IMG/VR virus record: IMGVR_UViG_3300018877_000004
Span: 1-64,000 of that record
From: a virus
Direction: 5' to 3' (one strand)
Length of the DNA: 64,000 nt
The position numbers were made by a program, and so were the translations under genes. The notes beneath the pieces were generated by a model. That model ran no database searches, was not told the origin of the DNA, and was given only the letters and a program-made list of their open reading frames with translations. Positions 1-64,000 of the stretch are shown one piece after another. Positions within the stretch are counted from its first letter, which is position 1. Each line of letters begins with the position of its first letter.

Positions 1-1
1 T

Positions 2-259
2 GGGATTGCAGGACACTCAGAGGGTGGGATTGACAATCAAGGATCGTTTCAAATTGTATTGCATGACAATCCTAAATATTATTTTGATTCAGACATCGAG
101 CAGTTTAGGTTGAGGTTTTCACCTGGTTTGTTTTCCGCAAAAGCCTTAGCAGTGGCAAATCGCGTATCAGGTTTAGGCGATTTTGAGTCGCACCCTTCGA
201 TTGAAATGGTGGAAGCTAGATTGATGGAGATTGCTAGAGAAAAAGGCATCAACGACTAA
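2..259 (+). CDS. hypothetical protein, 5' end cut off by window
   Basis: The frame is open from the first bases of the window to a TAA stop, giving 85 visible residues. A TTG at 59 could serve as a start, but the sequence before it reads as ordinary protein (GGIDNQGSFQIVLHDN), so the true start is probably outside the window. The C-terminus is helical and charged. I recognise no family. It may be a host gene or the last gene of the element's left flank. Confidence 0.5.
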   Translation, partial: GIAGHSEGGIDNQGSFQIVLHDNPKYYFDSDIEQFRLRFSPGLFSAKALAVANRVSGLGDFESHPSIEMVEARLMEIAREKGIND

Positions 260-711
260 AATCGTTAATCGCCCTCTGAGTTTGTTGTCAATATTTTGAC
301 AAATATGAGCCACAAACGATCTTGTGGTGAATGGGTGAGCGGCAACGGTTCAGATATTCCTGGGGTTGATGCGATCGGACTTACGGAGGTTTTGCCGTCG
401 TTCTAGGAGACGGGAAAAGTGATCGCTGCTCTAGCGTCAAACTCTACAACGACCCTCCAAAAATCAGTATTGTCGGATACATAACATAAGCCATTTGACG
501 GATACCTTGCATTCGCTGCTGTGACAAACATCACAATATTTCTTTCGCTGCTAACGCTTTAACACATCTACAATGGGCAAAGACTTGTAGAAATTACTGA
601 TTTCGACAATTACGGCAAGCGCCGATTCGCTGATCTTGTTTCCGCAGAATGCGCAAGCTCGATCGCTTTTGGTGCGAAGGTTTACGGCCCATAGTTCCCC
701 CTTCGCTCACT
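260..711. other. non-coding stretch with one small inverted repeat
   Basis: No convincing gene is present. The only structure I see is TTGTCAA-TATT-TTGACAA at 285-302, a 7-bp stem with a 4-nt loop just after the preceding stop codon. It lacks a T tract, so it could be a weak terminator or a protein-binding site. Confidence 0.35.
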
Positions 712-1434
712 ATGTTTTCAGAGTTGCCAGAGCATTTTAAGTTCGACGAGTCCGATCCTATCTTCCTCCGCTGGCTGAATGCCCTTGGCAAGGAAGTACA
801 ACCTCAGCACGTAGAAATTCGGATTGTAGATAAGAAAATTTTATGTCGCTGCTCTAAACGACCCGCGCTTTTAGCAGTTGGACGGACGCGATCGCTACTG
901 CAAGGCCACTTCGATCTGAATATATTTGTGGGGGAAAACGAGCTTTCCCCCCGCCTGTATTCCACAATGGGAGGTAGCCACCTCAACCCACATGGTAATA
1001 ACTCTATGCTAACAATTCAGCAGATGCGATCACAGTGGGCGATCGCAAATGAATCAACATTGTCTATGATCGAGGGCATTCGACTGATCTACAGCACAAA
1101 CCGCGATCGCGGCTACGAACATTTAGCAATTCTGCCCGACAAATTTGGTGAAAAGCGGCTGAACAAATCAAGTGTAGAAGCAACGCTTGGCAAACCCTTA
1201 CTCGATCTAGAGCCATCCGTAGCACTGCCACGCCAACGAGCGATCGAGACTGTGATCGAAACGGGTGAAGTGACGGAGTATTACTACGAACACTTTTGGA
1301 ACAAAGTGCAATTGCCGTTCCGCTTTCAGGTCAAGGCTCAAAAACTAAACGACAGCGAAGTCCTAATCGTTGTTTCCGACCATCCAGAGTACCAAGTCGG
1401 TCAGCACTGGTTCTGGCAAAACTACCAAGGCTAA
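712..1434 (+). CDS. PAS-like domain protein
   Basis: This 240-residue protein ends in a PAS-like fold at about residues 155-225. The visible signature is a helix with RAIETVIETGEV followed by strands ending EVLIVVSD, as in PAS sensor domains of cyanobacterial signalling proteins. The N-terminal part is unrecognised, and no kinase or output domain follows. The frame is open further upstream, but the first 21 codons are basic and unconvincing, so the ATG at 712 is preferred. A strong terminator follows directly. It is probably a stand-alone sensor or adaptor. Confidence 0.65.
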   Translation: MFSELPEHFKFDESDPIFLRWLNALGKEVQPQHVEIRIVDKKILCRCSKRPALLAVGRTRSLLQGHFDLNIFVGENELSPRLYSTMGGSHLNPHGNNSMLTIQQMRSQWAIANESTLSMIEGIRLIYSTNRDRGYEHLAILPDKFGEKRLNKSSVEATLGKPLLDLEPSVALPRQRAIETVIETGEVTEYYYEHFWNKVQLPFRFQVKAQKLNDSEVLIVVSDHPEYQVGQHWFWQNYQG

Positions 1435-1457
1435 AACGTCTCACACTCAAAAACAAA

Positions 1458-1489
1458 GCCCGATCGCATCTGTCGCGATCGGGCTTTTT
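1458..1489. terminator. bidirectional rho-independent terminator
   Basis: A perfect 10-bp stem, GCCCGATCGC (1458-1467) with GCGATCGGGC (1475-1484), encloses a 7-nt loop and is followed by TTTTT. On the opposite strand the stem is followed by TTTGTTTTT. It sits between the convergent PAS-like gene and the repressor and can serve both. Confidence 0.85.
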
Positions 1490-2166
1490 CATTGGCAGTA
1501 GGCTAGGCTCTGCACTACTTCGATCGCCGTGTAGGGACGCTGCCTCGTTCGCTCTAGCGCGATAAGAATAGATCCAATTTCGTCGTTTGTGCCGATCGTG
1601 CGACCGTAGAGAATATCGCGCAGTCGATCGCGCTGGTCGGGATACTCGCCGGATAAGTCAAAGAATCCTGACAAAACGGCAAAGCGATCAAATTCTTCGG
1701 GTTCTTCCAGGTCGCAACCTTCAAAATCGAGCTGCGCCCGAATAAATTGACCGACTGTACACATTGTTTCAGCCTCCATTGCCGCAGGCATAGAGTTCAA
1801 GCAATATTTGGCAACCCAGATCCTCTCACCTGGCTTAGCACACTGCAAGAGGGCGATGACCCTCGATCGATCAAAAGGGTTGGGCTGCTGCCCGTCTGCC
1901 TCCTTCTCTTCGATTTCTTGCAGCAACAGATCCACGGTTGTCTTTTTCAGTGTCGCCACTGCTCTGAAGTTTTCAATGGTGACTTGCAGTGGATCAACTG
2001 TGGAGACGCGATCGGCGCTTGTGCCCTCCCACGCCTGATAACTAGTGGTAGATATGCCTAACGCTTTTGCCATCTCCTTTTGAGATAGCCGCACCTCTGT
2101 ACGCAAGTCAAACAAGATTCGGGCAAAGTTTCGGCGCGAAATGTCTTGATTCACGTTTTTAACCAA
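1489..2166 (-). CDS. XRE-family HTH transcriptional regulator, candidate phage repressor
   Basis: A Cro/CI-type helix-turn-helix is visible at about residues 18-48 (LSQKEMAKALGISTTSYQAWE). The remaining ~170 residues are acidic and helical with no peptidase motif, so this would not be a LexA-type self-cleaving repressor. It is read divergently from the early operon across a region with repeated CTGAGTT sites, the normal place for a lysogeny repressor. The repressor role is inferred from position. Confidence 0.75.
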   Translation of the reverse strand: MVKNVNQDISRRNFARILFDLRTEVRLSQKEMAKALGISTTSYQAWEGTSADRVSTVDPLQVTIENFRAVATLKKTTVDLLLQEIEEKEADGQQPNPFDRSRVIALLQCAKPGERIWVAKYCLNSMPAAMEAETMCTVGQFIRAQLDFEGCDLEEPEEFDRFAVLSGFFDLSGEYPDQRDRLRDILYGRTIGTNDEIGSILIALERTRQRPYTAIEVVQSLAYCQ

Positions 2167-2375
2167 GGGAACTGAGTTTTAAGTTACCACAATTGCTTAA
2201 TTGATCTTATCTAGCCTAGGAAACTTGGTCACTTGACAAACCCGACTGAGTTTCAGTAGGGTAGGAAGTACCAGGACGGCTGAGTTGACTTACAAAGTTG
2301 CCTTGGTTGAATCGTAGTTACCCTCTCTCCCCGCCTTCGGGGTCTTTTTAACCGCTTAAGTACCCAATTGGATAC
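2167..2375. promoter_or_regulatory. divergent operator/promoter region
   Basis: The heptamer CTGAGTT occurs three times, at 2172, 2246 and 2280. The middle copy is part of a small palindrome, CTGA-GTT-TCAG. It lies between a rightward TTGACA (2233-2238) and a weak -10 element TAGGGT (2257-2262, spacing 18). A repressor bound there would cover the promoter. The promoter call rests on the -35 box; the -10 is poor. Confidence 0.45.
2329..2347 (+). terminator. leader terminator ahead of the early operon
   Basis: CCCCG-CCTT-CGGGG followed by TCTTTTT forms a compact GC hairpin with a T tract. It lies about 30 nt before the ATG of the small HTH gene and downstream of the likely rightward promoter. 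Transcripts would have to read through it, or start after it. Confidence 0.6.
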
Positions 2376-2540
2376 ATGGCAGTCGCAACACAGGCATTGA
2401 AGCAAGAAGTTTTTAAGTTATTCGATCGCAAGGTTCCTGTGCGTCGCATCCCTGATTACGTGGATGTCTCTAAGACGACAGCGATCCGATTTCGTGCTGA
2501 ATGGCGGCAGCTAAAAGAATCTCAACAATCTGCCGCATAA
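2376..2540 (+). CDS. small HTH-like protein (54 aa)
   Basis: The ATG at 2376 opens a 54-codon frame ending in TAA. The centre reads VPVRRIPDYVDVSKTTAIRF, which looks like a short DNA-binding helix-turn-helix with a basic N-terminus. It is the first gene of the rightward unit, bracketed by a terminator on each side and opposite the repressor. That is the position of a Cro-like or excisionase-like control protein; the function is inferred from position and fold only. Confidence 0.6.
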   Translation: MAVATQALKQEVFKLFDRKVPVRRIPDYVDVSKTTAIRFRAEWRQLKESQQSAA

Positions 2541-2585
2541 CAAAAAGCTTCGATCGAGCAGTGGCAGCACAATCGAAGCTTTTTG
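2541..2585. terminator. strong bidirectional terminator
   Basis: A perfect 14-bp stem, CAAAAAGCTTCGAT (2541-2554) with ATCGAAGCTTTTTG (2572-2585), has A and T tracts built into its arms. It starts on the base after the small HTH gene's stop codon, so it would cut that gene off from the rest of the early operon. Confidence 0.85.
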
Positions 2586-2615
2586 TTTGAAAACCAACAC
2601 ACCAATATTCTAGCA

Positions 2616-2900
2616 ATGAATACAAACGCACCACCAGAATCGCAAAACGATCGCGCCCTTACCGCCCGTCGCCTCGCTGTTGACGCCTATGAGCTTCTAG
2701 CGACTCCTTACATTGCAATGCATCTACATGGCATCGACTTGCTTAGCCAAGCACGATCGCTTGACTCTGCTGCCGTTGCAATACTTGACGCTGAACTAAA
2801 AGCTCAAGGCATCGACTGGCAGGATGCAGCAGAATATCCCGCTGAGATGCCGCTGTACGAAGAGATCAAGATTGCGGTGAAGGAGGGGCGATCGGCATGA
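2616..2900 (+). CDS. hypothetical early protein (94 aa)
   Basis: The ATG at 2616 is preferred over a TTG inside the terminator stem. The protein is acidic and mostly helical, with no recognised domain. Its stop overlaps the helicase start as ATGA, so the two are translationally coupled. Confidence 0.7.
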   Translation: MNTNAPPESQNDRALTARRLAVDAYELLATPYIAMHLHGIDLLSQARSLDSAAVAILDAELKAQGIDWQDAAEYPAEMPLYEEIKIAVKEGRSA

Positions 2901-4510
2901 TTTACCCCATCAATACCGCACTGAGGCACAAAGACGGTTTAACCTATCAAGTCGTTGCCGCCAACCCAATTGAGGCTACGTTAAATCACGAAGACGGGAA
3001 AACCTGTATTTCAAGGCGACTCACCTGGAAAGAGATCGATCGAGACTTTCACGGCCCTACTGAATCGTCTCTGGACGAATACACACGGTTTCTTGAGTCA
3101 AAACAAGTCACATTTCAGCCCAAAGGTTTTGAAGTTCCCCTAGAAGACTTAAACCCGCCTCTATTTGGAGAAAAGCATCAGTTTCAACCGCGCATCATCC
3201 AATGGGCGCTCAAGTTAGGATGCGCTGCAATCTTTGCTCAGTACGGACTTGGTAAAACCATCATTCAGGTGAAATGGGCAGAGCAAGTTGCAAAGCACAC
3301 TCTAGGCAAGGTGCTGCTGCTAGCCCCGCTTGCGGTTGCTCCTCAAACCGTCAAAGAAGCCGATCGCTTTGGCGTGACGATCGCTTACTGCCGCAATCAA
3401 GCCGAGGCAGATGAGTCAGGCGAAAAGCTAATCGTCACAAATTACGAAATGCTCAAGCATTTTGACCCCAGTCAATATGTCGGCATTGTTTTAGATGAAT
3501 CCAGTGTGTTGAAGCAGTATCGAGGCAAGACGAAGGAACTGCTGTGTAATTCCTTCAAAGACACACCCTATCGACTTTGTTGCTCTGCAACGCCCGCTCC
3601 GAATGACTGGCTAGAGCTGGGAAATCATGCTGAGTTTCTAGGCGTGGCGACCTCTCACCTGATGATTTCTCGCTGGTTTCAGAATGACACCATGCAAGCT
3701 GGAGCCTACAAACTCCGACCCCACGCTGCAAGTGACTTTTGGCAGTGGGTTGCAAGTTGGGCAGTCTGCCTCACTATGCCTTCTGATTTGGGCTTCTCTG
3801 ATGACGGCTGGAAGCTGCCACCGCTAAATATCCATTCTCACGTTATCCCGGTCGATCATACCGAAACATGGGGAGAAGCAAATCGAGACGGCCAGCTACA
3901 GCTTGTTCGCACTCCGAGCCTTAGCGCGACCAATACACACAAAGAAGCACGGCTCAATTGCGATCGAATTGCCGACAAAATCGCGGATTTAGTGCAGGCA
4001 GAGGCACTTGAGGCTTGGGTGCTGTGGTGCTTTACGAACTACGAGTCTGATGCACTGAAAAGTGCCCTTCCAGAGGCGATCGAGCTGCGAGGGGATGAGA
4101 AATCGTCAGTCAAACAAGAAAAGCTTGCAGCTTTCACGAATGGCGAAATTAAAAAGCTAATTACCAAGCCGGAGATTGCAGGGCTGGGATTGAACTGGCA
4201 GCACTGCCAACACCAAGCCTTCATGATGGGCACGTCCTACAGTTTTGAACTGTTTCATCAAGCGCTGCATCGTCTTTACCGATTCGGACAAAAGCGTCCT
4301 GTCGAAACTCACCTAGTCTTTCCTGAGACAGCCGGAGGAGTAAGGCAGGTAATCTCTCGCAAGCAGCGGCAGTTTGAGGCGATGCAATTAGCACTCCGAA
4401 ACGCCGTCAGGTTATCGCAGCTTGCCGCCCATCAGCAGCAGGTACACGACGACTACATTCCGCAAGTTCAAATGATTCTTCCCGACTGGTTGAGGAGTAA
4501 ATCGGCATGA
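2897..4510 (+). CDS. SNF2-like superfamily 2 helicase
   Basis: This 537-residue protein has SF2 ATPase motifs in order: motif I QYGLGKTI at about residues 115-121, a DExx box VLDESS at about 198-203, motif III CCSATPAP near 228, and motif VI HRLYRFGQKRP near 458-468. The last two have the pattern of SNF2 translocases. Stand-alone SNF2-like enzymes are common in phage early regions, where they act on duplex DNA in replication or repair. It overlaps the genes on both sides by 4 nt, placing it in one transcription unit with the methyltransferase. Confidence 0.88.
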   Translation: MIYPINTALRHKDGLTYQVVAANPIEATLNHEDGKTCISRRLTWKEIDRDFHGPTESSLDEYTRFLESKQVTFQPKGFEVPLEDLNPPLFGEKHQFQPRIIQWALKLGCAAIFAQYGLGKTIIQVKWAEQVAKHTLGKVLLLAPLAVAPQTVKEADRFGVTIAYCRNQAEADESGEKLIVTNYEMLKHFDPSQYVGIVLDESSVLKQYRGKTKELLCNSFKDTPYRLCCSATPAPNDWLELGNHAEFLGVATSHLMISRWFQNDTMQAGAYKLRPHAASDFWQWVASWAVCLTMPSDLGFSDDGWKLPPLNIHSHVIPVDHTETWGEANRDGQLQLVRTPSLSATNTHKEARLNCDRIADKIADLVQAEALEAWVLWCFTNYESDALKSALPEAIELRGDEKSSVKQEKLAAFTNGEIKKLITKPEIAGLGLNWQHCQHQAFMMGTSYSFELFHQALHRLYRFGQKRPVETHLVFPETAGGVRQVISRKQRQFEAMQLALRNAVRLSQLAAHQQQVHDDYIPQVQMILPDWLRSKSA

Positions 4511-5460
4511 GAATTTTAGATCAGCATATTGGAAGCGATTTCAGTCTTTATCACGGCGATTGCGTTGAAGTTGTCAAAGGCCTGCCTGACAACTCGATCG
4601 ACCTAACAATCACCTCTCCTCCGTTTTGCAACCTGTATACCTACAGCCCATCTCCTCGCGATATGGGCAACACGGCCGACGATCAGCATTTCTTTGAGAA
4701 CTTTGAATTTCTAGTTCCCGAATTACTGCGAGTCACAACACCCGGACGGCTGTGTGTAATTCACTGCAAAGATCTGCCGCTTTATATGGGCAGTAATGGA
4801 GTCGCAGGATTGCGTGACTTTCCTGGTGAAATTGTGCGCTGTTTCAACTCGCACGGCTGGACATTTCACAGCCGCGTCACCATCTGGAAGTGCCCAAAAA
4901 CCGAGATGGAGCGCACCAACAATCACGGACTACTGCACAGCCAATTGTGCAAAGACTCTTCAGTTTCTCGTCAAGGCATGGCTGACTATCTGCTTGTGTT
5001 CCGCAAGTGGTCAGAAGGGATGAATGGCTTGAACTCTGCCAAGCCTGTTACGCGAGGAACTTATCGATTTGATTCTTACACTGGCGAACAACCTCCATTG
5101 ATTACGCCGCAGCAAGACGATCGCGGTTACTCGATCGAGGTTTGGCGCAAATATGCAAGTCCGGTCTGGTTCGATATTCGACAAACCAATGTGTTAAATA
5201 CTGCGGCTGCGAAAGAAGGAGATGAGCCGCATATCTGCCCACTCCAACTTGATGTGATTGAGCGCTGCATTGAACTCTGGAGCAACCCAGATGATGTAGT
5301 TCTAGATCCCTTCAACGGAATCGGCAGCACTGGAGTTATGAGCTTGAAGATGAGGCGCAAGTATGTCGGCGTGGAGCTAAAGCAGTCCTACTGGAAAACT
5401 TCGGTGAAAAATCTTCAGTCGGCAGGCGAAACCGAGCAAATCAAACTACTAACCGCCTAG
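4507..5460 (+). CDS. DNA methyltransferase with TSPPF motif
   Basis: The catalytic motif IV reads TSPPF at about residue 36, and the SAM-binding motif I reads DPFNGIGSTG near residue 268. Motif IV before motif I is the beta-class order. An S-P-P-F/Y catalytic motif is most typical of N4-cytosine enzymes, but some adenine enzymes have it too, so the modified base is open. No restriction nuclease is next to it. Inferred role: protecting phage DNA from host restriction, or marking replicated DNA. Confidence 0.85.
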   Translation: MRILDQHIGSDFSLYHGDCVEVVKGLPDNSIDLTITSPPFCNLYTYSPSPRDMGNTADDQHFFENFEFLVPELLRVTTPGRLCVIHCKDLPLYMGSNGVAGLRDFPGEIVRCFNSHGWTFHSRVTIWKCPKTEMERTNNHGLLHSQLCKDSSVSRQGMADYLLVFRKWSEGMNGLNSAKPVTRGTYRFDSYTGEQPPLITPQQDDRGYSIEVWRKYASPVWFDIRQTNVLNTAAAKEGDEPHICPLQLDVIERCIELWSNPDDVVLDPFNGIGSTGVMSLKMRRKYVGVELKQSYWKTSVKNLQSAGETEQIKLLTA

Positions 5461-5495
5461 CCAAAGAAAAGCAAAATCAACCTACCAGTAAACCA

Positions 5496-6221
5496 ATGCC
5501 GCAGATTAGCCCTTACTTCCAGACTGACGCCATTACGCTCTATCACGCTAACTGCATAGACGCAATGAAAGGCATGGACGATCGATCGGTCGATTTAGTC
5601 CTCACCGATCCACCCTACTCAGAGAAAACTCATGCAGGCGCTCGATCGTGTGCAACGCAAACGGCGAACAGAAAACCACATGACGCTAAAAAAGCAATTG
5701 ACTTTTCATCAATTAGTGAGAGCGATTTTGCGACCTGTTTTGACGAAATAGGCCGAGTAGCAAAACGCTGGGTGATTGCAACGATCGACTGGCGATACAT
5801 GCACCTGCTTGAAGAAGCTCCGCCTCAAAACCTGCGCTTTGTCCGCTTTGGCATTTTCGATAAACCCAATGGCGCACCCCAATTCACAGGCGATCGGCCT
5901 GGTACAGGATGGGAAGCGATCGCAATGCTGCATCGCACCGACGCAAAACTGCGATGGAATGGCGGCGGCAAGAGAAGCGTGTACAGACACAACATCGACA
6001 GCAGCGGCATTCACCCCACCGCTAAGCCTCTATCGCTCTATAGCGAGTTAATTCAACTGTTCAGCGACCCCAATGACGTTGTATTCGATCCTTTTGCTGG
6101 ATCAGGTGCAAGTCTGCGGGCAGCGGCAGATTTAGGCCGCAGAGCGATCGGGGTTGAGTTGTCGCCTCAATACATCGAAGTGGCAGCAAGGCGCTGTCAA
6201 CAGTTGGCGCTGTTTTCCTAG
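5496..6221 (+). CDS. DNA adenine methyltransferase (DPPY) with C-terminal clamp motif
   Basis: Motif IV DPPY lies at about residues 36-39 and motif I DPFAGSG near 198, again in beta-class order; DPPY is typical of N6-adenine methylases. The protein ends QQLALFS. QLALF matches the consensus by which bacterial proteins dock on the replication sliding clamp, suggesting methylation behind the fork. The target sequence cannot be read from the gene; HIP1 sites contain GATC and CGATCG, which makes them an obvious candidate. Confidence 0.85.
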   Translation: MPQISPYFQTDAITLYHANCIDAMKGMDDRSVDLVLTDPPYSEKTHAGARSCATQTANRKPHDAKKAIDFSSISESDFATCFDEIGRVAKRWVIATIDWRYMHLLEEAPPQNLRFVRFGIFDKPNGAPQFTGDRPGTGWEAIAMLHRTDAKLRWNGGGKRSVYRHNIDSSGIHPTAKPLSLYSELIQLFSDPNDVVFDPFAGSGASLRAAADLGRRAIGVELSPQYIEVAARRCQQLALFS

Positions 6222-6232
6222 CCAAAGAAAAA

Positions 6233-6249
6233 GCGGGCACTCAGCCCGC
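6233..6249 (+). other. GC-rich hairpin between methyltransferase and sigma gene
   Basis: GCGGGC-ACTCA-GCCCGC forms a 6-bp stem with a 5-nt loop 28 nt before the sigma factor ATG. No T tract follows, so it is more likely an mRNA stability or translation element than a terminator. Confidence 0.45.
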
Positions 6250-6276
6250 CCCATGTAATCGCAGAAAAAACTTGCA

Positions 6277-7152
6277 ATGCCAAACTATAACGCAAAATTT
6301 ACAGAACAACAGAAACCCGATCGATTACGGCATCGACTGCTGAGCAGATCAGAAGAGAGAGCCTTACTAAGGCTGGCACAAAAAGGCGATCGTCGTGCTG
6401 TTGCCCTGCTTGTCGAATGCAATCAAAAGTTTGTTGCCCGTATCGCCAGTCGCTATCAGACCCAGGGCAAGCATCTGTCGTTCGATGATTTGATGCAAGA
6501 AGGATCGTTAGGGCTAATTCGTGCGATCGAAAAGTTCGATCTCAGCCAAAACACTCGCTTGCTTACCTACGCCAAGTTGTGGATAAACCAAAAGCTGCAA
6601 CGGGCGATCGCCAAGCAGCAGTACACCATCCGTCAACCTTTCGACACTCGCTACCTGCAATGGCAAATCCAGCAGTTAGCACCTCAACTGCAAGAACAGG
6701 GCTTGCCCGTCACAGTGCAGAACCTCGCAAAACGCTTGCAGGTGCAGGAGAAGCACGTTAAGCGGGCGATCGACCTAAAAGCAATTGATTGTTCGATCAG
6801 CATCGATTGCTTGGATGGCGGCATTCCTGGGCCTGCTCTGCCAGTTGAGGACGATTTCGATCGCGCTGTGATGATTGACCGGATTGAGCGGGCGATCGTG
6901 AATTGCTCCACTGATGACTGTGTGCGGCAAATGGTGCGGATGCGGATCGGACTCGCGACGGGTGAGCCGATGGGATTTCGTGAAATCGCTAGTCGCCTAA
7001 ATCGCAGTGTGTCTTGGGCAAATGCCGCATACGTGCGGGCGCTGAAACGAATACAGCCCCAGATTGAGGATTTGCGCGAAGGACGAGAACACATCAAGGG
7101 GAGGCATTTGACGCCCTGCCGCGATCGTAGCCGTGTACAGGAGGTAGCTTAA
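6277..7152 (+). CDS. sigma-70 family RNA polymerase sigma factor (early module)
   Basis: Region 2 is clear at about residues 35-110: LVECNQKFVARIASRY, then LSFDDLMQEGSLGLIRAIEKFD and a core ending TYAKLWINQKL. A region 3-like helical block follows (LPVTVQNLAKRLQVQ). Region 4 with its helix-turn-helix lies at about 215-275 (MGFREIASRLNRSVSWANAAYVRAL). It therefore has the parts needed for both -10 and -35 recognition. The inferred role is redirecting host RNA polymerase to phage promoters. Confidence 0.88.
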   Translation: MPNYNAKFTEQQKPDRLRHRLLSRSEERALLRLAQKGDRRAVALLVECNQKFVARIASRYQTQGKHLSFDDLMQEGSLGLIRAIEKFDLSQNTRLLTYAKLWINQKLQRAIAKQQYTIRQPFDTRYLQWQIQQLAPQLQEQGLPVTVQNLAKRLQVQEKHVKRAIDLKAIDCSISIDCLDGGIPGPALPVEDDFDRAVMIDRIERAIVNCSTDDCVRQMVRMRIGLATGEPMGFREIASRLNRSVSWANAAYVRALKRIQPQIEDLREGREHIKGRHLTPCRDRSRVQEVA

Positions 7153-7154
7153 TC

Positions 7155-8102
7155 ATGCCAACTGCTGAAGACTTAAACCACGCTTGGAATCGTTGCCGCT
7201 TTGACTGCTCTACGTTCCATCCGCTTAGCACTGTTGTGCATGAGCCTTGCTGCTTGTGCCTAGCTTTTAGGCAGCAAAAGCAGCTATACATAGCTCACGC
7301 CATCGTCAAAACAACCACGCTAAACGGTAGCTGGAGCGATCGCTATCTGTGCCGCTCCTGCTATCTGTTGATCTGCGATCGGATAGGTCAAGACCCCGAC
7401 TTCAAGCAAGAACCCCGCGTTAAAGGCGAGGAAAAGAAACCCGTCAGACAGGGGACATGCCGCAGCCTAGTGATGGAATTGATCGCTATGGCTGACGGGG
7501 GAACGATCGATTCTCTAAAAGAAGAAGCGATGCGGCAAGACATTGAACTGCCGCCCAATTTCGATATTGTTGTTCGTCAGCTAGCAAATGAAGGCAGGCT
7601 TGCCCGTAGTCGATGCACCAGAACCAGGCGCGTCGTTTATTCACCAACTCCAGAGGGCTTGCAGTTTATTGAATTCAAGCTGCTGACTAAAACCGAGCAG
7701 GTACGGCGCTTAGTCGATCTATCAGGCGGTGGGTTGAATCTAAAAGAATTAACCGATCGCTTTGGTGCAGAGTTTGAGGAAGTAAAAAGCACTGTTTTTG
7801 ACTGCACTCGCAGCGCCAGTTTGATCGCGGTCAAGAATCAAGGCACTTACCGCTTCTACACCAAAGAACAGTGGCAAGCGTTACTAACACCTGACGAACA
7901 AAAGATTGAGCAGGCGTTGTTTGTGCTGCGCGCTAAGCGCCAACCCTTTACAGTTGCCGCTGTTGCTGATTTCGCTGGACTACCTGAAAGCATGATTACT
8001 AACAATCCGCTGCTGCGATCGCGTGTTCAGCAGGTGGTCGATTGGGCTTACCGCAGAGAGTTAAGAGCTTTGAAACAGGAGAACAAACGCTATGCAAGCT
8101 GA
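7155..8102 (+). CDS. zinc-finger and winged-helix-like protein
   Basis: The N-terminus carries CCLCLAF followed ~30 residues later by LCRSCYLLIC, a probable four-cysteine zinc site. At least two winged-helix-like units follow, including FDIVVRQLANEGRLARSRC ending RRVVYSPTPEG, and LNLKELTDRFGAEFEEVKST ending GTYRFYT. It starts 3 nt after the sigma gene stop. It is likely a DNA-binding regulator or a partner of the sigma factor; no named family was recognised. Confidence 0.7.
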   Translation: MPTAEDLNHAWNRCRFDCSTFHPLSTVVHEPCCLCLAFRQQKQLYIAHAIVKTTTLNGSWSDRYLCRSCYLLICDRIGQDPDFKQEPRVKGEEKKPVRQGTCRSLVMELIAMADGGTIDSLKEEAMRQDIELPPNFDIVVRQLANEGRLARSRCTRTRRVVYSPTPEGLQFIEFKLLTKTEQVRRLVDLSGGGLNLKELTDRFGAEFEEVKSTVFDCTRSASLIAVKNQGTYRFYTKEQWQALLTPDEQKIEQALFVLRAKRQPFTVAAVADFAGLPESMITNNPLLRSRVQQVVDWAYRRELRALKQENKRYAS

Positions 8103-8388
8103 TTTTGTCGAAGAAGCGCAACGCCTAATCTGCGAGGCGATCGCCCAACTCGCAGTAGAACAAAACCCCGATCTACGTCAGCAGATGTCAGCAAAACTAC
8201 AGCCTGCGGTCAAATCTCTCTGTGGAAATCTGCTGGATGAGAACAGAGATTTACAAGCCAAAAATAACGATCTCCAGACCAGAAACAGGAGTTTAAGCGT
8301 TCAGTTGGGACAGCACCATGCGGCGATCGCTGCTGCTCAAAGCGTGAGCAAAGCCTATGGCAACGTCTTTTCTCTGGGAGGTAAATAG
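8092..8388 (+). CDS. small coiled-coil protein (98 aa)
   Basis: The second half has a coiled-coil heptad pattern (ENRDLQAKNNDLQTRNRSLS). It overlaps the preceding gene by 11 nt and abuts the next one. Function unknown. Confidence 0.7.
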   Translation: MQADFVEEAQRLICEAIAQLAVEQNPDLRQQMSAKLQPAVKSLCGNLLDENRDLQAKNNDLQTRNRSLSVQLGQHHAAIAAAQSVSKAYGNVFSLGGK

Positions 8389-8640
8389 ATGGTGACCAAC
8401 CTTGCCGATGTCTATGACTTGCTAACTCAAGTTGTTGCGATCGAGCGCTCAGCCGAAACCTCAACCATTACGCCTGAGTGTCAATCCTATGTCGATGTTT
8501 TGAAGCGATGTCGCCAAGCAATGGGCTGGCTAACGCAGGAATTGGGCGAATCACATCGACAGGTTCACGCTTGGGAACGGGCAGGCGTTGCGGGTGCTGT
8601 TTCACCGCCTGAAGTGATGGAGGTCGATCGATGCTCTTAA
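8389..8640 (+). CDS. small HTH-like protein (83 aa)
   Basis: The C-terminal half resembles an XRE-type helix-turn-helix (RQAMGWLTQELGESHRQVHAWER), although the usual turn residues are only partly conserved. It begins directly after the coiled-coil gene and overlaps the next start. It could be a minor regulator. Confidence 0.65.
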   Translation: MVTNLADVYDLLTQVVAIERSAETSTITPECQSYVDVLKRCRQAMGWLTQELGESHRQVHAWERAGVAGAVSPPEVMEVDRCS

Positions 8641-8723
8641 CTTGGATTCCTTGGACTGTAATGCTCTTTCTCTGGGCGTTTCTTCTCGCTGCCCAAGTGC
8701 ATGAAATCTGGTTCAAGGAGTAA
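8631..8723 (+). CDS. tiny single-span membrane peptide (30 aa)
   Basis: An ATG inside the 3' end of the previous gene opens 30 codons. Most of the peptide is one hydrophobic segment (LLTWIPWTVMLFLWAFLLAA), followed by a short polar tail. The strongly hydrophobic composition and the overlapping start suggest a real small membrane protein. Function unknown. Confidence 0.5.
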   Translation: MLLTWIPWTVMLFLWAFLLAAQVHEIWFKE

Positions 8724-8892
8724 ACAATCTGCTGCCGAAACAAACAGCAGACCAGGCGATCGCTTCAGGAAAGAGGGGCGATCGCCGCCCACAAAATCAC
8801 CACTTGAAACTATGCAAACTTCTATTGGCAAACCTTACACAAACTGCGATCGCTGTCCCTGTTCACGCGGCGATCGCTTTCCTCTTAGCTTT

Positions 8893-9093
8893 TTACTCGC
8901 GGTAGTCGTTGTAAATCTCCAGTTCTGGCAGTCTATCTTCGCCAGGTTTAGACGGCTTAATGATGACCTCGATCGAGCCACTTGGAAAGTGAGGCTCCTG
9001 TTTTAGACACCAATTCAAAAGATCGTCTAAAGACAAAAGTTCTATCTCTTCCTGGGTATCCCACGACCACGTTTTATAAGCAATGAATTTCAC
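8893..9093 (-). CDS. hypothetical protein (66 aa)
   Basis: The frame MKFIAYKTWSWDTQEEIELL reads as a compact soluble protein. A plus-strand frame crossing the region is low-complexity and basic, so the minus frame is preferred. No family recognised. Confidence 0.6.
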   Translation of the reverse strand: MKFIAYKTWSWDTQEEIELLSLDDLLNWCLKQEPHFPSGSIEVIIKPSKPGEDRLPELEIYNDYRE

Positions 9094-9175
9094 AGCAATC
9101 GCTCCTAATCGAATTTATACAAACGCCAACTACAGCGATCGCGTCCTTCTGGTGGTCGATTGGGTTTCTCTTGGT

Positions 9176-9727
9176 CTATCCAGCATTTGCTTGCTCGTCA
9201 GGCATGTAAGCCAAAAACTCACCTGGCTGAGCGTCGTATGTCTTGCAAATTTTCGCCACAGTGCTTTTTTGCTCAGGATAGGCAGTCCTTTCGGTCAAAA
9301 GCTTCCGCGCCGTTTGGATAGACAATCCCGTGTCTTTGTGAAATCTATAAGCGGTAAATACGCCCTTTTTAGCCAAAAACACATCCAATGTGTTAACCAA
9401 TCCGCTCAAACCGTCAATCGGTTGGATGGGGGCTGCTTGCCCGTTCAGCACAGGCTGAAAATAAGCGATCAAAGCTTCTTCAATTTGCCAAAGCAAGTCA
9501 ACGTCGCACGATAAGTAAGCAATTCGGATGCCGCCTAAGACCTTCAACTGATTAAAACGATGATGTTGACTCCACCTTTGCCGCAAATTAATCGATTGTC
9601 CAATGTACTGCACAACCCCAGCAGCATCGATCGCAAAGTAAATGCTTGGATGCTCAGGCAGCAAGCGGTGATCAGGCAAGGGGACAAAAGGCAGCGCCAA
9701 CGGGTCAATGTTTTTGACTTCAATCAT
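9176..9727 (-). CDS. GIY-YIG nuclease-like domain fused to an HTH-like domain
   Basis: The N-terminal half contains the GIY-YIG core: SIYFAIDAAGVVQYIGQSINLRQRW at about residues 28-55 in overlapping pieces (IYF as the first motif, YIG as the second, then a conserved arginine), and a glutamate in a helix (WQIEEALIAYF). The C-terminal third looks like a Cro-type HTH (LSIQTARKLLTERTAY, then KICKTYDAQPGEFL). It follows an XRE regulator with overlapping stop and start codons. It could be a site-directed nuclease or a regulator that kept the nuclease fold. Confidence 0.75.
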   Translation of the reverse strand: MIEVKNIDPLALPFVPLPDHRLLPEHPSIYFAIDAAGVVQYIGQSINLRQRWSQHHRFNQLKVLGGIRIAYLSCDVDLLWQIEEALIAYFQPVLNGQAAPIQPIDGLSGLVNTLDVFLAKKGVFTAYRFHKDTGLSIQTARKLLTERTAYPEQKSTVAKICKTYDAQPGEFLAYMPDEQANAG

Positions 9728-9957
9728 TACTCTTCAGCCTCAATTTTGAACAGTTCGCGGATGTCCACATCAAGTTCTTCACAAACTCTCAAAGCGCGAA
9801 CGATCGCCCCAAGGTTTCTGCCGTTTTCCCAGTTTTGGATTGTTGTTTTGGTTAAGCCAGAGCGTTTGGCTAAATCATCTTGGCTCAAACCCTTGCTCCG
9901 TCTGAATTCCGCAAGTTTAGATGTCACTTTAATTTCCTCACTATCACGCTTCGACAT
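9727..9957 (-). CDS. XRE-family HTH regulator (76 aa)
   Basis: A classic Cro/CI HTH is visible: KLAEFRRSKGLSQDDLAKRS, then GLTKTTIQNWENGRN, followed by RALRVCEELDVDIRELF. The ATG giving MSKRDSEE is preferred over an upstream start. It is divergent from the 10110 gene and co-transcribed with the GIY-YIG/HTH fusion; it probably controls both directions. Confidence 0.85.
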   Translation of the reverse strand: MSKRDSEEIKVTSKLAEFRRSKGLSQDDLAKRSGLTKTTIQNWENGRNLGAIVRALRVCEELDVDIRELFKIEAEE

Positions 9958-10109
9958 AATTAGCTTAACCCAAAACACTTGGCTACGTCAACTTGACAAG
10001 GCTAAGCAGATTTGGTTGAATGGTAATTGTAAGGGCGATCGAATTCCCGCCAAGAAACACCGATCGCCCTACAAGTCCCAACTACTTAGCCAAGGAACTT
10101 TAGCTAATT
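9958..10109. promoter_or_regulatory. divergent regulatory region with inverted repeat
   Basis: A 10-bp inverted repeat, AGGGCGATCG (10032-10041) with CGATCGCCCT (10061-10070), lies between the HTH regulator and the rightward gene. It includes HIP1-like cores and could be an operator. A TTGACA near 9998 could be a rightward -35 box, but no good -10 is visible. Confidence 0.35.
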
Positions 10110-10379
10110 ATGGCACTGACAGAACTTGCATTAAACGACTGTCGTCAAGATTCGATCGCAACTCAGCAGCAATACACCCTCGAAGGTCTGCCAGAGCGCA
10201 TCAACCCCAGTTACCAGGCAGAGTGCGAAAACTACTTTGCGATGGGTCGGCTTCACTTTCAGCAGGGATGGTCGCGCAAAGCTCATCTCAAGTTTGCCGC
10301 CAAAGTCCTAATGCCGCAGTGGAACATGCTGTATCGCGAAGGCTATCGCCAAGCCTCGACGCAGCAGGGAGTCGCATAG
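10110..10379 (+). CDS. hypothetical protein (89 aa)
   Basis: A soluble, partly helical protein (CENYFAMGRLHFQQGWSRKA) opens the second rightward unit. Its ATG is well separated from the divergent regulator. No family recognised. Confidence 0.7.
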   Translation: MALTELALNDCRQDSIATQQQYTLEGLPERINPSYQAECENYFAMGRLHFQQGWSRKAHLKFAAKVLMPQWNMLYREGYRQASTQQGVA

Positions 10380-10381
10380 TC

Positions 10382-10597
10382 ATGACCCCTACCTACCTTG
10401 CCTCACTACAATCCCTCTCTTGCCGCAATCCGATCGCCTTCCGTGTGGAGTTCTGGCCGAATCCAGACGATCGCACGGCACAGGTTGCAGACATCCTCAT
10501 GCACAAAGATTCGCCGCTAGAGACAATCCTCGAGGTTTGGCGACAGATTCCCGGCGCGATCGTTCGCAGGGTCGATCGAGTTGGCACACCGTTTTAG
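10382..10597 (+). CDS. hypothetical protein (71 aa)
   Basis: The ATG lies 2 nt after the previous stop, and the protein FRVEFWPNPDDRTAQVADIL reads naturally. A much longer frame upstream of this ATG is antisense to the regulator genes and is not real. Function unknown. Confidence 0.65.
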   Translation: MTPTYLASLQSLSCRNPIAFRVEFWPNPDDRTAQVADILMHKDSPLETILEVWRQIPGAIVRRVDRVGTPF

Positions 10598-10651
10598 TTT
10601 GTGGGCGGTGTTCTGCCGCCCTTCACGACACATTTACTCAAGGGGAAGAGT

Positions 10652-10966
10652 ATGGACTTTTTGATTTTAGTGATTGGTTCGGTTGGGATTATTTCAGTGC
10701 TGCTTGCTGTTGGGGCCTTGCTCAACGGCTGGGCATTGACACTGCTGTGGTCTTGGTTTGTAGTGCCCACCTTTCCCGACTTACCTGTATTGAGCTTGGG
10801 GCAAGCAATCGGACTGGGGATGATCATCAGTTTCTTGACCTATCAATACATCGACGCCGAGCCAAGCAAGGAAGACAACGGTGCTTTTAAGGCAGTGGCG
10901 GCCACCATACTGCGCCCAATCATATATGTGCTGTTTGGCTACATCATTCACTCGATTTTCTTCTAA
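10652..10966 (+). CDS. membrane protein with about three spans (104 aa)
   Basis: The ATG at 10652 follows a good ribosome site (AAGGGGAAGAGT). Hydrophobic segments are visible at the N-terminus (FLILVIGSVGIISVLLAVGA), in the middle (LGQAIGLGMIISFLTY) and at the C-terminus (IIYVLFGYIIHSIFF). Small integral membrane proteins in phage early regions often affect the host envelope; nothing more specific is visible. Confidence 0.75.
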   Translation: MDFLILVIGSVGIISVLLAVGALLNGWALTLLWSWFVVPTFPDLPVLSLGQAIGLGMIISFLTYQYIDAEPSKEDNGAFKAVAATILRPIIYVLFGYIIHSIFF

Positions 10967-11003
10967 CTCGATCGCTCTCCGCATCCTCTCACCACAAAAC
11001 ATT

Positions 11004-11345
11004 ATGCAAGCCAAAGTCTACAGCCTAGATCAGCATCGAAAGTTGCGCGATAGCATCCCACGCCAGCACCGCCCAGCGATCGCACCTCTGCCCCATCATC
11101 AGCGGGGCGATCGAGTGGTAGCCCCGCTGATGATGGGGCAGCTTAGTTTATTCGCGCCACATCCCACAGCGCTAGGACGGGGAACGTTTACTCAGCCAAA
11201 ACAACACCTACATCAAACACAAAAAGGTTCTAACAATGGCTATCTACAGCTTCAACAAAGACATGTTTCCTTCGCTGCTGGCTCAAGATCTCGTCCCTGG
11301 CTACAACTCGATCGGATTTGCAGATCTCTCGTCTGTCGAATCTGA
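11004..11345 (+). CDS. possible basic protein with clamp-binding motif
   Basis: A frame from ATG 11004 reads MQAKVYSLDQHRKLRDS and contains GQLSLF, a match to the sliding-clamp binding consensus. The frame is basic and low in complexity. It contains a 21-bp perfect inverted repeat and runs 110 nt into the well-supported gene at 11236. Either the N-terminal part is real and the end is loosely constrained, or the region is a structured leader. It is listed because of the motif. Confidence 0.4.
   Translation: MQAKVYSLDQHRKLRDSIPRQHRPAIAPLPHHQRGDRVVAPLMMGQLSLFAPHPTALGRGTFTQPKQHLHQTQKGSNNGYLQLQQRHVSFAAGSRSRPWLQLDRICRSLVCRI
11088..11141. repeat. 21-bp perfect inverted repeat
   Basis: The left arm at 11088-11108 (CTGCCCCATCATC, then AGCGGGGC) and the right arm at 11121-11141 are exact reverse complements around a 12-nt loop. 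It would form a very stable hairpin. No T tract follows, so it is not a standard terminator. It lies 95 nt before the SSB-like gene. Confidence 0.85.
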
Positions 11346-12237
11346 GGTTCTGGGTGGGTTCATCGGACTGCTAGGCGATCCGATCGGCAAAGAGCTTGAT
11401 GAGTCAAACGTGCTGCTAGTCAAAGCTGACAACGCAGGCATTGTGACTCAAGTTTATGGTGCTTCTATTTTCAAGGGTGAATCTGGTCTAGTTCTCAAGG
11501 TCGGCAACAATGAATTTCTTGTCAGCCAAGCCAACGGCGGTTTTGAAGTCGGGGCGCTGATCGGTGAGATCGCTTTTTCAGACAAACCAGTTGAAGCCGT
11601 TGTCAAAGATGAGGCAGGCGAAGAACGTCGAATCGATCTCTACCCTGCAACGGTCAACTTCTTGTTTGCTCCTGAAGGCGACGAAGACAACGCCATCGAA
11701 TATCAAGTTCGTTGCTCTTGGGATGCTTCTACAGAGCCGAAGCCTGCTGCAATCAAGGCCAAGATTCGCGCCAACAAAGACATCTCTGATTATTTTCGAG
11801 GTGTTCCAACTGGCACTGGATCGGGTGTTGAGACAGGCAAGATGCAGGACTTGGGAGTAGGCGAATTCGAGGTGATTGAGGCTCGATCGGTCAACACCGA
11901 GCTTTACGGCATTCGCTTCGTCCTCAAGCTGGCAAATGGGCAGGAAGTGTGGAGTCGTGGCAATGCCGACATTCAGCTTAAAGATCGCCACGACTACGGC
12001 CAGCCGTTGCTGCGATCGGGTGTACCAACCTTCTTAATCATCTCTGAAGCAAAACAGCGCAAAGACGGCAAATGGTCTGTTACCTGCACTCTGCGGGAAC
12101 GCAAGGCAATTGATGATGTTGAGCCTGCTAAGCGTCCTGTGAAGTTTCGACTGTCTACAGATGCCAATCCTCCTGCAACTCCTGTTGCTGCTGGTGTTGG
12201 CGCTGGAACTCCCGACTATGACGATATTCCCTTCTAA
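11236..12237 (+). CDS. putative single-stranded DNA-binding protein with SSB-type tail
   Basis: The last residues are PDYDDIPF, matching the acidic C-terminal tail of bacterial SSB that recruits replication and repair enzymes. A flexible Pro/Ala/Gly linker (NPPATPVAAGVGAGT) precedes it, also as in SSB. The 300-residue body is rich in beta strands and may hold OB-like folds, but it is not a standard SSB sequence. It sits just before a Dda-like helicase and a primase-helicase, which supports a role in coating ssDNA at the fork. Confidence 0.7.
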   Translation: MAIYSFNKDMFPSLLAQDLVPGYNSIGFADLSSVESEVLGGFIGLLGDPIGKELDESNVLLVKADNAGIVTQVYGASIFKGESGLVLKVGNNEFLVSQANGGFEVGALIGEIAFSDKPVEAVVKDEAGEERRIDLYPATVNFLFAPEGDEDNAIEYQVRCSWDASTEPKPAAIKAKIRANKDISDYFRGVPTGTGSGVETGKMQDLGVGEFEVIEARSVNTELYGIRFVLKLANGQEVWSRGNADIQLKDRHDYGQPLLRSGVPTFLIISEAKQRKDGKWSVTCTLRERKAIDDVEPAKRPVKFRLSTDANPPATPVAAGVGAGTPDYDDIPF

Positions 12238-12248
12238 CGACTAGGGAC

Positions 12249-12280
12249 GCTCTAGGACGGGTTGCAGCCTGTCCTAGAGC
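12249..12280. other. intergenic hairpin
   Basis: GCTCTAGGAC (12249-12258) pairs with GTCCTAGAGC (12271-12280), and the stem extends inward by up to three more pairs. It starts 12 nt after the SSB-like gene. No T tract is present, so it may be an mRNA 3'-end or processing structure. Confidence 0.55.
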
Positions 12281-12331
12281 TTGGAAAATCGCGCCTATTC
12301 ATGAACACAACCTTCCAAGGTCGATCGAACC

Positions 12332-13951
12332 ATGCAGAACACCGCTCTAGCAAGTGACATATGTACCAGCAGAGTGCATCCGGCAATCGCTGCAGCATTG
12401 CAACATTTAGCAACTGTCTGTGATTACGCCGCCACTCATGATGGCAAAGGTTTTTCAGGGGGCGATGCTGATTTTGGGCATTCACTCGCAAGCCAAGTTG
12501 ACAGACTGACAAAGCAGCAGCAGATTAAAGCGCTGGCAATGCTGCGCAAGTACCAAAACACCCAGCTACAAGCCGCTTCAATTGAACTGCCTACCGATCT
12601 AGAGCTAACGGCTTGGCTGCGCGACCTCAGGCCAGAACCGCCCGTCAAGCCCGATCGATCCATTCCTGAAGTGCTGCCTGGTCTAACTCCCAATGCTCAG
12701 CAATGGCAAGCATTGCAAGAGATGGAAGCATTTTTAGGTAACGACGAAAAACTGTATCTGCTAACTGGCTTCGCGGGCACTGGCAAAACCGCAATGATTC
12801 AGGCAATGGTGCAGCGGTTGCGCGATAAAGGCGACGGTCGATCGATTGTCTTTACTGCGCCTACAAACAAGGCGACCAAAGTCCTCGCAAAAATGGTCGA
12901 TCGCTGGGGTTTGGGCATTGACTGTATGACCTGTTGCAAGCTGCTAGGGCTAAAGCCAGTCCTGGATGAAGTGACAGGAAAACAGCATTTCAAGCCTGAT
13001 TACGACGCAGAGAATCAGGTTGAAAACTACAGCTTGATCGTGATTGACGAAGCTTCGATGGTAGGTGCAGAGCTTTGGTCATTGCTGGTTGAAGCGGTTT
13101 CCTTGCTCTACTGCAAAACCAAGCTGCTGTTTGTGGGTGACGTGGCACAGTTGCCGCCAGTGGGAGAGCGAGAATCGCTTTGCTTCACTGAGATCTATGC
13201 TCAGTCAAATCTGACAGAAGTTGTTCGCTACGGTGGCTCGATCGGAGTGCTGGCAGAAAAGATTCGCAACCGGATCGACTATGTGAAGTTGCCAGAACTT
13301 GAAACAGATGTCAACGAAGATCGCACAGTCGGCATTTTTGTTTCTAGCTTGAGTCAGTGGGAGCAAGTACTGATTCAAGCTTTCAAATCCGATCGCTACA
13401 AGCAAGACCCCGACTACGTTCGAGCGCTGGCTTACACCAACAAACGAGTCAATGCTCTGAACGCCAAGATTCGCGCCGCAATCTATGGTCAGTCTGCGCC
13501 TCGATTTGTGATGGGTGAGCGCTTGATGGCATCCAGTCCGGTCATGATTCGCGAAACAGTCGTGCTAGCAAATTCGGCTGAATGCGAAGTGCTGGAAGTC
13601 AACGAAGGGCGATCGGGCGATTGGAATGTTTGGTTCTTAGGCATCAAGACAGACGAAGGGCGGCACAAGTTAATCGAGGTGCTGCATGGGTCTGATGAGC
13701 GCAAATTTCAAATCAAGCTGAAAGAGCTAGCCGAAGCAAAACGCTGGCGTGAGTATTGGGATCTCAAAAAACTGTTTGCTGACCTGAATTACGCCTACTC
13801 CTGCACGATTCACAAAGCGCAAGGCTCAACTTTTGCCAACGCCTTTGTAGATGTGGCGAACTGCATGGTGAATCAGAACATTCGTGAACGCAATCAGCTT
13901 CTCTATGTTGCGTTTACGAGAGCGTCTGATCGTTTGTTTTTGGGTCAATAG
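12332..13951 (+). CDS. Dda/RecD-like superfamily 1B DNA helicase
   Basis: Walker A reads LTGFAGTGKT at residues ~145-153, Walker B VIDEASM at ~238-244, and motif III GDVAQLPPVG at ~268-277. The C-terminal motifs are TIHKAQGSTF and LYVAFTRASDRLFL. This is the pattern of phage T4 Dda and RecD2, which unwind 5' to 3'. The ~110 residues before the motor are an extra domain. Placed between the SSB-like protein and the primase-helicase, it is probably a replication accessory helicase. Confidence 0.9.
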   Translation: MQNTALASDICTSRVHPAIAAALQHLATVCDYAATHDGKGFSGGDADFGHSLASQVDRLTKQQQIKALAMLRKYQNTQLQAASIELPTDLELTAWLRDLRPEPPVKPDRSIPEVLPGLTPNAQQWQALQEMEAFLGNDEKLYLLTGFAGTGKTAMIQAMVQRLRDKGDGRSIVFTAPTNKATKVLAKMVDRWGLGIDCMTCCKLLGLKPVLDEVTGKQHFKPDYDAENQVENYSLIVIDEASMVGAELWSLLVEAVSLLYCKTKLLFVGDVAQLPPVGERESLCFTEIYAQSNLTEVVRYGGSIGVLAEKIRNRIDYVKLPELETDVNEDRTVGIFVSSLSQWEQVLIQAFKSDRYKQDPDYVRALAYTNKRVNALNAKIRAAIYGQSAPRFVMGERLMASSPVMIRETVVLANSAECEVLEVNEGRSGDWNVWFLGIKTDEGRHKLIEVLHGSDERKFQIKLKELAEAKRWREYWDLKKLFADLNYAYSCTIHKAQGSTFANAFVDVANCMVNQNIRERNQLLYVAFTRASDRLFLGQ

Positions 13952-13980
13952 AACACATTTGAAATTGAGCGGTCGTCACT

Positions 13981-16836
13981 ATGACTCAAGGATATCGAAG
14001 CGGCAAAAATAGCCCCTGTCCAATCTGCGACAGAACCAAAGATTTTGATTGTGCAGTTGATTACACGAAGGAAGGAGTTAAAAAGGTTCGCTGTCACACC
14101 TTCATCGATCGCGATGCTGAGGTCGCTGGATTCATTTATCGAGGTGCAACAGACTGCGGCACATGGGGCCTGTATTTTGAAGCGACCGATCGCGATAAGA
14201 AGGAGGTTCGATCGCGTTCTAGAACTGAGTATATCTACACTGCACCCAATGAAAGCGGCGATCAAGTTCCAGTTGTCAAAGTCACCCGCAGTGATGACGG
14301 CGGCGGCAAGAAGAGTGTCTTTCAGTCGAGTCTTGTTGGCGGTGAGTGGAAGAACACGCTAACCGCAGGCACTTATCCACACATCCATCTGTATCGCATC
14401 TTTGACCCCATCAACCAACGCGCCAAAGCTGAGGGAAGCCCGATCGTCATTGTCGAAGGTGAAGGCAAAGCCGATTTGCTGCTCTCAATGGGCATTGCTG
14501 CCACAACTTCGATCGGCGGTGCAGGCAAATGGCAGCGATACGGACATCAGAACTACCTACGAGATCTTGAAGGTGCAGAGATTGTCTTGTGTCCCGATCG
14601 CGACCTTCCCGGCGTCAAACATATGCGGGAAATTGCAGCAGAGACAGGCGCAACAAAGTGGATCTACTCCTATCCTGACTCGCCATTGTGGGCAAAGCTG
14701 CCAGAAAAAGGCGGGGTTGATATTGCCGACTGGGTGGCAGATTACAGGCTGAGTGCAGAACAGATTCTAGGGGCGATCGAGCTTGAACGGAAAACCGAGG
14801 CGCAGAAGGATAGCGCTGAAGTTAATGCTGCTGTTGACGATCAGCCGACGCTGCCACCTGAGCTTGATCCTGCCGACGAGGTGACGATCAGCACGATTGA
14901 CAATCACATCTATTGCCGACTCTTTGGAGCGGGTCGAGGCGATTACATCACAGTCAACGATACGTTCTACTGCTACACACAGCGCGGCTACTGGGTTAGA
15001 CAAGACGATCGCAAGGTTTATAAGCTAATTGGACATCAGTGCCGCAAAGCCTACAAAGTGCGGCGCGATGCGAAAGGCTTGGCTCGTGAGGTTACTTACC
15101 CATTTGCCAAAGATGGCTCGATGAAATCGGCGTTCAATTTCAGCCGTAGCCTGCTCGATCACACGTCAGACTTGCCCTACAACAACCACTTGATGTGTTT
15201 TCAGAATGGTGTGGTAGACGCAAGAACGGGAGAATTGCAGCCACACGATCGGGCGCATTTTTTGACTAGTGCCATTACCACTTCCTACGTTAAGGGCGCA
15301 CAGTGTCCAGAGGTATTCCGATCGTTTGTTGCCTCAGCGTTTGGTGAGGACTTGCTAGAGGTTATTCAGGCTGTAACCTCAATGCTGCTTGATCCGACCG
15401 CCCATTATGGTCGTTTCATTCACCTGCTAGGTCAATCTGGCAGCGGCAAAGGAACGATGCTGAGATTGTGGCTCGAAATGTTCGGGACTGAAAACACCCG
15501 ATCGATCAACTCATTTTCTGAGCTTGAAACGGCTGAAGGTAGACATCATCACCTAACTGGAGTGCGTGTCTGCGCTCTGCCTGATGTTGGCGGCTTCATG
15601 AAAGGCTTAAAAGCTTTTTATGAGCTTGTGGATAACGGCCCGATGTCAGGCAGGGCGTTGTATTCACCGAATGCTTACCAGGCACAGTGGTACACCCGTT
15701 TTATTGTCGCCTCGGTTGATCACTTGCAGATTGAGAACTCTGGCGACGGATGGGATCGGCGTGTCATTTTGCTGCCAACCAAGCCGCGATCGGGTGCAAT
15801 CAATCCGCGCTTATCAGACGAACTTTCAGCGGTTAAAGGCGAAATTGTTTCGTGGGCGCTGTCAATGTCTCGTGAGCGGCGCGATCGAGTTCTTGCCAGT
15901 CTTGGCATGTATGAGCGCATTGAAACTGCGATGGCTGACGCCAGCATCAGCGGCGATCCGGTTCGTTATTTCGTTGACTTGTGCTTGAGGCCATCTGCTC
16001 CGTCAGAAACAAGCGCTCCGATTCAAAATCACATGCTGCACACCTGGTACGAAGCATTTTGCTTGGTGCATGGCTATCAGCGCATGAGCATGAGCCGCTT
16101 TGTGTCTCATCTCAAAACAATTTTGCCATCGCAATTTCAGCCTCGCAGACGCGCTGTAGTTGCTCATCATCCCGATCGCCCTTGGGTTCCTGCTCATTGG
16201 ATTGGCTTGAAGCCTCTTGCAACAGTGTTTGAGTCAACAGAAGAAGGCATGGTGAGATGTATAAAAGCTGACTGCGTAGAAGGAGGCTTGGCGGCATTCG
16301 TTCACGCCAACAATCAAAACGGTATCACCGTGAACAGTACACAAAGTACAGGGTCAAATTCAGAAGTACACTTTTCACCGTCGCCTGAAACCCTTGCACA
16401 GCAAGAGAGTACACGAAGTACAGGAAGTACAGGGTCTTTTGACTCTGTAGAAAAAAGTTGTGATTTTGAGGTTGTTTTGCTCGATCAGAGGCAAGACAAG
16501 CAAGAAATCATAAATATAAATAGAAATCTCCCAGAGAACCCTGTACATCCTGTACATCCTGTACCCGTAAGCCCAGAGCGGCTTTCAGGCGACAGCAAAA
16601 AGTGTACTTCTGAATTTGACCCTGTACTTTCCCAAAGTGCCTGTACTGTTCGCCATGAACATTTCCAAATTGGCGATCACGTTGGCGTGACGGGTGAGCA
16701 AACGCACGGCGAAATTACCACCTTTTATCCAGACGGACGTGCGTGTGTGGAATGGCTTGCAAATGGCAAGCGTCACACGCAGATACAGCCGATCGATCGT
16801 CTGCATCGATTGAGTAAACAGCAGGCAATTGAATAA
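13981..16836 (+). CDS. primase-helicase (zinc finger, TOPRIM, D5-like helicase)
   Basis: The 951-residue protein has a zinc-finger-like start (CPICDRTK, later RCHT). A TOPRIM fold follows, with VIVEGEGKADLLLSMG near residue 155 and LCPDRDLPG near 203. The hexameric-helicase ATPase has Walker A GQSGSGKGT near residues 484-491, as in D5/phage P4 alpha proteins. A low-complexity linker at ~785-888 (STRSTGSTGS and PVHPVHPVPV) is encoded by a large quasi-palindrome. The last ~50 residues (FQIGDHVGVTG to VEWLANG) look KOW-like. It should prime and unwind at the phage origin. Confidence 0.87.
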   Translation: MTQGYRSGKNSPCPICDRTKDFDCAVDYTKEGVKKVRCHTFIDRDAEVAGFIYRGATDCGTWGLYFEATDRDKKEVRSRSRTEYIYTAPNESGDQVPVVKVTRSDDGGGKKSVFQSSLVGGEWKNTLTAGTYPHIHLYRIFDPINQRAKAEGSPIVIVEGEGKADLLLSMGIAATTSIGGAGKWQRYGHQNYLRDLEGAEIVLCPDRDLPGVKHMREIAAETGATKWIYSYPDSPLWAKLPEKGGVDIADWVADYRLSAEQILGAIELERKTEAQKDSAEVNAAVDDQPTLPPELDPADEVTISTIDNHIYCRLFGAGRGDYITVNDTFYCYTQRGYWVRQDDRKVYKLIGHQCRKAYKVRRDAKGLAREVTYPFAKDGSMKSAFNFSRSLLDHTSDLPYNNHLMCFQNGVVDARTGELQPHDRAHFLTSAITTSYVKGAQCPEVFRSFVASAFGEDLLEVIQAVTSMLLDPTAHYGRFIHLLGQSGSGKGTMLRLWLEMFGTENTRSINSFSELETAEGRHHHLTGVRVCALPDVGGFMKGLKAFYELVDNGPMSGRALYSPNAYQAQWYTRFIVASVDHLQIENSGDGWDRRVILLPTKPRSGAINPRLSDELSAVKGEIVSWALSMSRERRDRVLASLGMYERIETAMADASISGDPVRYFVDLCLRPSAPSETSAPIQNHMLHTWYEAFCLVHGYQRMSMSRFVSHLKTILPSQFQPRRRAVVAHHPDRPWVPAHWIGLKPLATVFESTEEGMVRCIKADCVEGGLAAFVHANNQNGITVNSTQSTGSNSEVHFSPSPETLAQQESTRSTGSTGSFDSVEKSCDFEVVLLDQRQDKQEIININRNLPENPVHPVHPVPVSPERLSGDSKKCTSEFDPVLSQSACTVRHEHFQIGDHVGVTGEQTHGEITTFYPDGRACVEWLANGKRHTQIQPIDRLHRLSKQQAIE
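16337..16646. repeat. ~300-bp quasi-palindrome with GTAC iterons, candidate replication origin
   Basis: Twelve GTAC tetramers occur, at 16337, 16346, 16366, 16409, 16418, 16427, 16543, 16552, 16561, 16604, 16624 and 16643. Arms pair in register about position 16486.5: a perfect 33-bp block (16343-16375 with 16598-16630), an 11-bp block (16380-16390 with 16583-16593) and a 27-bp block with 24 matches (16409-16435 with 16538-16564). Three triplets or pairs are spaced exactly 9 bp. The centre is AT-rich (ATAAATATAAATAG near 16510). Iterons inside the initiator gene recall the lambda origin inside gene O. Confidence 0.7.
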
Positions 16837-16874
16837 TTGATTCGAGAATGTCAACCAAACAAGAGGACAACATC

Positions 16875-17699
16875 ATGAATTTGCATTCTGCTTCCGTTCC
16901 AACCTGGCAAGAAATTAAAGAAAACCATTATTACTTTTCTCAAAAATTTCTTGACGAACATAAAAAGCGAAACGGTTTTGTCCCTGTAGAGCCTGGTTTT
17001 ATTTATTTGATTGAAGCTGTTGGCTCTCAGTTTTACAAAATTGGCAAAAGCATTCATCCAGACAAGCGTATTTTGCAAATTTCTCCCAAAATGCCGTTTG
17101 AAACTCGTTTGCTTTGCGTTCGCAGATCGAATTTTATGAGCATCGCAGAAAAGATGCTTCATGCAAAGCTTCAAGATTGCCGAACTAACGGAGAGTGGTT
17201 TGAACTAGACGACACACTTTTGTGCTACTTGACAATGGATTCTACCTCGATGCAAATTCGATATGCCTATGTGGAATCTATTTTTCAGATGTTTTTTGAA
17301 TCGCAAGGTGTGAGCGGACTCCGTTCAATTTTCAAAAAATATCCATTATTTCTCGATTCAGAAGATCATGGGGATTTGTCAATTTTCATGATTGAATCCT
17401 GGATGCGTTCAATCGATGAAACAGTTAAAACGGCAACTACTTTTGACCTGAAAGGACTTGAATATTATTCGACCAATCCCGAATGGGACAAGGTGCTTAA
17501 GTGCATTGAAAACCGTTTGGCGTTTTGCGCTTTTCGATCATTCGGCCATTTGATTTCTCTTGATGATTCCGAATGTCGAGTGGGAACGCAAACAGAAGCA
17601 GATTTCCGGATGTTGCGATCGTATTTTCCCGATATTGAAAAAGCGTTGATTCGACTGAAAAGTAGACCAATCGCAGTCACTTTGGAGGTTGTTTCATGA
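16875..17699 (+). CDS. GIY-YIG family nuclease, T5orf172/MUG113 type
   Basis: After ~45 residues the protein reads GFIYLIEAVGSQFYKIGKS, then RILQISPKMPFETRLLCVR and an ending EKMLHAKLQDCRTNGEWFEL. That is the T5orf172 branch of GIY-YIG domains, common as stand-alone phage nucleases. The remaining ~170 residues are unrecognised. The ATG at 16875 follows AAGAGGACA and is preferred over 16848. The gene is visibly richer in A+T and poorer in HIP1 cores than its neighbours, suggesting recent arrival. Confidence 0.78.
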   Translation: MNLHSASVPTWQEIKENHYYFSQKFLDEHKKRNGFVPVEPGFIYLIEAVGSQFYKIGKSIHPDKRILQISPKMPFETRLLCVRRSNFMSIAEKMLHAKLQDCRTNGEWFELDDTLLCYLTMDSTSMQIRYAYVESIFQMFFESQGVSGLRSIFKKYPLFLDSEDHGDLSIFMIESWMRSIDETVKTATTFDLKGLEYYSTNPEWDKVLKCIENRLAFCAFRSFGHLISLDDSECRVGTQTEADFRMLRSYFPDIEKALIRLKSRPIAVTLEVVS

Positions 17700-18175
17700 C
17701 ACAGCTACACCCCGGCGATCGCGTCACCGTCTACCAATACTCCGACCCCACCGTCACCCTGTCCGATCGCGCTCGTCTCCGCAGTGCCAGCGCTAATCCT
17801 TGGCATCTCCCACCTGATGGGCAGCAATGGCGCAAGCTTCAAATCTGGGGTGACTGGCCGATCGTTGTTCTCTCGATTGCAGGCGATCGCGCCATCGTCA
17901 CTAGTCCTCACTTCCCTTTCCCTCTGTGCAGTGAAGGCATCGAAGTTCCACTAACCCACATCGAGCTAAACCAGCGAGGTGCATATGCTTCCGTCCTTGA
18001 GCGAATCCGAAACGGCGAACCCATCACAGACCCATCGGCAATATCTGCTGACGCGGATTCTCAAAGTGCTGGCCCGTCTTTCCGACGGAAACCTCGCAAA
18101 GGTGGCGAACTTCACAGAGGCGATCGCCCTTCACCAGACCGAGAAGCGGCGATCGCGCAAACAGCGCTTTTTTAA
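17696..18175 (+). CDS. hypothetical protein with C-terminal QTALF motif
   Basis: It overlaps the nuclease stop by ATGA. The first ~95 residues look ordered, with an SH3/KOW-like start (LHPGDRVTVYQYSDPTVTL) and an AGDRAIVTSPHFPFPL strand pair. The remainder is basic and loosely constrained. It overlaps a second frame for its last 190 nt and ends in QTALF, a loose clamp-binding match. Function unknown. Confidence 0.7.
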   Translation: MTQLHPGDRVTVYQYSDPTVTLSDRARLRSASANPWHLPPDGQQWRKLQIWGDWPIVVLSIAGDRAIVTSPHFPFPLCSEGIEVPLTHIELNQRGAYASVLERIRNGEPITDPSAISADADSQSAGPSFRRKPRKGGELHRGDRPSPDREAAIAQTALF

Positions 18176-18179
18176 GTAG
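17985..18179 (+). CDS. overlapping small protein (64 aa)
   Basis: The ATG at 17985 has GAGG about 7 nt upstream. The frame reads like a real helical protein (LLTRILKVLARLSDGNLAKV then ANFTEAIALH), whereas the other frame over the same bases is low-complexity. Both frames may be translated. It is followed by an operon of similar small genes. Confidence 0.5.
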   Translation: MLPSLSESETANPSQTHRQYLLTRILKVLARLSDGNLAKVANFTEAIALHQTEKRRSRKQRFFK

Positions 18180-18190
18180 GAGATAACCCA

Positions 18191-18397
18191 ATGCCTGAAG
18201 ATTTCAAACCACACGAAAACTACTACCTGATTTCGACGCATCACGCTTTTTTGATGTCACAAACTGCCGACGCGATCAACGCTTCCCGCATCGTTTGCCG
18301 CGAATTGATGGCAGAGCTTCGAGCGGAGCAAGTGAAGCCTGCAAGGGCAATCGAGCAGCCGCAGAAGTTGCCCACATTACGAAAAGGAGCAAGCTAA
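18191..18397 (+). CDS. hypothetical small protein (68 aa)
   Basis: A clear ribosome site (GTAGGAGATAA) precedes the ATG. The protein is helical (MSQTADAINASRIVCRELMA) with a basic tail. It is part of a tightly packed run of small genes. Confidence 0.7.
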   Translation: MPEDFKPHENYYLISTHHAFLMSQTADAINASRIVCRELMAELRAEQVKPARAIEQPQKLPTLRKGAS

Positions 18398-18718
18398 ATG
18401 AGCGGTTCAGATTATTTGGACTACGAACCTATGCCACCGCATCTCGCCTTCTATCAAGTGGCTAATGTTCATCAATTCTCAGCCGAACAAGCGCGATCGA
18501 AGGTTCTCGAATTGATGGCATACCTATCGGCTGAACGTGAGCGGGTTGGCTGCTGCCAGCGCACTATCCAGACTCAAGCGATGGCGCTGCGTGACGCTCG
18601 TGAGGAGATTACAGGACTGGCGCAATCGATCGGGCTTTTGGAGGGAGAAGTAAGGCAGTTGAAGCAGCAAAACCGAGAGTTAATTGCCGCATTGGCAGAC
18701 GCATTGGAGGGCGGTTGA
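18398..18718 (+). CDS. coiled-coil small protein (106 aa)
   Basis: It starts on the base after the previous stop. The second half is a coiled coil (LAQSIGLLEGEVRQLKQQNR). A stretch near residues 20-45 resembles the preceding protein (SAEQARSKVLELMAYLSAE), suggesting shared ancestry. Function unknown. Confidence 0.7.
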   Translation: MSGSDYLDYEPMPPHLAFYQVANVHQFSAEQARSKVLELMAYLSAERERVGCCQRTIQTQAMALRDAREEITGLAQSIGLLEGEVRQLKQQNRELIAALADALEGG

Positions 18719-18720
18719 TC

Positions 18721-18927
18721 ATGGGCTTCAACGAATCCGATCTAGTCCAGCTAGTTTGCTGGCTCTCAAAATTTGTGGTTAATGGCAGCAAGGCTAGCCT
18801 TGTCGTTATCTCGCCAGAAATGCAAAACAAGCTCAAGTATCTAGCAGCGCAAGAGACGAGCGACGGGGCGATCAAAAGGGCGATCAATTTTGCTCTGACA
18901 CATGAAAGAGATGGGGAGATCGATTAA
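18721..18927 (+). CDS. hypothetical small protein (68 aa)
   Basis: The ATG at 18721 follows GGAGGGCGG. The protein is short and mixed (QLVCWLSKFVVNGSKASLVV, then MQNKLKYLAAQE) and might fold around one helix pair. No family recognised. Confidence 0.65.
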   Translation: MGFNESDLVQLVCWLSKFVVNGSKASLVVISPEMQNKLKYLAAQETSDGAIKRAINFALTHERDGEID

Positions 18928-19104
18928 ATGGCCAACATTCCTGAAGATTGGGCAACGCACCCAATGTTTCGTCAAATGCTTGAGTTGATGCGCTCGGATC
19001 TGGACAACGCGCTTACTACTTTCGATCTGCCGCCTGAAGTGCGATCGAGGTTCGAGAATTTTGCAGGATATATCGAAGGGATTTTAGGGAAGGAGGGCAA
19101 TTGA
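18928..19104 (+). CDS. hypothetical small protein (58 aa)
   Basis: The ATG directly follows the previous stop. The 58 residues (MANIPEDWATHPMFRQMLEL) are helical and acidic. It continues the small-gene operon. Confidence 0.6.
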   Translation: MANIPEDWATHPMFRQMLELMRSDLDNALTTFDLPPEVRSRFENFAGYIEGILGKEGN

Positions 19105-19105
19105 A

Positions 19106-19360
19106 GTGGGTGAAAGATTAATGCAAGAACGACTGGCTTTGATTTGCAGACTACCAGAACAGTATCCGTGGTCGCGTGTTTCTAATCCGGTATGGCAAGA
19201 GCCGCACAGTGAATTTTTTGCCGCTCGAATTTTCTCAAACACTTTCGCAACTTATGTCGAGTACGAGTCTAGCGGCGTCATTTATCGGGTTATCGAAAAG
19301 AAAATGCTAGCCAGCTACGGAATTCTTTTCTCTACGAAGGGCGATCGCAATGCAGGATAG
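19106..19360 (+). CDS. hypothetical protein (84 aa)
   Basis: A GTG start about 10 nt after AAGGAGG is preferred. The protein is mixed alpha/beta (FFAARIFSNTFATYVEYESS) with no known domain. Its end overlaps the next gene. Confidence 0.6.
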   Translation: MGERLMQERLALICRLPEQYPWSRVSNPVWQEPHSEFFAARIFSNTFATYVEYESSGVIYRVIEKKMLASYGILFSTKGDRNAG

Positions 19361-19571
19361 ACCCACCCCGCAGCCTGGCGACATCTGGCAGCACTGGCAG
19401 GGGAAGAAGTACAGAATTCTCTCGGTTGATGATGGGCGAGTTGAGTACAAATTGTTTAACAGCTTGAGCCTCGTTCCATTCACAACAAATGTTAGCCTTG
19501 ACTATTTTTTGGGCGTGTCGCTAGTGAAGGGCGTAAATCGATTTGAGTTTGTAGAGGGCGATCGAGTTTAG
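19350..19571 (+). CDS. small SH3-like/DUF1653-like protein (73 aa)
   Basis: The start reads TPQPGDIWQHWQGKKYRILS, resembling the small beta-barrel domain of DUF1653-like proteins (a PGD then a strand ending in YRxL). It overlaps the previous gene by 11 nt. Function unknown. Confidence 0.65.
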   Translation: MQDRPTPQPGDIWQHWQGKKYRILSVDDGRVEYKLFNSLSLVPFTTNVSLDYFLGVSLVKGVNRFEFVEGDRV

Positions 19572-19600
19572 TTTGCAAATTTATAAGGAGATTGATTGAA

Positions 19601-19783
19601 ATGGCTAAACAAACAGAATCTGCGGCACAAATTTTTCTGCGCACTGCCAGCAATTATCAGCAGCATGGTACGTGCTACCCAGAGCGATTGCATTTACTCG
19701 ACAAGCTCAAGAAGCACGTAGAAAACCAGTACCCAGAAGACGACAGACTGAAAGCGATCATTGATGAATTGAAGGCGTGTTAA
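19601..19783 (+). CDS. hypothetical protein (60 aa)
   Basis: The ATG at 19601 is ~10 nt after AAGGAG. The protein is helical (AAQIFLRTASNYQQHGTCYP). It is the last rightward gene here and overlaps the integrase gene tail-to-tail by 4 nt. Confidence 0.65.
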   Translation: MAKQTESAAQIFLRTASNYQQHGTCYPERLHLLDKLKKHVENQYPEDDRLKAIIDELKAC

Positions 19784-21192
19784 ACCCTCATATCGATCGA
19801 TTGGATCACCCCATCGATAATCACAACCTTGTTAATGAAGCGCCTAAAAAGCTGCTGCCTGTCTCTGGCATTTAAGTCAGTCCAGAATCCGGGGTCAGTT
19901 CCTACACTCGCGAACAGAGTTCTGACCCCTAAATCTATACTTCCATTTTGGTTGTTTAGTGCTTGCGCTTGAGCCTTAAGCCTGACAAGTTTTTGGTTTA
20001 ACAATCCGTCCTCATCTCCCATTTCACCGATCATTGCCTCGATCTGCTGTATCTGCCGCAAAAGCTTTAATACTTGTGGATTGGGCGCAGCTTCTTCTGC
20101 ATCTAAGTCGACTGCTGCTGCTTCTGCAATTTCTGCCGATCGCTGGCATAACGCCAAAATCACTGCCTGCTCAATGAGGTCGATCGATACTCCCTTTCCA
20201 GGTGCGTTGTAGCAGGGAAGGCTGGCAATTTTGCGACTGCGGCTGCGGCAATAAGCGTAATGATAATATTTGTCCTGCTTGACACTGTGACTGCGGGAGA
20301 TGCCCATTCGATAGCCACAGCGCCCACAGACCAGCAGAGACGAAAGAGCATAGACAAACCGCTGCTGATTGCTTCCCGTCCGGTATGCAGCCTTAGTGCT
20401 GCCCATCATGTGCCGAATCCCGTCTTGATCTGCGTCAGTCAGCAGGCGATCGTCTGGGTGGGTGTTGTAGGCAATGCGCCCCCATTCCCCATAGTTTTTG
20501 CTGCTGATGTTCTGGTATGGCGTATGACCGCACAGTACCGGACTCATGACCCATCGCCCCAAGCCAGCAGGTGTCCAGCGCTTGCCTAGTTCTGTATCGA
20601 TCTGGCGACACGCTTCTGCCATGTTTCCACCGCAGGAACGAATGATCTCGATCGCTCTAGCTGCTGGGATGCTCAAATCCAATCGATACCGCTCGTCTTG
20701 CCGCAAGTATCCCCACGGTGCGCCCGGATTTGCTTTTTGCTGATGGCGAAAATACTCAAAGCCGTCTCGAATTCGCTTCGAGAGCATTCTGACTTCGCCT
20801 TCTGACTGGACACCCGCAATCATGAATTGCTCCCATTCTGTCGGGTTGGCAAAGTCTACGGCGCGACCTTTGAGGATTTCCCACAGTTCGATCCCAGACT
20901 GTTCAAACATCTTGGCAAGCCGTGCATTCATTTCTGCATGGCGCGTAATTCGATCGCAACGGTCAATCACCAAGCGATCAATTTGGCGTGGGCTGAACAG
21001 CGCCAACAGCTTCTCAAAGTCGGGACGATCGTCTTTGCGCCCGCTCTGGACATCAACAAACAGTAGGTTATTGTCTGGTTCGATGCCGAAGCTTCGCACC
21101 TGCCGATCGAGCCGAAACAGTTGCCGCTCTAGGGCTGAGGAGTCGCGTGATTGCTCTTTTCTAGAAACTCTTGCGTATCGTGCAACACGCAT
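19780..21192 (-). CDS. large serine recombinase (phage integrase/XisF-like)
   Basis: The N-terminal resolvase fold has RVARYARVSRKEQSRDSSALERQ, with the catalytic serine in the first strand-loop (RVSRKEQS), and later IDRLVIDRCDRITRH. The recombinase domain (NPGAPWGYLRQDERY, then WTPAGLGRWVMSPVLCG), a zinc-ribbon (LLVCGRCGYRMG with a later CYNAPG) and a coiled-coil follow. That is the layout of large serine integrases. The start at MRVARY is preferred. It is the enzyme expected to integrate or excise the element. Cyanobacterial XisF is in the same class, but identity cannot be claimed. Confidence 0.9.
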   Translation of the reverse strand: MRVARYARVSRKEQSRDSSALERQLFRLDRQVRSFGIEPDNNLLFVDVQSGRKDDRPDFEKLLALFSPRQIDRLVIDRCDRITRHAEMNARLAKMFEQSGIELWEILKGRAVDFANPTEWEQFMIAGVQSEGEVRMLSKRIRDGFEYFRHQQKANPGAPWGYLRQDERYRLDLSIPAARAIEIIRSCGGNMAEACRQIDTELGKRWTPAGLGRWVMSPVLCGHTPYQNISSKNYGEWGRIAYNTHPDDRLLTDADQDGIRHMMGSTKAAYRTGSNQQRFVYALSSLLVCGRCGYRMGISRSHSVKQDKYYHYAYCRSRSRKIASLPCYNAPGKGVSIDLIEQAVILALCQRSAEIAEAAAVDLDAEEAAPNPQVLKLLRQIQQIEAMIGEMGDEDGLLNQKLVRLKAQAQALNNQNGSIDLGVRTLFASVGTDPGFWTDLNARDRQQLFRRFINKVVIIDGVIQSIDMRV

Positions 21193-21309
21193 GATCACCA
21201 CCGATAATTTTTAGCTAAATTATATTGCCTTTAGGCCAATTAATTAGGCTAAAATAAGGCATATCAAGGGTTTCAGTGATTGCTCTTAGTGTCGCAAGTA
21301 GCACCATCT
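21193..21309. promoter_or_regulatory. divergent integrase/HNH promoter region, possible attP
   Basis: An AT-rich intergenic region holds a perfect leftward TATAAT (21219-21224 on the minus strand) for the integrase and a rightward TAAAAT (21250-21255). Between them lies a near-palindrome around AATTAATT (TTTAGGCC to GGCTAAA). Serine-integrase attP sites often lie next to the gene, so this is a candidate region, but no core could be proven. Confidence 0.45.
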
Positions 21310-21843
21310 ATGTCAAAGAAGCTCTCAATTGCACCCAAAGAAGAACGATCGAAGCGCAGCTACACCTTGCCGAATCAAGTGAAAAAGCGCGATCGAAATA
21401 TCTGTCAGTGCTGCGGTTTTGTCTATGACCATATTGAGGCGCATCACATCCACTGGATAGAACAAGGTGGAGCAGATGACCTGTCAAACCTGGTGTCGCT
21501 GTGCAGGCAGTGTCACAAAAATGTGCCAATGGATGCTGACAAGTTTCTTCAGTATCAGCGGCAAGGCGGCATTATTTGGCAGAGGATGTTGCTAAATGCG
21601 ATCGAGGTTTCTGGCGATCCTGACCAAGCGGCAAAGCTTATCAGCGGCATGAGATCTGACCTTTTTGGGGTGTATGCCGGGGTGAATGGTGAGGATGGAG
21701 AGCCGCCCGCATGGTACGACCCGATCGAAGCCGAAATCTTCGCCCTAAGCTGCGATCGCTCCACTTCCCGGCCCTCTACCCCACCTCAGGGCCGACGCAA
21801 GCGATCGAAGTCTGTTGCTGAAGGGCAGCTTGCCTTGTTTTAG
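21310..21843 (+). CDS. HNH endonuclease with C-terminal clamp motif
   Basis: The core is typical HNH: CQCCG, then EAHHIHWIEQGGADDLSNLV and SLCRQCHK, with paired CxxC zinc ligands and a metal-binding histidine pair. The protein ends EGQLALF, a match to the sliding-clamp binding consensus, which is not usual for HNH enzymes. The ATG giving MSKKLSIAP is preferred. It may be a nuclease acting at replication forks or in DNA degradation/packaging. Confidence 0.82.
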   Translation: MSKKLSIAPKEERSKRSYTLPNQVKKRDRNICQCCGFVYDHIEAHHIHWIEQGGADDLSNLVSLCRQCHKNVPMDADKFLQYQRQGGIIWQRMLLNAIEVSGDPDQAAKLISGMRSDLFGVYAGVNGEDGEPPAWYDPIEAEIFALSCDRSTSRPSTPPQGRRKRSKSVAEGQLALF

Positions 21844-21882
21844 GACGATTATTCTGGTTCAACCGAATTTGAAACACTTCTC

Positions 21883-22167
21883 ATGAATGATCCTGATTTT
21901 TCAGACGGGACTGATTTGATCATTACCTTTGACGACGAAGTGCTTTATCAAGATGAGCTTTATATTGTGTGCGGATGGAGTGCGAAAGATTTAGACATTG
22001 GTTACTATTTGCAGTTGGTTCCTAAACATATTATTGAATGCAGTCTTGATTACACAGTTGAGTCATCTACTTACGCCAAGCCGCAGGAAGTCACTCTGGT
22101 AAAACGGGGCAAAACTTTTCAGAGTTTCATTAAAGAGTTGCAAGATGAGCACAATGCCCCCATCTAA
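21883..22167 (+). CDS. hypothetical acidic protein (94 aa)
   Basis: A soluble beta-rich protein (LIITFDDEVLYQDELYIVCG) without a recognised family. It overlaps the next gene by 23 nt. Confidence 0.65.
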   Translation: MNDPDFSDGTDLIITFDDEVLYQDELYIVCGWSAKDLDIGYYLQLVPKHIIECSLDYTVESSTYAKPQEVTLVKRGKTFQSFIKELQDEHNAPI

Positions 22168-22363
22168 CCCCTCACAACCATCACCAAAACCGCAGTACAG
22201 GCAAGAATCCCCACCGAAGCCCAGATACAAGCGCATAGCTGCCACTGGTGCGCTAAGGACTCTGCTTCTGAAGCTCGATCGCGCTAACTTTGGGTATGAT
22301 TTGACTACTCCTGTTGGCAATGCGAGTCAGCGCAAGTACAATCCCTATGTTGAAAAGTTTTGA
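22145..22363 (+). CDS. hypothetical proline-rich protein (72 aa)
   Basis: It starts with a Pro/Gln-rich segment (SNPSQPSPKPQYRQESPPKP), then a basic helix (GALRTLLLKLDRANFGYDL). It may bind nucleic acid or protein partners; unassigned. Confidence 0.5.
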   Translation: MSTMPPSNPSQPSPKPQYRQESPPKPRYKRIAATGALRTLLLKLDRANFGYDLTTPVGNASQRKYNPYVEKF

Positions 22364-22556
22364 TTTTAACTGGTTCAACCTTGCTCCTCCTTCTTTCAAA
22401 GTTTGGAAGTTCCGTGTAGTGCTTTTTAATGCCTTTAATCGAGTAAGTGATAGCGGGCATTTTTGGGGATTCGGATTGCTTCAAGTCGGAAGACGGCATT
22501 TGTTTTATATCAGTTATAACAGTTGCAGTATTTTGTTTTTAGGTCGTTCACAATAA
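22350..22556 (+). CDS. hypothetical aromatic-rich protein (68 aa)
   Basis: The ATG lies within the end of the previous gene (14-nt overlap). The protein is rich in Phe, Trp and Tyr (FKVWKFRVVLFNAFNRVS). The opposite-strand frame is basic and low-complexity. No family recognised. Confidence 0.5.
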   Translation: MKSFDFNWFNLAPPSFKVWKFRVVLFNAFNRVSDSGHFWGFGLLQVGRRHLFYISYNSCSILFLGRSQ

Positions 22557-22581
22557 ACGAGTTTTGACGGCATAGTGTCTC

Positions 22582-22920
22582 CTATTTCTTCGGCGGCCAT
22601 TGCCCATCGAGCAGTACCCCGCTCACCTGATCTCTCTTCCCTACTCGATCGCGCAAATGCTCACACTGTAAGATTGCAAAGCCTGCCACATCCGTCCAAA
22701 AATCCATTTCAGCAGGGCTGTAGCTTTTCCAATAGCTTGCGGTTTCCAGTGCCAGCGCGATCGCGTCACAAGCCCGCCTAGCACACTGATCAATCTGCTT
22801 CTCCGTGTTTGCCAGTGCTTGACGATGTTTGCTCATTTCTTTCATGAGGCGATCGCGCACTCTTGCGCCTTCGCCCACATAGCTATCGTCATTCTTGCCC
22901 ATGTTGTTATACCGAGTCAT
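22582..22920 (-). CDS. hypothetical protein, 5' part displaced by a possible frameshift
   Basis: From ATG 22920 this gives 112 residues, helical and charged (RVRDRLMKEMSKHRQALANT, then CARRACDAIALALETASYW). Protein-like sequence in the same frame continues upstream to about 23040 (FFLYFTEPPGREK, LDLGFDLWNTARDDYS) but no start codon is found there. The neighbouring 77-aa frame ends at 23043 one base out of phase. Either the two are one gene broken by a -1 shift, or this gene starts late. Confidence 0.5.
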   Translation of the reverse strand: MTRYNNMGKNDDSYVGEGARVRDRLMKEMSKHRQALANTEKQIDQCARRACDAIALALETASYWKSYSPAEMDFWTDVAGFAILQCEHLRDRVGKRDQVSGVLLDGQWPPKK

Positions 22921-23042
22921 GGCAATAGAGTAGTCATCACGAGCGGTGTTCCACAGGTCGAACCCTAAATCGAGTTGCGCTCTCCAAACTAAGTGCTTTT
23001 CTCTGCCAGGAGGTTCTGTGAAGTACAGAAAGAATTCGTGGG

Positions 23043-23276
23043 TTACTCTGGCGTCGGCTCTGAAAGGAGTTCTTCGATCGCCATTGCGTCCACTGCCAGA
23101 AGTGATGTTGGCTCTGAAGTGTCGGCAGACCAAGAGGTGTCGCGTGGCAAGTCCACGGGGCGATATACCTTCCCAATGATCGACAAGCCCGCGATCGGCC
23201 TGATCTCGCACCACAGGGCGACGTTTGAAGGGATCGTCTGATCGGGTGGCAGGCTTGGTTCCGAAAAGTCGCTCAT
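23043..23276 (-). CDS. hypothetical acidic protein (77 aa), possibly N-terminal part of the next gene
   Basis: The frame reads MSDFSEPSLPPDQTIPSNVA, then ALWCEIRPIAGLSIIGKVYR, with a natural composition; the overlapping frame is Arg-rich and unconvincing. It stops exactly where the downstream frame begins to look protein-like, shifted by -1. No slippery heptamer is evident. Confidence 0.5.
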   Translation of the reverse strand: MSDFSEPSLPPDQTIPSNVALWCEIRPIAGLSIIGKVYRPVDLPRDTSWSADTSEPTSLLAVDAMAIEELLSEPTPE

Positions 23277-23361
23277 AAAAGGTTGGCACGATCGGCACCA
23301 AACAGAAGTTCCCTATATGTTAACCGCGCAAATGGCAAGGTACGTCTGTATTCTGACGCAA

Positions 23362-23592
23362 TCAAGCCGCTAGAGTTTCGCTGATTTCTTCGTCATCCTC
23401 AACCCAAGGATCAGCGCCTTCGACAAATCGATCGCACTGCTCATCCGCCCAGCGATACCGTTCGCAGGTTTGGCAGAAGGTTTGATTCTCTCCTGCCGCC
23501 AAGCGTCGATCGGCGTCCTGAGTGTCTGCGATATAGGGCAAGCGCGGTTGAGTTTGGCAGTTGAGCGGATCGTGATCTTGCATGGTACTCAC
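23362..23592 (-). CDS. small Cys-containing protein (76 aa)
   Basis: The GTG start overlaps the upstream stop (ATGTGA). The protein has CQTCERYRWADEQC, a likely zinc site, and a strongly acidic tail (WVEDDEEISE). Function unknown. Confidence 0.6.
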   Translation of the reverse strand: MSTMQDHDPLNCQTQPRLPYIADTQDADRRLAAGENQTFCQTCERYRWADEQCDRFVEGADPWVEDDEEISETLAA

Positions 23593-23795
23593 ATTGTTAA
23601 CATTCCGCGATGGCTAATAGTCAGCAATTCTGATTCTGGATATTTCTCTTTGACACGCGCGATCGCTGCTTCCATGTTTGGCGCTGTTAGCAACTCACTG
23701 CCGTTAATTACATGAAAGCTGCCGTCCGGCTTTTTATGCTTATCAGATAGTCGCTTCAGTTGAACGTGCCAAACGCTTAAATTTTCGCTATTCAT
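23589..23795 (-). CDS. hypothetical protein (68 aa)
   Basis: A small basic alpha/beta protein (VWHVQLKRLSDKHKKPDGSF, then AAIARVKEKYPES) followed by an overlapping gene. No family recognised. Confidence 0.6.
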   Translation of the reverse strand: MNSENLSVWHVQLKRLSDKHKKPDGSFHVINGSELLTAPNMEAAIARVKEKYPESELLTISHRGMLTM

Positions 23796-23822
23796 ATCGT
23801 CCCTGCAAAGCTCCCTCGCATT

Positions 23823-24602
23823 CTATCCAACCGTCTCCAGATCCTCCCAAGCCTTAGCGCGACTGAAGTAAAAGCCCTGCGCGTAATCAACCCCGATCGA
23901 CTTGCAGAGTTGGAGCTGAATATCATTCTCAATCCCCTCAGCAACCGTTTTTAGGCTGAAGACTTTCGCCAGCTTGACGAAGCATTCGTAAATCGCGATC
24001 GCCCCTTCATCCTTTTGATCAGTCGGCATAAAGAAGCGATCGATTTTCAAAAAGCTAATAATGCCTTGCAAGCTGCTTAGCCGTAGCATTGAAGAATGTT
24101 GAGTGCCAAAGTCATCAATGCCCAATTCTGCCCATTCTGAGAGAGGCATAAGCGCCTGCTGAAGGATGGCTAGATCTCTCGTGGCAACCGCATCTTCCGT
24201 GACTTCAAACTTGATTTTTCCAACAATTTGCAGCCTTAAAAGTGACTCTTTAATCTTTAGGTAAAACTCAGGACTTATTAATTGATTGGGCGATAGATTT
24301 AGGGCGATATATCGATCGTTTTGCATCGCACTTGCCTTCTCGCAGGCTTCTTGGAATACCCACTCAAAAAGCGGTTGCTGCCACAAAAAATCGCTTGCCC
24401 GAAAATCGGCAATTCCTGGTAGAAACGCCGCAGGAAATAGCAAGCCTCGATCGGGGTGCTGCCACCTAATCAGCCCCTCGTAGCCGCTTACAGGTAAATC
24501 TTCGGACTGTAGGGAAACGATCGGCTGATAGTGCAGCCGCAATTCGTTTTGCTCGATCGCTCTCAAGAGTTCGCGGGCACTGGGTTGCTGGGTTGCGGGC
24601 AT
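23823..24602 (-). CDS. EAL-domain c-di-GMP phosphodiesterase
   Basis: A stand-alone EAL domain of 259 residues. Expected active-site residues are all visible: the EAL signature as EGLIRW (E42), N102 in LNLSP, E133 in KFEVTED, the metal pair D163-D164 in GIDDFGT, K186 in LKIDRF, E222 in VAEGIEN and Q242 in AQGF. It should hydrolyse cyclic di-GMP in the cytoplasm. No sensor or GGDEF domain is attached. Its place in the phage accessory block, near a type IV pilin gene, suggests control of host motility or surface state. Confidence 0.9.
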   Translation of the reverse strand: MPATQQPSARELLRAIEQNELRLHYQPIVSLQSEDLPVSGYEGLIRWQHPDRGLLFPAAFLPGIADFRASDFLWQQPLFEWVFQEACEKASAMQNDRYIALNLSPNQLISPEFYLKIKESLLRLQIVGKIKFEVTEDAVATRDLAILQQALMPLSEWAELGIDDFGTQHSSMLRLSSLQGIISFLKIDRFFMPTDQKDEGAIAIYECFVKLAKVFSLKTVAEGIENDIQLQLCKSIGVDYAQGFYFSRAKAWEDLETVG

Positions 24603-24620
24603 GAGGGGCGATCGATTTCG

Positions 24621-25058
24621 TTATTTAGAATCTTGAGTGTCTATGACAATACGAGTTTTGCCATTGTGACCATGCAAGATTTTGACGGTTTCAAGATTTG
24701 GATACCAAAAGGTTGACTTGATTTCACTTGTCCACTGAAGCACGCAGCCAGCATGCAGAAAATCACAACCAACAGCAACCACACCTGTCCCACTTACACC
24801 CGTTGCATCATCATCACGCACCAGTTGAAAAGTATAGGTGTGAAGGCCGAGGCAGATTTCTTGGTATGACGGCTCATATTCTTCAATTAATCGGTTTGGA
24901 ATCTTCAATTGAATTGCTTCAAAAGATTCAAGACTGGGATAGGTTCCATGTGTTTTATGCTCACCACACCATGCGATCGCTACTTGCCCGTCAGGTAAAA
25001 CACATCCGTCTGCCAGTCTTAATCCTGATGCGCTGTCTACTAATTTAATTATTTTCAT
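24621..25058 (-). CDS. hypothetical protein (145 aa)
   Basis: A beta-rich soluble protein (VLPDGQVAIAWCGEHKTHGT, later GVVAVGCDFLHAGCVLQWTS) with several cysteines. No family recognised. It lies 18 nt upstream of the EAL gene. Confidence 0.65.
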   Translation of the reverse strand: MKIIKLVDSASGLRLADGCVLPDGQVAIAWCGEHKTHGTYPSLESFEAIQLKIPNRLIEEYEPSYQEICLGLHTYTFQLVRDDDATGVSGTGVVAVGCDFLHAGCVLQWTSEIKSTFWYPNLETVKILHGHNGKTRIVIDTQDSK

Positions 25059-25078
25059 TTTCGATCTCCAATTGTTTG

Positions 25079-25744
25079 CTATTTGCTGTTGGCATATCGA
25101 TTGGCTTTTTGTTCTTGCAGCCAGTCGTAGCGCATTTTCACAGTACGCGCCCCTAGCAAGGCGTTGTGGTTGCCGTCTGTTTCGAGGCTAGGAGGTAGGC
25201 GATCGGATGGGATGCCGAGTTCGTCTTCTGCGGTCTGGATGATGTCTCTAGTACGCATAGGAAAGCCTTGCGGCAAGTCCATCATGGTTCCAAAAATTTG
25301 ACAAAAGGTGACGTGATCGTATGCGCTCCATTCGCCATAAAATTCAGGGAAATCAACAGTATTGTCTTTATTGGCGATGTACTTTGTTTGCTGCCTGCCA
25401 ATAAATCGATCCCATTGTCCTATCCATCCCGATCGAATCCATTGCGCGGTGTAGCGTTCGTAGCCTACAAATCTTGCGATGCCGTCTCTAATTTGCGATC
25501 GGCTTTTCCATGCTCTCGCTTCTTCCCGTTCACGAGGCGTCATCTCCATCGGGTTGCGCATTTTAGGCGGCAGGCAGGCGATCACATTGTCTTTCACCCA
25601 CTGACTAGCATGGCGTGGGTTGAACTCGGTAGAAACGGCATAGAACTCCCTGCCGTCTTCGCTCACGATTCCAATACTGATAAGTTCTATCGGGTGTTTG
25701 TGGCCACGCTCGATGAATTCCAGGTCTATATAAAATCTAGTCAC
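25079..25744 (-). CDS. DEDD-type 3'-5' exonuclease
   Basis: Exo motif I is FYIDLEFIERG. A middle acidic motif is SAYDHVTFCQIFG. The last motif is GNHNALLGARTVKMRYDW, giving His and Asp of the DEDDh type. The layout resembles the phage/bacterial 3'-5' exoribonuclease (AS/RNase T-like) family. The GTG start (25744) overlapping the upstream stop is preferred. It may trim RNA or DNA ends; the substrate is not readable. Confidence 0.75.
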   Translation of the reverse strand: MTRFYIDLEFIERGHKHPIELISIGIVSEDGREFYAVSTEFNPRHASQWVKDNVIACLPPKMRNPMEMTPREREEARAWKSRSQIRDGIARFVGYERYTAQWIRSGWIGQWDRFIGRQQTKYIANKDNTVDFPEFYGEWSAYDHVTFCQIFGTMMDLPQGFPMRTRDIIQTAEDELGIPSDRLPPSLETDGNHNALLGARTVKMRYDWLQEQKANRYANSK

Positions 25745-26030
25745 TACTGCCCTCGCTACTTTGTTCTTTCGTTTCCAGAAACCCACTTAAGCCTAAACCA
25801 GACGCACCTGCTGCTATTACGCCGATCGCAATGCGTTCCAACATCTGTCGATTCTCAGGGCTTTGGATGGTTTGCTGGCTGAGCAAAAGCCCGATCGCCA
25901 AGCACCCAAACAGGGCAGAGTTGAGTTTTTGGATCAGCCGAATTTGCTTCACTTGCAGGCGATCGCTTACCTCTAGTTTTGCTACAGCGGCTTCTAATTC
26001 TGCAAGGCGTTCAAGGGGTGTATCTGGCAT
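25737..26030 (-). CDS. small membrane protein, holin candidate
   Basis: The protein begins with a coiled coil (LERLAELEAAVAKLEVSDRL) and has two hydrophobic segments (FGCLAIGLLL and IAIGVIAAGASGLGLSGFL). A coiled coil plus two spans fits some holin-like proteins, but the endolysin gene lies ~4 kb upstream in the same unit, so the link is loose. Start and stop overlap the neighbours. Confidence 0.6.
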   Translation of the reverse strand: MPDTPLERLAELEAAVAKLEVSDRLQVKQIRLIQKLNSALFGCLAIGLLLSQQTIQSPENRQMLERIAIGVIAAGASGLGLSGFLETKEQSSEGSSD

Positions 26031-26042
26031 GGCGATCGCCTC

Positions 26043-26345
26043 CTAAAGATTATCTTCCTGTTGGGAAAAGCTGTGCCAGTCGGGAAGTGCAATCGTTTGA
26101 TCTTTTAGCTCGTGCCAACAGTCGCCTAAAAATTGGATTTTGCCATCTGTCACGAAAGAATGGCAGCGATTGACTGCAAATTGCTCACCTTTTTCATTCG
26201 GATGCCCTGTAAGAACAGAAGGCGTAAAAGTCGGATTTTCAAGACTGCCATTCCAACCCCAAACGCCTTTAGCGATCGCGTGAGCGCATTTGCATCCAGG
26301 ACACTGAAACCAAACACGAGCTGCGGTTTCATGAACCTTGTTCAT
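26043..26345 (-). CDS. DUF6527-like zinc-binding protein
   Basis: The pattern WFQCPGCKCAHAIAKGVWGW, then NPTFTPSVLTGH and CHSFVTDGKIQFLGDCWHEL, matches the DUF6527 family of small phage proteins with likely zinc ligands. The biochemical role is unknown. Confidence 0.78.
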   Translation of the reverse strand: MNKVHETAARVWFQCPGCKCAHAIAKGVWGWNGSLENPTFTPSVLTGHPNEKGEQFAVNRCHSFVTDGKIQFLGDCWHELKDQTIALPDWHSFSQQEDNL

Positions 26346-26357
26346 AGCGATCGACTC

Positions 26358-26783
26358 CTATGCTAATAACTTGAACAACTGACTCCAATCCTCCCCCCAA
26401 CAAAGAGTTACGAGGTTGCAAACTTGGTGCTGCCACTGGTCGATCGCAATTGCAACCCAGAACGGTGCGGACGGTTTAGAGATGCGCCAATCTTCCCAAT
26501 CTTGATTGTAAAGACGCACCCAGAACGCGCCGAGATTCAGGCGATCGATTACAGTGTGAGTCCCAACAATTACCACTTCTTTCCACACATCCGCCCACTC
26601 TAGCGGGTTCCAAGGATTCCACAAATAGAACAGCACAAACGGGATGGAGTAGATCAGGCTATGCAGAAATGCGATCGCCCAACTTTGGCGCTTATTGTTA
26701 GCCAAGAAGCTGTTTTGCAGTGCGAAATCTCCTGCATTGTGGAGCAGTCTTTCAGTGGCAGCGATCGCGATGATTTTCAGCAT
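26358..26783 (-). CDS. DUF3307-like membrane protein
   Basis: The start (DFALQNSFLANNKRQSWA) and hydrophobic stretches (AIAFLHSLIYSIPFVLFYL, later GTHTVIDRLN) resemble DUF3307 integral membrane proteins found in phages. The role is unknown. Confidence 0.65.
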   Translation of the reverse strand: MLKIIAIAATERLLHNAGDFALQNSFLANNKRQSWAIAFLHSLIYSIPFVLFYLWNPWNPLEWADVWKEVVIVGTHTVIDRLNLGAFWVRLYNQDWEDWRISKPSAPFWVAIAIDQWQHQVCNLVTLCWGEDWSQLFKLLA

Positions 26784-26785
26784 GG

Positions 26786-27109
26786 TTACTCCGTCTTCTC
26801 GTCAATTCCAACCAAACGCCTGATTTCTGCCATATCTTCGCGCTTAACTGCTTCAGTCAGCATTTGATAGGTTGCTGCATCAAAAACATGCTCACGCTTT
26901 TCGATTTTATTCATGTGCGGAACTCCTACAATTGGCCCTTCGTTGTCAATCGCTTCTTGGCAGGTTTCGGCTTCTTCGATCGTGTCGTGCTGATGACTGC
27001 ATAAGCCATGTATTCCACCTCCTTCGTCAGAAGTTGCAACTTTGCGATATTTGCCTGAACCAGTGCCTTCGTTGTTCGCAATTTCTAAAGTTTGTACCCA
27101 CCAAACCAT
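26786..27109 (-). CDS. hypothetical protein (107 aa)
   Basis: The ATG giving MVWWVQTLEIANNEG is preferred. The protein has CSHQHDTIEEAETCQEAI, which could bind a metal, and an acidic helical tail. No family recognised. Confidence 0.6.
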   Translation of the reverse strand: MVWWVQTLEIANNEGTGSGKYRKVATSDEGGGIHGLCSHQHDTIEEAETCQEAIDNEGPIVGVPHMNKIEKREHVFDAATYQMLTEAVKREDMAEIRRLVGIDEKTE

Positions 27110-27119
27110 GCTATTTACC

Positions 27120-27311
27120 TCACTTTGTTGTTGTGTCGCCGCCATACAAACAGCGATCGTGTACCATCCCCACGTCTAATCCGTTCAGCCTATACGCTGA
27201 CCAATCTTCGCAATACGAACCAGGCGAGACGCATACACGCGATCGACAGAACAAACAGCGGTTGCCGGGAGACTTCGATCGGATGTCCTGCTGAGGCGAA
27301 AAATTAGCCAT
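27120..27311 (-). CDS. small Cys-rich protein (63 aa)
   Basis: It contains CLFCRSRVC and spaced further cysteines (YCEDW, DRCLYGG), a probable zinc site. It sits between the pilin gene and the next small gene. Function unknown. Confidence 0.5.
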   Translation of the reverse strand: MANFSPQQDIRSKSPGNRCLFCRSRVCVSPGSYCEDWSAYRLNGLDVGMVHDRCLYGGDTTTK

Positions 27312-27316
27312 TGCTT

Positions 27317-27805
27317 CTATCTCATGATCTCCACATCATCGCCCTCACATCCTGCACCAATCGATCGATCGAGCGTCGGCAGAATCACGCTTCCACCTGT
27401 TTTTGTGGTCTGACAGGCAGCTACGGACGTTTGCCCGCTGTCTTGCATCACTACGACGCCACCTGAGTAGTCGCGCAGTTCAGGTGCTTCGGATTCAGCC
27501 GCGATCGTTGTGGTGGTTTCGCTGCTGGTTCCAAGTGTGTATGTGTAATCCTGATCCCGCTCTGGAATGCCGATCTCTAGGTCAGTCCAAGTGCCTGCAA
27601 AAGTAGGTTTCTCGACGCGATAGGCTTGCTGCGCTCGATTGACGCTTCCGACTGTCAATTTTGCAGATGTCTGCTTCGCTTTAGCAGCTTGATTGAGAAA
27701 AGATGGCAGCGCGATCGCTGAAAGGATGCCGATCACAACTATAACGACTAGCAGTTCAATCAAACTGAAGCCTGCTGTATTCTGACGGTTTTGCTGTATG
27801 TTCAC
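27317..27805 (-). CDS. type IV pilin-like major or minor pilin
   Basis: A prepilin signal is visible: GFSLIELLVVIVVIGILSAI, with processing expected after Gly12 and Glu at mature position 5. The rest resembles cyanobacterial PilA/pilin G-H proteins (FLNQAAKAKQTSAKLTVGS, then NRAQQAYRVEKPTF, IGIPERDQDYTYT). Two cysteines near the C-terminus (AACQTT, GAGCEGDD) could form the D-region disulfide. It should be inserted by host pilus machinery. A complete pilin in a phage accessory block is unusual. Confidence 0.9.
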   Translation of the reverse strand: MNIQQNRQNTAGFSLIELLVVIVVIGILSAIALPSFLNQAAKAKQTSAKLTVGSVNRAQQAYRVEKPTFAGTWTDLEIGIPERDQDYTYTLGTSSETTTTIAAESEAPELRDYSGGVVVMQDSGQTSVAACQTTKTGGSVILPTLDRSIGAGCEGDDVEIMR

Positions 27806-29028
27806 GCAGAGACTCCTTGCTTATTGCGAGGTGGTGTTGAAATTGCTTTTTCAGGTGGTATTTTGCGGAAAATTCGCATTTTTAGCGCTTCCACCGAAGA
27901 AGCTTTGCATCGAGGATCTTGTAACCACTCTGCACCCGTTTTTGTTTCGCCCCATGCGGTGATCTTGAAAGCATTTCTTCGGGATTGAGGGCGATTAGGC
28001 TTGCGTTGATTTTTAGGTTGATCAGCTTTGGGAATGAAGCAGCAATTCTCAGGGCAATAATTCCCGTTGACATTTTTTCGCTCGATCGTCAAATCATCTT
28101 GATAGCCGTTTTGAAGTGCCCATTCTCGAAATACTTCAAAGTCTTGCCACTCTGTGCAAACGCCTATTCCCCTCCCTCCATAGTTTTTGTATGCAGGGTT
28201 TTTGGGGTTTTGACATCTCGCTGTCATGCCCTTCCAGGTTGAATAGATACGTTCGTGAGACTTTCCATGTTTGGTAACCAATTCTTTGTGAAAACACCCA
28301 CAAGATACGGTTGCACCTGATTTCAGTGCAGCAGCGCTAACGGTTTTGGTTTTTCCACACTCGCACTGGCAATTCCACTTTGCGCCCTGTCCTCTCCGCC
28401 GCTTGGCAACATCCGCCCGATCGATAACAGTCAAGCGACCAAACACCTGCCCAGTTAGGTCATGAGCCGCATTGGACACGATTTCTTTGTGCAGGCATCC
28501 ACAAGACTTTGCATCGCCCTTTACAAGTGCCTGTCGTGACACCGATCGCACTGGAGAACCGCAATCGCATTGGCAAATGTAATTGGGCATCCGCCCGCCA
28601 TTCTTGACTGTCTCAGTGTCATGCCGCAGAACGGTATAGCGTCCAAACCTTTGACCTGACAAGTCCGATCGCCGTTCCTGTGTCTGTCTTTTGTTAAATG
28701 CTGTCAGCAGGCATCCGCACGATCGCGAATCACCGGATCTAAGTGAAGATCCGAAAACCGATTTTTCCCTGCCGCACTCGCAACGGCAAATCCATTTTGC
28801 AGGCTTGCCCCTTTGGGCGATCTGGTTTGGATCGCGATGCAGAACCGTCCACAATCCAAAAACCTGACCAGACAGATCTACTGCTCTGCCGCAATCCGAT
28901 AAAGTATTCATTAGGCTAGTCCCTTGGTGTTGACAAGTGGCTTGCTTAGAAAGTTGTGGTGTTTCCAGCACCGCAGCTTTCGCCATTTCTACTATTTTAA
29001 ACTTTTCCAGGGTTGCTGTCAGTGTCAT
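27802..29028 (-). CDS. three-repeat zinc-ribbon protein with phage HNH/AP2-type tail domain
   Basis: Three tandem modules share a DLSGQ-FG start, then W/YxCxCxCG and SCGC: the first begins near residue 50, the second near 122 and the third near 189. Each should bind one zinc. The C-terminal region (YSTWKGMTARCQNPKNPAYK, then YGGRGIGVC and ERKNVNGNYCPENC) is the module often found in phage homing-type or AP2/HNH proteins. The start overlapping the previous stop as ATGA is used. Likely DNA-binding. Confidence 0.7.
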   Translation of the reverse strand: MTLTATLEKFKIVEMAKAAVLETPQLSKQATCQHQGTSLMNTLSDCGRAVDLSGQVFGLWTVLHRDPNQIAQRGKPAKWICRCECGREKSVFGSSLRSGDSRSCGCLLTAFNKRQTQERRSDLSGQRFGRYTVLRHDTETVKNGGRMPNYICQCDCGSPVRSVSRQALVKGDAKSCGCLHKEIVSNAAHDLTGQVFGRLTVIDRADVAKRRRGQGAKWNCQCECGKTKTVSAAALKSGATVSCGCFHKELVTKHGKSHERIYSTWKGMTARCQNPKNPAYKNYGGRGIGVCTEWQDFEVFREWALQNGYQDDLTIERKNVNGNYCPENCCFIPKADQPKNQRKPNRPQSRRNAFKITAWGETKTGAEWLQDPRCKASSVEALKMRIFRKIPPEKAISTPPRNKQGVSA

Positions 29029-29195
29029 TCTTCTGCCAACTCCCACCCTGCCTGCTCTAATCGTTCCTGCGTCCCGACAGAGATTCCCGGTGCATCTCGA
29101 TGGTGAACATGGACACTCTGCCCGTTGATCCGCGCGATCGTCCCTCTGTCACCCGTTCGCGAGTTTTTTAGGTGATCGCCCTTGCGCCAGTTCAT
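29025..29195 (-). CDS. small KOW/SH3-like protein (56 aa)
   Basis: MNWRKGDHLKNSRTGDRGTI and the ending LEQAGWELAEE resemble a small beta-barrel domain. It is a clear paralogue of the gene upstream (GD-N-T pattern and a final GW). The overlapping ATGA start is preferred. Confidence 0.6.
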   Translation of the reverse strand: MNWRKGDHLKNSRTGDRGTIARINGQSVHVHHRDAPGISVGTQERLEQAGWELAEE

Positions 29196-29368
29196 ACCCT
29201 TTGCCACCCCATCGACTGCAAGATTTCCTGCCGTCCCGACACTACGCCACCCTGATCAACTGCCAACACAGGCGATGACCCCAGCTCTAGCCGCACCGTT
29301 GCGAGTTGGTCGGTATTGGTGTTGCGGACGCGATCGCCGTCCTGCCAAAGCAGAGTCATTTTACGCAT
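29192..29368 (-). CDS. small KOW/SH3-like protein (58 aa)
   Basis: An ATG inside the endolysin's last codons opens MRKMTLLWQDGDRVRNTNTD, ending with a GW-containing tail. It is a tandem paralogue of the downstream 56-aa protein. Overlaps on both sides indicate coupled translation. Confidence 0.6.
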   Translation of the reverse strand: MRKMTLLWQDGDRVRNTNTDQLATVRLELGSSPVLAVDQGGVVSGRQEILQSMGWQRV

Positions 29369-30107
29369 ATCGAAAAATCACCCGCTTCTTTTCTGGTCTG
29401 ATATCGATGTGCAAGAAACTTGGCTGAGCTAGCCCGATCCCTTTAATGGCTGAGGTGCTTTTGACAACCTCCAGCAAGCGCTTAAAATCGCCATTTAGCG
29501 GGCGCAAATCCAAAGCGCGACCATATTTGTGCTGCGATCGAGATGCCCCAATGTCTAAGGTGTATGGCCTGTAGGCAGAGTTAATCGCGATCGGACTGCC
29601 GAACTTCTGCCGGATCGTCCGGTACGCCGCAGCGAGTGCCAGCATGTTTTTTACAAGCCGCTCTTCGCTGCCAAAAGTTGCAGACCCGATCGGCATTCGA
29701 GTAAAGCCGCGCAGCATCTCACCCCAGGTCAGGTAAGCGCCATCAGCGATCCACTCGTTCTCATAAATTTCGCCGACTACTGGGAGAATCGCCCGCTTGC
29801 CCGATCGAGTGCCCGCAATTGGATTGGCTTTAGCTGTCAACACCTGCTGCTGCTCACTGACCTTGTGAGGCGCGTCAAGCTGCTGCAATAGTGTGATCGA
29901 CGTGCCGCCAATTAGCCCAGGATCGGACAAAGAGGCGTCACGCTTGAAATTAGCAAAAGCGGTACGAGTACGGTTGCCGATCAAGCCGTCTGCATCGGTA
30001 GGGCGATCGAGGTAGCCCCCTCTTAGGAGTTGCTGCTGCACCCACAACAGATCGACATTGCTGAGGCGATCGATCGGGCAAGCCGTGTTTAGGGTTGGGG
30101 TGACCAT
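29361..30107 (-). CDS. endolysin: peptidoglycan-binding domain plus M15A peptidase
   Basis: Residues ~15-75 form a PG-binding-1-like repeat (QQQLLRGGYL, then GLIGNRTRTAFANFKR). Residues ~165-240 carry the peptidase M15A motifs SQHKYGRALDL and FLHIDI, which hold the zinc ligands of L,D/D,D-carboxypeptidase-type cell-wall enzymes. No signal peptide is seen. It should cut cross-linked peptidoglycan at lysis. Confidence 0.88.
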   Translation of the reverse strand: MVTPTLNTACPIDRLSNVDLLWVQQQLLRGGYLDRPTDADGLIGNRTRTAFANFKRDASLSDPGLIGGTSITLLQQLDAPHKVSEQQQVLTAKANPIAGTRSGKRAILPVVGEIYENEWIADGAYLTWGEMLRGFTRMPIGSATFGSEERLVKNMLALAAAYRTIRQKFGSPIAINSAYRPYTLDIGASRSQHKYGRALDLRPLNGDFKRLLEVVKSTSAIKGIGLAQPSFLHIDIRPEKKRVIFRYA

Positions 30108-30122
30108 GTTGCCTCAGAATTC

Positions 30123-30151
30123 TTGCTGACAGAATTCCCCCTCGCTACACT
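30123..30151 (+). promoter_or_regulatory. candidate promoter for the rightward 30173 gene
   Basis: TTGCTG (30123-30128) and TACACT (30146-30151) are separated by 17 nt and precede GAGG and the ATG of the rightward gene. The region also has two nearby GAATTC sites. The match is moderate. Confidence 0.4.
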
Positions 30152-30172
30152 GAAGCAAATCGAGGTTGACTT

Positions 30173-31186
30173 ATGGCTGTTTCGGGTCGCAATACAACAA
30201 GAGCGCTTCACTACATTCTGGATGGTCGCACACCCATTCCGTGCCCTACTAATGATTGGGGCGTTTACACGGTTGCAAAAACTCAGGTTGGCGATATTGA
30301 AGTATCGACCGCTTTTTTTGGCGTTGATCGTCAATTTTCGGATGAGTCGGACGCCGCGCCTCTATTGTTTGAAACAATGATTTTTGGTGGTGATAATGAT
30401 GGGGATATGTGGCTAGACTCCACATGGGAGCAAGCCGAATTGCGACACCGAGAGATTGTGGCGTCGATCGATCCTGCTGCAACGGTTGTAGTTGCGCCAC
30501 CAATGCCTCTTGCTGTTGATTTTCAGCCGCAACACTGGGAAATTTGGCGGCGTGAAAGACGGGCGAGTGTGCGATGTGGCGATCGAGTGATCAACTTTTA
30601 TTTTTCAACTTTTATTGTTAGTAGTGAAGTTCTCGATGTTGATGTGTCTGCTGGCTATGTCAGCCCCTATGATCATATTGAATTGACGATCTATACCCCG
30701 AATGGCTCTTGCTTCACGCCGCGAGGCTTGATAGTAGAGGGATTGGAGATTGCGTGTCAGCTCTCGTCCCAACGGTTTGAAGTAAATGATTTGGCTCGCA
30801 CAGAGATTCGCCTAACTCCCGATCGAGGATCGTTTGCATGGGAAGTTGAGCCGCGAGTCTGTCGCTTCACCGTTACGCCACAGACGCGAACCCCGCAGTT
30901 GGACTCTTGCTTTGTTGATACGATTTTTCACGCCTCTGAGGTTGCTACTTTTTCAGCCAATTGTCGCTGCTTTAATCCCGCCGATGCTCTCAGCCCTGCC
31001 GACATCGACGAAGTTCATTCGTTTCTCGCGTCCGAGTTCGGCCTAAGTGTTGTTGCATCCGATCGCCCCAAAGCCTGCCAAGGATGCCAGAACTATCACG
31101 GCGAGATTTACAATGGCAATCGCCTAATCTGCGGCATTCATCCCTATGGCTGGAATGATGGCGACGAATGCCCCGATCGCGCCTAA
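30173..31186 (+). CDS. hypothetical protein on opposite strand within the tail block (337 aa)
   Basis: The only rightward gene in this leftward region. GAGG precedes its ATG. The N-terminal half is acidic; the C-terminus has ACQGCQNYHGEIYNGNRLIC and PYGWNDGDECPDRA, a likely metal or disulfide site. It overlaps the 31183 gene tail-to-tail. Its own promoter-like sequence suggests an independently expressed moron. Confidence 0.7.
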   Translation: MAVSGRNTTRALHYILDGRTPIPCPTNDWGVYTVAKTQVGDIEVSTAFFGVDRQFSDESDAAPLLFETMIFGGDNDGDMWLDSTWEQAELRHREIVASIDPAATVVVAPPMPLAVDFQPQHWEIWRRERRASVRCGDRVINFYFSTFIVSSEVLDVDVSAGYVSPYDHIELTIYTPNGSCFTPRGLIVEGLEIACQLSSQRFEVNDLARTEIRLTPDRGSFAWEVEPRVCRFTVTPQTRTPQLDSCFVDTIFHASEVATFSANCRCFNPADALSPADIDEVHSFLASEFGLSVVASDRPKACQGCQNYHGEIYNGNRLICGIHPYGWNDGDECPDRA

Positions 31187-31461
31187 CGTGGCATCCCGTC
31201 AACTGTTGCCTGACTGCTGCCCCTAGCCGTGTTCACCCGAACCCGATCGCCCCTCGCGATTGCGCCGTTCGATAAGCTTGCTGCTCGAATCACTCCCCCA
31301 CCTGGAATCTTGATTAGGTAGGCAGCAGCATCAGCATCGTAGCCCACACACTCGCCACTCAGAGGACGCCGATCGATTGCGGTAGCCTTGGCAAGATGGC
31401 GATCTCGCTGCTGCTGTTGGCGTCTTCTTCCGAGGTTTTTGGCGCTGTTTTCGTCGGGCAT
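31183..31461 (-). CDS. small tail-associated protein (92 aa)
   Basis: The C-terminal ~55 residues (GYDADAAAYLIKIPGGGVIR, then LSNGAIARGDRVRV and VDGMPR) match the N-terminal region of the next tail protein (SYDADRGARASMDGG, TNGAIALGSSV, DGAPRV). This is a duplicated domain. It begins right after that gene's stop. Confidence 0.65.
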   Translation of the reverse strand: MPDENSAKNLGRRRQQQQRDRHLAKATAIDRRPLSGECVGYDADAAAYLIKIPGGGVIRAASLSNGAIARGDRVRVNTARGSSQATVDGMPR

Positions 31462-32802
31462 TTACGGCACTCCCAAAGCATTGAGCAAGCGAAAATATCG
31501 ATAGGGCGATCGCCTTTCAATAAAGTCCACGCCACCCGGCAAGGCGACGTTGGCAAAAATCATATCTGTCCGTGCAGACTGAATTTGATCGGTTGGGGTA
31601 GCTGTTAGCAGTTGCCCGATCGTTCCCGGCGCGTTGAAAGTATTAAACGGATAGAACAAGTTGCTGAGGTAGGTTTCGAGCGTGAAACCCCAAACACCAA
31701 AAATTGGATGATCTGCAATTACATCTGTGCGCTGAGTCAGTTGCTTGCGCTGTCGAAAGATCGTATTGGGCTGACTCACTACCGTTTCGACGTTGGCAAC
31801 AGGTGCAGTTTCGATTGACAAGCTTGACCCGCCAAACAGACCCGATAACGCCGGCTGATAACCTGCGCCTTGATATATAACCCGTAGTCGCGTCAGTTGG
31901 TTTGATACTCCCACAGGATTGATAAACGGATAGAAGCCCGCCATATTTGCCCGCGCCCAACTCTGCGGCTGTACAGCCTCATGAGCCGTTAAAGTGCCGA
32001 AGGTTATAAGCGAACTTGTGATCAGGTGTTGACTCCAAGCGGCAAGAGCGGGAGGGTACTCGATCGCATTGGGAAACAGCCCTAATACGATTGCATTGCC
32101 CGCCTCGCGATTTATGTTTGAGTAATCGCCAAACGGCCATGTTCTGTTTTCCGTGAGGTTTCCTAAAAACTGAGTATGCGAGGCAATCGGCTGCCCGTTA
32201 CTCGCATTGAAAATCCACGTATGCAGGCGAACGGGTGTTGTAGTGGTTGTCTCGTCGCTTCCTAGTCCTAAAGGCACTATGGCAGCGGTCGTCACTTGCA
32301 CAATTACGGCGCGACGAGGATGATCGACAATTGAGAAAAATATCGGGATTCGCGTATTCAATCGGCTGTCAATATTCAGCAGTTCGATCGTTCGGTTGTT
32401 GATTCGCAGATATAAGATCGTCTGCGGCATCGTCGTCACTGGCGTACTTGTGCCACCAAACGACTCTTGCAGTGCTTCTAACAGATAAGCAACGGTTGAA
32501 CTCACGCGCTCTTGTGTCCTCCGTTCTTCTCTCACCACTCTGGGAGCGCCGTCCAATACTCCGCCCGTACTGATCACACTTGACCCCAACGCGATCGCTC
32601 CGTTGGTAATTGTTGGCACGTACACCATGCCGCCATCCATCGAAGCTCTCGCACCGCGATCGGCATCGTAGCTAACATATCGCAGTGGGGGCGATGTGCT
32701 GTCGATCTCTTCTTGACGGGCGATCGACGCCGCTAAGCTGCGGTGTCGGACTAGCTGCTGCCGAAAGATTCCGAGTTCTCTAGCGGTGTACTCCTCAGTC
32801 AT
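31462..32802 (-). CDS. tail-associated structural protein (446 aa)
   Basis: A long beta-rich, Ser/Thr-rich protein in the tail module. Its N-terminus has a short coiled coil and the YDAD...NGAIA...DGAPR domain shared with the 92-aa neighbour. Beta-rich blocks follow, including HTWIFNASNGQPIASHTQFL. Position between tail proteins suggests a tip or fibre part. Family not recognised. Confidence 0.6.
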   Translation of the reverse strand: MTEEYTARELGIFRQQLVRHRSLAASIARQEEIDSTSPPLRYVSYDADRGARASMDGGMVYVPTITNGAIALGSSVISTGGVLDGAPRVVREERRTQERVSSTVAYLLEALQESFGGTSTPVTTMPQTILYLRINNRTIELLNIDSRLNTRIPIFFSIVDHPRRAVIVQVTTAAIVPLGLGSDETTTTTPVRLHTWIFNASNGQPIASHTQFLGNLTENRTWPFGDYSNINREAGNAIVLGLFPNAIEYPPALAAWSQHLITSSLITFGTLTAHEAVQPQSWARANMAGFYPFINPVGVSNQLTRLRVIYQGAGYQPALSGLFGGSSLSIETAPVANVETVVSQPNTIFRQRKQLTQRTDVIADHPIFGVWGFTLETYLSNLFYPFNTFNAPGTIGQLLTATPTDQIQSARTDMIFANVALPGGVDFIERRSPYRYFRLLNALGVP

Positions 32803-33500
32803 TAGATCCCGTTGCTGTTGCCACCGGATGCGTGACCGATATCGAAGCGAAGCGGTTGAGTTGCGCCATCTCCGATGATCTGAGAGGCAAAGTTAACGAA
32901 ACATCGAGGCCTGCCGCCGCAAAGTCTCAGAGTGTGAGTGCCAGATCCGGCGCTGGTAATATCGACTTTTGTAGTTAGTCCGACATTACTGTAAAGCTCG
33001 ATCGTGTTGGTGCTGATCGAGCTGAGGTAGTACAGCGTATCAGCAGTGATCCCCCCCGGTAGAGTTCCAGTTGTAGTGACGGCAACTTCAGTGGCGTTGC
33101 TCTGTCCGTGTCCAGTGATGGTAATACGATCGGTTGCCGTGTCTATCGCCCCCATTGTTAGGGCTGCTGTGTTGGTTGGGGAATTCGCCCACAAAAGCAT
33201 CGAACTCCACTGAATCGGCGCACCTGTTGCCGTGATGTTGGCGGTGACGCTTGCCAACTCCCAGCGAAGCTGTGTCGCATCCCAAACGCCGCTGCCTGGT
33301 GCCCAAGGTTGGCGACTGTAGCCGTTGACGGGTAAAAGTTCTGCTGAGGCGAGTTGCGCCTTGTTCATTGTCCGAGTGATTGTCAGTCCATTGGTCAGCA
33401 CAAAGCGATATTGACTGGCGTTGGGGACGGTTGCCGTACCCAGATCGACCACTTCACTGATGTACTGAATCCAGCTATCGAAATGGGTTACGTCCGCCAT
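32802..33500 (-). CDS. tail protein (232 aa)
   Basis: A beta-rich protein of the tail module (FVLTNGLTITRTMNKAQLAS, then ITITGHGQSNATEVAVTTTG). The middle resembles beta-sandwich carbohydrate-binding folds of tail appendages. It starts right after a 9-bp hairpin leader (see 33501). Its stop overlaps the next start. Confidence 0.6.
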   Translation of the reverse strand: MADVTHFDSWIQYISEVVDLGTATVPNASQYRFVLTNGLTITRTMNKAQLASAELLPVNGYSRQPWAPGSGVWDATQLRWELASVTANITATGAPIQWSSMLLWANSPTNTAALTMGAIDTATDRITITGHGQSNATEVAVTTTGTLPGGITADTLYYLSSISTNTIELYSNVGLTTKVDITSAGSGTHTLRLCGGRPRCFVNFASQIIGDGATQPLRFDIGHASGGNSNGI

Positions 33501-33537
33501 GCGATCGAAGATTAAAGTTCGATCGCAGAATTCCTAC
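33501..33537 (-). promoter_or_regulatory. GTAGGAATTCT + hairpin leader before tail gene
   Basis: On the minus strand the order is GTAGGAATTCT (33537-33527), a perfect 9-bp stem GCGATCGAA / TTCGATCGC with an 8-nt loop, then the ATG with no gap. With the hairpin removed, the AGGA core lies 5 nt from the start codon. No other ribosome site is present. Confidence 0.6.
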
Positions 33538-33540
33538 AAG

Positions 33541-34869
33541 CTAGAAGATGGCGTATTCCGCATTTAGTTCATTGCGAATGGCGATCCGATCGTTGCTTCC
33601 CAACTCTTCGTTGTAGATCAATACCGCACTGATATCGCCTAAATATCCTGTGCCTGTGTAGCCATAGCCTAGCTGGAAAGTTCCGGTTAGGTTTGAGGTG
33701 TTGCCGCTCGCCGTTGTAGCGATTGTGCCATCGTTGACCTGCAAATTGATATTGCCGTTACCCCGCCAGTAGGTGGCGATCGCCGCTGCTGTTGCTCCCC
33801 CTGGCAGCGTCCTTTCTGCTAAATCTTCATTGCCGTCCCAGTTTTGACCCTGTAGCGTTGCTGGCGACTTGAGGAATAACCCCATGTAAGCGCCATTGTC
33901 TAGCAACATTCCGTGGTTTACGTATCCTGTTGAGCTGTTTGCCGTGATGCTGCTGGGTTGAAAAACGATAAAGATTGTGAACGCCTGTGCTGTGACCAAG
34001 CTATCCATTCTGCCGCCCGCCAAAATGTTTGCCAAGCTTGTAAACCGTACAGTTGGCTTACCGTTGATCCCATTTGACACAAATAGCGGCGGATTGCTAC
34101 TTGAGCTTATGCTCGTAGTTAGCGGAGCTTTGTCGCTCCACTGCGTTACTCGGTTAGATGTGTTTACGGTGATGCCACTGTTGGCGAACAGATGACGCTT
34201 TAAGCTCGATCGCTGAATAACGCTAACAACGAAATCTGCATCCCCGATCTGCTTGGTGATGCCCTCGCCACTAATCACGGTGATGCCATTGCCGATCGCC
34301 CATGTGATGCCTTGTCCGCCAAAGATAAGCGTGTCGTAGTCCCCAGACCCGATCGCTTGAGTGATGCCTTCGCCAGTTGCAGGCTCTAGCAGTAATGGCG
34401 CATCCCCTAAAGCGCGCGTAACTCCTGATCCAACCGCCGTTACTGTTGCATAGCCCGTCTGCCGTGTAACGCCTTGCGCTAAGAAGTAGGGCGTCTCAGT
34501 GCTGCCATCGCCTGTCGATCGCGTTACTCCTGATCCGATCTGCGTTGGCAAAATTAGAGGAGCATAGCCGATCTGCTTGGTAATCCCAGCCGCAACTGAA
34601 GTGGCAACAGCATTACCCACCTGCTTCGTGGCGCCCTGTCCGGCAAAATAAGACGGATCAAAGCTGGCATCCCCAATCGATCGAGTGACACCCGCCCCAT
34701 CCTGATAGACCAGTAGTTTAGGCGCATAGCCTACTATTTTGCTGATGCCTGCGCCTGCTGTTTCAGGCACATTCAAGGGATAGGGGTAAGTAATCCCGCT
34801 TCCGGTTGCCAGCGTCACGCCTGCTGCTGCGGCAACGATCGCAAAAGGCAGCTTTAAGTATCTAGCCAT
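33541..34869 (-). CDS. tail fibre-like protein with short repeats and lectin-like C-terminus
   Basis: The first ~210 residues hold about nine copies of a ~22-residue unit with the pattern G-x-G-(I/V)-T-(K/R)-x-(I/T)-G-(Y/D/N)-A. The C-terminal ~230 residues resemble concanavalin/LamG-type sheets (FVSNGINGKPTVRFTSLANI, then FTIFIVFQPSS and GYLGDISAVLIYNEELGSND). The combination of repetitive stalk and lectin fold fits a receptor-binding appendage. Its start overlaps the hub gene's stop. Confidence 0.65.
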   Translation of the reverse strand: MARYLKLPFAIVAAAAGVTLATGSGITYPYPLNVPETAGAGISKIVGYAPKLLVYQDGAGVTRSIGDASFDPSYFAGQGATKQVGNAVATSVAAGITKQIGYAPLILPTQIGSGVTRSTGDGSTETPYFLAQGVTRQTGYATVTAVGSGVTRALGDAPLLLEPATGEGITQAIGSGDYDTLIFGGQGITWAIGNGITVISGEGITKQIGDADFVVSVIQRSSLKRHLFANSGITVNTSNRVTQWSDKAPLTTSISSSSNPPLFVSNGINGKPTVRFTSLANILAGGRMDSLVTAQAFTIFIVFQPSSITANSSTGYVNHGMLLDNGAYMGLFLKSPATLQGQNWDGNEDLAERTLPGGATAAAIATYWRGNGNINLQVNDGTIATTASGNTSNLTGTFQLGYGYTGTGYLGDISAVLIYNEELGSNDRIAIRNELNAEYAIF

Positions 34870-36709
34870 CTAAAATCTCTCCTAACCAGATGCCGTCGCC
34901 ACCTAAAAAGCAATTGCGATTGTCAAAGGCGATCGCAATATTGTTTAGCAAGAATTTATACTCACGACCGTCAGGCTCAGCTACAGATATGGTTTGCAGC
35001 GGTGGTCGATCGTTCAGCCAATAATCACTCAGCGCAAACTCGATATTCTGCCCCAAGTGCCGCCCGATCAGCAATTTCCCCAAGCGTCTTGCAGCAGTAT
35101 TTAACTCCTCTTGATCTGCGTAAGGCACGTCATAGGTGCGCTCCCTCTCCTGGTACTCCGCACCTGCGTAAGAGCGGAATTCTGCCACACCTTCGATCGG
35201 CTTTTCTTCTGTGGTTGTTTTGGGCTTCCTTCGATCGGGCGCAGGCGGTTGCGCTTGCCCTGAGTTGCTGGTTACGGTTTGCTTATCGGTGAGCAAGATC
35301 CCCAGCTTGGCGCTCGTTGGCGTATCCGGCAGCATCGCCTCGATCACCTCTGGAAATGCCCGCGCAACAGCTTCATAGGTCGATTTGGTGTATTTCCACT
35401 CACCCTTGTAAACCTCTTTCCAGGTTTGATTTTCTGCGGCAGAGGGCACTAAAAAGGCAGGGTTGCCAAATGTCCAATCCTCGTTAGGCAAGATAGCGCC
35501 CTGCGGTTCTGATGTATCGCTAAAGATTCCGATCGTCTGCTCTAGGCTGTAGTCGTAAGTCGTGATTGTGCGCTCAGCCGCGACCATGTTCGATCGATTG
35601 TTCGCCTGCTCTTGCGCAGATTGTGTGGCGTAATATTCTCGTAGTGCCACCCCGTAGGGCTTGCGAACATGCCTCTCAATCCGTAGCAGTTTCCCTTCTA
35701 GCCCTGGTTCATAAACAAACGTTTCTTCTTGATCGAGGCTGGGCACTAAGGCGATTCGAGTGCTCTGCACATCCGGGAACACAAGCCCACGCGGTTCCAC
35801 TCGGTAGGTTCTGACGGTTCGCGAGTTTGGGCCCCAAGATTCCTCGATCGTTTCTCTAGAAAAGATTGTGATGCCGCCTGCGTTGGGAGAGACGATCGCC
35901 GCTGGCCCCCATGTTTCAACGGTGCTTTTGTTGTAATCGTCCGTGTACTTCGTGATGTGTTCAGTGCCCGTACAGCGGACAATTTCGGCAGGCGTTTCTT
36001 CACTGCTGATCGCCTCGTAGCCAAGTTCGTCTTGCCCGATCGCTATTACTCGATGTGCTGTCGCGTCCTCATCATCAGGAATTGCAGACGCCCTTACATC
36101 CCCAGTGGCATCACACCAGAGATACCTGCCAGCCGCAAACGCAATCTGCCCTGCCTGCTGGATATAGCCTTCACTGCCTAACTTTTGCAATGGGCAATTT
36201 ACATCACCAGGAATTGATCCGGTGAGATTGCCTGCACCTGCTGCCTGTAACAGCGATGCCACGACATCCGATCGAGTGCTGGTTGTACCGGGTGCAACGC
36301 CGCTTTCATCCCCCGGTGGTTGCCTAAAGTCAAGGAGTGAGAGCTTATCACCAATGTCTAGGGTGATAGTCGGGCGAACTCTTGGCGTGGGTGGTAGCGG
36401 CTCTTTGAGGATGTGAACCGTCTTATATCTAACCAGCGTCCCGACACTGTTTGCCAGCCAAATCACTACACGGTTGCCACGCGCCCAGCGAACGCGATCG
36501 CGCCTGGGATTGCACTCGATCGTGATTCCTGGAGAATAGGCATTCAGGACGATATCGCCTGTCCAGGATTGAATACCACTTTGATCGAGTAGGTTGCAGC
36601 TACCACTGAAGGAGGCAACGATCACGGTTACGTCTAGTCCTTGCGCGATCGACTCACCAGGCGCAGCAACGACGATTTTGAAAGGGCGGGAACTGCGATC
36701 GACGGTCAT
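34862..36709 (-). CDS. tail hub/tip structural protein (615 aa)
   Basis: Located directly after a small-gene group following the tape measure gene, with mixed beta domains (AYSPGITIECNPRRDRVRWA, then QIAFAAGRYLWCDATGDVRA). This is the position of tail hub or baseplate-like proteins in siphophages. Family not recognised with certainty. It follows a GTAGGAATTCT + hairpin leader. Confidence 0.55.
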   Translation of the reverse strand: MTVDRSSRPFKIVVAAPGESIAQGLDVTVIVASFSGSCNLLDQSGIQSWTGDIVLNAYSPGITIECNPRRDRVRWARGNRVVIWLANSVGTLVRYKTVHILKEPLPPTPRVRPTITLDIGDKLSLLDFRQPPGDESGVAPGTTSTRSDVVASLLQAAGAGNLTGSIPGDVNCPLQKLGSEGYIQQAGQIAFAAGRYLWCDATGDVRASAIPDDEDATAHRVIAIGQDELGYEAISSEETPAEIVRCTGTEHITKYTDDYNKSTVETWGPAAIVSPNAGGITIFSRETIEESWGPNSRTVRTYRVEPRGLVFPDVQSTRIALVPSLDQEETFVYEPGLEGKLLRIERHVRKPYGVALREYYATQSAQEQANNRSNMVAAERTITTYDYSLEQTIGIFSDTSEPQGAILPNEDWTFGNPAFLVPSAAENQTWKEVYKGEWKYTKSTYEAVARAFPEVIEAMLPDTPTSAKLGILLTDKQTVTSNSGQAQPPAPDRRKPKTTTEEKPIEGVAEFRSYAGAEYQERERTYDVPYADQEELNTAARRLGKLLIGRHLGQNIEFALSDYWLNDRPPLQTISVAEPDGREYKFLLNNIAIAFDNRNCFLGGDGIWLGEILDG

Positions 36710-36746
36710 TAGGCAGCGCTAGATAAGCTGCCGTGAGAATTCCTAC
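36710..36746 (-). promoter_or_regulatory. GTAGGAATTCTCAC + hairpin leader before hub gene
   Basis: On the minus strand GTAGGAATTCTCAC (36746-36733) is followed by GGCAGC, a 9-nt loop, GCTGCC and TA, then ATG. Skipping the hairpin leaves about 10 nt between AGGA and the start codon. No other Shine-Dalgarno is near the ATG. Confidence 0.55.
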
Positions 36747-36750
36747 TGAT

Positions 36751-36990
36751 TCAATTTCCAAGCTTGGTGGTTGTCTGTCTGACTGCAAGGGCGATCGTGC
36801 TGGCAATCCCGACATACTTAAGGCGACCGCTCACATTGCGGACAACGCCAATTTTAAGATCTAACTGTTCTGATACAGACTCACCATTTGCATTGACAAG
36901 CTGACCGCAAACCCATTGCCCACGCTGACGAAGCAGAATCAAATCCAGTTGCTCTATTAACTCGATCGCTTTTTCAAGATCTTCGTTCAT
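36751..36990 (-). CDS. small protein, paralogue of next gene (79 aa)
   Basis: MNEDLEKAIELIEQLDLILL, then RQRGQWVCGQLV, mirrors the neighbour's LQLLEQLGLSLVRHQGRWYC. Tandem duplication is likely. Function unknown. Confidence 0.6.
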   Translation of the reverse strand: MNEDLEKAIELIEQLDLILLRQRGQWVCGQLVNANGESVSEQLDLKIGVVRNVSGRLKYVGIASTIALAVRQTTTKLGN

Positions 36991-37229
36991 ATATTTCTAT
37001 GTTTGCGGTTGTTCTTTTGATGAACGACAGCAGCAAGCGCGATCGCTTCAGAAATAGTGTCTGCTACTCCATCGTCACGCAGGACACCATCAACACAGCG
37101 GTTGTACTTGTCGCCTATATAACCTTCGTCGCCGTCATAGTCGCCACCAAAGCGCCCGCAATACCATCGCCCTTGGTGGCGTACTAGCGACAAGCCTAAT
37201 TGCTCTAGTAGTTGCAGATCTTCGCTCAT
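36987..37229 (-). CDS. small protein, paralogue (80 aa)
   Basis: The ATG at 37229 overlaps the upstream stop as ATGA and gives MSEDLQLLEQLGLSLVRHQ. It shares the LxLLEQLxLxLxRxxGxWxCG pattern with the downstream 79-aa protein. Function unknown. Confidence 0.6.
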   Translation of the reverse strand: MSEDLQLLEQLGLSLVRHQGRWYCGRFGGDYDGDEGYIGDKYNRCVDGVLRDDGVADTISEAIALAAVVHQKNNRKHRNI

Positions 37230-37528
37230 GCTTCTTCTCTGCCAATTCGGATTTCTGTGCCGCACACCTGAACCTCGTACCCTAGCGGTTTAGGCAAGAT
37301 TGGCTGATTGCAGTGATAGCACTTTTTGGTCGCCTTATCTTTGATGACCTGCTGCATGATGTCTGCCGCTTCGATCGCCCCAACATACCGTAGCCATTCT
37401 TCTAGTACAGGTTCAATCTCTTCTTTGCCAAGTCGAGGGTAGAAGTCCTCAAGGTACTCGCGATCGAGCCGTTCCTTCTCTTCAGGAGTTAAGCCGAGAT
37501 CAACAGTTTCGTAGTTTGTTCTGCTCAT
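37226..37528 (-). CDS. hypothetical protein with C-terminal zinc site (100 aa)
   Basis: The start is helical and acidic (LTPEEKERLDREYLEDFYPR). The end carries CYHCNQPILPKP with a later VCG, a likely zinc ligand set. It lies in the small-gene group between the tape measure gene and the hub. Confidence 0.55.
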   Translation of the reverse strand: MSRTNYETVDLGLTPEEKERLDREYLEDFYPRLGKEEIEPVLEEWLRYVGAIEAADIMQQVIKDKATKKCYHCNQPILPKPLGYEVQVCGTEIRIGREEA

Positions 37529-37977
37529 GCGATCGGCACTTTGTCGGTTTCCGTCAATTGTAATTGTATCGCCCGCATTCTACCTTCTTTGTTCTGCTTG
37601 ATCGCCTGAGTGATTCGCCCATAAAACTGAGCAAAGTAACCTGTCATTCCGTCTTCTACGACTGCCACGTCTCCAGGCGCGATCGCTCTGGTTTGTGTGG
37701 GTTCCCAATAGCGATCGGTGCGATCGACGATCAAAATATTTTGACTTTTGCTGATCCGATACATTCTTGCTAACTTTTCGGCATCTTTTTCAGTTAGCAA
37801 TACCGTCAAGTTCCAAATGCTCACCTGATAGTTTGTGCCATCTGTGGCAGGCGTTCCATAGGCGGAAAAAGAGACGCTTGGAACTTCAAGATCTTCGCGT
37901 GGAAAAGTCCCCTCAGTGAATAGTTCCAAGAGAAGCATCATGCCGCCTGCGTAGAGTTCGATCGTTCCTGGCTTCAT
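37525..37977 (-). CDS. tail-associated protein (150 aa)
   Basis: A beta-rich protein (ELFTEGTFPREDLEVPSVSF, then YQVSIWNLTVLLTEKDA) immediately after the tape measure gene, the usual place for distal tail proteins. Overlaps the tape measure stop as ATGA. Confidence 0.55.
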   Translation of the reverse strand: MKPGTIELYAGGMMLLLELFTEGTFPREDLEVPSVSFSAYGTPATDGTNYQVSIWNLTVLLTEKDAEKLARMYRISKSQNILIVDRTDRYWEPTQTRAIAPGDVAVVEDGMTGYFAQFYGRITQAIKQNKEGRMRAIQLQLTETDKVPIA

Positions 37978-40900
37978 ATTCCTGCTGCCCTAGCGCGAGA
38001 AGACATTAAATCGCTGGAGATTCGCTGATAATCACGAACGGGTTCGGGTGTTTGGAGTGTTACCGCTCTTGGCGCATTCGCAAGCTGAACGATCCTTTGC
38101 GATAGCTGATTAATTCCGCTATTGAATTGGCTAGCTGTTAACGTTCCTGTAGTCTGTGGCTGAGCTGCGCGATTTGCTTGCGCATTGCGCTGTAAGCCCA
38201 CCTGTGATAGCCCTTGCAGTTGCAAAGGACTTAACTGCCTAGATGCAGCCATTGTTGAGGCAGCAGAAGGGCTTTGTACTGGTGTCGATCGTCCGTCGCT
38301 CCATTCTGGTGTGCGCCATTCTGCCTGTTGCGTTCGACTGCCACCGATCCCCCCATAGCTGAAGTTAGCTGGCATACTTCCCGCACCCATTGCAGCGACC
38401 AGCGACTCTCGACTGACAAGCGATCGGCTGGGTGCAAGTCCAGATCTTGATCCAAAGCTTGATCCAGAACTTCTTGAGCCTCCAGAAGATCCCGATCCCG
38501 ATCCTGGTTGATCACCCGAACCACTGCCGCTGCCTGAGTTTCTATTATTTGACTGTGCCCGCTGCCGTGCTTGCTGTTCTCGCGTTTGTTGCTGCTGAGT
38601 GGTGAGCGTTTGTTGTTCGAGTTCAAGCGATCGCTCTTGCGCTCTGTTCTGGTCATTGACTGCCTTTCGCTGCTGCCGTCTTAGGTCTAAAATTCGCTCT
38701 AATCCTGCGATCACCTGTTGATTTTCACCATTGATTGCTGCTGTAGAGAGTGCAACTTCTGCCTCTGTAATTGCAATATCAGCTTGGATTTGCCGCTGCT
38801 GCGATTCCAGTGCGACCTGTTCGCGCTTGAGTTCAAGCTGCTGTCGAGCGATCGCAAACTGCTTTTCTTGAGCAACGGTTTGCTGGCTGAGAATTTGCTG
38901 TCTGATCTGATCGGCTTGAGCGCTATTGCCTGCCGTTTCAGCGTCTTCTAATGCGTATTGAAGTCGCTGCTCTGCTAGCCCTGATTGAGCTTCAAGCAGA
39001 CTGCTTTGAGCAGACAGAAGATTGTTTTCATTTTTAATAGAATCGATCGCAATTTGATTGAGTCCCTGATCTGCTTCTGCTGATTTGCGTTTGAAGTCTA
39101 GCTCCTCATTAAGGGATTTTATTCGCGACTCTCTTAGCCTCTCTTGAGAGTCAATTTCTGCATCGATCCGTTCCTCGTTAAGATCGCCTAATTCTCCATT
39201 TAGGTCGATTAATCTGTCAGTAGCTTCTTCTTCGCTGAGAATGCCTTCAGATCGAAGCTGCTGAATTTCTGCAATTTGCTCTTGAGTTTGGGCAATCTGC
39301 TGATCGAGTGCTTCTTGCTGTAGCGCTGCGATTTCTTCGGTGGCTTCTTCCTCTGAAATTATTCGCTGCGCCTGCAAGCTCTTGATTGCAGTAACCCCTG
39401 TGGTTTGTGACTGATCGATCGCCGCTTCTGCTTGGCGATTGGCGCTTTCCATTGCGTCCAGTCGAGCCTGTTTCAATCGCTCCTGTGCGTCGATTTCATT
39501 TTCAACTCGCTGTTGATTTAGTTCGCCAAGTTCGCCACTTAGGTCTGACAGACGCTCGATCGCTTCTTCTTCACTGAGAACGCCTTCTGCTCGAAGCTGT
39601 CGGACTTGTTCGATTTCGCTCTCGGTAAGAGCAATTTGAAGGGCTACAGTACGCTGCCTCATAGCAGCAATTCTTGTCTCTGCCTCTTCAGCACTGATCA
39701 CCCGCTGGGCTTGCAGTTCACGAATAGCTGTAATTTCAGCGGTTTCTCCCTGATCGATCGCTGCTTCTGCCTGTTGGTTGGCACGTTCGATCGCCTCCAA
39801 TCGCGCCTGTTTCACCTGCTCTTGACGGGCTATCTCCTGCTCTGCGGACTGCTGCTGTAAGTCAGCAAGTTCTCTGGTTAAATCTTTTTCCTCATCACTG
39901 CCACGCCGCACCACTCCCAAGCGCTGCTCTACCAGTTCGATCTGCCGTGCAGTGGCATTGGCGGTAATTTCTGCGATCTCTGCTGCGGCTTCTGCCTCAT
40001 TAATTTCGCCGCCCGCCTGCCGCACTCGCACCTGTGTGGTTTCGCGAGTCGCATCGATGTTTACTGAATCCCGCAGTTCTTTCGCCTCGTCTGCCGCCTT
40101 GCGTTCTGCTTCTAGACGGGCATCGAGTTCAGCTTCAATCTGCTGCAAGCTGAGGTCACTAATTTCGCTTTGAATGTCTAGTCGACGCTTGGCGGCTTCT
40201 TCTGCTGGAATTGTGCCAGCCGCTTCCAGTTCTGCAAGCTGAGCGAGTTTGTCGCGCTCAAGATCGATTTGCTCAGCGATCGAGTCGCGTTGAATTTCGG
40301 CAATCTTGGCGGCAGCTTCCTCCTCTCCCACCGTGCCTGCTAACTGTTGCTGACGGATAGCGGCTGTGCGTTCGCTCTGACTTTGGCGTACTGCCGCCTC
40401 AGCCTCACTGTTGGCTTGCTCGATGCCTTTCAATTCATCCTCTAGCGCTTGCTGCTTGCCCTCGCGAGTGTTCTGAGCGATCTGAATGCGGGTCTGTGCG
40501 GTTTCGAGTTCAAGCTGCTTTACCTGCTCTGCGTATTGCTTCTCTTGGTCTGCCGTCAGGATTGCGTCGTCTGGGTCACGCAATTTTAACTGCTGATTTT
40601 TCTCTAGCTCGGTGCGCAGCTTTTCGAGTAAAGACTGGTTTAGCTCCAGTCTCTTCTGTAGGTATTCTTGCTCGGCTTGTAATGACTGTTCGCGGGATTG
40701 CTCCTCAGTGATTTCGTTTTTAGCAAGTGATTCAGCGATTGCTGCTTGCCGCTGGTTATAGGACGCCTCGATCTCGTGATTTGACTTCTGAAAATCGGTA
40801 ACAGCGTTTTCAGCGACCTTGGTTGTGGTGCTGGCGAGTCCGTCTAGAGCGGCTTTTTCTTGCTCTGCTTGAGTTAGGGCTGCTTCAAACTGCTGTTTGA

Positions 40901-43163
40901 GACGGGTATATCGTTCTTCGTCTATACCTTTGTCCTGTGCTAAAGCTTCTAAGGCTGCTAGCTGCTGCTTGGCCTGCGTCACGGCATTATCATTAGCTGC
41001 CTGAGTCTGCTGCACCTGTCTTTGAGCAGCAGCACGGCGATCGAGCAATGCTTCTTCTTCTTTGCGAATTGCAGCGAGTGCGTCAGCATCTTTAGGATCG
41101 ACGGCAAGTTTGCGTTTTTCAATTTGAGCAAGCATTGCATCAATTTGCTTTAGCTCATTGATCGCCCCGCCGCCCGCCTGGGTTTGTGTTCGTAAATCCA
41201 GCGATTGCTTTAGAACATCTTGAACTCGCTGCCCAAACTCTGCGGCGGCTTGCAATTGATCTTCTATTTGCTTCTCTGAGTTGGTTGGCAGTGCCAAGAA
41301 ATCATCAGGCAAGCCTACACTGGTATTCAAAAAAGTATTGAAATCATTAAAGCGATGCTTTAGGCCATCAATCCAGCTTGTTGGCGGCGGCTTGTCCGGG
41401 AAGATTCGCGCCATGTCGGGAACGTTCCGAGTGGTTTCGCTCAGCTTGAGCAAAGAATGATCAAGTGAGTCGATCGATTCCCGTACCTCTGCCCCGCCGT
41501 CCTTTGTAATGTCTAGAATTTCGTAGAACAGCGTCAACGCAACATAGGCAAGTCCGGCTTGTGCAGCGAGTTTGCCTATTTGTCCAACCGTCACAGAAAT
41601 TTGCTTGCCAAACAACTCCATCGCGATCGAACCTTTGCCCCCTTGTGAGATAAATCCTGCAAGCACGGTTCCCATTTTTCCGACAGCACCCGCACCGCGA
41701 AGCGCGGATGCGACTAAAATCGCGTCGATCGCGGTTCCGAATAAAGCTGCATTGTTTGCACCAAATTCAAGGGCTTTTGCAAGCGCTTCAATTGCAGGCG
41801 TACCGATGTCTAGAAGGTCTTTTCCTAATGCAACTGATACTTCACCCAAAGCATTGTTAAAGCGATTGACTGCTGCTGTACCTGAAGTCATTGCATCAGT
41901 TACACCTGACTGCGTGACTGATGCTAGGGCAGCAGCAAATTTAGGAATAAAGTCGGCTGAAGCAACGTCGCCTGCCGAAATTAATCCTTTAACTTCCCCC
42001 GATGTGACGCCAAGTGCTTGCGCTGCGGCATCTAGCGCACCGGGAATTCTTTCCGATAGCTGATTGAGTTCTTCGAGTTGAACCGTGCCACCCGATAAAC
42101 TTTGCCGCAGCGCCAAGAATAGGCCGGATGTTTCTTCGGCAGACAAGCCCATCACGGAGGCTGCTTGCGCAACATCGGTAAAAGTTTGACTGGTTTTGTC
42201 AGCATCAAACCCTGCTAAAGTCGCCGCTGCCGAAAACTGAGCAAAACCTTCACTAAGCGCCTTAAAATCCAGTCCGAGATCGTCGGCTGTTTGCCTGAGA
42301 AAATCAAGATCTTCTTTTGCTCCCCCTGCTGAGGTTGAGGTAAGTTCAAGACGATTGTTTAGGGATTCAAATTGCCGCGCTGCATTAAAGTTCTCTTCAA
42401 TTCCGCCGAACACTCCGTCAACAATATCGGAGATGTTCTTCCATTGATTGAAGAGGATCGCGGCGTCGCCCAGATCTTCCATTGCCGACTGAAAGGTTTC
42501 AGCTGCCCCAATGTATTTTTGAAGCTGCTGCCCAAACTGCCCAACTGAAACCCAAGCAGAGTCAATGCCCTTCTTGGCATCGCCTGCACCATTCGACAAT
42601 CGATCGAACGCCCTGCCCGCTCCTTCTGCAAGACTGGCGAATGGTGCGAATGCTGCACCTGCTGCTCTCAGAGAGCTAGCAATATCTTCAAGAAAATAGC
42701 TGACTAACTTGAGGTTGACTCTCAGTGTTTCGAGCGCACCGCTAAAAGCTACAATCGCACCTTGAGCGATCCCTTGAGCGATCGCCAGCGTCTTTAACCC
42801 TGTAGAGGCAAGACTCAAAACCTCTAGACTGCTAGAAACCTGTCCTAGCCCCAGCGAGGATAAAGCCTCTGCCTGAAAATCAGGGATCGGGAGTGCGGCA
42901 AGACCACCAATCCCGTTTTTTAGGTTTTCAACTAGCGAGGTGGTGAGCTTGAATTCATTGCCTAGCCGATGGGTATCGTCAACTAGTCCAATGATGGTTG
43001 AGCTTAGAACCTGTAACCCTGCACCGCTAAAGCTTTCGCCTGTAGAGATACCTTGGATTGCTTTGGCGACAAATTGGGCTTCTCGCGTTACTCCGCTTAG
43101 CTCTTTGCGTAGCGGGCTGGAGTCTGCGGATAAAACAAGATTGAGGGTTCCGAGACTTGCCAC
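37974..43163 (-). CDS. tail tape measure protein
   Basis: A 1729-residue protein with a tape-measure-type domain at roughly residues 250-440 (FESLNNRLELTSTSAGGAKE, then LGLDFKALSEGFAQFSAAAT and LMISAGDV-like ISAGDVASADFIPKF), hydrophobic segments near 530-570 and long coiled coils. The distal part repeats a ~113-residue unit (for example ARLEAIERANQQAEAAIDQ and ARLDAMESANRQAEAAIDQ, each followed by I..EEAT/EEAE and GELGELN-type ends). At the usual ~0.15 nm per residue the tail would be near 260 nm (inference). It starts with a GTG inside a hairpin. Confidence 0.9.
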   Translation of the reverse strand: MASLGTLNLVLSADSSPLRKELSGVTREAQFVAKAIQGISTGESFSGAGLQVLSSTIIGLVDDTHRLGNEFKLTTSLVENLKNGIGGLAALPIPDFQAEALSSLGLGQVSSSLEVLSLASTGLKTLAIAQGIAQGAIVAFSGALETLRVNLKLVSYFLEDIASSLRAAGAAFAPFASLAEGAGRAFDRLSNGAGDAKKGIDSAWVSVGQFGQQLQKYIGAAETFQSAMEDLGDAAILFNQWKNISDIVDGVFGGIEENFNAARQFESLNNRLELTSTSAGGAKEDLDFLRQTADDLGLDFKALSEGFAQFSAAATLAGFDADKTSQTFTDVAQAASVMGLSAEETSGLFLALRQSLSGGTVQLEELNQLSERIPGALDAAAQALGVTSGEVKGLISAGDVASADFIPKFAAALASVTQSGVTDAMTSGTAAVNRFNNALGEVSVALGKDLLDIGTPAIEALAKALEFGANNAALFGTAIDAILVASALRGAGAVGKMGTVLAGFISQGGKGSIAMELFGKQISVTVGQIGKLAAQAGLAYVALTLFYEILDITKDGGAEVRESIDSLDHSLLKLSETTRNVPDMARIFPDKPPPTSWIDGLKHRFNDFNTFLNTSVGLPDDFLALPTNSEKQIEDQLQAAAEFGQRVQDVLKQSLDLRTQTQAGGGAINELKQIDAMLAQIEKRKLAVDPKDADALAAIRKEEEALLDRRAAAQRQVQQTQAANDNAVTQAKQQLAALEALAQDKGIDEERYTRLKQQFEAALTQAEQEKAALDGLASTTTKVAENAVTDFQKSNHEIEASYNQRQAAIAESLAKNEITEEQSREQSLQAEQEYLQKRLELNQSLLEKLRTELEKNQQLKLRDPDDAILTADQEKQYAEQVKQLELETAQTRIQIAQNTREGKQQALEDELKGIEQANSEAEAAVRQSQSERTAAIRQQQLAGTVGEEEAAAKIAEIQRDSIAEQIDLERDKLAQLAELEAAGTIPAEEAAKRRLDIQSEISDLSLQQIEAELDARLEAERKAADEAKELRDSVNIDATRETTQVRVRQAGGEINEAEAAAEIAEITANATARQIELVEQRLGVVRRGSDEEKDLTRELADLQQQSAEQEIARQEQVKQARLEAIERANQQAEAAIDQGETAEITAIRELQAQRVISAEEAETRIAAMRQRTVALQIALTESEIEQVRQLRAEGVLSEEEAIERLSDLSGELGELNQQRVENEIDAQERLKQARLDAMESANRQAEAAIDQSQTTGVTAIKSLQAQRIISEEEATEEIAALQQEALDQQIAQTQEQIAEIQQLRSEGILSEEEATDRLIDLNGELGDLNEERIDAEIDSQERLRESRIKSLNEELDFKRKSAEADQGLNQIAIDSIKNENNLLSAQSSLLEAQSGLAEQRLQYALEDAETAGNSAQADQIRQQILSQQTVAQEKQFAIARQQLELKREQVALESQQRQIQADIAITEAEVALSTAAINGENQQVIAGLERILDLRRQQRKAVNDQNRAQERSLELEQQTLTTQQQQTREQQARQRAQSNNRNSGSGSGSGDQPGSGSGSSGGSRSSGSSFGSRSGLAPSRSLVSRESLVAAMGAGSMPANFSYGGIGGSRTQQAEWRTPEWSDGRSTPVQSPSAASTMAASRQLSPLQLQGLSQVGLQRNAQANRAAQPQTTGTLTASQFNSGINQLSQRIVQLANAPRAVTLQTPEPVRDYQRISSDLMSSRARAAGI

Positions 43164-43200
43164 AAAGTTTGCTTAAAGACTTCGTGGCTAGAATTCCTAC
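43159..43200 (-). promoter_or_regulatory. GTAGGAATTC + hairpin leader at tape measure start
   Basis: On the minus strand GTAGGAATTC (43200-43191) is followed by a 10-bp stem with one G-U pair, GCCACGAAGT / ACTTTGTGGC, and a 10-nt loop. Here the GTG start codon itself lies in the 3' arm, unlike the other copies, so the hairpin may instead hide the start. Confidence 0.45.
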
Positions 43201-43215
43201 CTAAAAGCGATCGAG

Positions 43216-43686
43216 CTAGGGCGCATCACCCAGCGTTAAGACAACCTTCCAATCCTGCTGCTCAAGCTCGTCAAACTTAAACGTTAGAGAACCGCGATCG
43301 CCACTTCCAATCTGAACGGTGTAAAAGTCTGATTTTGGTATGCCTTCAACCTCAAAAGGGAAGCTACAGGTAATTGGCACTCTGCCAGCTAGATGTGCTG
43401 CTACTTGCGGATCTTGCAATCCTCTTTGCTGTTCTTCGCTCAAGGTTTTCGCGGTCGCACTGCTTTCCTGAAGCGTTCCACTGCCTACGATTTCGCCCGA
43501 TGCATTTTTGACGACGACCTGCAATCCCACTTCGATATCGTCATAACCTGTTGGCGCAGTGCAGGGCTGTCCATCGTACCCCGGTGCAGCGCTAGGAAAG
43601 AATACCTGTCCACTCAGATGCTTAGATTGAGCAGCGCAGCCAGCCAAAAGAACCAAGGCAGCGATCGCAGATGCTTGAGCTTTCAT
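43216..43686 (-). CDS. phage-encoded lipoprotein (156 aa)
   Basis: The start MKAQASAIAALVLLAGC is a short signal peptide with lipobox LAGC. The mature part is a soluble beta-rich domain (LSGQVFFPSAAPGYDGQP, then VGLQVVVKNASGEIVGSGTL). It should be anchored in the cell envelope. A possible own promoter is TTGCAG (43741-43736) and CATACT (43716-43711), spacing 19. Lipoproteins next to tape measure genes in some other phages block incoming phage DNA by acting on that protein; the role here is inferred. Confidence 0.7.
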   Translation of the reverse strand: MKAQASAIAALVLLAGCAAQSKHLSGQVFFPSAAPGYDGQPCTAPTGYDDIEVGLQVVVKNASGEIVGSGTLQESSATAKTLSEEQQRGLQDPQVAAHLAGRVPITCSFPFEVEGIPKSDFYTVQIGSGDRGSLTFKFDELEQQDWKVVLTLGDAP

Positions 43687-43775
43687 GAGGAAGATAGGAT
43701 CGACCCCTTTAGTATGCTTGTCGCCAGATAAAATTCTGCAATCTTTGGCTGTGAAATTTTGATGAAAACAAGAGG

Positions 43776-44150
43776 CTACGAATTTATATACTTCTGATAC
43801 GCCGCAGCATACACCTCTTGGATGTCAAATTCTTGTTGCGCTACAACCGTCCAAGGCCGTCCTGCCACTCGCGTTCCGTCGCGACGTGTAAAACCTTCGT
43901 GGACGTAGGCGGTGTATGCGACATTCCAACTATACGCAGCTTCAAAAGGATTATTGAAGACCATCAGTTGACTCGATCGCAGTTGTCCCGTGTCCACAAT
44001 GTCTCGCGTGTCATCCCATCCCGCCCACGATCGAGGCTCTGAGATTACGCGAGTCATAGCAGCGCCAAACTGAAAAGCAGTCTCAACAAATGCCTGCTCT
44101 GCCGCTCTATTGATCTCGGTGATATTTAGGCTGAGTTTATAGCTGCTCAT
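43776..44150 (-). CDS. tail completion protein, HK97 gp10-like
   Basis: The pattern DTRDIVDTGQLRSSQLMVFN, then YTAYVHEGFTRRDGTRVAGR with PW, resembles HK97 gp10/Mu gpG-type completion proteins (TG-LR-S ... YA-YVHEG ... GRPW). Located beside tail chaperones and tube protein. Joins head and tail. Confidence 0.65.
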   Translation of the reverse strand: MSSYKLSLNITEINRAAEQAFVETAFQFGAAMTRVISEPRSWAGWDDTRDIVDTGQLRSSQLMVFNNPFEAAYSWNVAYTAYVHEGFTRRDGTRVAGRPWTVVAQQEFDIQEVYAAAYQKYINS

Positions 44151-44533
44151 GGTGCTGCGGCTCGAATTAGTTTCATATCGATTTCAGCGATCGCCCAACT
44201 CGGAATGCGTTGTTCATTGGCTAAATCCAGCCAAATTTGAGCAACTTTGGGATCAATGATCGATCGGGCTTCTTCGCTGTAAAGAACGGCGGCGTAGGGG
44301 TTGAACATTTCTGAGTCAATGTCTTTGACACCCTTACTAGCAGCAACCATTTGCCCAACAGAAGCGATCGGAATGGCGGCACGGTTGGCAGCTTCAAAGT
44401 CACGACGATCGAGTACATTCAAAGCATCCTCAACCTCAATCAGCGAACAATCCCCAAACCTCTCTTCGCCAAAGCGTTTCTCACTGGGATATGCCAGCTT
44501 CAACCGCCAATAAATCTCTGTCCAATCTATTTC
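44147..44533 (-). CDS. tail assembly chaperone, frameshifted 'T' part
   Basis: The open frame begins at the slip site with EIDWTEIYWRLKLAYPSEK. No convincing independent start exists; a TTG at 44503 is weak. It is -1 relative to the upstream chaperone gene, whose last codons are A AAA AAG. Frameshifting would add these ~128 residues to the first protein, giving a ~261-residue fusion, as in lambda gpG/gpGT, where the fusion helps load the tape measure. Confidence 0.6.
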   Translation of the reverse strand, partial: EIDWTEIYWRLKLAYPSEKRFGEERFGDCSLIEVEDALNVLDRRDFEAANRAAIPIASVGQMVAASKGVKDIDSEMFNPYAAVLYSEEARSIIDPKVAQIWLDLANEQRIPSWAIAEIDMKLIRAAAP

Positions 44534-44931
44534 TTTTTTTTAGCAGGCTGATTTTCGGCTTCTAGTTCTTCAGGTGATTTGTGCCGTCTGTGTTCAGCCA
44601 TAAAAAACTCGTATAGAGAATCCAGCATTTCCATATCTGGTTCAATTTCTACCGCTTCTCCGTCCACTACTACAGGCCAAACGGAGGCTTGAGTTTTTGC
44701 GAGATCCCAGTTGCGATCGAGTCTGGACTGAAACAGGATCGTGACTACACGCTGCTTTAGTACCAAATCTGCTTGCAATTGTGTCAGGTCTTTAAATTCG
44801 GCCTCAGATTCAGCAGCAAAATCGCGCATGGCGTGTTCTTCGGCTACGGTCAAACTGCCTCGCTTCCGAATTGTGAACCCACCCACCTCGACAGTTTCAA
44901 CGGGCTTAAGCGTTTTGTAGGGCAGGGGCAT
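44527..44931 (-). CDS. tail assembly chaperone 'G' part
   Basis: A 134-residue, acidic and helical protein (GSLTVAEEHAMRDFAAESEA, then LYEFFMAEHRRHKSPEELE) ending in PAKKKK. Its position between tube protein and tape measure, and its slippery 3' end, are those of tail assembly chaperones. It needs a -1 shift to make the longer form. Confidence 0.7.
   Translation of the reverse strand: MPLPYKTLKPVETVEVGGFTIRKRGSLTVAEEHAMRDFAAESEAEFKDLTQLQADLVLKQRVVTILFQSRLDRNWDLAKTQASVWPVVVDGEAVEIEPDMEMLDSLYEFFMAEHRRHKSPEELEAENQPAKKKK
44533..44539 (-). promoter_or_regulatory. -1 ribosomal frameshift heptamer A AAA AAG
   Basis: Near the end of the chaperone gene the mRNA reads GCT AAA AAA AAG AAA TAG. The heptamer A AAA AAG in the zero frame is the best-known bacterial -1 slippery sequence; after slipping, the ribosome reads GAA ATA GAT into the open downstream frame. 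The zero-frame stop is only two codons further. Confidence 0.7.
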
Positions 44932-45130
44932 AGGGGAGAAAAATCTTGTAAGTTGGGCTTTCTGTGACGCGAGGAAGCTGTACGGTGTAGCGATCGTTGG
45001 TGTCGAGGTCTACCAGGTCACGATTTCCTGTTTGACTGCTATCAGTCATATAGATCGCGACCTGGATACCATCGGGCTGCAACGTACACCCACAGCAAAA
45101 AACACCACGCGACTGCAATGAGCGAATCAT
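44906..45130 (-). CDS. hypothetical small protein (74 aa)
   Basis: Starts with an ATG after AAGG. Two close cysteines (FCCGC) may bind metal. It overlaps the chaperone start. Function unknown. Confidence 0.5.
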   Translation of the reverse strand: MIRSLQSRGVFCCGCTLQPDGIQVAIYMTDSSQTGNRDLVDLDTNDRYTVQLPRVTESPTYKIFLPYAPALQNA

Positions 45131-45132
45131 CC

Positions 45133-45831
45133 TTAGACGATCGCCGTTGGGTTAACCATTGACGGCTTACCGTTGAAGGCGGCGTCAATATTTCCGGTGA
45201 TGATGCCATCTGCCGGGGCGGATAGCGGCATTGAGGTAATCGACCCTGTACCCTTGTAGACTTTGCCCTTGCTGTAAACAGTCGGGCGAGGATTGGGCAA
45301 CTGCATCCAGAAATAAAGTTGCTGGTAGCCCTCATTAAACCAATGCTCAGCGGTGGCGTAGCCTGCATCGAGAGGCGACCAGTTGCCTTGCATGTTTAAC
45401 CCGATCGAAATCGTTGTGGTGCGCCCGGACTCGTAGGCATCGTCATCAAACGTCACGGTTGTTACTCGGTTACCAGAACGATCAAGGTCGGCAGTGGTAC
45501 GAGCGCGAAGCTTGAGCGGATATTCGACCGTCGAACCTGCCACGATCGCTTCTGGTAGCGGCTTGACTGATAGTGATGTATCTCCGGCATCAGCATCCGC
45601 GTCAAGCTGTACTAGAACCTCATAACCCAGCGCACTAACGGCGTTAATGTAGCTGTCTTTGGGTACAAAGCTGTCCGCAGGCAGTGCAGGCGTAACCGTG
45701 ATGGTGGTTGCCCCTTTTGCCGCTGCCGATGCCGTTGCAGTAAATTCAGTCGGCTCTGTTTCGATACCATCGGGAAGCGCAGCGAGCCACAGTTCTACGC
45801 CTTTACCTGTGAAGAAAGGGGTCTTTGCCAT
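45133..45831 (-). CDS. major tail tube protein
   Basis: A beta-rich 232-residue protein just before the chaperone and tape measure genes. Repetitive Thr/Ala/Val segments (KGATTITVTPALPA, GDTSLSVKPLPEAI) fit tube folds, and the layout (terminator, tube, chaperones, tape measure) is standard. No second sheath protein was found, so a non-contractile tail is likely. Confidence 0.75.
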   Translation of the reverse strand: MAKTPFFTGKGVELWLAALPDGIETEPTEFTATASAAAKGATTITVTPALPADSFVPKDSYINAVSALGYEVLVQLDADADAGDTSLSVKPLPEAIVAGSTVEYPLKLRARTTADLDRSGNRVTTVTFDDDAYESGRTTTISIGLNMQGNWSPLDAGYATAEHWFNEGYQQLYFWMQLPNPRPTVYSKGKVYKGTGSITSMPLSAPADGIITGNIDAAFNGKPSMVNPTAIV

Positions 45832-45871
45832 TGCAGAGTCTTTAGAATTAGTTCTGCGGGCAGTGTTCCTA
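45832..45871 (-). promoter_or_regulatory. TAGGAAC + hairpin leader before tail tube gene
   Basis: On the minus strand TAGGAAC (45871-45865) is followed by GCAGA, a 15-nt loop, TCTGC and A, then ATG. Skipping the hairpin puts AGGA about 10 nt from the start codon. Confidence 0.45.
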
Positions 45872-46303
45872 TGCTTCTCTCAGCAGAGTTTGAGTAAGAA
45901 CCATCGATAAAATTTCGATATTGCCAAGCTCTACGATCGGGATCTGACGCCGAACGCTGCCACCTTGCAGTGACCATCCAGGCAGCGTGATCATCGTCTC
46001 CAGGATTTTTGATAATGCGCCCAGCGTGTTCTGCTCAGCACTCCACTGTTTCAACAAAATCTGAACCGTGTAAGTTTCCTCGAAAGCATTGCCCATCAAG
46101 GGACGCAGCGGCACATCAGGGCGGAACACAAGCACACACTCTAACCCCTCTGCTTTAGTTCCAACGATTGGGCTGGTGTCGGTTCCCATGCTCAGCACGA
46201 TCGCAGGCGTGGTCTGCCCGTTTGGGAAAACATAGATCCCCAGTTCATCACTCAGCGCTGTCTCGATCGCTGTCCTCAGTCCGATCAGATCCACCTCTTC
46301 CAT
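45869..46303 (-). CDS. tail terminator-like protein (144 aa)
   Basis: Alpha/beta protein (LRTAIETALSDELGIYVFPN, then TYTVQILLKQWSAEQN) just before the tail tube gene in transcription order, the normal position of lambda gpU-type tail terminators. The ATG giving MEEVDLIGL is preferred. Confidence 0.6.
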   Translation of the reverse strand: MEEVDLIGLRTAIETALSDELGIYVFPNGQTTPAIVLSMGTDTSPIVGTKAEGLECVLVFRPDVPLRPLMGNAFEETYTVQILLKQWSAEQNTLGALSKILETMITLPGWSLQGGSVRRQIPIVELGNIEILSMVLTQTLLREA

Positions 46304-46493
46304 CACCAAGCCTCATAATAATTAGGGATATTGGGCGATCGTCCGCACTGTACTCGATGATTTCTGCTCTGGTTGCCGTCGCCTTGGTAGCAGGTAGCCC
46401 GTCTGCGCCTTCATACCGGACGATCGCATACTTCCCGCCATTGGGTAGCGGATCTTTTTCGGTTGCTTCAATCCGTTCGGTGGTGTCATCCAT
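46248..46493 (-). CDS. hypothetical head-tail connector-region protein (81 aa)
   Basis: An acidic N-terminus and beta strand (GGKYAIVRYEGADGLPATK) with an acidic tail. Overlaps the MuF gene's stop and the tail terminator-like start. Function unknown. Confidence 0.5.
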   Translation of the reverse strand: MDDTTERIEATEKDPLPNGGKYAIVRYEGADGLPATKATATRAEIIEYSADDRPISLIIMRLGDGRGGSDRTEDSDRDSAE

Positions 46494-49400
46494 TCGGGTT
46501 GCCTGCGTTCTCGATGTCTTTCAGAATTCGTCTGCGTCTTGCTTCCAGTCGATCGACTGCAATCCCTCGCTTTTGTCCGCGTTCTCTTGCTTCAATTCGC
46601 TTTTGAATTTCTAAATTAACTTCTGATAGTTCACCCTGAAGTGCTGCTAATCGTGCGATTTGGGCTTGCGCCCGATCGACCTCACCCTGTCGTCTGCGCA
46701 GGCGATCGTCTTCTTCTGCCGTCACTCTTGCCGCAACGTCAATCTGAGGGATCTGCAAGAATTCTCGCAACTGCTGATTGTATTGCTCTAGCTGCGATCG
46801 CAAGTCTGTCACGCTCAGGGCGCGACCATCCACCTCATAAATTAGCGCTGCCCCTTGATCGCGTTCACTACGCTGCTGGAGTGCCGTGGCAATGGCAAGC
46901 GCATCTTCAATCTCACGAGCGATCGCTGCTTTGGTCTGTGCTGTTTCCTCAGCAAAGCCATCACGAGCGCGTCGGTACAGTTCAGACTGATCAATGATTT
47001 GGCGCGGGTCAACATTCTCATCAGTTAGAAGCAGGTTGGCAAAGTCTTGGTTGAACTCTGCCAAATCTTCGATCAACTGATTGCCCGATCGCGCTACATC
47101 GATCGCTCGAATCCGCTCTGGCGTCTTCAAAAGCTGTTGAATCTGGCGATCGCTTAACCTGCCCTCATCCGCCAACTCATCGCGCAACTGCTGCCACTGA
47201 GCGATTTGGGCAGCGGCTTGAGCGGTCGTAGCCTGTGCAAGCTGATCCGGGTAGTCAAGCTGCTTTTGAATCGACTGGATGCGCCCGTTTACCTGTCCGA
47301 CTAGCTTTGCTACTTCGTTGGCGGCAGACTGTAAGCGCTCGTTTGGCGTCTTCCCCGGCTGGCGCTCCAAGACGATCGCCAAATCTGAAGGCATCGCCCC
47401 TTCTTCCCAGTTGCGACTATCCAGCAGCCACGCGACTGATCCGGGACGGAGAGAGGCAAGGATCTGTAGGTTGGTGCGAACGGTTTCGACATCGCGGCTA
47501 ACGATCGCTTGCAGGTTGTTAATCGCTGATTGCCGCTGAGTGCTGTAGTTGTCGGATAGCTGCTGTGTGGTGTTAGCACGAACCGCAAGCTGTGAACTCA
47601 ATTCAGCGCGTAACTGTCGATACTGCTCAACCCGTTGCGGTAGCTTGCCTTGAGCGTTGCGGGTGCGCCTAATTGCACTGTATCGATCGCGCTGTTCTGT
47701 GGTTAAATCCTGAGTTTTGGTAGGCAGTCCATTCAGGCGTTGCAGCAGATCGTCTAGTTTGTCACGACTAGAATCGAGTCGCGCTGTCAAAATCTCCAGT
47801 GATTCTGCCGCCTGCGATACTTGTCGAATGCGCGGTTCTAAATCTTGGCGGTGCAAGTCTGTCACGCCCACGCCTGTAGACTGTGAGTTCACTGCTGCCC
47901 GCAATCGCTGCAAATCTCGCAACGCCTGCGATTTTTCACTCGATCGCGGCAAGTCCAGTAACTCTTTTTCTGCGGCTTCTAAATCCTGCTTTAAGCCTGT
48001 GATCGATCGTTCTACATCCCGCCGTTCTCCCTCTGTCTGCAAGGATTCGCGGCGAGTGCTGAGGTCGTTTAATGTCCGCTGTAATTCTGCGCTGTTGGTT
48101 CGCAGCTTCATTGCGGTCTGCTCAATGTTCTCGATCGCCTGTAGCTGCTTTGACGCTTGCTTGAGTTGCGCCTTAGCCGCTCGAATCTGCTGCGGTACGG
48201 TCGAGAAGTAGGGCGGATTGAGTGGATTAAGTAGCTGTGCCGCCCGCTGCTCGATCGCTTCGATTTGCGCTTCGACTCGGTTGATCGCCTCCTCTTGGAT
48301 GCGAATTTCCTGAGACGCTTGTTCCTGCTGCACCGCTGTGCGTGGCAAATCCACTCGATCGAGTGCCTGCTGAATTTTCTTGGTGCTGCGTTGCGCTGTC
48401 GCGAGTTCGTTAGCCTGCTCTCGCTGGGTGCGAATACGATCGGCAAGTGTGGCGTTGGCACTGCGCAAGTTTTCAACAATTTGCGGGCTGCGTGTATCCG
48501 GTTGTTGTGGCTCAGCGGATTGAGGTTGAAGGACACCTTTGCGAGGATGGCGATAGTCAAAGATGCGGGCGATCGCTTCGTAGCGGGCGGGCGCAAATTT
48601 CTTTAGATAGTCAGGATTTAAGAAGAACTCTTTCACCGATTCAGCAAAGTCGCGATCGGGTCGGTTCTGATACGCCATGCGCGTCTCTTGCATGGCACGG
48701 GCGTATTCAGAGCGCTCAGGTGGCGTCAGTTGTCCAAACTGCTGATACGCCCTCAGATAGCCAGCTTGCAGCAGCAGATCGTCAATCTTGGCACGTCCTC
48801 CGTAGAGCACGATCGCCCCTTCGTCGAAGGTGACCATGCCATTGACTTTAGGCGTGTTCAGCTTCAGCTTTTTGCGCCAATACTGCTCTGAAGCGTTGCG
48901 CTGTCGAGTGATATAAATGTCGCCACTGCCAAGCGCATTCTCAGGCAAGTCAAGTTCTGCCACCTTGCGCAATAGGTCAAGGGTGGGGCTGTTTTCTCCT
49001 AGTTTGGGGACGTACCAATCGACGCCCTTAAATCGAAAACGATCGAACTGTTCAGCGTCTTTTGCGCCTGGCGGTGTTGCTTCTGCTGTCTCGATCGTGC
49101 CTTGCAACTGCTCGAAAACTGCCTTGCGATAGGCTGCACCTTTCGCCTGTGCAGGCATATCCTGTCGCTTGATTTCATCGATCGCTTGCCGCAGTCGAAA
49201 CTCTGCCAGTCGTGAGGCTCCCCGATCAATCGATCGGGCTTGTTTGTAGAGGTTCCGGGCGATCTTCGTCTCTAGTGCCTGTCGTTCAACGGGTGTCAAT
49301 GGCGCAAGCTCTACGCCTGCTGGCAGCGCCAATCGCGGTAGCTCACCCCGCAGTAGTCCTTTAACGGGTTGTGCTTCAGGTAGTGCCAGCAATGGCTCAT

Positions 49401-51438
49401 ATCCTGGTAGTGCTTTTGGTTCTGCTAGCCCCGGCAAGGCTTTCGGATCAGCGCGTCCGGGCAGTAATCCGGCAGCGTTACGGGCAGCAAGAACCTTTTG
49501 CGCGATCGCAGGGGGAAGCAATCGAATCTCGTCAGCACTCAGCAACAGCAGTTGCGGGATCAGTTCGTCAATCTGCCGTGCTAGTACATCGTCGTCAATG
49601 GTTCGCTCGGTCTTGACAGGTTCAGCCGCTTCGCTCGATCGTTCTTTGCGTGGAATGTCTGTCTTCAGAAATTCTTTGATCGTGGCGACGAATTCCTCAT
49701 CAGGCAAGTACTGCTCTAATGAGTGGTTTTTGACATTGGCAAGTGGAACGCGATTGAGGGCGCTAAGCTGTGCCCACGGATCACCTGTGCCAGCGATCGT
49801 GATGCCCTGCTCTGGCGACATTTCATTGAAGCCGAAATAAGGCGACCCGATCGCAATCACCTTGGCAGTGATGCCCATCTCCTTAAGGATCTCTGCTGCC
49901 TCGAATGCCGTTGCACCGCCCGCGCTGTAGCCGATGATGTTGATCGGCTTGTCAGGATACTTTTGATGAAAAGCATAGGCTTGCGCTGCAACCCTCACGG
50001 ATGCCATGTTGCGCCCTTCAACGATCGCAGTCGAAAGGAACTTCGAGAAGATCTGGCTTACCTTGCGAGGTGTGGGCGCACCGCCCGGATCTTCTACATC
50101 GAATTCGGGAGTGCGTACCCCAATGACGCGATGCTTGGGCAATACGACTTTTTGAAAGTAGTTCGCTAGATAAATGCCTTGCCCGCCCTGCTCACCTGAA
50201 AAACCACCCACGACAAACGTCACCTGCTCATCGTTTTCGCTGGGGTCAGCTTCTACCCCTTTGCGAAACTTTTGCGACAGTTCTTGCGCCATTGTTGCCG
50301 ATCGCTTAAACCCTTTGCGATAGCGCGATCGGGCGAGATAGTAGCTGCCGACTGTCGTACCTGCGACCGCTGCCCCAACCGTGAGCGCAATTAGTAGATC
50401 GTTGTTGACCTGCTCTTGTGGAGTCTGCCGACGCGATCGATCTGTGAGCAGTTGCGCTGCTAGTTTTCCGACTGCCCATTGTTCGCCCTTAACCTGCACT
50501 GAGCGATCGAGGTAGCCATCGACAGGCGTCCAAACTGGCTTAGGTGGCGAGATATTTGCAGCACGTTCAAAGGGCGCAACATTGCCAGCGGATTGATCTG
50601 TTGTTGTCGCTTTGACTTTTTCAGCGTGTTGCTTAACCCACTCGTTCGCTTTAGGGTCAGACGCCTCCTGTTCAAGGAAGTATGGCGAATTAAAACAACG
50701 ATCGCGCGGATGAATTACAGCAGGCGCAGCATCCACTGGGTAAACGTTGCCAGCACGATCGGCGCAGAATTTGCAGACCCTACGATCTTGCGTGGCGATT
50801 CTTTGGACATATTGAATCCCGTATTCCTTGTATCTCGATCGAGTGGCTGAGTCTTGCGCCGAAATGATCTCAGTTCGTGCGATCGTCTCTGCTTTGCCTT
50901 TTGTTACACCTAGTCGCTGCCGCAGAAATCCAGCAACTTTTTGCGCCCCCTGCCCTTGAATTAGACCCTGAGTGATAATTACTGACGCTTCTTCACGGAA
51001 GGTCTGATCGTGCTTCTTGAGGCGATCTACTGCATCCCTAGCCGCAAATGCAGCAGCTTCGATCGGTACAGTTGCAGTTGCCTTGATAAAGCTGTCGCCC
51101 TGCTCAAGTGCTACCAACTCATCGCCTAGCGTCGTCCCCTCTTTCGAGGCAGTTGATAGCAACTTTTCATAGCGATCGCGCAACTCCTGCTCACGATCGG
51201 GGTCAATTAATATCAGTTGCGCTTGCAGATCGTTGACCAGAAGAACGCCTCGCTGAGTCGCTAGCAAGTCTGGTTTTGATTTTGCGGTGTAGTTCGGATA
51301 CCTGCGCAATAAATCAGCTTCGAGCCGTCGATAGGAAGCGTCTAGGGCTGCATAAAGTCGATCGACTTCCGCATCTTCCATGTCTTGAAGAGTGCGATCG
51401 GTTCTTTCGATTAATTGTGCTGCCGCTTCGCCGCTCAC
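46486..51438 (-). CDS. giant MuF/SPP1 gp7-like minor head protein fused to hydrolase and degenerate zincin-like domains
   Basis: A 1650-residue protein. Residues ~180-255 form the MuF/gp7 head domain (RTEIISAQDSATRSRYKEYG, CKFC at 222-225, HPRDRC ending at 248). A hydrophobic segment lies at ~347-368. Residues ~405-590 resemble an alpha/beta hydrolase: GFSG, nucleophile elbow GYSAGG with Ser505, Asp553 in GTGDP, His572 in NHSLEQY. Residues ~835-960 resemble a zincin toxin domain (GAIVLYGG, then DRDFAESVKEFFLNPDYL) whose expected HExxH reads QAGYL. The rest is coiled coil. It fits the MuF family of phage-encoded polymorphic proteins. Confidence 0.75.
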   Translation of the reverse strand: MSGEAAAQLIERTDRTLQDMEDAEVDRLYAALDASYRRLEADLLRRYPNYTAKSKPDLLATQRGVLLVNDLQAQLILIDPDREQELRDRYEKLLSTASKEGTTLGDELVALEQGDSFIKATATVPIEAAAFAARDAVDRLKKHDQTFREEASVIITQGLIQGQGAQKVAGFLRQRLGVTKGKAETIARTEIISAQDSATRSRYKEYGIQYVQRIATQDRRVCKFCADRAGNVYPVDAAPAVIHPRDRCFNSPYFLEQEASDPKANEWVKQHAEKVKATTTDQSAGNVAPFERAANISPPKPVWTPVDGYLDRSVQVKGEQWAVGKLAAQLLTDRSRRQTPQEQVNNDLLIALTVGAAVAGTTVGSYYLARSRYRKGFKRSATMAQELSQKFRKGVEADPSENDEQVTFVVGGFSGEQGGQGIYLANYFQKVVLPKHRVIGVRTPEFDVEDPGGAPTPRKVSQIFSKFLSTAIVEGRNMASVRVAAQAYAFHQKYPDKPINIIGYSAGGATAFEAAEILKEMGITAKVIAIGSPYFGFNEMSPEQGITIAGTGDPWAQLSALNRVPLANVKNHSLEQYLPDEEFVATIKEFLKTDIPRKERSSEAAEPVKTERTIDDDVLARQIDELIPQLLLLSADEIRLLPPAIAQKVLAARNAAGLLPGRADPKALPGLAEPKALPGYEPLLALPEAQPVKGLLRGELPRLALPAGVELAPLTPVERQALETKIARNLYKQARSIDRGASRLAEFRLRQAIDEIKRQDMPAQAKGAAYRKAVFEQLQGTIETAEATPPGAKDAEQFDRFRFKGVDWYVPKLGENSPTLDLLRKVAELDLPENALGSGDIYITRQRNASEQYWRKKLKLNTPKVNGMVTFDEGAIVLYGGRAKIDDLLLQAGYLRAYQQFGQLTPPERSEYARAMQETRMAYQNRPDRDFAESVKEFFLNPDYLKKFAPARYEAIARIFDYRHPRKGVLQPQSAEPQQPDTRSPQIVENLRSANATLADRIRTQREQANELATAQRSTKKIQQALDRVDLPRTAVQQEQASQEIRIQEEAINRVEAQIEAIEQRAAQLLNPLNPPYFSTVPQQIRAAKAQLKQASKQLQAIENIEQTAMKLRTNSAELQRTLNDLSTRRESLQTEGERRDVERSITGLKQDLEAAEKELLDLPRSSEKSQALRDLQRLRAAVNSQSTGVGVTDLHRQDLEPRIRQVSQAAESLEILTARLDSSRDKLDDLLQRLNGLPTKTQDLTTEQRDRYSAIRRTRNAQGKLPQRVEQYRQLRAELSSQLAVRANTTQQLSDNYSTQRQSAINNLQAIVSRDVETVRTNLQILASLRPGSVAWLLDSRNWEEGAMPSDLAIVLERQPGKTPNERLQSAANEVAKLVGQVNGRIQSIQKQLDYPDQLAQATTAQAAAQIAQWQQLRDELADEGRLSDRQIQQLLKTPERIRAIDVARSGNQLIEDLAEFNQDFANLLLTDENVDPRQIIDQSELYRRARDGFAEETAQTKAAIAREIEDALAIATALQQRSERDQGAALIYEVDGRALSVTDLRSQLEQYNQQLREFLQIPQIDVAARVTAEEDDRLRRRQGEVDRAQAQIARLAALQGELSEVNLEIQKRIEARERGQKRGIAVDRLEARRRRILKDIENAGNPNG

Positions 51439-51550
51439 TCTTTACCCTAAAAACGCTAAACGAATGGACATCTTGAGTACAAAACGCTACATTTAGCGAA
51501 ACTCATTAGTACTTTTGATCGTGCCCTCAGTCGCAATTGCCGCCGCTTCG
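51439..51550. promoter_or_regulatory. divergent promoter region for tail and head modules
   Basis: Between the leftward MuF gene and the rightward sigma gene are two direct copies of AAAACGCTA (51450-51458 and 51481-51489) and an inverted pair CGCTAAA (51454-51460) / TTTAGCG (51492-51498). This symmetric arrangement suggests paired regulator or sigma sites for divergent late transcription. No standard -35/-10 pair is clear. Confidence 0.45.
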
Positions 51551-52222
51551 ATGCGATCTGCTTCCTCTGTTCGGTCAAGCATTCCTATTGCAAAACTGCT
51601 GAATCGTCACCGCCCGCTTGCATTGAAAATTGCGAGGCGAATGCAGTCGCTTTGTGGTGAACCACTAGAAGACCTAGAGCAACTTGCACTAGTTGGATTG
51701 ACCAAAGCCCTTAAGGGATACGATCCGACTTTAGGGCTTAAATTTAGTTCGTTTGCTGTGCCCAGCATTCGCGGAGAAATCATGCATTTTCTGCGCGATC
51801 ATGGGGAGTTAATGAAAGTGCCGCGCCGTGCCCGTGAAACTGCGGCAAGCGTAAAAAAACAGCATCGCCAACTTGTTTCGCAGGGGCTTGATTTTCCGAT
51901 CGTTAAAGTTGCGGCGGCGATGGGGATTAAAGAGGAAGTGTGGAAGTGGCTAGAGGAGGCAACCGCTAGCAAGTCGATCGCCCCACTTGATGAGGAGTGG
52001 CAGCAGTCCGCAGAACCGCAATTTTCAGAAGATCCTGAGCATCAACCCTTGCAAGAAGCGATCGCACGCCTTCCTTTTTTGCAGTACGAAGTCACGATCG
52101 ATCGCTATTACTTGGGAATGTCTGATCAGCAGATAGCAACCCACCATGACTTGAGCTTGTCCGAATTAAAGTGCTGTGAGTCTGCCGCCCTAAACGCCCT
52201 CAGAACTGCCCTGGAGTCCTAA
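51551..52222 (+). CDS. SigF/SigB-like group 3 sigma factor (late module)
   Basis: Region 2 is visible as IAKLLNRHRPLALKIARRM, then LEDLEQLALVGLTKALKGYD, FSSFAVPSIRGEIMHFLRDH and MKVPRRARETAAS. The RGEIMHFLRDH-type region 2.4 is characteristic of SigF/SigB-type sigma factors of cyanobacteria and Gram-positives. Region 4 is weaker (MSDQQIATHHDLSLSELKCC). The ATG at 51551 is chosen; earlier GTG/TTG starts are possible. It heads the head-gene unit and is a candidate late-gene switch. Confidence 0.85.
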   Translation: MRSASSVRSSIPIAKLLNRHRPLALKIARRMQSLCGEPLEDLEQLALVGLTKALKGYDPTLGLKFSSFAVPSIRGEIMHFLRDHGELMKVPRRARETAASVKKQHRQLVSQGLDFPIVKVAAAMGIKEEVWKWLEEATASKSIAPLDEEWQQSAEPQFSEDPEHQPLQEAIARLPFLQYEVTIDRYYLGMSDQQIATHHDLSLSELKCCESAALNALRTALES

Positions 52223-52224
52223 CT

Positions 52225-53079
52225 GTGATAGAAGTTGTCGAAACATCGGTACTCAAATCTGAATTGACTGATGAAGAAAAAATCAAGCTCTGGCATTACG
52301 AGGTTGCAATCGAGGCGGGTTTTGATGAAGCCGATCGCGGGTTGAGCAAAGCTTGGCGGGCATTTCAGATGATTCGAGACAACCGACTCTACCGGGAAAA
52401 TTACGCCACATTTGAGGAGTACTGCCAAGAGCGGTGGGACAAAGGCAGGCGCTATGTCAATCAGCTTATTAACGCTGGAGAAACCCAAGACTATCTTCGC
52501 AGTTTGGGAGCCACGGCTCCCAGAAATGAGCGGCAATTGCGCCCGCTCACCTCTCTAACTCGTGACCAACAACAGGCAGCAGTTGAAGCAGTTGATGCGC
52601 TGGTTGAAGGTGGGACACTCAACACGCCGATCGCTGAGGACTATAAGCGGGCAGCAGAAGCAGCGCGATCGCCTCAGCGGGAATTTGCAGCAGGCCAGAC
52701 GCTCTATGTAATCGATCGATCTCATCTGCTGTTTAATCGGGCAGGTCAAGTGGTCGAGCGATCGGGCTTGGCGATTCAGCTTGCCTTTGATAATCCGGAG
52801 TCGAAAGCGTGGCTACTGATCAATCAGGTGGGGACGCAGCTACAGGCTCAAAACCTCAACCCGATCGAGAGCAAGACGGTTGAACCTCCGACAAAGCAGC
52901 AGACAGTCGATCGAGTGGAAGGTCTGGAATCTGCAAATCGTGTAGCACAAATGCGAACTCGACTACTTACTGATTACTTAAGGGAGGGCGTTGAGCTTGC
53001 TCAAGGGTTCGTTGCTGGAGAGTGCGACTATGATCGGGCGCGATCGTTTATTACTGAAGCTAGTAAGGTGCTGGGGTAA
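52225..53079 (+). CDS. hypothetical DNA-binding-like protein (284 aa)
   Basis: A GTG start follows the sigma gene by 2 nt. The middle reads FEEYCQERWDKGRRYVNQLI with ERQLRPLTSLTRDQQ, the style of cyanobacterial ParB/KorB-like DNA-binding proteins (helix then HTH). Confirmation is lacking. It may regulate the late unit. Confidence 0.6.
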   Translation: MIEVVETSVLKSELTDEEKIKLWHYEVAIEAGFDEADRGLSKAWRAFQMIRDNRLYRENYATFEEYCQERWDKGRRYVNQLINAGETQDYLRSLGATAPRNERQLRPLTSLTRDQQQAAVEAVDALVEGGTLNTPIAEDYKRAAEAARSPQREFAAGQTLYVIDRSHLLFNRAGQVVERSGLAIQLAFDNPESKAWLLINQVGTQLQAQNLNPIESKTVEPPTKQQTVDRVEGLESANRVAQMRTRLLTDYLREGVELAQGFVAGECDYDRARSFITEASKVLG

Positions 53080-53081
53080 AT

Positions 53082-53408
53082 ATGACAGACCCGATCGATT
53101 CCCTGAGTACCGAAAAATGGTTCATGGCTAAGACAACCTGCCAAGCCTGCCAGAATCGGCAGGTAATGTTTTACCCCCTTGATTTTGACATTTTGCTTGA
53201 ATGCAGCGCTTGCGGTGAGCAACAGGCTTTACCCGATGTCAATTGGCGTGTTTTGGTCTCATTCCATCAGTTGGGCGATTCGTTTTGGTTCTCCTTGCCG
53301 CCCGATGAAAGCGACCCTATAGGCGAAGTGATAGGTCCAACGGCCAATGACATTCATGAGGCGGCAGGTTTATTTATACAGCGGGTGAGGGATTTGAAGA
53401 AATCATGA
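53082..53408 (+). CDS. zinc-ribbon protein, first of tandem pair (108 aa)
   Basis: TCQACQNRQVMFYP and ECSACGEQQALPD give two CxxC pairs. It shares overall sequence with the next gene (STEKWFMAKT vs NTEKWLMGET; DSFWFSLPPDE vs DSFWFSMPRDE). Confidence 0.65.
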   Translation: MTDPIDSLSTEKWFMAKTTCQACQNRQVMFYPLDFDILLECSACGEQQALPDVNWRVLVSFHQLGDSFWFSLPPDESDPIGEVIGPTANDIHEAAGLFIQRVRDLKKS

Positions 53409-53734
53409 CGGAATCGATCGCCCCTCTAAACACCGAAAAATGGCTGATGGGTGAAACGGCTTGTCAGGCTTGCCAGCACGTCGAGTTGGCATTCTACCCT
53501 TTCGATTTACACAATCCCATTATTGGTTTACTTGAGTGCGGTGCTTGTGGTCAGCGTCAAGCAGTCCCCGACATCGATCGCCGTGTTCTAGTTCTGCTGT
53601 ATCGATCGGGCGATTCCTTTTGGTTTTCTATGCCGCGTGACGAAGGCGACGATATTGACGAAGTGGTAGGCACAGCGGCAAGTGATATTAATGCCGCAGC
53701 GGGTCTGTTTTTAGCTCAGATGAGGAAGTCGTGA
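53405..53734 (+). CDS. zinc-ribbon protein, second of tandem pair (109 aa)
   Basis: ACQACQHVELAFYP and ECGACGQRQAVPD repeat the CxxC pairs of its neighbour. It overlaps the previous stop as ATGA. A tandem duplication of unknown role, upstream of terminase genes. Confidence 0.65.
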   Translation: MTESIAPLNTEKWLMGETACQACQHVELAFYPFDLHNPIIGLLECGACGQRQAVPDIDRRVLVLLYRSGDSFWFSMPRDEGDDIDEVVGTAASDINAAAGLFLAQMRKS

Positions 53735-53737
53735 CGC

Positions 53738-54172
53738 ATGATTAATCTTGTGCTTGATCACGATCAAGGCTACAAGCCGAACAAGGCAATTTATTTTCAA
53801 GAGTATCGAGACTTTATGCTGCCGATGCTGCCAGAGGGCAGGTGGCATCTAATGCGCCATGTCGGAAGCAGCAAGGATCGATCGTTTTGGGGTACGCCTG
53901 AAGGCAAAGCATTTCCGCGCTGGATGACCTACGAAATTCTGCTCTATCACACTTGGAAAGATTTTGATTTGAATTTTAACCCTGTACACAACCGTGCTTT
54001 TACATGGGCGGGCGATTGGGATGAGACTGATCCGCCTGGGTGGTTGCAGTGGCGCGATCGAGAGGGTTTGCCAATTCTGCTATTTGATCCTGAGCATCCA
54101 CAGAAGGAAGCCTACAGGCAATGGGAACCGATCTGGAGACGACGCAAGCAACGTGCAATGGCAGCGAGTTAG
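53738..54172 (+). CDS. hypothetical protein (144 aa)
   Basis: A Trp/Tyr-rich soluble protein (AIYFQEYRDFMLPMLPEGRW, later RAFTWAGDWDETDPPGWLQW) with a basic tail. No family recognised. Directly upstream of the terminase genes. Confidence 0.6.
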   Translation: MINLVLDHDQGYKPNKAIYFQEYRDFMLPMLPEGRWHLMRHVGSSKDRSFWGTPEGKAFPRWMTYEILLYHTWKDFDLNFNPVHNRAFTWAGDWDETDPPGWLQWRDREGLPILLFDPEHPQKEAYRQWEPIWRRRKQRAMAAS

Positions 54173-54182
54173 CGGGGCGATC

Positions 54183-54218
54183 GGGAATCTTCACAACAGA
54201 TAGCACCTGTTTGGACGA
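54183..54218 (+). promoter_or_regulatory. GGGAATCTTCAC + hairpin leader before small terminase gene
   Basis: GGGAATCTTCAC (54183-54194) is followed by AACAG-atagcac-CTGTT (54195-54211) and then the ATG seven nt later. The stem is only 5 bp and the effective spacing is longer than in the other copies. Confidence 0.35.
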
Positions 54219-54728
54219 ATGGCACGAACTGCGATCGATTGGGAGTATTTGCGGCATAAGTACGTGAGTGGTGATGATTCGGTGACGTTTGCGTATCTTG
54301 CAAGTCAACCAAATGCACCAAAGGTCAACACTATCAAAAAGCGCTCTATGGTTGAGTCCTGGGTTGAGCAGCGCAAAGTTTTTAGGAACCAATCAGCAAC
54401 CAGAGTTGCCGAAAGTGCAGTTGCTCAAAGTGCGATCGCGCAAACCCAGCAATTGATCGATGCTGCTGAGGTGATTACCCGTCACTTGCAGATGGCTAAA
54501 GCATTGCACTCCCTTGCCGCCCGTCGCCTGCGTGACTTTAGACCGGAAGAACTAAACGCGAAAGATCTAGTCTCTTGGGTGAACGCTGCAACTAACATCG
54601 AGCGCTTGGCAATGGGGCTTAGCACCGATCGCAAAGAAGTAAACGTCAGCATTGACCTTGCCACGCTCAGCGATGAAGAACTCGAAGCGATCGCCAGTGG
54701 CGTCGAACCCGGCAACATCCTTAACTAG
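54219..54728 (+). CDS. terminase small subunit
   Basis: A 169-residue protein, directly before and overlapping the large terminase gene. The N-terminus is HTH-like (DWEYLRHKYVSGDDSVTFAY, then LASQPNAPKVNTIKKRSM), followed by coiled-coil helices (LIDAAEVITRHLQMAKALHS). Expected to recognise phage DNA for packaging. Confidence 0.75.
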   Translation: MARTAIDWEYLRHKYVSGDDSVTFAYLASQPNAPKVNTIKKRSMVESWVEQRKVFRNQSATRVAESAVAQSAIAQTQQLIDAAEVITRHLQMAKALHSLAARRLRDFRPEELNAKDLVSWVNAATNIERLAMGLSTDRKEVNVSIDLATLSDEELEAIASGVEPGNILN

Positions 54729-56040
54729 CCTGCAACTGAGGGCAAAGGCTGAGCAGGAGAGAAGAAGGCGATCGCTCGTTCGCAACCTTGATCAAATTGC
54801 TGCCGTTCCTGACTGGGCAAAGCCTCTACTTGAAAAGTCACGTTACAAAGGTGCATACGGTGGGCGATCGGGCGGCAAGTCTCATTTCTTTGGCGAGCAG
54901 ATTGTCAAACGGTTTATCGAAAACCCTGATCTACGGATTGTCTGCATTCGGGAGATTCAGAAGTCTCTCAAGTATTCTGCCAAAAGCCTGATTGAAGACA
55001 AGATCAGATCCTTTGGCGTCAAGCATCTAGTCCGCGAAATGGTGGGAGAGGTGCGATCGACGCAGGGCGACGGCTTCATCATCTTCCAGGGGATGCAAGA
55101 CCACACCGCAGACTCTGTGAAGGGTCTAGAAGGGATTGATATCGTTTGGGCGGAAGAAGCGCAGAACCTCAGTCAGCGATCGATCGATCTACTGCTGCCA
55201 ACTATCCGCAAACCCGGATCTGAAATCTGGTTTAGCTGGAACCCTGATCAGCCTGAGAACCCTGTCGATCGCTTCTTCAGGGGTGAGTCAGGGCTTCCCG
55301 ATGGGGCGATTCTGGTCAATGTCAACTATACCGATAATCCATTTATCAGCGAGGAAGCGATCGCGCTTGCCAACACCGCCCGCAAACAGGATATGCAGGC
55401 GTATTTGCATATCTGGATGGGGCATTACAACGTTAAGTCAGACGCTCAGATTCTTAACGGCAAATGGTTCGTTGATGAATTCAGTCCCTATGAGATTATT
55501 GGCGAAACTGTACAGGTTAAGGCGGGTTGGGATGGCCCTTACCTTGGCGCAGACTTTGGATTTGCTCAAGATCCGACCGTACTGATCAAAATGTGGATAC
55601 ACGATCGCTGTCTCTACATTGAGCGCGAATCGTATGCCGTGGGTTTGGAGCTTGACCACACAGCCGATCGCTGGAAGCTGGACATTCCCGACTGTCATCT
55701 CTACACAGTTAGAGCAGATAGCGCCCGCCCTGAATCCATCTCTTATCTGAAGCGGCACGGCATCCCCAAGATTACTGGTGTTAGCAAAGGTGCGGGGTCT
55801 GTTGAGGATGGAATCGCCCATCTACGCAGCTACAACAAAATAATTATCCATCCTCGCTGCAAGCACACAATCGAAGAAGCGCGACTCTATTCCTACAAGG
55901 TCGATCGACTGACAGGCGACGTGCTGCCGATCGTTGTCGACGCTCACAATCATTTGATCGACTCCGCTCGCTATGGGCTAGAACCCTTGATTCGCAACAC
56001 TTCTACCGCTATACGCAGATCAGGAATTCAACTCTACTAA
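54673..56040 (+). CDS. terminase large subunit
   Basis: Walker A reads YGGRSGGKS at about residue 62-70, and Walker B/glutamate DIVWAEEAQ lies near 155. The C-terminal nuclease acids are visible in YLGADFGFAQDPT, VRADSARPES and VDAHNHLIDSARYG. This is a Terminase_3-type ATPase/nuclease that drives DNA packaging. The ATG inside the small-subunit gene (54673) is preferred. Confidence 0.9.
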   Translation: MKNSKRSPVASNPATSLTSLQLRAKAEQERRRRSLVRNLDQIAAVPDWAKPLLEKSRYKGAYGGRSGGKSHFFGEQIVKRFIENPDLRIVCIREIQKSLKYSAKSLIEDKIRSFGVKHLVREMVGEVRSTQGDGFIIFQGMQDHTADSVKGLEGIDIVWAEEAQNLSQRSIDLLLPTIRKPGSEIWFSWNPDQPENPVDRFFRGESGLPDGAILVNVNYTDNPFISEEAIALANTARKQDMQAYLHIWMGHYNVKSDAQILNGKWFVDEFSPYEIIGETVQVKAGWDGPYLGADFGFAQDPTVLIKMWIHDRCLYIERESYAVGLELDHTADRWKLDIPDCHLYTVRADSARPESISYLKRHGIPKITGVSKGAGSVEDGIAHLRSYNKIIIHPRCKHTIEEARLYSYKVDRLTGDVLPIVVDAHNHLIDSARYGLEPLIRNTSTAIRRSGIQLY

Positions 56041-56044
56041 CTCA

Positions 56045-56078
56045 GTAGGAACGCTCACAACAGCGATCGCCCCTGCTG
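56045..56078 (+). promoter_or_regulatory. GTAGGAAC + hairpin leader before portal gene
   Basis: GTAGGAAC (56045-56052) is followed by CAGC (56061-56064) and GCTG (56075-56078), which pair and abut the ATG. The stem is only 4 bp, making the structure weak, but the element is the same as in other head and tail genes. Confidence 0.35.
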
Positions 56079-57656
56079 ATGACCTATAGCTATATTGACG
56101 AGCGAACAAAGCGGACTCCGCTACCTGACGCCAAGACAGCGCCTTTGCCCTCGACGCATGGGGTAGGTGCGCCTTGCAATGCTTATGAGCAGATGCAGGG
56201 TTGGTGGGATGTAATCGAATCGGTAAAAGCTGGCACTCCTGGTATTCGCAAGGGCGGCAAATCATTTCTACCGATCGAGCCTTTTGAGCGAGAAGACGCC
56301 TACGGACGCAGGCTAGGGCGATCGTGCTTTGCGCCTTGGTACGTGCGCTTAGTTCGTGGCGTGGTCGGCATGGTGCTACGCAAGCCGATCGCACTCCAGG
56401 ACGTTGTTCCTGCGATCGAGTCTCACCTCGACAACATTAACCTGCTAGGAGACGACCTCAACTCATTTGCGCGTGAGGTATTTGAGGCAGCGATCGATTT
56501 TGGTTATACCGGGATCTTTGTGAATTATCCCAAGGTTGAAGAGGGAGACGTTCGCACTCGTGCCGATGAGGTGGAAAGAGGCTATCGCCCTTACTGGGTG
56601 CATTACACTGCACCTGAGATTATTGGATGGCGTTACAGCACGATCGGCAATCGACGCGTATTTACTCAGCTACGCATCCGCGAAAACTCGATCGAGCCTA
56701 TGGGTGAGTTTGGAGAAGCAGAAGTCGAGCGGATTAAAGTCTATGACCTGTATGAGGGTCGCTGTCGTTATCGACTCTTTCAGGAGATCGACGGCAACTG
56801 GATGCAGGTGGGGGACGATGGTTTTCTATCACTGCCTTATATTCCATTTACCTTTATCTATACGGACAAGAAGCGAGAATCAGTCACCCGTCCGCCGATG
56901 CTGGAGGTCGCCTATCTCAACATCAACCATTTTCAATTGTCGTCTGATCTCAACCATAGTTTGCACATCACTGCTCATCCTAAGCTTGTTCTGTACGGCT
57001 ACAACACCGATCAAGGTGATGTGGTTGTGGGTGCAGATGAGGCACTGGTATTTGACAACCCAGATGGACGCGCAGAGTGGATTGCACCGCCCCCAACCTC
57101 GTTTGATGGCCTCAACAGCCGCATTGACAAGCTAGAGCAGCAGATGGCAATGCTAGGACTGTCTACGCTGGTTGGTCAGAAGAATGTAGGTGAGTCGGCA
57201 GAGGCGAAAAAGCTCGATCGAGTGCAGGGTGACAGCATCATGAGCGTTATTGCTCAAGGGTTGCAAGATGCGTTCGATCTTTGTCTAGAGTTCCACGCTG
57301 CCTACATGAACCAGCCAGCAGGCACTTGTCAGGTCAATCGCGACTTTGACGTGGCAGAGTTGACGCCACAAGCGATCGATGCCTTTAGCCGTTTGCACAG
57401 CGCCAGTCAGATCAGCCTAGAAACACTGCTAACGCTGCTGAAAAAAGGCGAAATATTTGACGATGAGTTTGACATTGAAGAAGAGATCGCCAAGTTGGAG
57501 TCTGAATTCAAACGACAGGCTGCGCCCGTGCCAAGTGACACTAATACGGTCGATGTGAATGCGATTCCACTTAGCCAACGGCAGTTGATTCAGCAAGAGG
57601 ATTCGATCGCAAATCTGGAGCAAATGAATGGTAGGAACCCTGCGGGCGAAGTATAA
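56079..57656 (+). CDS. portal protein (DUF4055/SPP1 gp6-like)
   Basis: Features of DUF4055 portals are seen: FLPIEPFEREDAYGRRLGRS, then CFAPWYVRLVRGVVGMVLRK and PIALQD. The length (525 aa) and position between terminase and scaffold fit. It forms the dodecameric channel at the capsid vertex. The start has the GTAGGAAC-hairpin leader and no close SD. Confidence 0.85.
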   Translation: MTYSYIDERTKRTPLPDAKTAPLPSTHGVGAPCNAYEQMQGWWDVIESVKAGTPGIRKGGKSFLPIEPFEREDAYGRRLGRSCFAPWYVRLVRGVVGMVLRKPIALQDVVPAIESHLDNINLLGDDLNSFAREVFEAAIDFGYTGIFVNYPKVEEGDVRTRADEVERGYRPYWVHYTAPEIIGWRYSTIGNRRVFTQLRIRENSIEPMGEFGEAEVERIKVYDLYEGRCRYRLFQEIDGNWMQVGDDGFLSLPYIPFTFIYTDKKRESVTRPPMLEVAYLNINHFQLSSDLNHSLHITAHPKLVLYGYNTDQGDVVVGADEALVFDNPDGRAEWIAPPPTSFDGLNSRIDKLEQQMAMLGLSTLVGQKNVGESAEAKKLDRVQGDSIMSVIAQGLQDAFDLCLEFHAAYMNQPAGTCQVNRDFDVAELTPQAIDAFSRLHSASQISLETLLTLLKKGEIFDDEFDIEEEIAKLESEFKRQAAPVPSDTNTVDVNAIPLSQRQLIQQEDSIANLEQMNGRNPAGEV

Positions 57657-57672
57657 GGGCTATGCCCGCCCA
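57631..57672 (+). promoter_or_regulatory. GTAGGAACCCT + hairpin leader before scaffold gene
   Basis: GTAGGAAC (57631-57638) is followed by GCGGGC (57642-57647), a 16-nt loop that contains the portal stop codon TAA, GCCCGC (57664-57669), CCA and ATG. Skipping the hairpin puts AGGA 8 nt from the start codon. Confidence 0.6.
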
Positions 57673-58410
57673 ATGGGACTCATGGAATTAGAGCAAGCGT
57701 TAGCGAAGATTAAAGAGCAGGAAACCACGATCGAGGGATTGAGCGCTGAAGTTACTGGATTGAAAGACGAAAAGAACCGCCTCCTTGCCAAGCGCGATGA
57801 ACTCCTTGGTAAAGTTGCAAAGTTCAAGAAATTTGAAGCTCACGCCGATCTTGACATTGACGAACTGCTGCAAATCAAACAGCGCTATGAAGAATTGGAA
57901 ACCTCAGAGAAAAGCAAATACGCTGATCTCTACCAGAAGGACAAGTCCAAGCTAGAGCAGCGCTTGGAAGCGATCGAGCAAGAGCGGGCAGCAGAAAAAG
58001 AAGAACGCGCTCGTGAAAAAATTGCGCTCGAAGCTGCTCAGCTCAGAACCGAAGCGATCGGAGAGTTCGCTAAGCCAGAGCATGGCGTGTTTGACCCTGA
58101 GCAACTATTCACCCTGGTTGGACACAAGATTCGTCGCAACGAGGAAGGCAAAATCATTGCGGGTGACGAGTACAAAAGCTTTGAGCTTGGTGAGTTCGTC
58201 AAAGAACTGAAAGAGCAGCCTCGCTACTTGAATCAGTTCAAGCCGAATGGAGCATCGGGTAGTGGTGCGCTGCCGAGCCCTGGAGGTGGGCGATCGCCGA
58301 TCGTGAATCCGTTCAAAAAAGAAACGTTCAACCTCACAGAACAGACTCGAATCTACAAGGAGAACCCTGCCGAGTACGAACGGTTGAAAGCAGCGGCGGG
58401 CGTTAAGTAG
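57673..58410 (+). CDS. scaffolding protein
   Basis: A long coiled coil (MELEQALAKIKEQETTIEGL and KRDELLGKVAKFKKFEAHAD) with a charged C-terminus ending NPFKKETFNLTEQTRIYKEN, a typical capsid-binding end of phage scaffolds. The ATG at 57673 lies just after the hairpin leader; an earlier ATG at 57628 overlaps the portal end but is less convincing. Confidence 0.8.
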   Translation: MGLMELEQALAKIKEQETTIEGLSAEVTGLKDEKNRLLAKRDELLGKVAKFKKFEAHADLDIDELLQIKQRYEELETSEKSKYADLYQKDKSKLEQRLEAIEQERAAEKEERAREKIALEAAQLRTEAIGEFAKPEHGVFDPEQLFTLVGHKIRRNEEGKIIAGDEYKSFELGEFVKELKEQPRYLNQFKPNGASGSGALPSPGGGRSPIVNPFKKETFNLTEQTRIYKENPAEYERLKAAAGVK

Positions 58411-58505
58411 GTGCGGGAATTCTGCCATTGAGCTAATGGCTTTTTCACCTCGTAGGTAATGCCGAAGAGGGGACTGCACACCTATCTAATTGCCTACGAG
58501 GAACT
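58411..58505 (+). promoter_or_regulatory. structured leader of major capsid gene
   Basis: GGGAATTCT (58415-58423) is followed by GCCATT (58424-58429) / AATGGC (58435-58440) and TTTTT, a possible intrinsic terminator. Then CCTCGTAGGTAAT (58448-58460) pairs with ATTGCCTACGAGG (58489-58501), a 13-bp stem with one G-U, which buries the GAGG ribosome site 4 nt before the ATG. This could attenuate and control capsid translation. Confidence 0.6.
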
Positions 58506-59477
58506 ATGGCAGCCGTTAAATTGGCCGATATCATTGTGCCGCAAACTTGGATGCCCTACGTGCAAGTGCGCACACGGGAAGTCTCACAGCTATTTCAGTC
58601 TGGAATTGTTGCATTCAATGAAGATTTGAACGAAGCAGCGCAAGGCCCAGGCACAAGCGCGAATATTCCATTCTTCAACGATCTGTCGGGTGTATCTGAA
58701 GTTCTATCAGATACCGTGCCTCTGACAGTAAATAAAGTGACGACCGGATCGCAGATTTCCGCCAAGCACTTTCGCGGTAAAGCCTGGGGTAGTCACGACT
58801 TGGTAGCGGCAATAGCAGGTGTTGACCCAGTTGCCGCGATCGGTGACTTGGTTGCTGATTGGTGGGCAAGGGATATGCAGAAGACTTTGCTGTCCTCGCT
58901 CAAGGGCTTCTTCGCCGCTGCCTCGATGAGCGATGCCACTGTGGATATCTCTATCACCGATGCTGCTGCCGCTACTGCTGCTAACAAAATCAGCGCAGAA
59001 GCGACGATCGATGCGGCGGATATCTTGGGCGATGCATCCGGCGACATTACCGCGATCGCTGTTCACTCCAAGCAATATCACAGCTTGCTAAAGCAGGACT
59101 TGATTCAGTTTGAGCAGCGATCGGAGCAGGGTACACCCATCCGCACCTATCTAGGCAAGCGGGTGATTGTCGATGACTCTCTACCTCGCGTTGCTACCAC
59201 CAACGGCTTCAAATACACCTCCTACTTGTTCGGTGATGGTGCTGTTGCATTTGGTGAAGCTGATGCCAAAGCCCCAGTAGAAATGGATCGTGACATTTTA
59301 TTGGGGGAAGAGTACCTCGTTAACCGTCGCCAATTCGTTCTGCACCCAACGGGCGCGAAGTGGATCGGCACGCCTGCGGGTGTCTCTCCCACGAATGCCG
59401 AACTGGAGACGGGTACGAACTGGCAAGCTGTCCTCAGCCGCAAGAATATCCCGATCGTTCAACTCATCACCAACTAG
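58506..59477 (+). CDS. major capsid protein
   Basis: A 323-residue protein following the scaffold, with the Ala-rich composition of capsid proteins and blocks such as WMPYVQVRTREVSQLFQSGI, later YLGKRVIVDDSLPRV. The position and size fit HK97-fold coat proteins; the family was not pinned down. It should be the most expressed structural protein. Confidence 0.85.
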   Translation: MAAVKLADIIVPQTWMPYVQVRTREVSQLFQSGIVAFNEDLNEAAQGPGTSANIPFFNDLSGVSEVLSDTVPLTVNKVTTGSQISAKHFRGKAWGSHDLVAAIAGVDPVAAIGDLVADWWARDMQKTLLSSLKGFFAAASMSDATVDISITDAAAATAANKISAEATIDAADILGDASGDITAIAVHSKQYHSLLKQDLIQFEQRSEQGTPIRTYLGKRVIVDDSLPRVATTNGFKYTSYLFGDGAVAFGEADAKAPVEMDRDILLGEEYLVNRRQFVLHPTGAKWIGTPAGVSPTNAELETGTNWQAVLSRKNIPIVQLITN

Positions 59478-59486
59478 GAGGACGAC

Positions 59487-59951
59487 ATGGGATTAACAGG
59501 ATTTGAGCGGGCACGACGATTAGCGAATGAAAACGTCTCATACCCAGAGGCGACCGATCATTACCTTGGCGTTGGCGAAACTGCCGACGCTGAGGTGAAG
59601 ACCAAAACCAAGGCAGAGGCAGACATCGTGAAGGACTACGACGAGCGCAAACCTGCCTCGATCGGAGAGGGAGAAGGCGACAACAACAAAGGAGTGGATA
59701 CAGAACCGGACTATACCGGACTGCCCTACTCTGCTGCAACCAAGCCAGGGGACAACCAAAAGAACCACCCTGAAAACTTGGAAGCTTTGAAGACTGACGC
59801 TCCGCTAAAAACGGTTGACGAGACTCAGAAACTACTAGAGGGCCAACCCAGTGAAACACCCGTCATTGCCTCGGATCCAATCGATCGCGCCCGTAAATCG
59901 CGCAAGTCAGCCAGCCCGATCGCCCCAAGTGACGAAAGTGTCGATGGGTAA
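59487..59951 (+). CDS. acidic disordered protein (154 aa)
   Basis: A clean AGGAGG site precedes the ATG. The sequence is charged and rich in Glu, Lys, Asp and Pro (AEVKTKTKAEADIVKDYDE), suggesting disorder. It may be a capsid decoration or head accessory protein. Confidence 0.6.
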   Translation: MGLTGFERARRLANENVSYPEATDHYLGVGETADAEVKTKTKAEADIVKDYDERKPASIGEGEGDNNKGVDTEPDYTGLPYSAATKPGDNQKNHPENLEALKTDAPLKTVDETQKLLEGQPSETPVIASDPIDRARKSRKSASPIAPSDESVDG

Positions 59952-60023
59952 CGGTCGGATCGTTGCCCTTAACAAAGTTCGCGCCACAATGCCGCCTGCT
60001 TCTGGGCTGAGGGTGATGTAGCC

Positions 60024-60374
60024 ATGCCGTTTGCCGCCACGACACGCGATCGGGTTATGGGCTGCTTAGAGCTGCCTGTAACCGTCTATTACTGCCAGAA
60101 CGTGCAAGATGCCCTCAATCACGCGGAAGCCTATGGCGGCGAGCCTGCGGTGACGCGAATTGAGGGCTATCTGACCCAATACGAAGCGCAAGAGACGGCG
60201 CTAAGTGAAGGGACGGAGAATGCCGGATTGGTCAAGGCAGACGTGCTTGAGTGGGCGCTGGGCGGCAAGACGGCGGGTATTAAGTCAGAAATGAACCGAC
60301 TACGCCGTGCTGTCGCTCGATCGCTGCTGTTGGATCACTTGACTAGTCGTGGAGGTGTTCGGCTAGTTCGTTAA
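60024..60374 (+). CDS. head-completion/adaptor-like protein (116 aa)
   Basis: An alpha-helical protein (MGCLELPVTVYYCQNVQDAL, later GIKSEMNRLRRAVARSLLLD) located after the capsid genes, where head-tail adaptor proteins lie. Assignment is by position. Confidence 0.5.
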   Translation: MPFAATTRDRVMGCLELPVTVYYCQNVQDALNHAEAYGGEPAVTRIEGYLTQYEAQETALSEGTENAGLVKADVLEWALGGKTAGIKSEMNRLRRAVARSLLLDHLTSRGGVRLVR

Positions 60375-60383
60375 AGGGTGGAA

Positions 60384-60596
60384 ATGGAAATATCTACACA
60401 AATAGAGCGCTGGCAGCAGAACGGATTGTATTTTGCTGCGAAGAAAACAGCAGAAAATCGCTGGCTAGTGTGGTGTTCGTTTGAGCCTGTTGTGGCTAAT
60501 AGCCCAGTGCATGAAAATCCAGCGCAATGCGTATGGTTTGAGCCTGAAGTGACTAAACAAGCTGCGATCGATCGACTACTGGCAGAAATAGGGTAG
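60384..60596 (+). CDS. hypothetical protein (70 aa)
   Basis: The ATG at 60384 follows AAAGGGTGG. The protein is short and aromatic (KKTAENRWLVWCSFEPVVAN). It lies in the head-completion group. Function unknown. Confidence 0.55.
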   Translation: MEISTQIERWQQNGLYFAAKKTAENRWLVWCSFEPVVANSPVHENPAQCVWFEPEVTKQAAIDRLLAEIG

Positions 60597-60630
60597 GAAT
60601 CCTCACAGCGAATCGCAGCGCTAACAACGC
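60593..60630 (+). promoter_or_regulatory. GTAGGAAT + weak hairpin leader
   Basis: GTAGGAAT (60593-60600) precedes GCG (60608-60610) and CGC (60628-60630), which abut the ATG. The 3-bp outer stem is weak. The block itself is the same as before other structural genes. Confidence 0.3.
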
Positions 60631-61011
60631 ATGACCACATCGCCCTTCGCCCCTTACGCCAATGCTCAACTGCGCTTCGTTGTCTCGACGGGCGCTTTGG
60701 TTGCAGGTGCCTTGGGCAATGTTGCACCAAGCGAGCAGCAAGAGATCGAAGTGGTCGCACTGCTACAGCAACAGAGTAACCCCAACCGCGATCGATCGCC
60801 TGGGGTAGATGCACAGGCAATCTGGTTTGAAGGCTATCTCGTTGCACCTCGACCCCTGCCCAGTGCGATCGCTCCTCATCAGCAATGTATTGCTGTGATC
60901 GACGGGCAGAGCGGGCGATTTTGGCTAGAGCAAACACAACGCAACCCTTTTGTAGCGTCACAAGGTATTGATTTGGTGGATAAGATTCGTGGCTACTTTG
61001 CGCCGACATAG
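60631..61011 (+). CDS. head-closure-like protein (126 aa)
   Basis: A beta-rich protein (VVSTGALVAGALGNVAPSEQ and FEGYLVAPRPLPSAIAPHQQ) after the adaptor-like gene. The order suggests a head closure or stopper role. No family confirmed. Confidence 0.5.
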   Translation: MTTSPFAPYANAQLRFVVSTGALVAGALGNVAPSEQQEIEVVALLQQQSNPNRDRSPGVDAQAIWFEGYLVAPRPLPSAIAPHQQCIAVIDGQSGRFWLEQTQRNPFVASQGIDLVDKIRGYFAPT

Positions 61012-61022
61012 GGAGCGATCGA

Positions 61023-64000
61023 ATGGTTTGGACTGTCACAAGAAGCCCTACAACCGGAAACGGCACAATCACACTGCAAGCAGACGGCACGACCAGCGAG
61101 AACCTGTCCGTCTTGCTAGCTCAGGGCGTGACAGCAGGACTAGTAGGGCTATCAAACCCTACACCGGGAGTCTATCAAACCGAACCAGGAACCATCCTTG
61201 AAGTTCGTGGTGCTACAGGCGACACCACAACTTGGCTTTATCAAGACTGCGATCTAATTTGCCTGCATTATTTCTATCTGAGAAATAATGCAAGATTTCG
61301 CCCAGAAACCAAGAACAAGGCAGGCTTAAAAGTTAAGCGGCCTAGCTTTGTCCTCTCCGCCCAACCCTACAACTATTTTGATGGTGCTGGAATTTTCTCC
61401 AGGACTCAAGGCGGCGTGATGCTAGCCGAGAACTGGGATTTTATGATGCGAGCGCCGGGGGGATTAGATAGTTACATGGATGGGGGCGCGATTTTTGATG
61501 AAGGATTAAGCCCTGATTGTTTGGCGTCCTACAAGGGCTGTACTTTTACGTGTGACGCTAATCAATATTCTGGCGGAATCTACTATCTTGGCTTTCCGAT
61601 CGTCGCCGGAGGTGCAACGTTTTCAGATTGCCGATTCCTTGGGTTTCCTTCACTCGAAACTGCAAACACTGCACCACTTCTCAATATCTTGCTAGAGCTG
61701 TGTGCTGGAATCAAAAATCGAGATCCGGGCAATTACGTGATCGATCGATTTCGATTTATTGATTGTGGGACTGAGATTACTGCAAGAAATGGCGGGCAAT
61801 GGCGAGCGATCGATTGCTTGGTGACTCCTACTCAGCACGTTATTGAAAATGATTGCTCTATTGTTTTATCGAACTCGGTCGAGTTTTTAGGGTCACCCGC
61901 AGAAGCAAACGGCATTATTTATCTTCAGAATCCTACAACCAACGTCGATCGCCGCAGAATTACAAGTAGCAGTGGTAAAGTATCTGGCGGAAACTCCACT
62001 GGTGCTAGCGTTGCGGTCAACAGCGATCGGATTTGTGTCGATGTTTTTAGCCGCAGCCGTGGAGCTAGCAATGGAGGAGGAGACACTAGCGGTACTCTAA
62101 CCTCGATCGACCTGCGATCGGGCGAATTCAAAGCGGTGTTTGCAAAATACGGTAGAGAACCGCAGGCTTTTAGCTTCATCCTTTCAGGACAGATAGAATC
62201 GGCGCAGGTTGTGCCGTTCATCTCTGCCATTGACACCCAAATCACGCAAACCAATGCTGCAACAGTAGCCGCCTACACTGGGTTTGTCGTCAATTACAGC
62301 ACTCAATTAGTCACGCGATCGAGTGGCACAGAGGCGCAGCTTTACGACTGGTTGGCACTAGAAAAAGCCAGCCTTGACAGTAGCGGGGTTGTCGTGAACG
62401 GGCTGACTCTGCCCAAGTGCGCCCTTCCAACCTTGGCTACGACCATTTACGATCGCGTCTCTGGCGCTTTTGCCTACAACCTGAGAATTGTAGGATCAGA
62501 CTTCTTAACAGGTGGTCGCACGATCGCGATGGCATCAGGGCGAACATTGACCTTTGCCACAGCCGCCAATCATTCTGCTGTCAAGATTGCCATTCCTGCT
62601 ACGGGAATCGTGCATTTTGAGCAGGGCGGAGTCGCAACGCTGAACGGTACATTTGCCGCAGGTGCAACGATTAACAATGGCTCTGCTTCTGCCCTCACTG
62701 TTCTTGTGGATGAATCGCAAAAAGCCAACATCACTACCACATCGACCGGGGGCGGATCGATCACGGTAATCAGTCAAACAACGCTGAACTTCACAGGGAT
62801 TATTGCCGGATCTACGATCGGAATCCTCAACAATTCAGGCGTGTTGATTGATTCTGCGATCGTCCCTGGAACGACCTACAGCTTGACACTGACCTACCCA
62901 GGAGCGCTGCTGTATTCGGTGCGAGTTCGTAAGTACGGGAGCAACGTATTTGCAAACTCGTTCACACTTGCACCAGGAACGCTTTCAATCAATATCAACC
63001 AAGCAGTCGATCCTTTTGTAGTGCTGTCTGAGTCGGCAGCAGGAGCGCTAACGGGGATTGCTATCAACTACGGTTCAAGCCTGACTACAGTTTCAGCCAA
63101 TCGAACTCTTAGCCAACTCTACGACTATGCTCGTTGGAGTATTTCGCAGTTAAGCAACATTGACAAGACAAACCCCGCAATTGCCACAACTGACGGGGTG
63201 ATTCGATCGCTTAACTACAATTTATCTCTAACAGGAACTTCGACCATTACCGGAACTGGAACGCTAGCAGTTGGAAGTAGAACACTGTTTCTGGGTGCGG
63301 CGCAGACCTACAGCTTTGATGCAACGGTTGGCGCGACAGGCAAAGTTTCTGTAGTCAATGGAACCACGACCCTATCGATCGCTTCCTACGCGAGTGGGGC
63401 GAAATTCGACAACTCTACAGCAACAGCCGCGATCGTCCAAGTCCCCTATGCTGAGTTGGCGAACGCTACAGCATTAACGCCAACAGCGGGCGGAGGAAGC
63501 GTTACACCGCGATCGATCCCTGTGACCTTTACCGGATTCCCCACCGCAGCGAATGCTAACGGGCGATCGGCTGATGCGACATTTGGCGTACAGGACGTGA
63601 GTTCTGATGTTTGGCATACTTACGATGCTTCTAGCGGGTCTGTCGTCATTTCCCTGAGTGAGTTGGCGACTGCACCTGACTATCAGTTAGTCGTGATGGC
63701 AGATGCGATGGGATGGGTTCGGACACCGGATACCACGATCGCTGCTGACTACTCAGGGACATTCGATTTCTCGAATTTGTTCAGAGAAATTGTTGACGAG
63801 AATGGCGATCCAATGGTTGGCCTGGGCACTCAATCAGCGATCGATAAAATCACCTATGACCAAGCATCAGGGCGCTTTGAAGCCGACGAAGGGGCGATCG
63901 ACTTCTACTCGGTGCTAGACAAGAAAGAAATCCTAACCAGTTCACAGCTTGGCTTGACAATTTTCAATTCCGCACTTGTGCGACAACTGAATTTCATTAA
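61023..64000 (+). CDS. large fibre-like/beta-helix structural protein, 3' end cut off
   Basis: The ATG at 61023 follows AGGGAG. The frame is open to the window end (992 codons, no stop), rich in Ser, Thr and Gly, and repetitive in character (NYSTQLVTRSSGTEAQ, SLTGTSTITGTGTLAVGSRT). That is the look of beta-solenoid tail fibres, tailspikes or adhesins. A 12-bp perfect hairpin lies within it (TGCATTATTTCT at 61264-61275 and AGAAATAATGCA at 61281-61292). Placed after the head genes, not the tail genes, it may be a capsid fibre or a separate appendage. Confidence 0.7.
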   Translation, partial: MVWTVTRSPTTGNGTITLQADGTTSENLSVLLAQGVTAGLVGLSNPTPGVYQTEPGTILEVRGATGDTTTWLYQDCDLICLHYFYLRNNARFRPETKNKAGLKVKRPSFVLSAQPYNYFDGAGIFSRTQGGVMLAENWDFMMRAPGGLDSYMDGGAIFDEGLSPDCLASYKGCTFTCDANQYSGGIYYLGFPIVAGGATFSDCRFLGFPSLETANTAPLLNILLELCAGIKNRDPGNYVIDRFRFIDCGTEITARNGGQWRAIDCLVTPTQHVIENDCSIVLSNSVEFLGSPAEANGIIYLQNPTTNVDRRRITSSSGKVSGGNSTGASVAVNSDRICVDVFSRSRGASNGGGDTSGTLTSIDLRSGEFKAVFAKYGREPQAFSFILSGQIESAQVVPFISAIDTQITQTNAATVAAYTGFVVNYSTQLVTRSSGTEAQLYDWLALEKASLDSSGVVVNGLTLPKCALPTLATTIYDRVSGAFAYNLRIVGSDFLTGGRTIAMASGRTLTFATAANHSAVKIAIPATGIVHFEQGGVATLNGTFAAGATINNGSASALTVLVDESQKANITTTSTGGGSITVISQTTLNFTGIIAGSTIGILNNSGVLIDSAIVPGTTYSLTLTYPGALLYSVRVRKYGSNVFANSFTLAPGTLSININQAVDPFVVLSESAAGALTGIAINYGSSLTTVSANRTLSQLYDYARWSISQLSNIDKTNPAIATTDGVIRSLNYNLSLTGTSTITGTGTLAVGSRTLFLGAAQTYSFDATVGATGKVSVVNGTTTLSIASYASGAKFDNSTATAAIVQVPYAELANATALTPTAGGGSVTPRSIPVTFTGFPTAANANGRSADATFGVQDVSSDVWHTYDASSGSVVISLSELATAPDYQLVVMADAMGWVRTPDTTIAADYSGTFDFSNLFREIVDENGDPMVGLGTQSAIDKITYDQASGRFEADEGAIDFYSVLDKKEILTSSQLGLTIFNSALVRQLNFI

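Follow-up and report, generated by a model that had tools for sequence, protein, structure and literature searches.

IMGVR_UViG_3300018877_000004 is an IMG/VR virus record of 69,499 bases, of which positions 1-64000 (64,000 nucleotides, here called the window) were analyzed. The virus is a tailed phage with genes for terminase, portal, major head and tape-measure proteins. HIP1-like GCGATCGC sites, together with relatives that occur almost solely in cyanobacteria, point to a cyanobacterial host. A large serine recombinase gene on the minus strand (19780-21201) matches phage integrases, a possible sign of a temperate phage. At 4507-7152, two N6/N4 DNA methylase genes precede a sigma-70 region 2 gene of the phage sigma factor family, and the 1650-aa protein encoded at 46486-51438 combines a minor head protein domain with a region weakly similar to an SbcC subunit. 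A terminator-like inverted repeat of 21 bp (90%, 7-nt loop) lies at 2539-2587, before the gene at 2897. At 11088-11141 lies the second strongest palindrome of the window, an inverted repeat of two perfectly matching 21-bp arms around a 12-nt loop.

The gene described here (13981-16836, plus strand) encodes a D5/P4-type primase-helicase of 951 amino acids and encloses a mirrored array of short repeats (iterons). The D5_N domain (residues 321-455, 14941-15345, plus strand, Pfam E = 2.6e-16) is situated just before an SF3-type helicase core, and a Walker A-like motif near residues 484-491 is invariant. The Pox_D5/winged-helix-like domain (residues 659-723, 15955-16149, plus strand, Pfam E = 1.6e-4) is modelled with high pLDDT and is the candidate iteron-binding domain. 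Both D5_N and Pox_D5 score above the Pfam gathering score, and the combination of D5_N, SF3/AAA+ helicase core and C-terminal Pox_D5/winged-helix is that of P4/D5-type initiators; the match to TIGR01613 lies under its curated cut-off. Residues 783-909 (16327-16707, plus strand), which contain the array, are predicted to form a disordered linker (AlphaFold2 pLDDT <50), followed by a small C-terminal beta domain (residues 910-947, 16708-16821, plus strand) with strands modelled at a pLDDT of about 70. A T5orf172/MUG113 (GIY-YIG-type) gene (16848-17699) directly follows the initiator gene on its 3' side.

The sole significant solved relative by sequence is PDB 7OLA/7OM0 (E = 6e-5, helicase region as query against the PDB), with a phmmer alignment to 7OLA that extends from the helicase core into the winged-helix (Pox_D5) region. 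A profile search of the PDB with the gappy alignment A1 gave no match, whereas the single helicase region did. The best fold match of the model is again 7OLA, 'Structure of Primase-Helicase in SaPI5' (E = 3.6e-15), and the predicted fold of the initiator is thus SaPI5-like.

The whole array, a candidate replication origin, occupies 16337-16647. Its arms match in register about an axis at 16486.5, where 84 of 130 positions pair, compared to a window mean of 32.3 (sd 5.1); this axis ranks first among about 127,000 in the window, with the runner-up at 56. Two arm pairs share it, 16343-16393/16580-16630 (51 nt, 92%) and 16409-16435/16538-16564 (27 nt, 24/27 matching). Within them, 16343-16375 (33 bp) and 16380-16390 (11 bp) pair without any mismatch, and all details of the quasi-palindrome described in the sequence-only reading were reproduced on recomputation. 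A third pair of arms, 16325-16341/16642-16658, is centred on 16491.5, 5 bp off the main axis, so that the outermost iteron copies are offset. The inverted-repeat score of the array is 112, against 13.7 +/- 2.5 for a codon-shuffle null, and no other 400-bp stretch of the window scores above 38.

Twelve GTAC sites lie within 16337-16646, while elsewhere in the window there are at most four per 310 bp. The repeated unit, AAGTACAGG, comprises more than GTAC alone. The left outer iterons (16337-16371; GTAC at 16337, 16346 and 16366) are followed by a box, CTGAAACCC (16385-16393, plus strand), which is common to homologues, and by three left inner iterons (16408-16433; GTAC at 16409, 16418 and 16427). 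The AT-rich, non-palindromic centre (16436-16537) is the candidate melting site. On its other side lie three inverted right inner iterons (16540-16565; GTAC at 16543, 16552 and 16561), the inverted box copy (16580-16588, minus strand, where it reads CTGAAAGCC) and the inverted right outer iterons (16602-16647; GTAC at 16604, 16624 and 16643). These site positions bear out the recurrence of a 9-bp spacing in three places, namely 16337/16346 and both inner sets. The AT-richness noticed for the centre is likewise real: it is 65% AT compared to 52% in the arms, and 0.4% of the 80-bp segments of the gene are equally AT-rich.

Protein searches found homologues on cyanobacterial plasmids, at 48 loci in cyanobacterial genomes and on one more phage contig. 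Protein scans without an alignment gave no homologues, a direct similarity search of the array DNA against plasmids and phages returned chance matches only, and IMG/VR scans for further phage homologues yielded only this contig (L063, 107.6 kb). Its primase gene (4001-6591) is split over several frames, probably by sequencing indels; it has a weak array at most, with a possible GGGCACA array after the gene.

At each locus the stretch downstream of a conserved C-x-K...C-x-EGG motif was scored. Palindromes with z >4 occur at 37 of 57 loci (the window included) and in 2 of 161 upstream control segments, the loci being not independent since they include 25 near-identical Nostoc copies. Clustering at 75% identity resulted in 26 clusters, of which 12 show a strong palindrome; in about five others (L005, L010, L030/L039, L037 and L053) iterons are present but the palindrome is weaker or displaced, and about nine have none. 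Relatives with the gene and no palindrome, named beforehand as evidence against an origin, therefore do exist, as no array is seen in about a third of the clusters, whose loci are in some cases chromosomal or fragmentary, but many others carry it.

In the clear cases the arrays are 282-365 bp long, lie at the same place in the gene and have the layout ++-++, AT-rich centre, --+--. Each half consists of two outer iterons, usually one further iteron in inverted orientation, often the CTGAAACCC box, and two or three inner iterons; a non-palindromic, AT-rich centre of 102-144 bp separates it from its mirror image. At most 2% of the 80-bp segments of the gene are as AT-rich as the centre in nine of ten elements, and 6% in the tenth. 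The iterons are uniform within an element, where 8-15 copies share one sequence, and differ between elements. Their form is mostly NNN(A/T)CAGG, with GTACAGG in the phage, TGGACAGG on the Nostoc plasmids, and GTCACAGG, TGCACAGG, GGCACAGG, GTTACAGG, GGATCAGGG, TCTCAGGG, CACTCTAGG and others in further homologues. Of the GTAC symmetry expected in the linkers of related genomes, the symmetry recurs, whereas GTAC itself is replaced by other iterons. Since homologue arrays occur without GTAC, a role of GTAC as a restriction or methylation motif, considered in view of the two N6/N4 methylase genes, was rejected. No association of iteron type with the winged-helix domain beyond overall relatedness was found in a partial Mantel test of low power (r = 0.04, p = 0.38, n = 19).

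Between the two arms of an array the iterons match at about 90-100%, but the spacers at only 52-63% in most elements; clearly higher spacer identity is seen only in the phage (76%), L010 (78%) and L044 (67%). Conserved iterons with diverged spacers look like protein sites, as a hairpin would constrain the spacers too. The array transcript is nevertheless predicted to fold very stably (-162 kcal/mol, z = -15.5), and a regulatory hairpin in the mRNA of the primase-helicase, acting on translation, decay or termination, was considered. Mirrored iterons pair of necessity, and their co-variation between arms proceeds by motif replacement, a pattern that fits DNA sites too. Such a hairpin is an improbable explanation, with spacers unpaired in most homologues, 8-15 copies that all share one sequence, a uniformity that pairing does not call for, no Rfam match for the array, and an array kept in noncoding DNA by one plasmid homologue.

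This homologue is L010, a 17.5-kb Nostoc plasmid. Its gene has no array; a very strong mirrored one with the layout ++-++, --+--, the iteron TGTCTCAGGG and a centre of 76% AT lies in the downstream noncoding DNA (6636-7033 of the locus), which makes the architecture independent of being coding sequence. A second set, of TGTACAAGAGGGT-like direct repeats, is found at 7516-7849. Where the array is coding, selection acts on the DNA. Among 24 Nostoc homologues, differences at fourfold-degenerate sites amount to 0.9% in the iterons, compared to 9.2% in codons of the helicase and 12.9% in the remaining array sequence, the synonymous sites of the iterons being about ten-fold more conserved than those of the helicase. 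Amino-acid differences are 13.5% in the iterons versus 2.6% in the helicase, and the constraint is thus on the nucleotides more than on the peptide. The linker had been described as of low complexity and under weak protein constraint, in agreement with its predicted disorder, and the DNA can carry an origin signal because a disordered linker would tolerate almost any peptide.

A plain fold-back (inverted) duplication, or a low-complexity protein repeat, with no DNA function is hardly credible against these data. The 33-bp exact block takes in spacer sequence, which indicates that the phage arms were recently alike; yet the two arms encode different peptides (STRSTGSTGS and PVHPVHPVPV), homologues have arrays with other iterons at the same place, the synonymous sites of the iterons are conserved, and the L010 array is outside coding DNA. 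Neither fold-back duplication nor an RNA hairpin alone, the two alternatives of the sequence-only reading, accounts for a concerted replacement of iterons with diverged spacers.

Iterons often serve control besides initiation, and those described here could be sites for a partition centromere, for incompatibility or copy-number control, or for autoregulation, and not the start point of replication. GC skew, proposed as a check and computed for the window and eight whole plasmids, showed nothing consistent at the array and so offers no independent pointer to an origin, although it is expected to be uninformative in cyanobacteria according to a Nostoc genome paper (PMC5987646). The array is located at the 3' end of the gene, away from the promoter, several of the plasmids have separate par genes, and melting would require just such an AT-rich centre flanked by mirrored sets; a role of this other kind is accordingly judged unlikely.

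Among known systems, the origin of phage lambda also has iterons and an AT-rich stretch nested in an initiator gene, O. Lambda O is not a helicase, and its four direct iterons lie on one side of the AT-rich part, in contrast to the two mirrored sets of the phage array. P4 alpha is a P4-family primase-helicase that binds iterons (ori/crr type I), as proposed for the phage protein, but the P4 sites are outside the alpha gene. P4 alpha and its cognate site are named in PMC6092414. The telomere phages N15 and PY54 have repA replicons with a P4-type multidomain initiator, like the phage gene. According to PMC10612081, which cites Ziegelin 2005, repA alone is a circular minimal replicon, which would place the origin within or next to repA; that text does not describe the N15/PY54 origin. 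CyRepA and CyRepX of Synechocystis are cyanobacterial plasmid replication proteins with helicase-like domains, studied, unlike the phage array, for RNA-based control upstream of the gene (PMC10899382); the words 'repeat' and 'palindrom' are absent from the text of PMC10899382.

The closest resemblance is to the phage-inducible chromosomal islands (PICI). Their origins comprise two iteron sets around an AT-rich region just 3' of rep (PMC6092414), and the C-terminal domain of SaPI Rep helicases recognizes iterons directly downstream of the gene (PMC7581432). The PICI/SaPI rep-ori systems (SaPI5, SaPIbov1, EcCICFT073) share with the phage a D5_N/P4-type initiator, with 7OLA as the best solved match, and iterons that are particular to each element and sit at the 3' end of the gene for the initiator (PMC6092414, PMC7581432). 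Unlike in PICI, the array lies within the coding sequence of a disordered linker (16337-16647 inside 13981-16836), a downstream position being found only in the L010 homologue; each arm mirrors the other and has an inverted iteron inside it, besides the CTGAAACCC box; and the carriers are cyanobacterial plasmids and a full phage, which encodes the terminase, portal, major head and tape-measure proteins itself and is not a satellite. The most fitting description of the array is by analogy, as a site that would work in the manner of PICI-type origins, without being classed as a member of that type because its location and its non-satellite context differ. The best explanation is a PICI-like origin variant nested in the initiator coding sequence, PICI origins themselves being already known.

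We conclude with considerable confidence that the phage has its replication origin in this array, within the 3' portion of the gene for its initiator, which presumably binds it. The earlier proposal of symmetric iterons flanking an AT-rich centre for a D5-type helicase gains support from an architecture, position and centre that recur while iterons and protein change, and it is further backed by the synonymous conservation, the noncoding array of L010 and the SaPI5-like initiator model. One gene would then most likely both encode the initiator and hold its DNA landing site. The primase-helicase would bind both mirrored iteron sets, most likely via its C-terminal winged-helix (Pox_D5) region, facing helicase rings would assemble on the two sides of the centre, and melting of the AT-rich centre would start bidirectional replication. 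Iteron sequences would shift in concert within an element and give each element a private origin; the two arms may be kept uniform by template switching or gene conversion, through which inverted copies would correct one another.

Inverted iteron arrays are also present at the 3' ends of the genes for DUF3987 (L066, L068, L070, L071) and VapE-like (L067, L069) primase-helicases of cyanobacterial plasmids, with helicase domains assigned by Pfam for L066, L069, L070 and L071 and by annotation for L067 and L068. Each of the six has its own iteron (AAAGTAGAC, AGTGTAAT, AAGTGTCGC, AGTCCACA, TAGAACAG, GTGGAACA), and the inverted-repeat z is 4.5-12.7 in five of the six and 2.9 in L070. Their likeness to the phage array suggests that these too may be origins, and inverted arrays at DUF3987/VapE 3' ends are possibly a general replicon design. 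In a 7-kb Microcystis plasmid (L013), a mostly direct AGGTGAC array (6772-6973) follows the DUF3987 gene, and a CATCTAA array (1350-1722) lies elsewhere.

Candidate enzymes for a site-specific recombination or nuclease target are encoded near the phage array, namely the serine integrase and the T5orf172/GIY-YIG protein, and the plasmid pCRI9333.06 also has a recombinase gene after its DUF3987 gene. On other plasmids, though, the arrays adjoin other neighbors, and 8-15 iterated copies with an AT-rich centre differ from a single dyad, which leaves such a target very unlikely. Whether the D5-type, DUF3987 and VapE-type initiators of cyanobacterial plasmids and phages share one general design, undescribed in the open-licence literature, is in our estimate evenly balanced: an element-specific mirrored origin within the coding sequence of the initiator, towards its 3' end, with iterons replaced in concert in a fixed architecture, would give each replicon a private origin and a basis of compatibility between the numerous plasmids that share a cell.

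In filamentous cyanobacteria numerous plasmids coexist; few of their origins have been mapped, and GC skew fails there. If the interpretation as a nested origin is true, origins could be read from the sequence inside the rep gene for dozens of plasmids and phages, compatibility groups could be predicted from the iteron type, and parts for vectors would be supplied. A layout described as unique to phage-inducible islands would then also hold for plasmids and a full phage, and the array would clearly exemplify selection at the DNA level running through a stretch that encodes disordered protein.

Follow-up and report, generated by a model that had tools for sequence, protein, structure and literature searches.

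The head and tail genes of this cyanobacterial siphophage are preceded by a recurrent sequence block and a hairpin, which raises the question whether this arrangement acts in translation or in transcription. A preliminary description had favoured a translation module shared by late genes, in which the hairpin brings a distant ribosome-binding site close to the start codon, and had named a promoter element for a phage SigF-like factor as the alternative. We analyzed the window, that is the whole stretch of 64,000 nucleotides (positions 1 to 64,000 of IMGVR_UViG_3300018877_000004; whole record 69,499 bases), together with related records. The best explanation overall, to which we give a probability of roughly 0.64, would be SigF-type late promoters that lack a -35 element and carry read-through locks.

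A repeated block and hairpin before late genes

The presence of a repeated block and hairpin before late genes is confirmed. With 4.15 copies of GTAGGAA expected in the window, 11 are present, a number reached by none of 100 shuffles, and six of these copies lie within late-gene leaders, the other five being located at 2261, 15282, 19899, 55890 and 63383. When GTAGGAAT was searched with one mismatch allowed, no enrichment was observed in the window (36 vs 31.45). The strict form GTAGGAAYNCT is found six times in the 69,499-base record (56045+, 57631+, 60593+, 43200-, 36746- and 33537-) and stands every time ahead of a start codon of a head or tail cluster gene, on both strands as had been claimed. 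The tail-tube copy (45872-) reads ATAGGAACACT. While GTAGGAAYNCT is the form of the block in the window phage, the core common to 29 aligned blocks from this phage and its relatives is GGAAYNCT, and the first G of GGAA is separated from the start codon by 31-39 nt in the nine window copies (capsid copy excepted). The capsid gene does have its block, but it sits at 58416, further upstream than the preliminary description had looked. Gene 30107 also has a copy, outside the region 33501-60630 described before, and by eye the block often comes soon after the stop codon of the preceding gene.

The features of the window are listed below, the transcription start (+1) being predicted by taking the last T of the block as position -7 of a -10 element.

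30131..30138, minus strand: block of gene 30107 (peptidase M15), putative late promoter; predicted +1 30124
33527..33537, minus strand: block of tail gene 33500 (GTAGGAATTCT), predicted -10-like element of a late promoter; predicted +1 33520, 20-nt leader
33501..33526, minus strand: inverted repeat of tail gene 33500, 9 bp; 5' arm 33526-33518 crosses the +1, 3' arm 33509-33501 adjoins the ATG
36736..36746, minus strand: block of hub gene 36709, putative late promoter; predicted +1 36729
36712..36732, minus strand: inverted repeat of hub gene 36709, 6 bp; 5' arm 36732-36727, 3' arm 36717-36712
43190..43200, minus strand: block of tape-measure gene 43163, putative late promoter; predicted +1 43183
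43159..43188, minus strand: inverted repeat of tape-measure gene 43163, 10 bp with one G-U; GTG start codon inside the 3' arm
45862..45872, minus strand: block of tail-tube gene 45831 (ATAGGAACACT), putative late promoter; predicted +1 45855
45833..45857, minus strand: inverted repeat of tail-tube gene 45831, GCAGA/TCTGC, 5 bp
51551..52222, plus strand: gene of the SigF-like phage sigma factor, opening the head-gene cluster; its product is the candidate for reading the block
54184..54191, plus strand: degenerate block of gene 54219 (GGAATCTT), putative late promoter; predicted +1 54198
56045..56055, plus strand: block of portal gene 56079, putative late promoter; predicted +1 56062
56061..56078, plus strand: inverted repeat of the portal gene, 4 bp in the window, weak
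57631..57641, plus strand: block of scaffold gene 57673, putative late promoter in the last part of the portal frame; predicted +1 57648
57642..57669, plus strand: inverted repeat of scaffold gene 57673, GCGGGC/GCCCGC, 6 bp
58416..58423, plus strand: block of capsid gene 58506 (GGAATTCT), putative late promoter; predicted +1 near 58430, leader of about 76 nt
58424..58440, plus strand: capsid hairpin with TTTTT behind it, resembling a terminator for RNA that reads through; its 5' arm precedes the +1
60593..60603, plus strand: block of gene 60631, putative late promoter; predicted +1 60610

The four best stems (33500, 36709, 57673 and 45831 with 9, 6, 6 and 5 bp) have the lengths originally given. 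Among the hairpins described as weaker, those of the portal gene, of gene 60631 (4 bp, not adjoining the start) and of gene 54219 (5 bp) are indeed weak in the window, whereas the tape-measure gene has the 10-bp stem listed above. Gene 54219 is TerS by position and has no PHROG match. In one G002 copy of the hub repeat the arms are retained and the loop is altered; the portal repeat has 6 bp in G002 and is replaced by a wholly different hairpin in L153.

Predicted start point, spacing and the phage sigma factor

A pyrimidine-purine step follows at a fixed distance in 25 of the 29 aligned blocks and is a C-R step (C followed by a purine) in 21 of them. At block positions 13-14, C-R is present in 18 of 22 leaders against a background of 10% (p = 5e-15), and in G000, G003, G006 and L225 it accompanies 20 of 24 leader sites vs 4 of the 45 GGAAYNCT sites elsewhere (p = 7e-10). 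The eight blocks without C-R are both blocks of L176, those at 4260 and 29054 in G003 and at 31796 in G006, and the capsid blocks of the window, G001 and G002, the one in the window having T-G at the predicted +1 instead; the portal block of L153, which reads GGAACGAT, is also without C-R. In 19 of 22 leaders the start codon follows the predicted +1 by 17-25 nt, and in the remaining three by 0, 32 and 35 nt, the portal gene of G003 being predicted as leaderless, with the +1 at the A of its ATG and without hairpin. A fixed C-R step and a near-constant distance between block and start codon are expected of a promoter and not of a split ribosome-binding site, which favours the promoter reading.

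A second conserved element was not found upstream of the blocks, where the information is near zero and no word exceeds the shuffle maximum, with GATCG and CGATC just matching it. This includes the KTTTW -35 at 12-17 bp of the bipartite SigB/SigF type, for which neither a conserved position nor a word was found, and a two-block promoter was rejected for this reason. What is present is a conserved -10-like element at a fixed distance from a pyrimidine-purine start, as in single-element promoters. Block, C-R and a start codon 15-28 nt further on occur together 30 times in the 333,852 bases of seven sigma-bearing records (some near-duplicates) and three times in 108 further TerL-related loci, some of which overlap, with 1,189,243 bases in total, the start codons in the relatives being our own assignments. 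Promoters of the sigma-70 type were considered as well and rejected, as they are not enriched in structural regions (10 vs 12.5; 8 vs 9.4).

A sigma-70 region 2 is encoded in all seven longer block-bearing records, while the 29 TerL-related records from outside the group have none (0/3 and 0/26). This association covers few lineages with shared ancestry picked by HIP1 density; G000, G001, G002 and L153 are closely related. The region is absent from the 4-kb fragment G007, and the fragments L153 and L226 were left out of this count. The SigF-like sigma factors of the seven records form one ortholog group. In the window, the protein encoded at 51551-52222 (start uncertain, 51515 TTG or 51551 ATG) matches region 2 with 50.2 bits (Pfam cut-off 24) and region 4 weakly, below the cut-off (16.4 vs 24.1 bits). 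SigF and SigBFG are the best-matching models in the four sigma proteins tested; the window protein does not reach the NCBIfam cut-offs (107.9 of 234 and 103.3 of 261 bits), and judged by these scores it is a divergent SigF/SigBFG relative and no formal member. Its AlphaFold2 model (pLDDT 75.9, pTM 0.39) matches sigma factors in Foldseek, with S. aureus SigB in third place, at TM values of 0.3-0.4 that inform on the kind of protein only.

C-R step, near-constant spacing and sigma factor together give the promoter alternative the better support, and the block is very probably a late promoter, most likely read by the sigma factor made by the phage. GGAAYNCT would be its -10 element without a -35, recognised by the RNA polymerase of the host when equipped with the SigF-like sigma (51551-52222). 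The purine of the C-R step, 7 nt past the last T, would be the first base transcribed, giving a short leader of usually about 20 nt that mostly lacks a Shine-Dalgarno site.

Inverted repeats and the predicted fate of read-through RNA

As a set the inverted repeats are real: the 5' arms pair with their own 3' arms better than with those of other genes. In a swap test with 21 leaders the own pairs score 272 vs a mean of 212.6 (none of 50,000 permutations as high), and 230 vs 185.7 if the arm is taken strictly between block and +1 (none of 20,000), with controls at p = 0.11 and 0.54. Gene by gene, the repeats of G003 11088 and 29082, of the L225 scaffold gene and of L176 1057 pair no better than the arms of others, and for the 12 non-window leaders p is 0.197 with arm positions 8-19 and 1.5e-4 only if the block is allowed to pair. 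The predicted cost of opening the start region is higher in read-through RNA than in RNA beginning at the +1, by a median of 5.0 kcal/mol in 22 leaders. Compared with 34 control genes (median 1.2), of which 19 also gain more than 1 kcal/mol, the gain in 21 leaders (without the G003 portal) gives p = 4e-4. For G003 TerS and L176 1057 the read-through RNA is predicted to be no worse than the +1 RNA, and the +1 RNA of the scaffold gene is predicted to still fold over its start (-8.5 kcal/mol).

Given the predicted +1, the 5' arm precedes or straddles this point, and the 3' arm covers the initiation region, at the start codon or overlapping it. The hairpin would thus form in read-through RNA, hiding the start, and not in the promoter's own transcript. 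Transcripts started at the promoter would contain little or none of the 5' arm and be more open, while RNA reading through from the upstream gene would contain both arms and be folded shut, so that translation of each late mini-operon would draw mainly on RNA begun at its own promoter. If the block is a promoter, such a lock is the likely role of the hairpin; promoter activity, recognition by the SigF-like sigma and read-through silencing are what we infer, while block, C-R step, spacing, lack of a -35, sigma gene, own-arm pairing and predicted folding are given by the sequences. The chances are about even for the wider proposal of a whole late regulon of self-insulating promoters, most with their own differently sequenced lock, in which mini-operons are translated only from own-promoter RNA. 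If true, the ratios of the virion proteins would be determined at the individual promoters, even though transcription overlaps and mostly without intergenic terminators.

It is rather unlikely that the late promoter is combined with a repeat serving another task, be it a weak split site used in read-through RNA only, a terminator of read-through or an effect on the DNA itself where it is melted at the start. Such tasks would fit repeats that span the +1, an AGGA transcribed in read-through RNA only, and the TTTTT after the capsid hairpin. However, among the window leaders a T-run follows the hairpin at the capsid copy alone, and as terminator-like sites are near chance level (17 vs 18.8; 16 vs 12.7) this hairpin is weak evidence by itself. 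Stems that include the block fit a split site poorly, and stem sequences vary between genes, making a single DNA-binding protein unlikely.

Initiation of the T4 gene 38 type, with the hairpin closing the gap between AGGA and the start codon, was the reading of the preliminary description; it is probably wrong and the SigF-type promoter probably right. In such a split site, as in T4 genes 38 and 25, AGGA would pair with 16S rRNA. Several of the underlying observations hold. By hand count AGGA is 5-10 nt from the start in the best window cases once the hairpin is folded out, it is found in seven of nine window leaders, and in the available part of the T4 literature such folding reduces the gap from 22 to 5 nt and from 27 to 11 nt. 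An ordinary ribosome site near the start is indeed missing, with no SD-like word in eight of nine window leaders (gene 30107 with GAGG being the exception) and in 18 of 22 leaders when relatives are included; the capsid gene, which had been set aside, has one by eye. Yet AGGA is present in just 11 of the 22 leaders; in the others GGAA is preceded by G (seven) or T (four). The block is partly or wholly within the stem in G003 11088, 20581 and 29082, the G006 portal, the L225 tail gene and, by eye, window gene 30107, where it can pair with the leader, and the tape-measure start codon is itself within a stem. A conserved unpaired Shine-Dalgarno sequence 5' of the hairpin, as in T4 38/25, is thus not found, and C-R step, conserved CT and near-constant linear distance are left unexplained. 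A module common to the late genes exists, but as a split ribosome site it fails across the relatives and is improbable.

Very improbable is RNA processing, with an endonuclease cutting at the block and the hairpin stabilising the downstream RNA: by eye a hairpin follows the block in many copies and the block is often close behind an upstream stop codon, but the hairpin would not survive a cut at C-R, within or beside the 5' arm, the block is found together with a phage sigma factor, and in L225 the scaffold block comes just after a terminator-like hairpin found by scan (12665-12682; the tail block has none by scan and a shorter one by eye), which calls for initiation and not for cutting.

Comparison with known systems

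The proposed promoters with read-through locks resemble T4 genes e, soc, 49 and I-TevI, where, in the available text of PMC3014915 and PMC2988022, a late promoter is embedded in the 5' arm of a hairpin that conceals the start. The lock is best described there for e and I-TevI, with read-through RNA folding over the start and the late transcript lacking the 5' arm. T4 late promoters, as far as the accessible sources go, are TATAAATA and need gp55, in contrast to GGAAYNCT and the SigF-like factor, and a handful of locked T4 genes is named, whereas most late promoters found here have a hairpin. What has been described for single genes of T4 would become a candidate rule for an entire late gene set. 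In the accessible portion of PMC8948821, phiEco32 gp36 is likewise a phage sigma using a single-element promoter (tAATGTAtA) with a start 6-8 bp downstream; the element differs in sequence, and that portion mentions no read-through lock. Bacillales SigB/SigF promoters (KTTTW-N12-17-GGGWAW) have a -10 GGGWAW resembling (G)GGAAY, in line with a phage sigma closest to SigF/SigBFG, but possess the KTTTW -35 that was not found at the blocks. In T4 38/25 a hairpin likewise separates a GGA motif from the start codon; in the phage leaders AGGA is not conserved, and block or start codon is in the stem in several cases. Cluster K mycobacteriophages have a short asymmetric repeat (SAS/ESAS) and inverted repeats at some gene starts, with a function left unsettled in the available part of PMC3203893. 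According to the same text SAS is directly upstream of the start and contains AGGAG, and the inverted repeats share one consensus upstream of SAS, whereas the stems described here are gene-specific and downstream of the block.

For a cyanobacterial siphophage group without close relative in the phage collection, the analysis provides a testable late-gene programme and names a likely sigma factor with its candidate promoter code. A promoter with a built-in lock might also be useful to insulate expression from upstream transcription in cyanobacteria. The closest capsid in the phage collection shows 47.8% identity, and hub and tube proteins had no match in it. Rfam gave no match in the window at gathering score, and two scans of host genome contigs revealed no relative. 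In the fetched stretches of the marine cyanophages KBS-S-2A, S-H1 and MED4-184 no block was seen by eye before plus-strand annotated starts; the KBS-S-2A sigma is closer to the other sigma of the window phage than to the SigF-like one. In viral contigs GTAGGAATTCT matched at least 120 stretches; among the matches listed there are 29 site-start pairs with an open frame and a best stem score of 15, compared to 17-23 for the hub and tail stems of the window with like weights.

Relatives and conservation of the block

The preliminary description had placed a GTAGGAA(T/C)nCT block some 33-45 nt upstream of structural genes and a hairpin between block and start. This could be confirmed: strict GTAGGAAYNCT has six copies in the 69,499-base record, each preceding a head- or tail-cluster gene, and the stems named as best were found as described. 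GTAGGAA alone is present in 11 copies in the window versus 4.15 expected, a number reached in none of 100 shuffles, and five of the 11 fall outside leaders. The looser GTAGGAAT with one mismatch allowed is at chance level in the window.

Using single-protein scans of IMG/VR we obtained the close relatives G001, G002 and the 4-kb fragment L153, all of them from a single metagenome, and the more distant phage G003; TerL alignments added L173 (G006), L176 (G007) and the near-twins L225 and L241 (G010, G011). Relatives were picked by the density of GCGATCGC (HIP1), a word that marks cyanobacterial DNA, and the few lineages that carry the block and sigma system have common ancestry. Because of many frame breaks in G001, G002 and L153, single-base differences there were not trusted. 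In the 94,714-base G002 record (L157-L161) several genes are split over frames and the stretch that carries hub, tape measure and tube, leaders included, is present twice; joined phages, a duplication or an assembly error are the alternatives.

In G003, GGAACCCT occurs eight times, always on the coding strand, versus 1.3 expected on both strands and a maximum of five in 200 simulated sequences; none of these copies has an A before GGAA. Alignment of 28 blocks on GGAA showed GGAAYNCT to be conserved, followed by further conservation at positions 13-14, and nothing conserved upstream of the block. We read the block as the -10 element of a late promoter: taking the T at position 7 as -7, an assumption based on sigma-70 geometry, would put the A at position 3 at -11 and +1 at position 14. 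Positions 13-14 read C-R in 18 of 22 leaders, against a background of 10%, and the predicted leader length is 17-25 nt in 19 of the 22; over 29 blocks the step is C-R in 21 and pyrimidine-purine in 25. The step played no part in choosing sites and is found at 20/24 leader sites versus 4/45 other GGAAYNCT sites in G000 (the window phage), G003, G006 and L225. The combination of block, C-R and a start codon 15-28 nt further on was counted 30 times in the seven sigma-bearing records (333,852 bases, with several near-duplicates among the records) and three times in 108 loci from outside the group (1,189,243 bases). An SD-like word near the start is absent in 18 of 22 leaders, and many cyanobacterial genomes are described in PMC3160421 as using neither SD-led nor leaderless genes. 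One GGAACACT block outside the window (G000:65342-65349, minus strand) has the C-R step and no 70-aa frame starting within 40 nt.

A candidate sigma factor

The record encodes two proteins with sigma-70 region 2:
51551-52222, plus strand: SigF-like sigma factor whose gene opens the head-gene cluster
6277-7152: second sigma factor, RpoD/RpoS-like, encoded away from the structural clusters

With orthologs in G001, G002, G003, G006, G010 and G011, the first is present in 7/7 longer block-bearing records. The search, which left out the fragments L153 and L226, showed no region 2 in the 4-kb fragment G007 and no region 2 match in the 29 TerL-related records outside the group (3 + 26). SigBFG and SigF are its best NCBIfam models, with scores under the curated cut-offs; region 2 is present, region 4 is weak, and the predicted fold is sigma-like at modest quality. 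Judged from its sequence, this protein is a candidate reader of the block promoter. The -10 of SigB promoters, GGGWAW according to PMC9847131, resembles the block; the -35 that goes with it has no counterpart here. A precedent for single-element promoters of a phage sigma is phiEco32, in which the starts lie 6-8 bp downstream (PMC8948821). For Ma-LMM01, another cyanophage, late promoters were reported as SigA-like in PMC5780444. Among the titles listed by literature searches that covered little of the subscription literature, none dealt with a cyanophage in which SigF-like late promoters are combined with read-through hairpins.

Predicted hairpins in read-through and late RNA

With the 5' arm positioned upstream of +1 or spanning it, the predicted promoter transcripts lack the whole arm or a large part of it. 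The predicted cost of opening the start region is a median 5.0 kcal/mol higher in read-through RNA than in +1 RNA (22 leaders), a gain exceeding that of 34 control genes (median 1.2; p = 4e-4, leaderless G003 portal left out). In nine leaders that were drawn, predicted folding removes the read-through hairpin from the +1 RNA; the scaffold +1 RNA is predicted to form other stems over its start (-8.5 kcal/mol).

When arms were swapped among 21 leaders, own 5'/3' arms summed to 272; permutations averaged 212.6, and the highest of 50,000 reached 266. Seven to eight leaders supply most of the signal and some are at chance. With the arm restricted to the six bases that separate block from +1, the sum was 230 versus 185.7 (highest of 20,000: 225), and control arms placed 5' of the block (p = 0.11) or 3' of the start codon (p = 0.54) showed no own-arm excess. 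The fit is strong within the window leaders (p = 5e-5), and in the others p is 1.5e-4 only with the block allowed to pair, otherwise 0.197.

One G002 copy of the hub leader keeps its arms while 6/9 loop bases differ, and in a G002 tape-measure leader a G-U pair is G-C (by eye). The L153 portal leader carries GTAGGAACGAT and a hairpin that differs throughout; the portal block of G003 stands directly 5' of the ATG and has no hairpin. L176 has GTAGGAACGCT and a 6-bp stem upstream of its portal, which belongs to a different Pfam family than the window portal; this protein (L176:1893-4004, PF06381) is continuous with an inorganic pyrophosphatase-type domain. A second hairpin in the window's capsid leader, CCTCGTAGG...CCTACGAGG (58448-58501), includes the capsid's own GAGG and is retained in the predicted late transcript. 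Capsid leaders of the relatives L004 and L005 have two hairpins each, different from these, with compensating arm changes in the first (by eye).

Gene order would place the promoters at the front of mini-operons on both strands (tube, tape measure, hub, tail gene, peptidase; TerS, portal, scaffold, capsid, 60631), and a hairpin locking the start in RNA from upstream would thus also act on late RNA from a neighbouring mini-operon. The predicted arrangement of hairpin and promoter is that of e, I-TevI and similar genes of T4, for which PMC3014915 and PMC2988022 describe a start site hidden in longer early RNAs and released by late promoters inside the 5' arm.

Other genes in the window

19780-21201: serine recombinase, which suggests a temperate phage
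23823-24602: protein with an EAL domain (cyclic-di-GMP hydrolase family)
27317-27805: protein resembling type IV pilins, N-terminal methylation motif present
46486-51438: protein of 1650 aa that has a Mu F-like head domain and, below threshold, a thioesterase/hydrolase match
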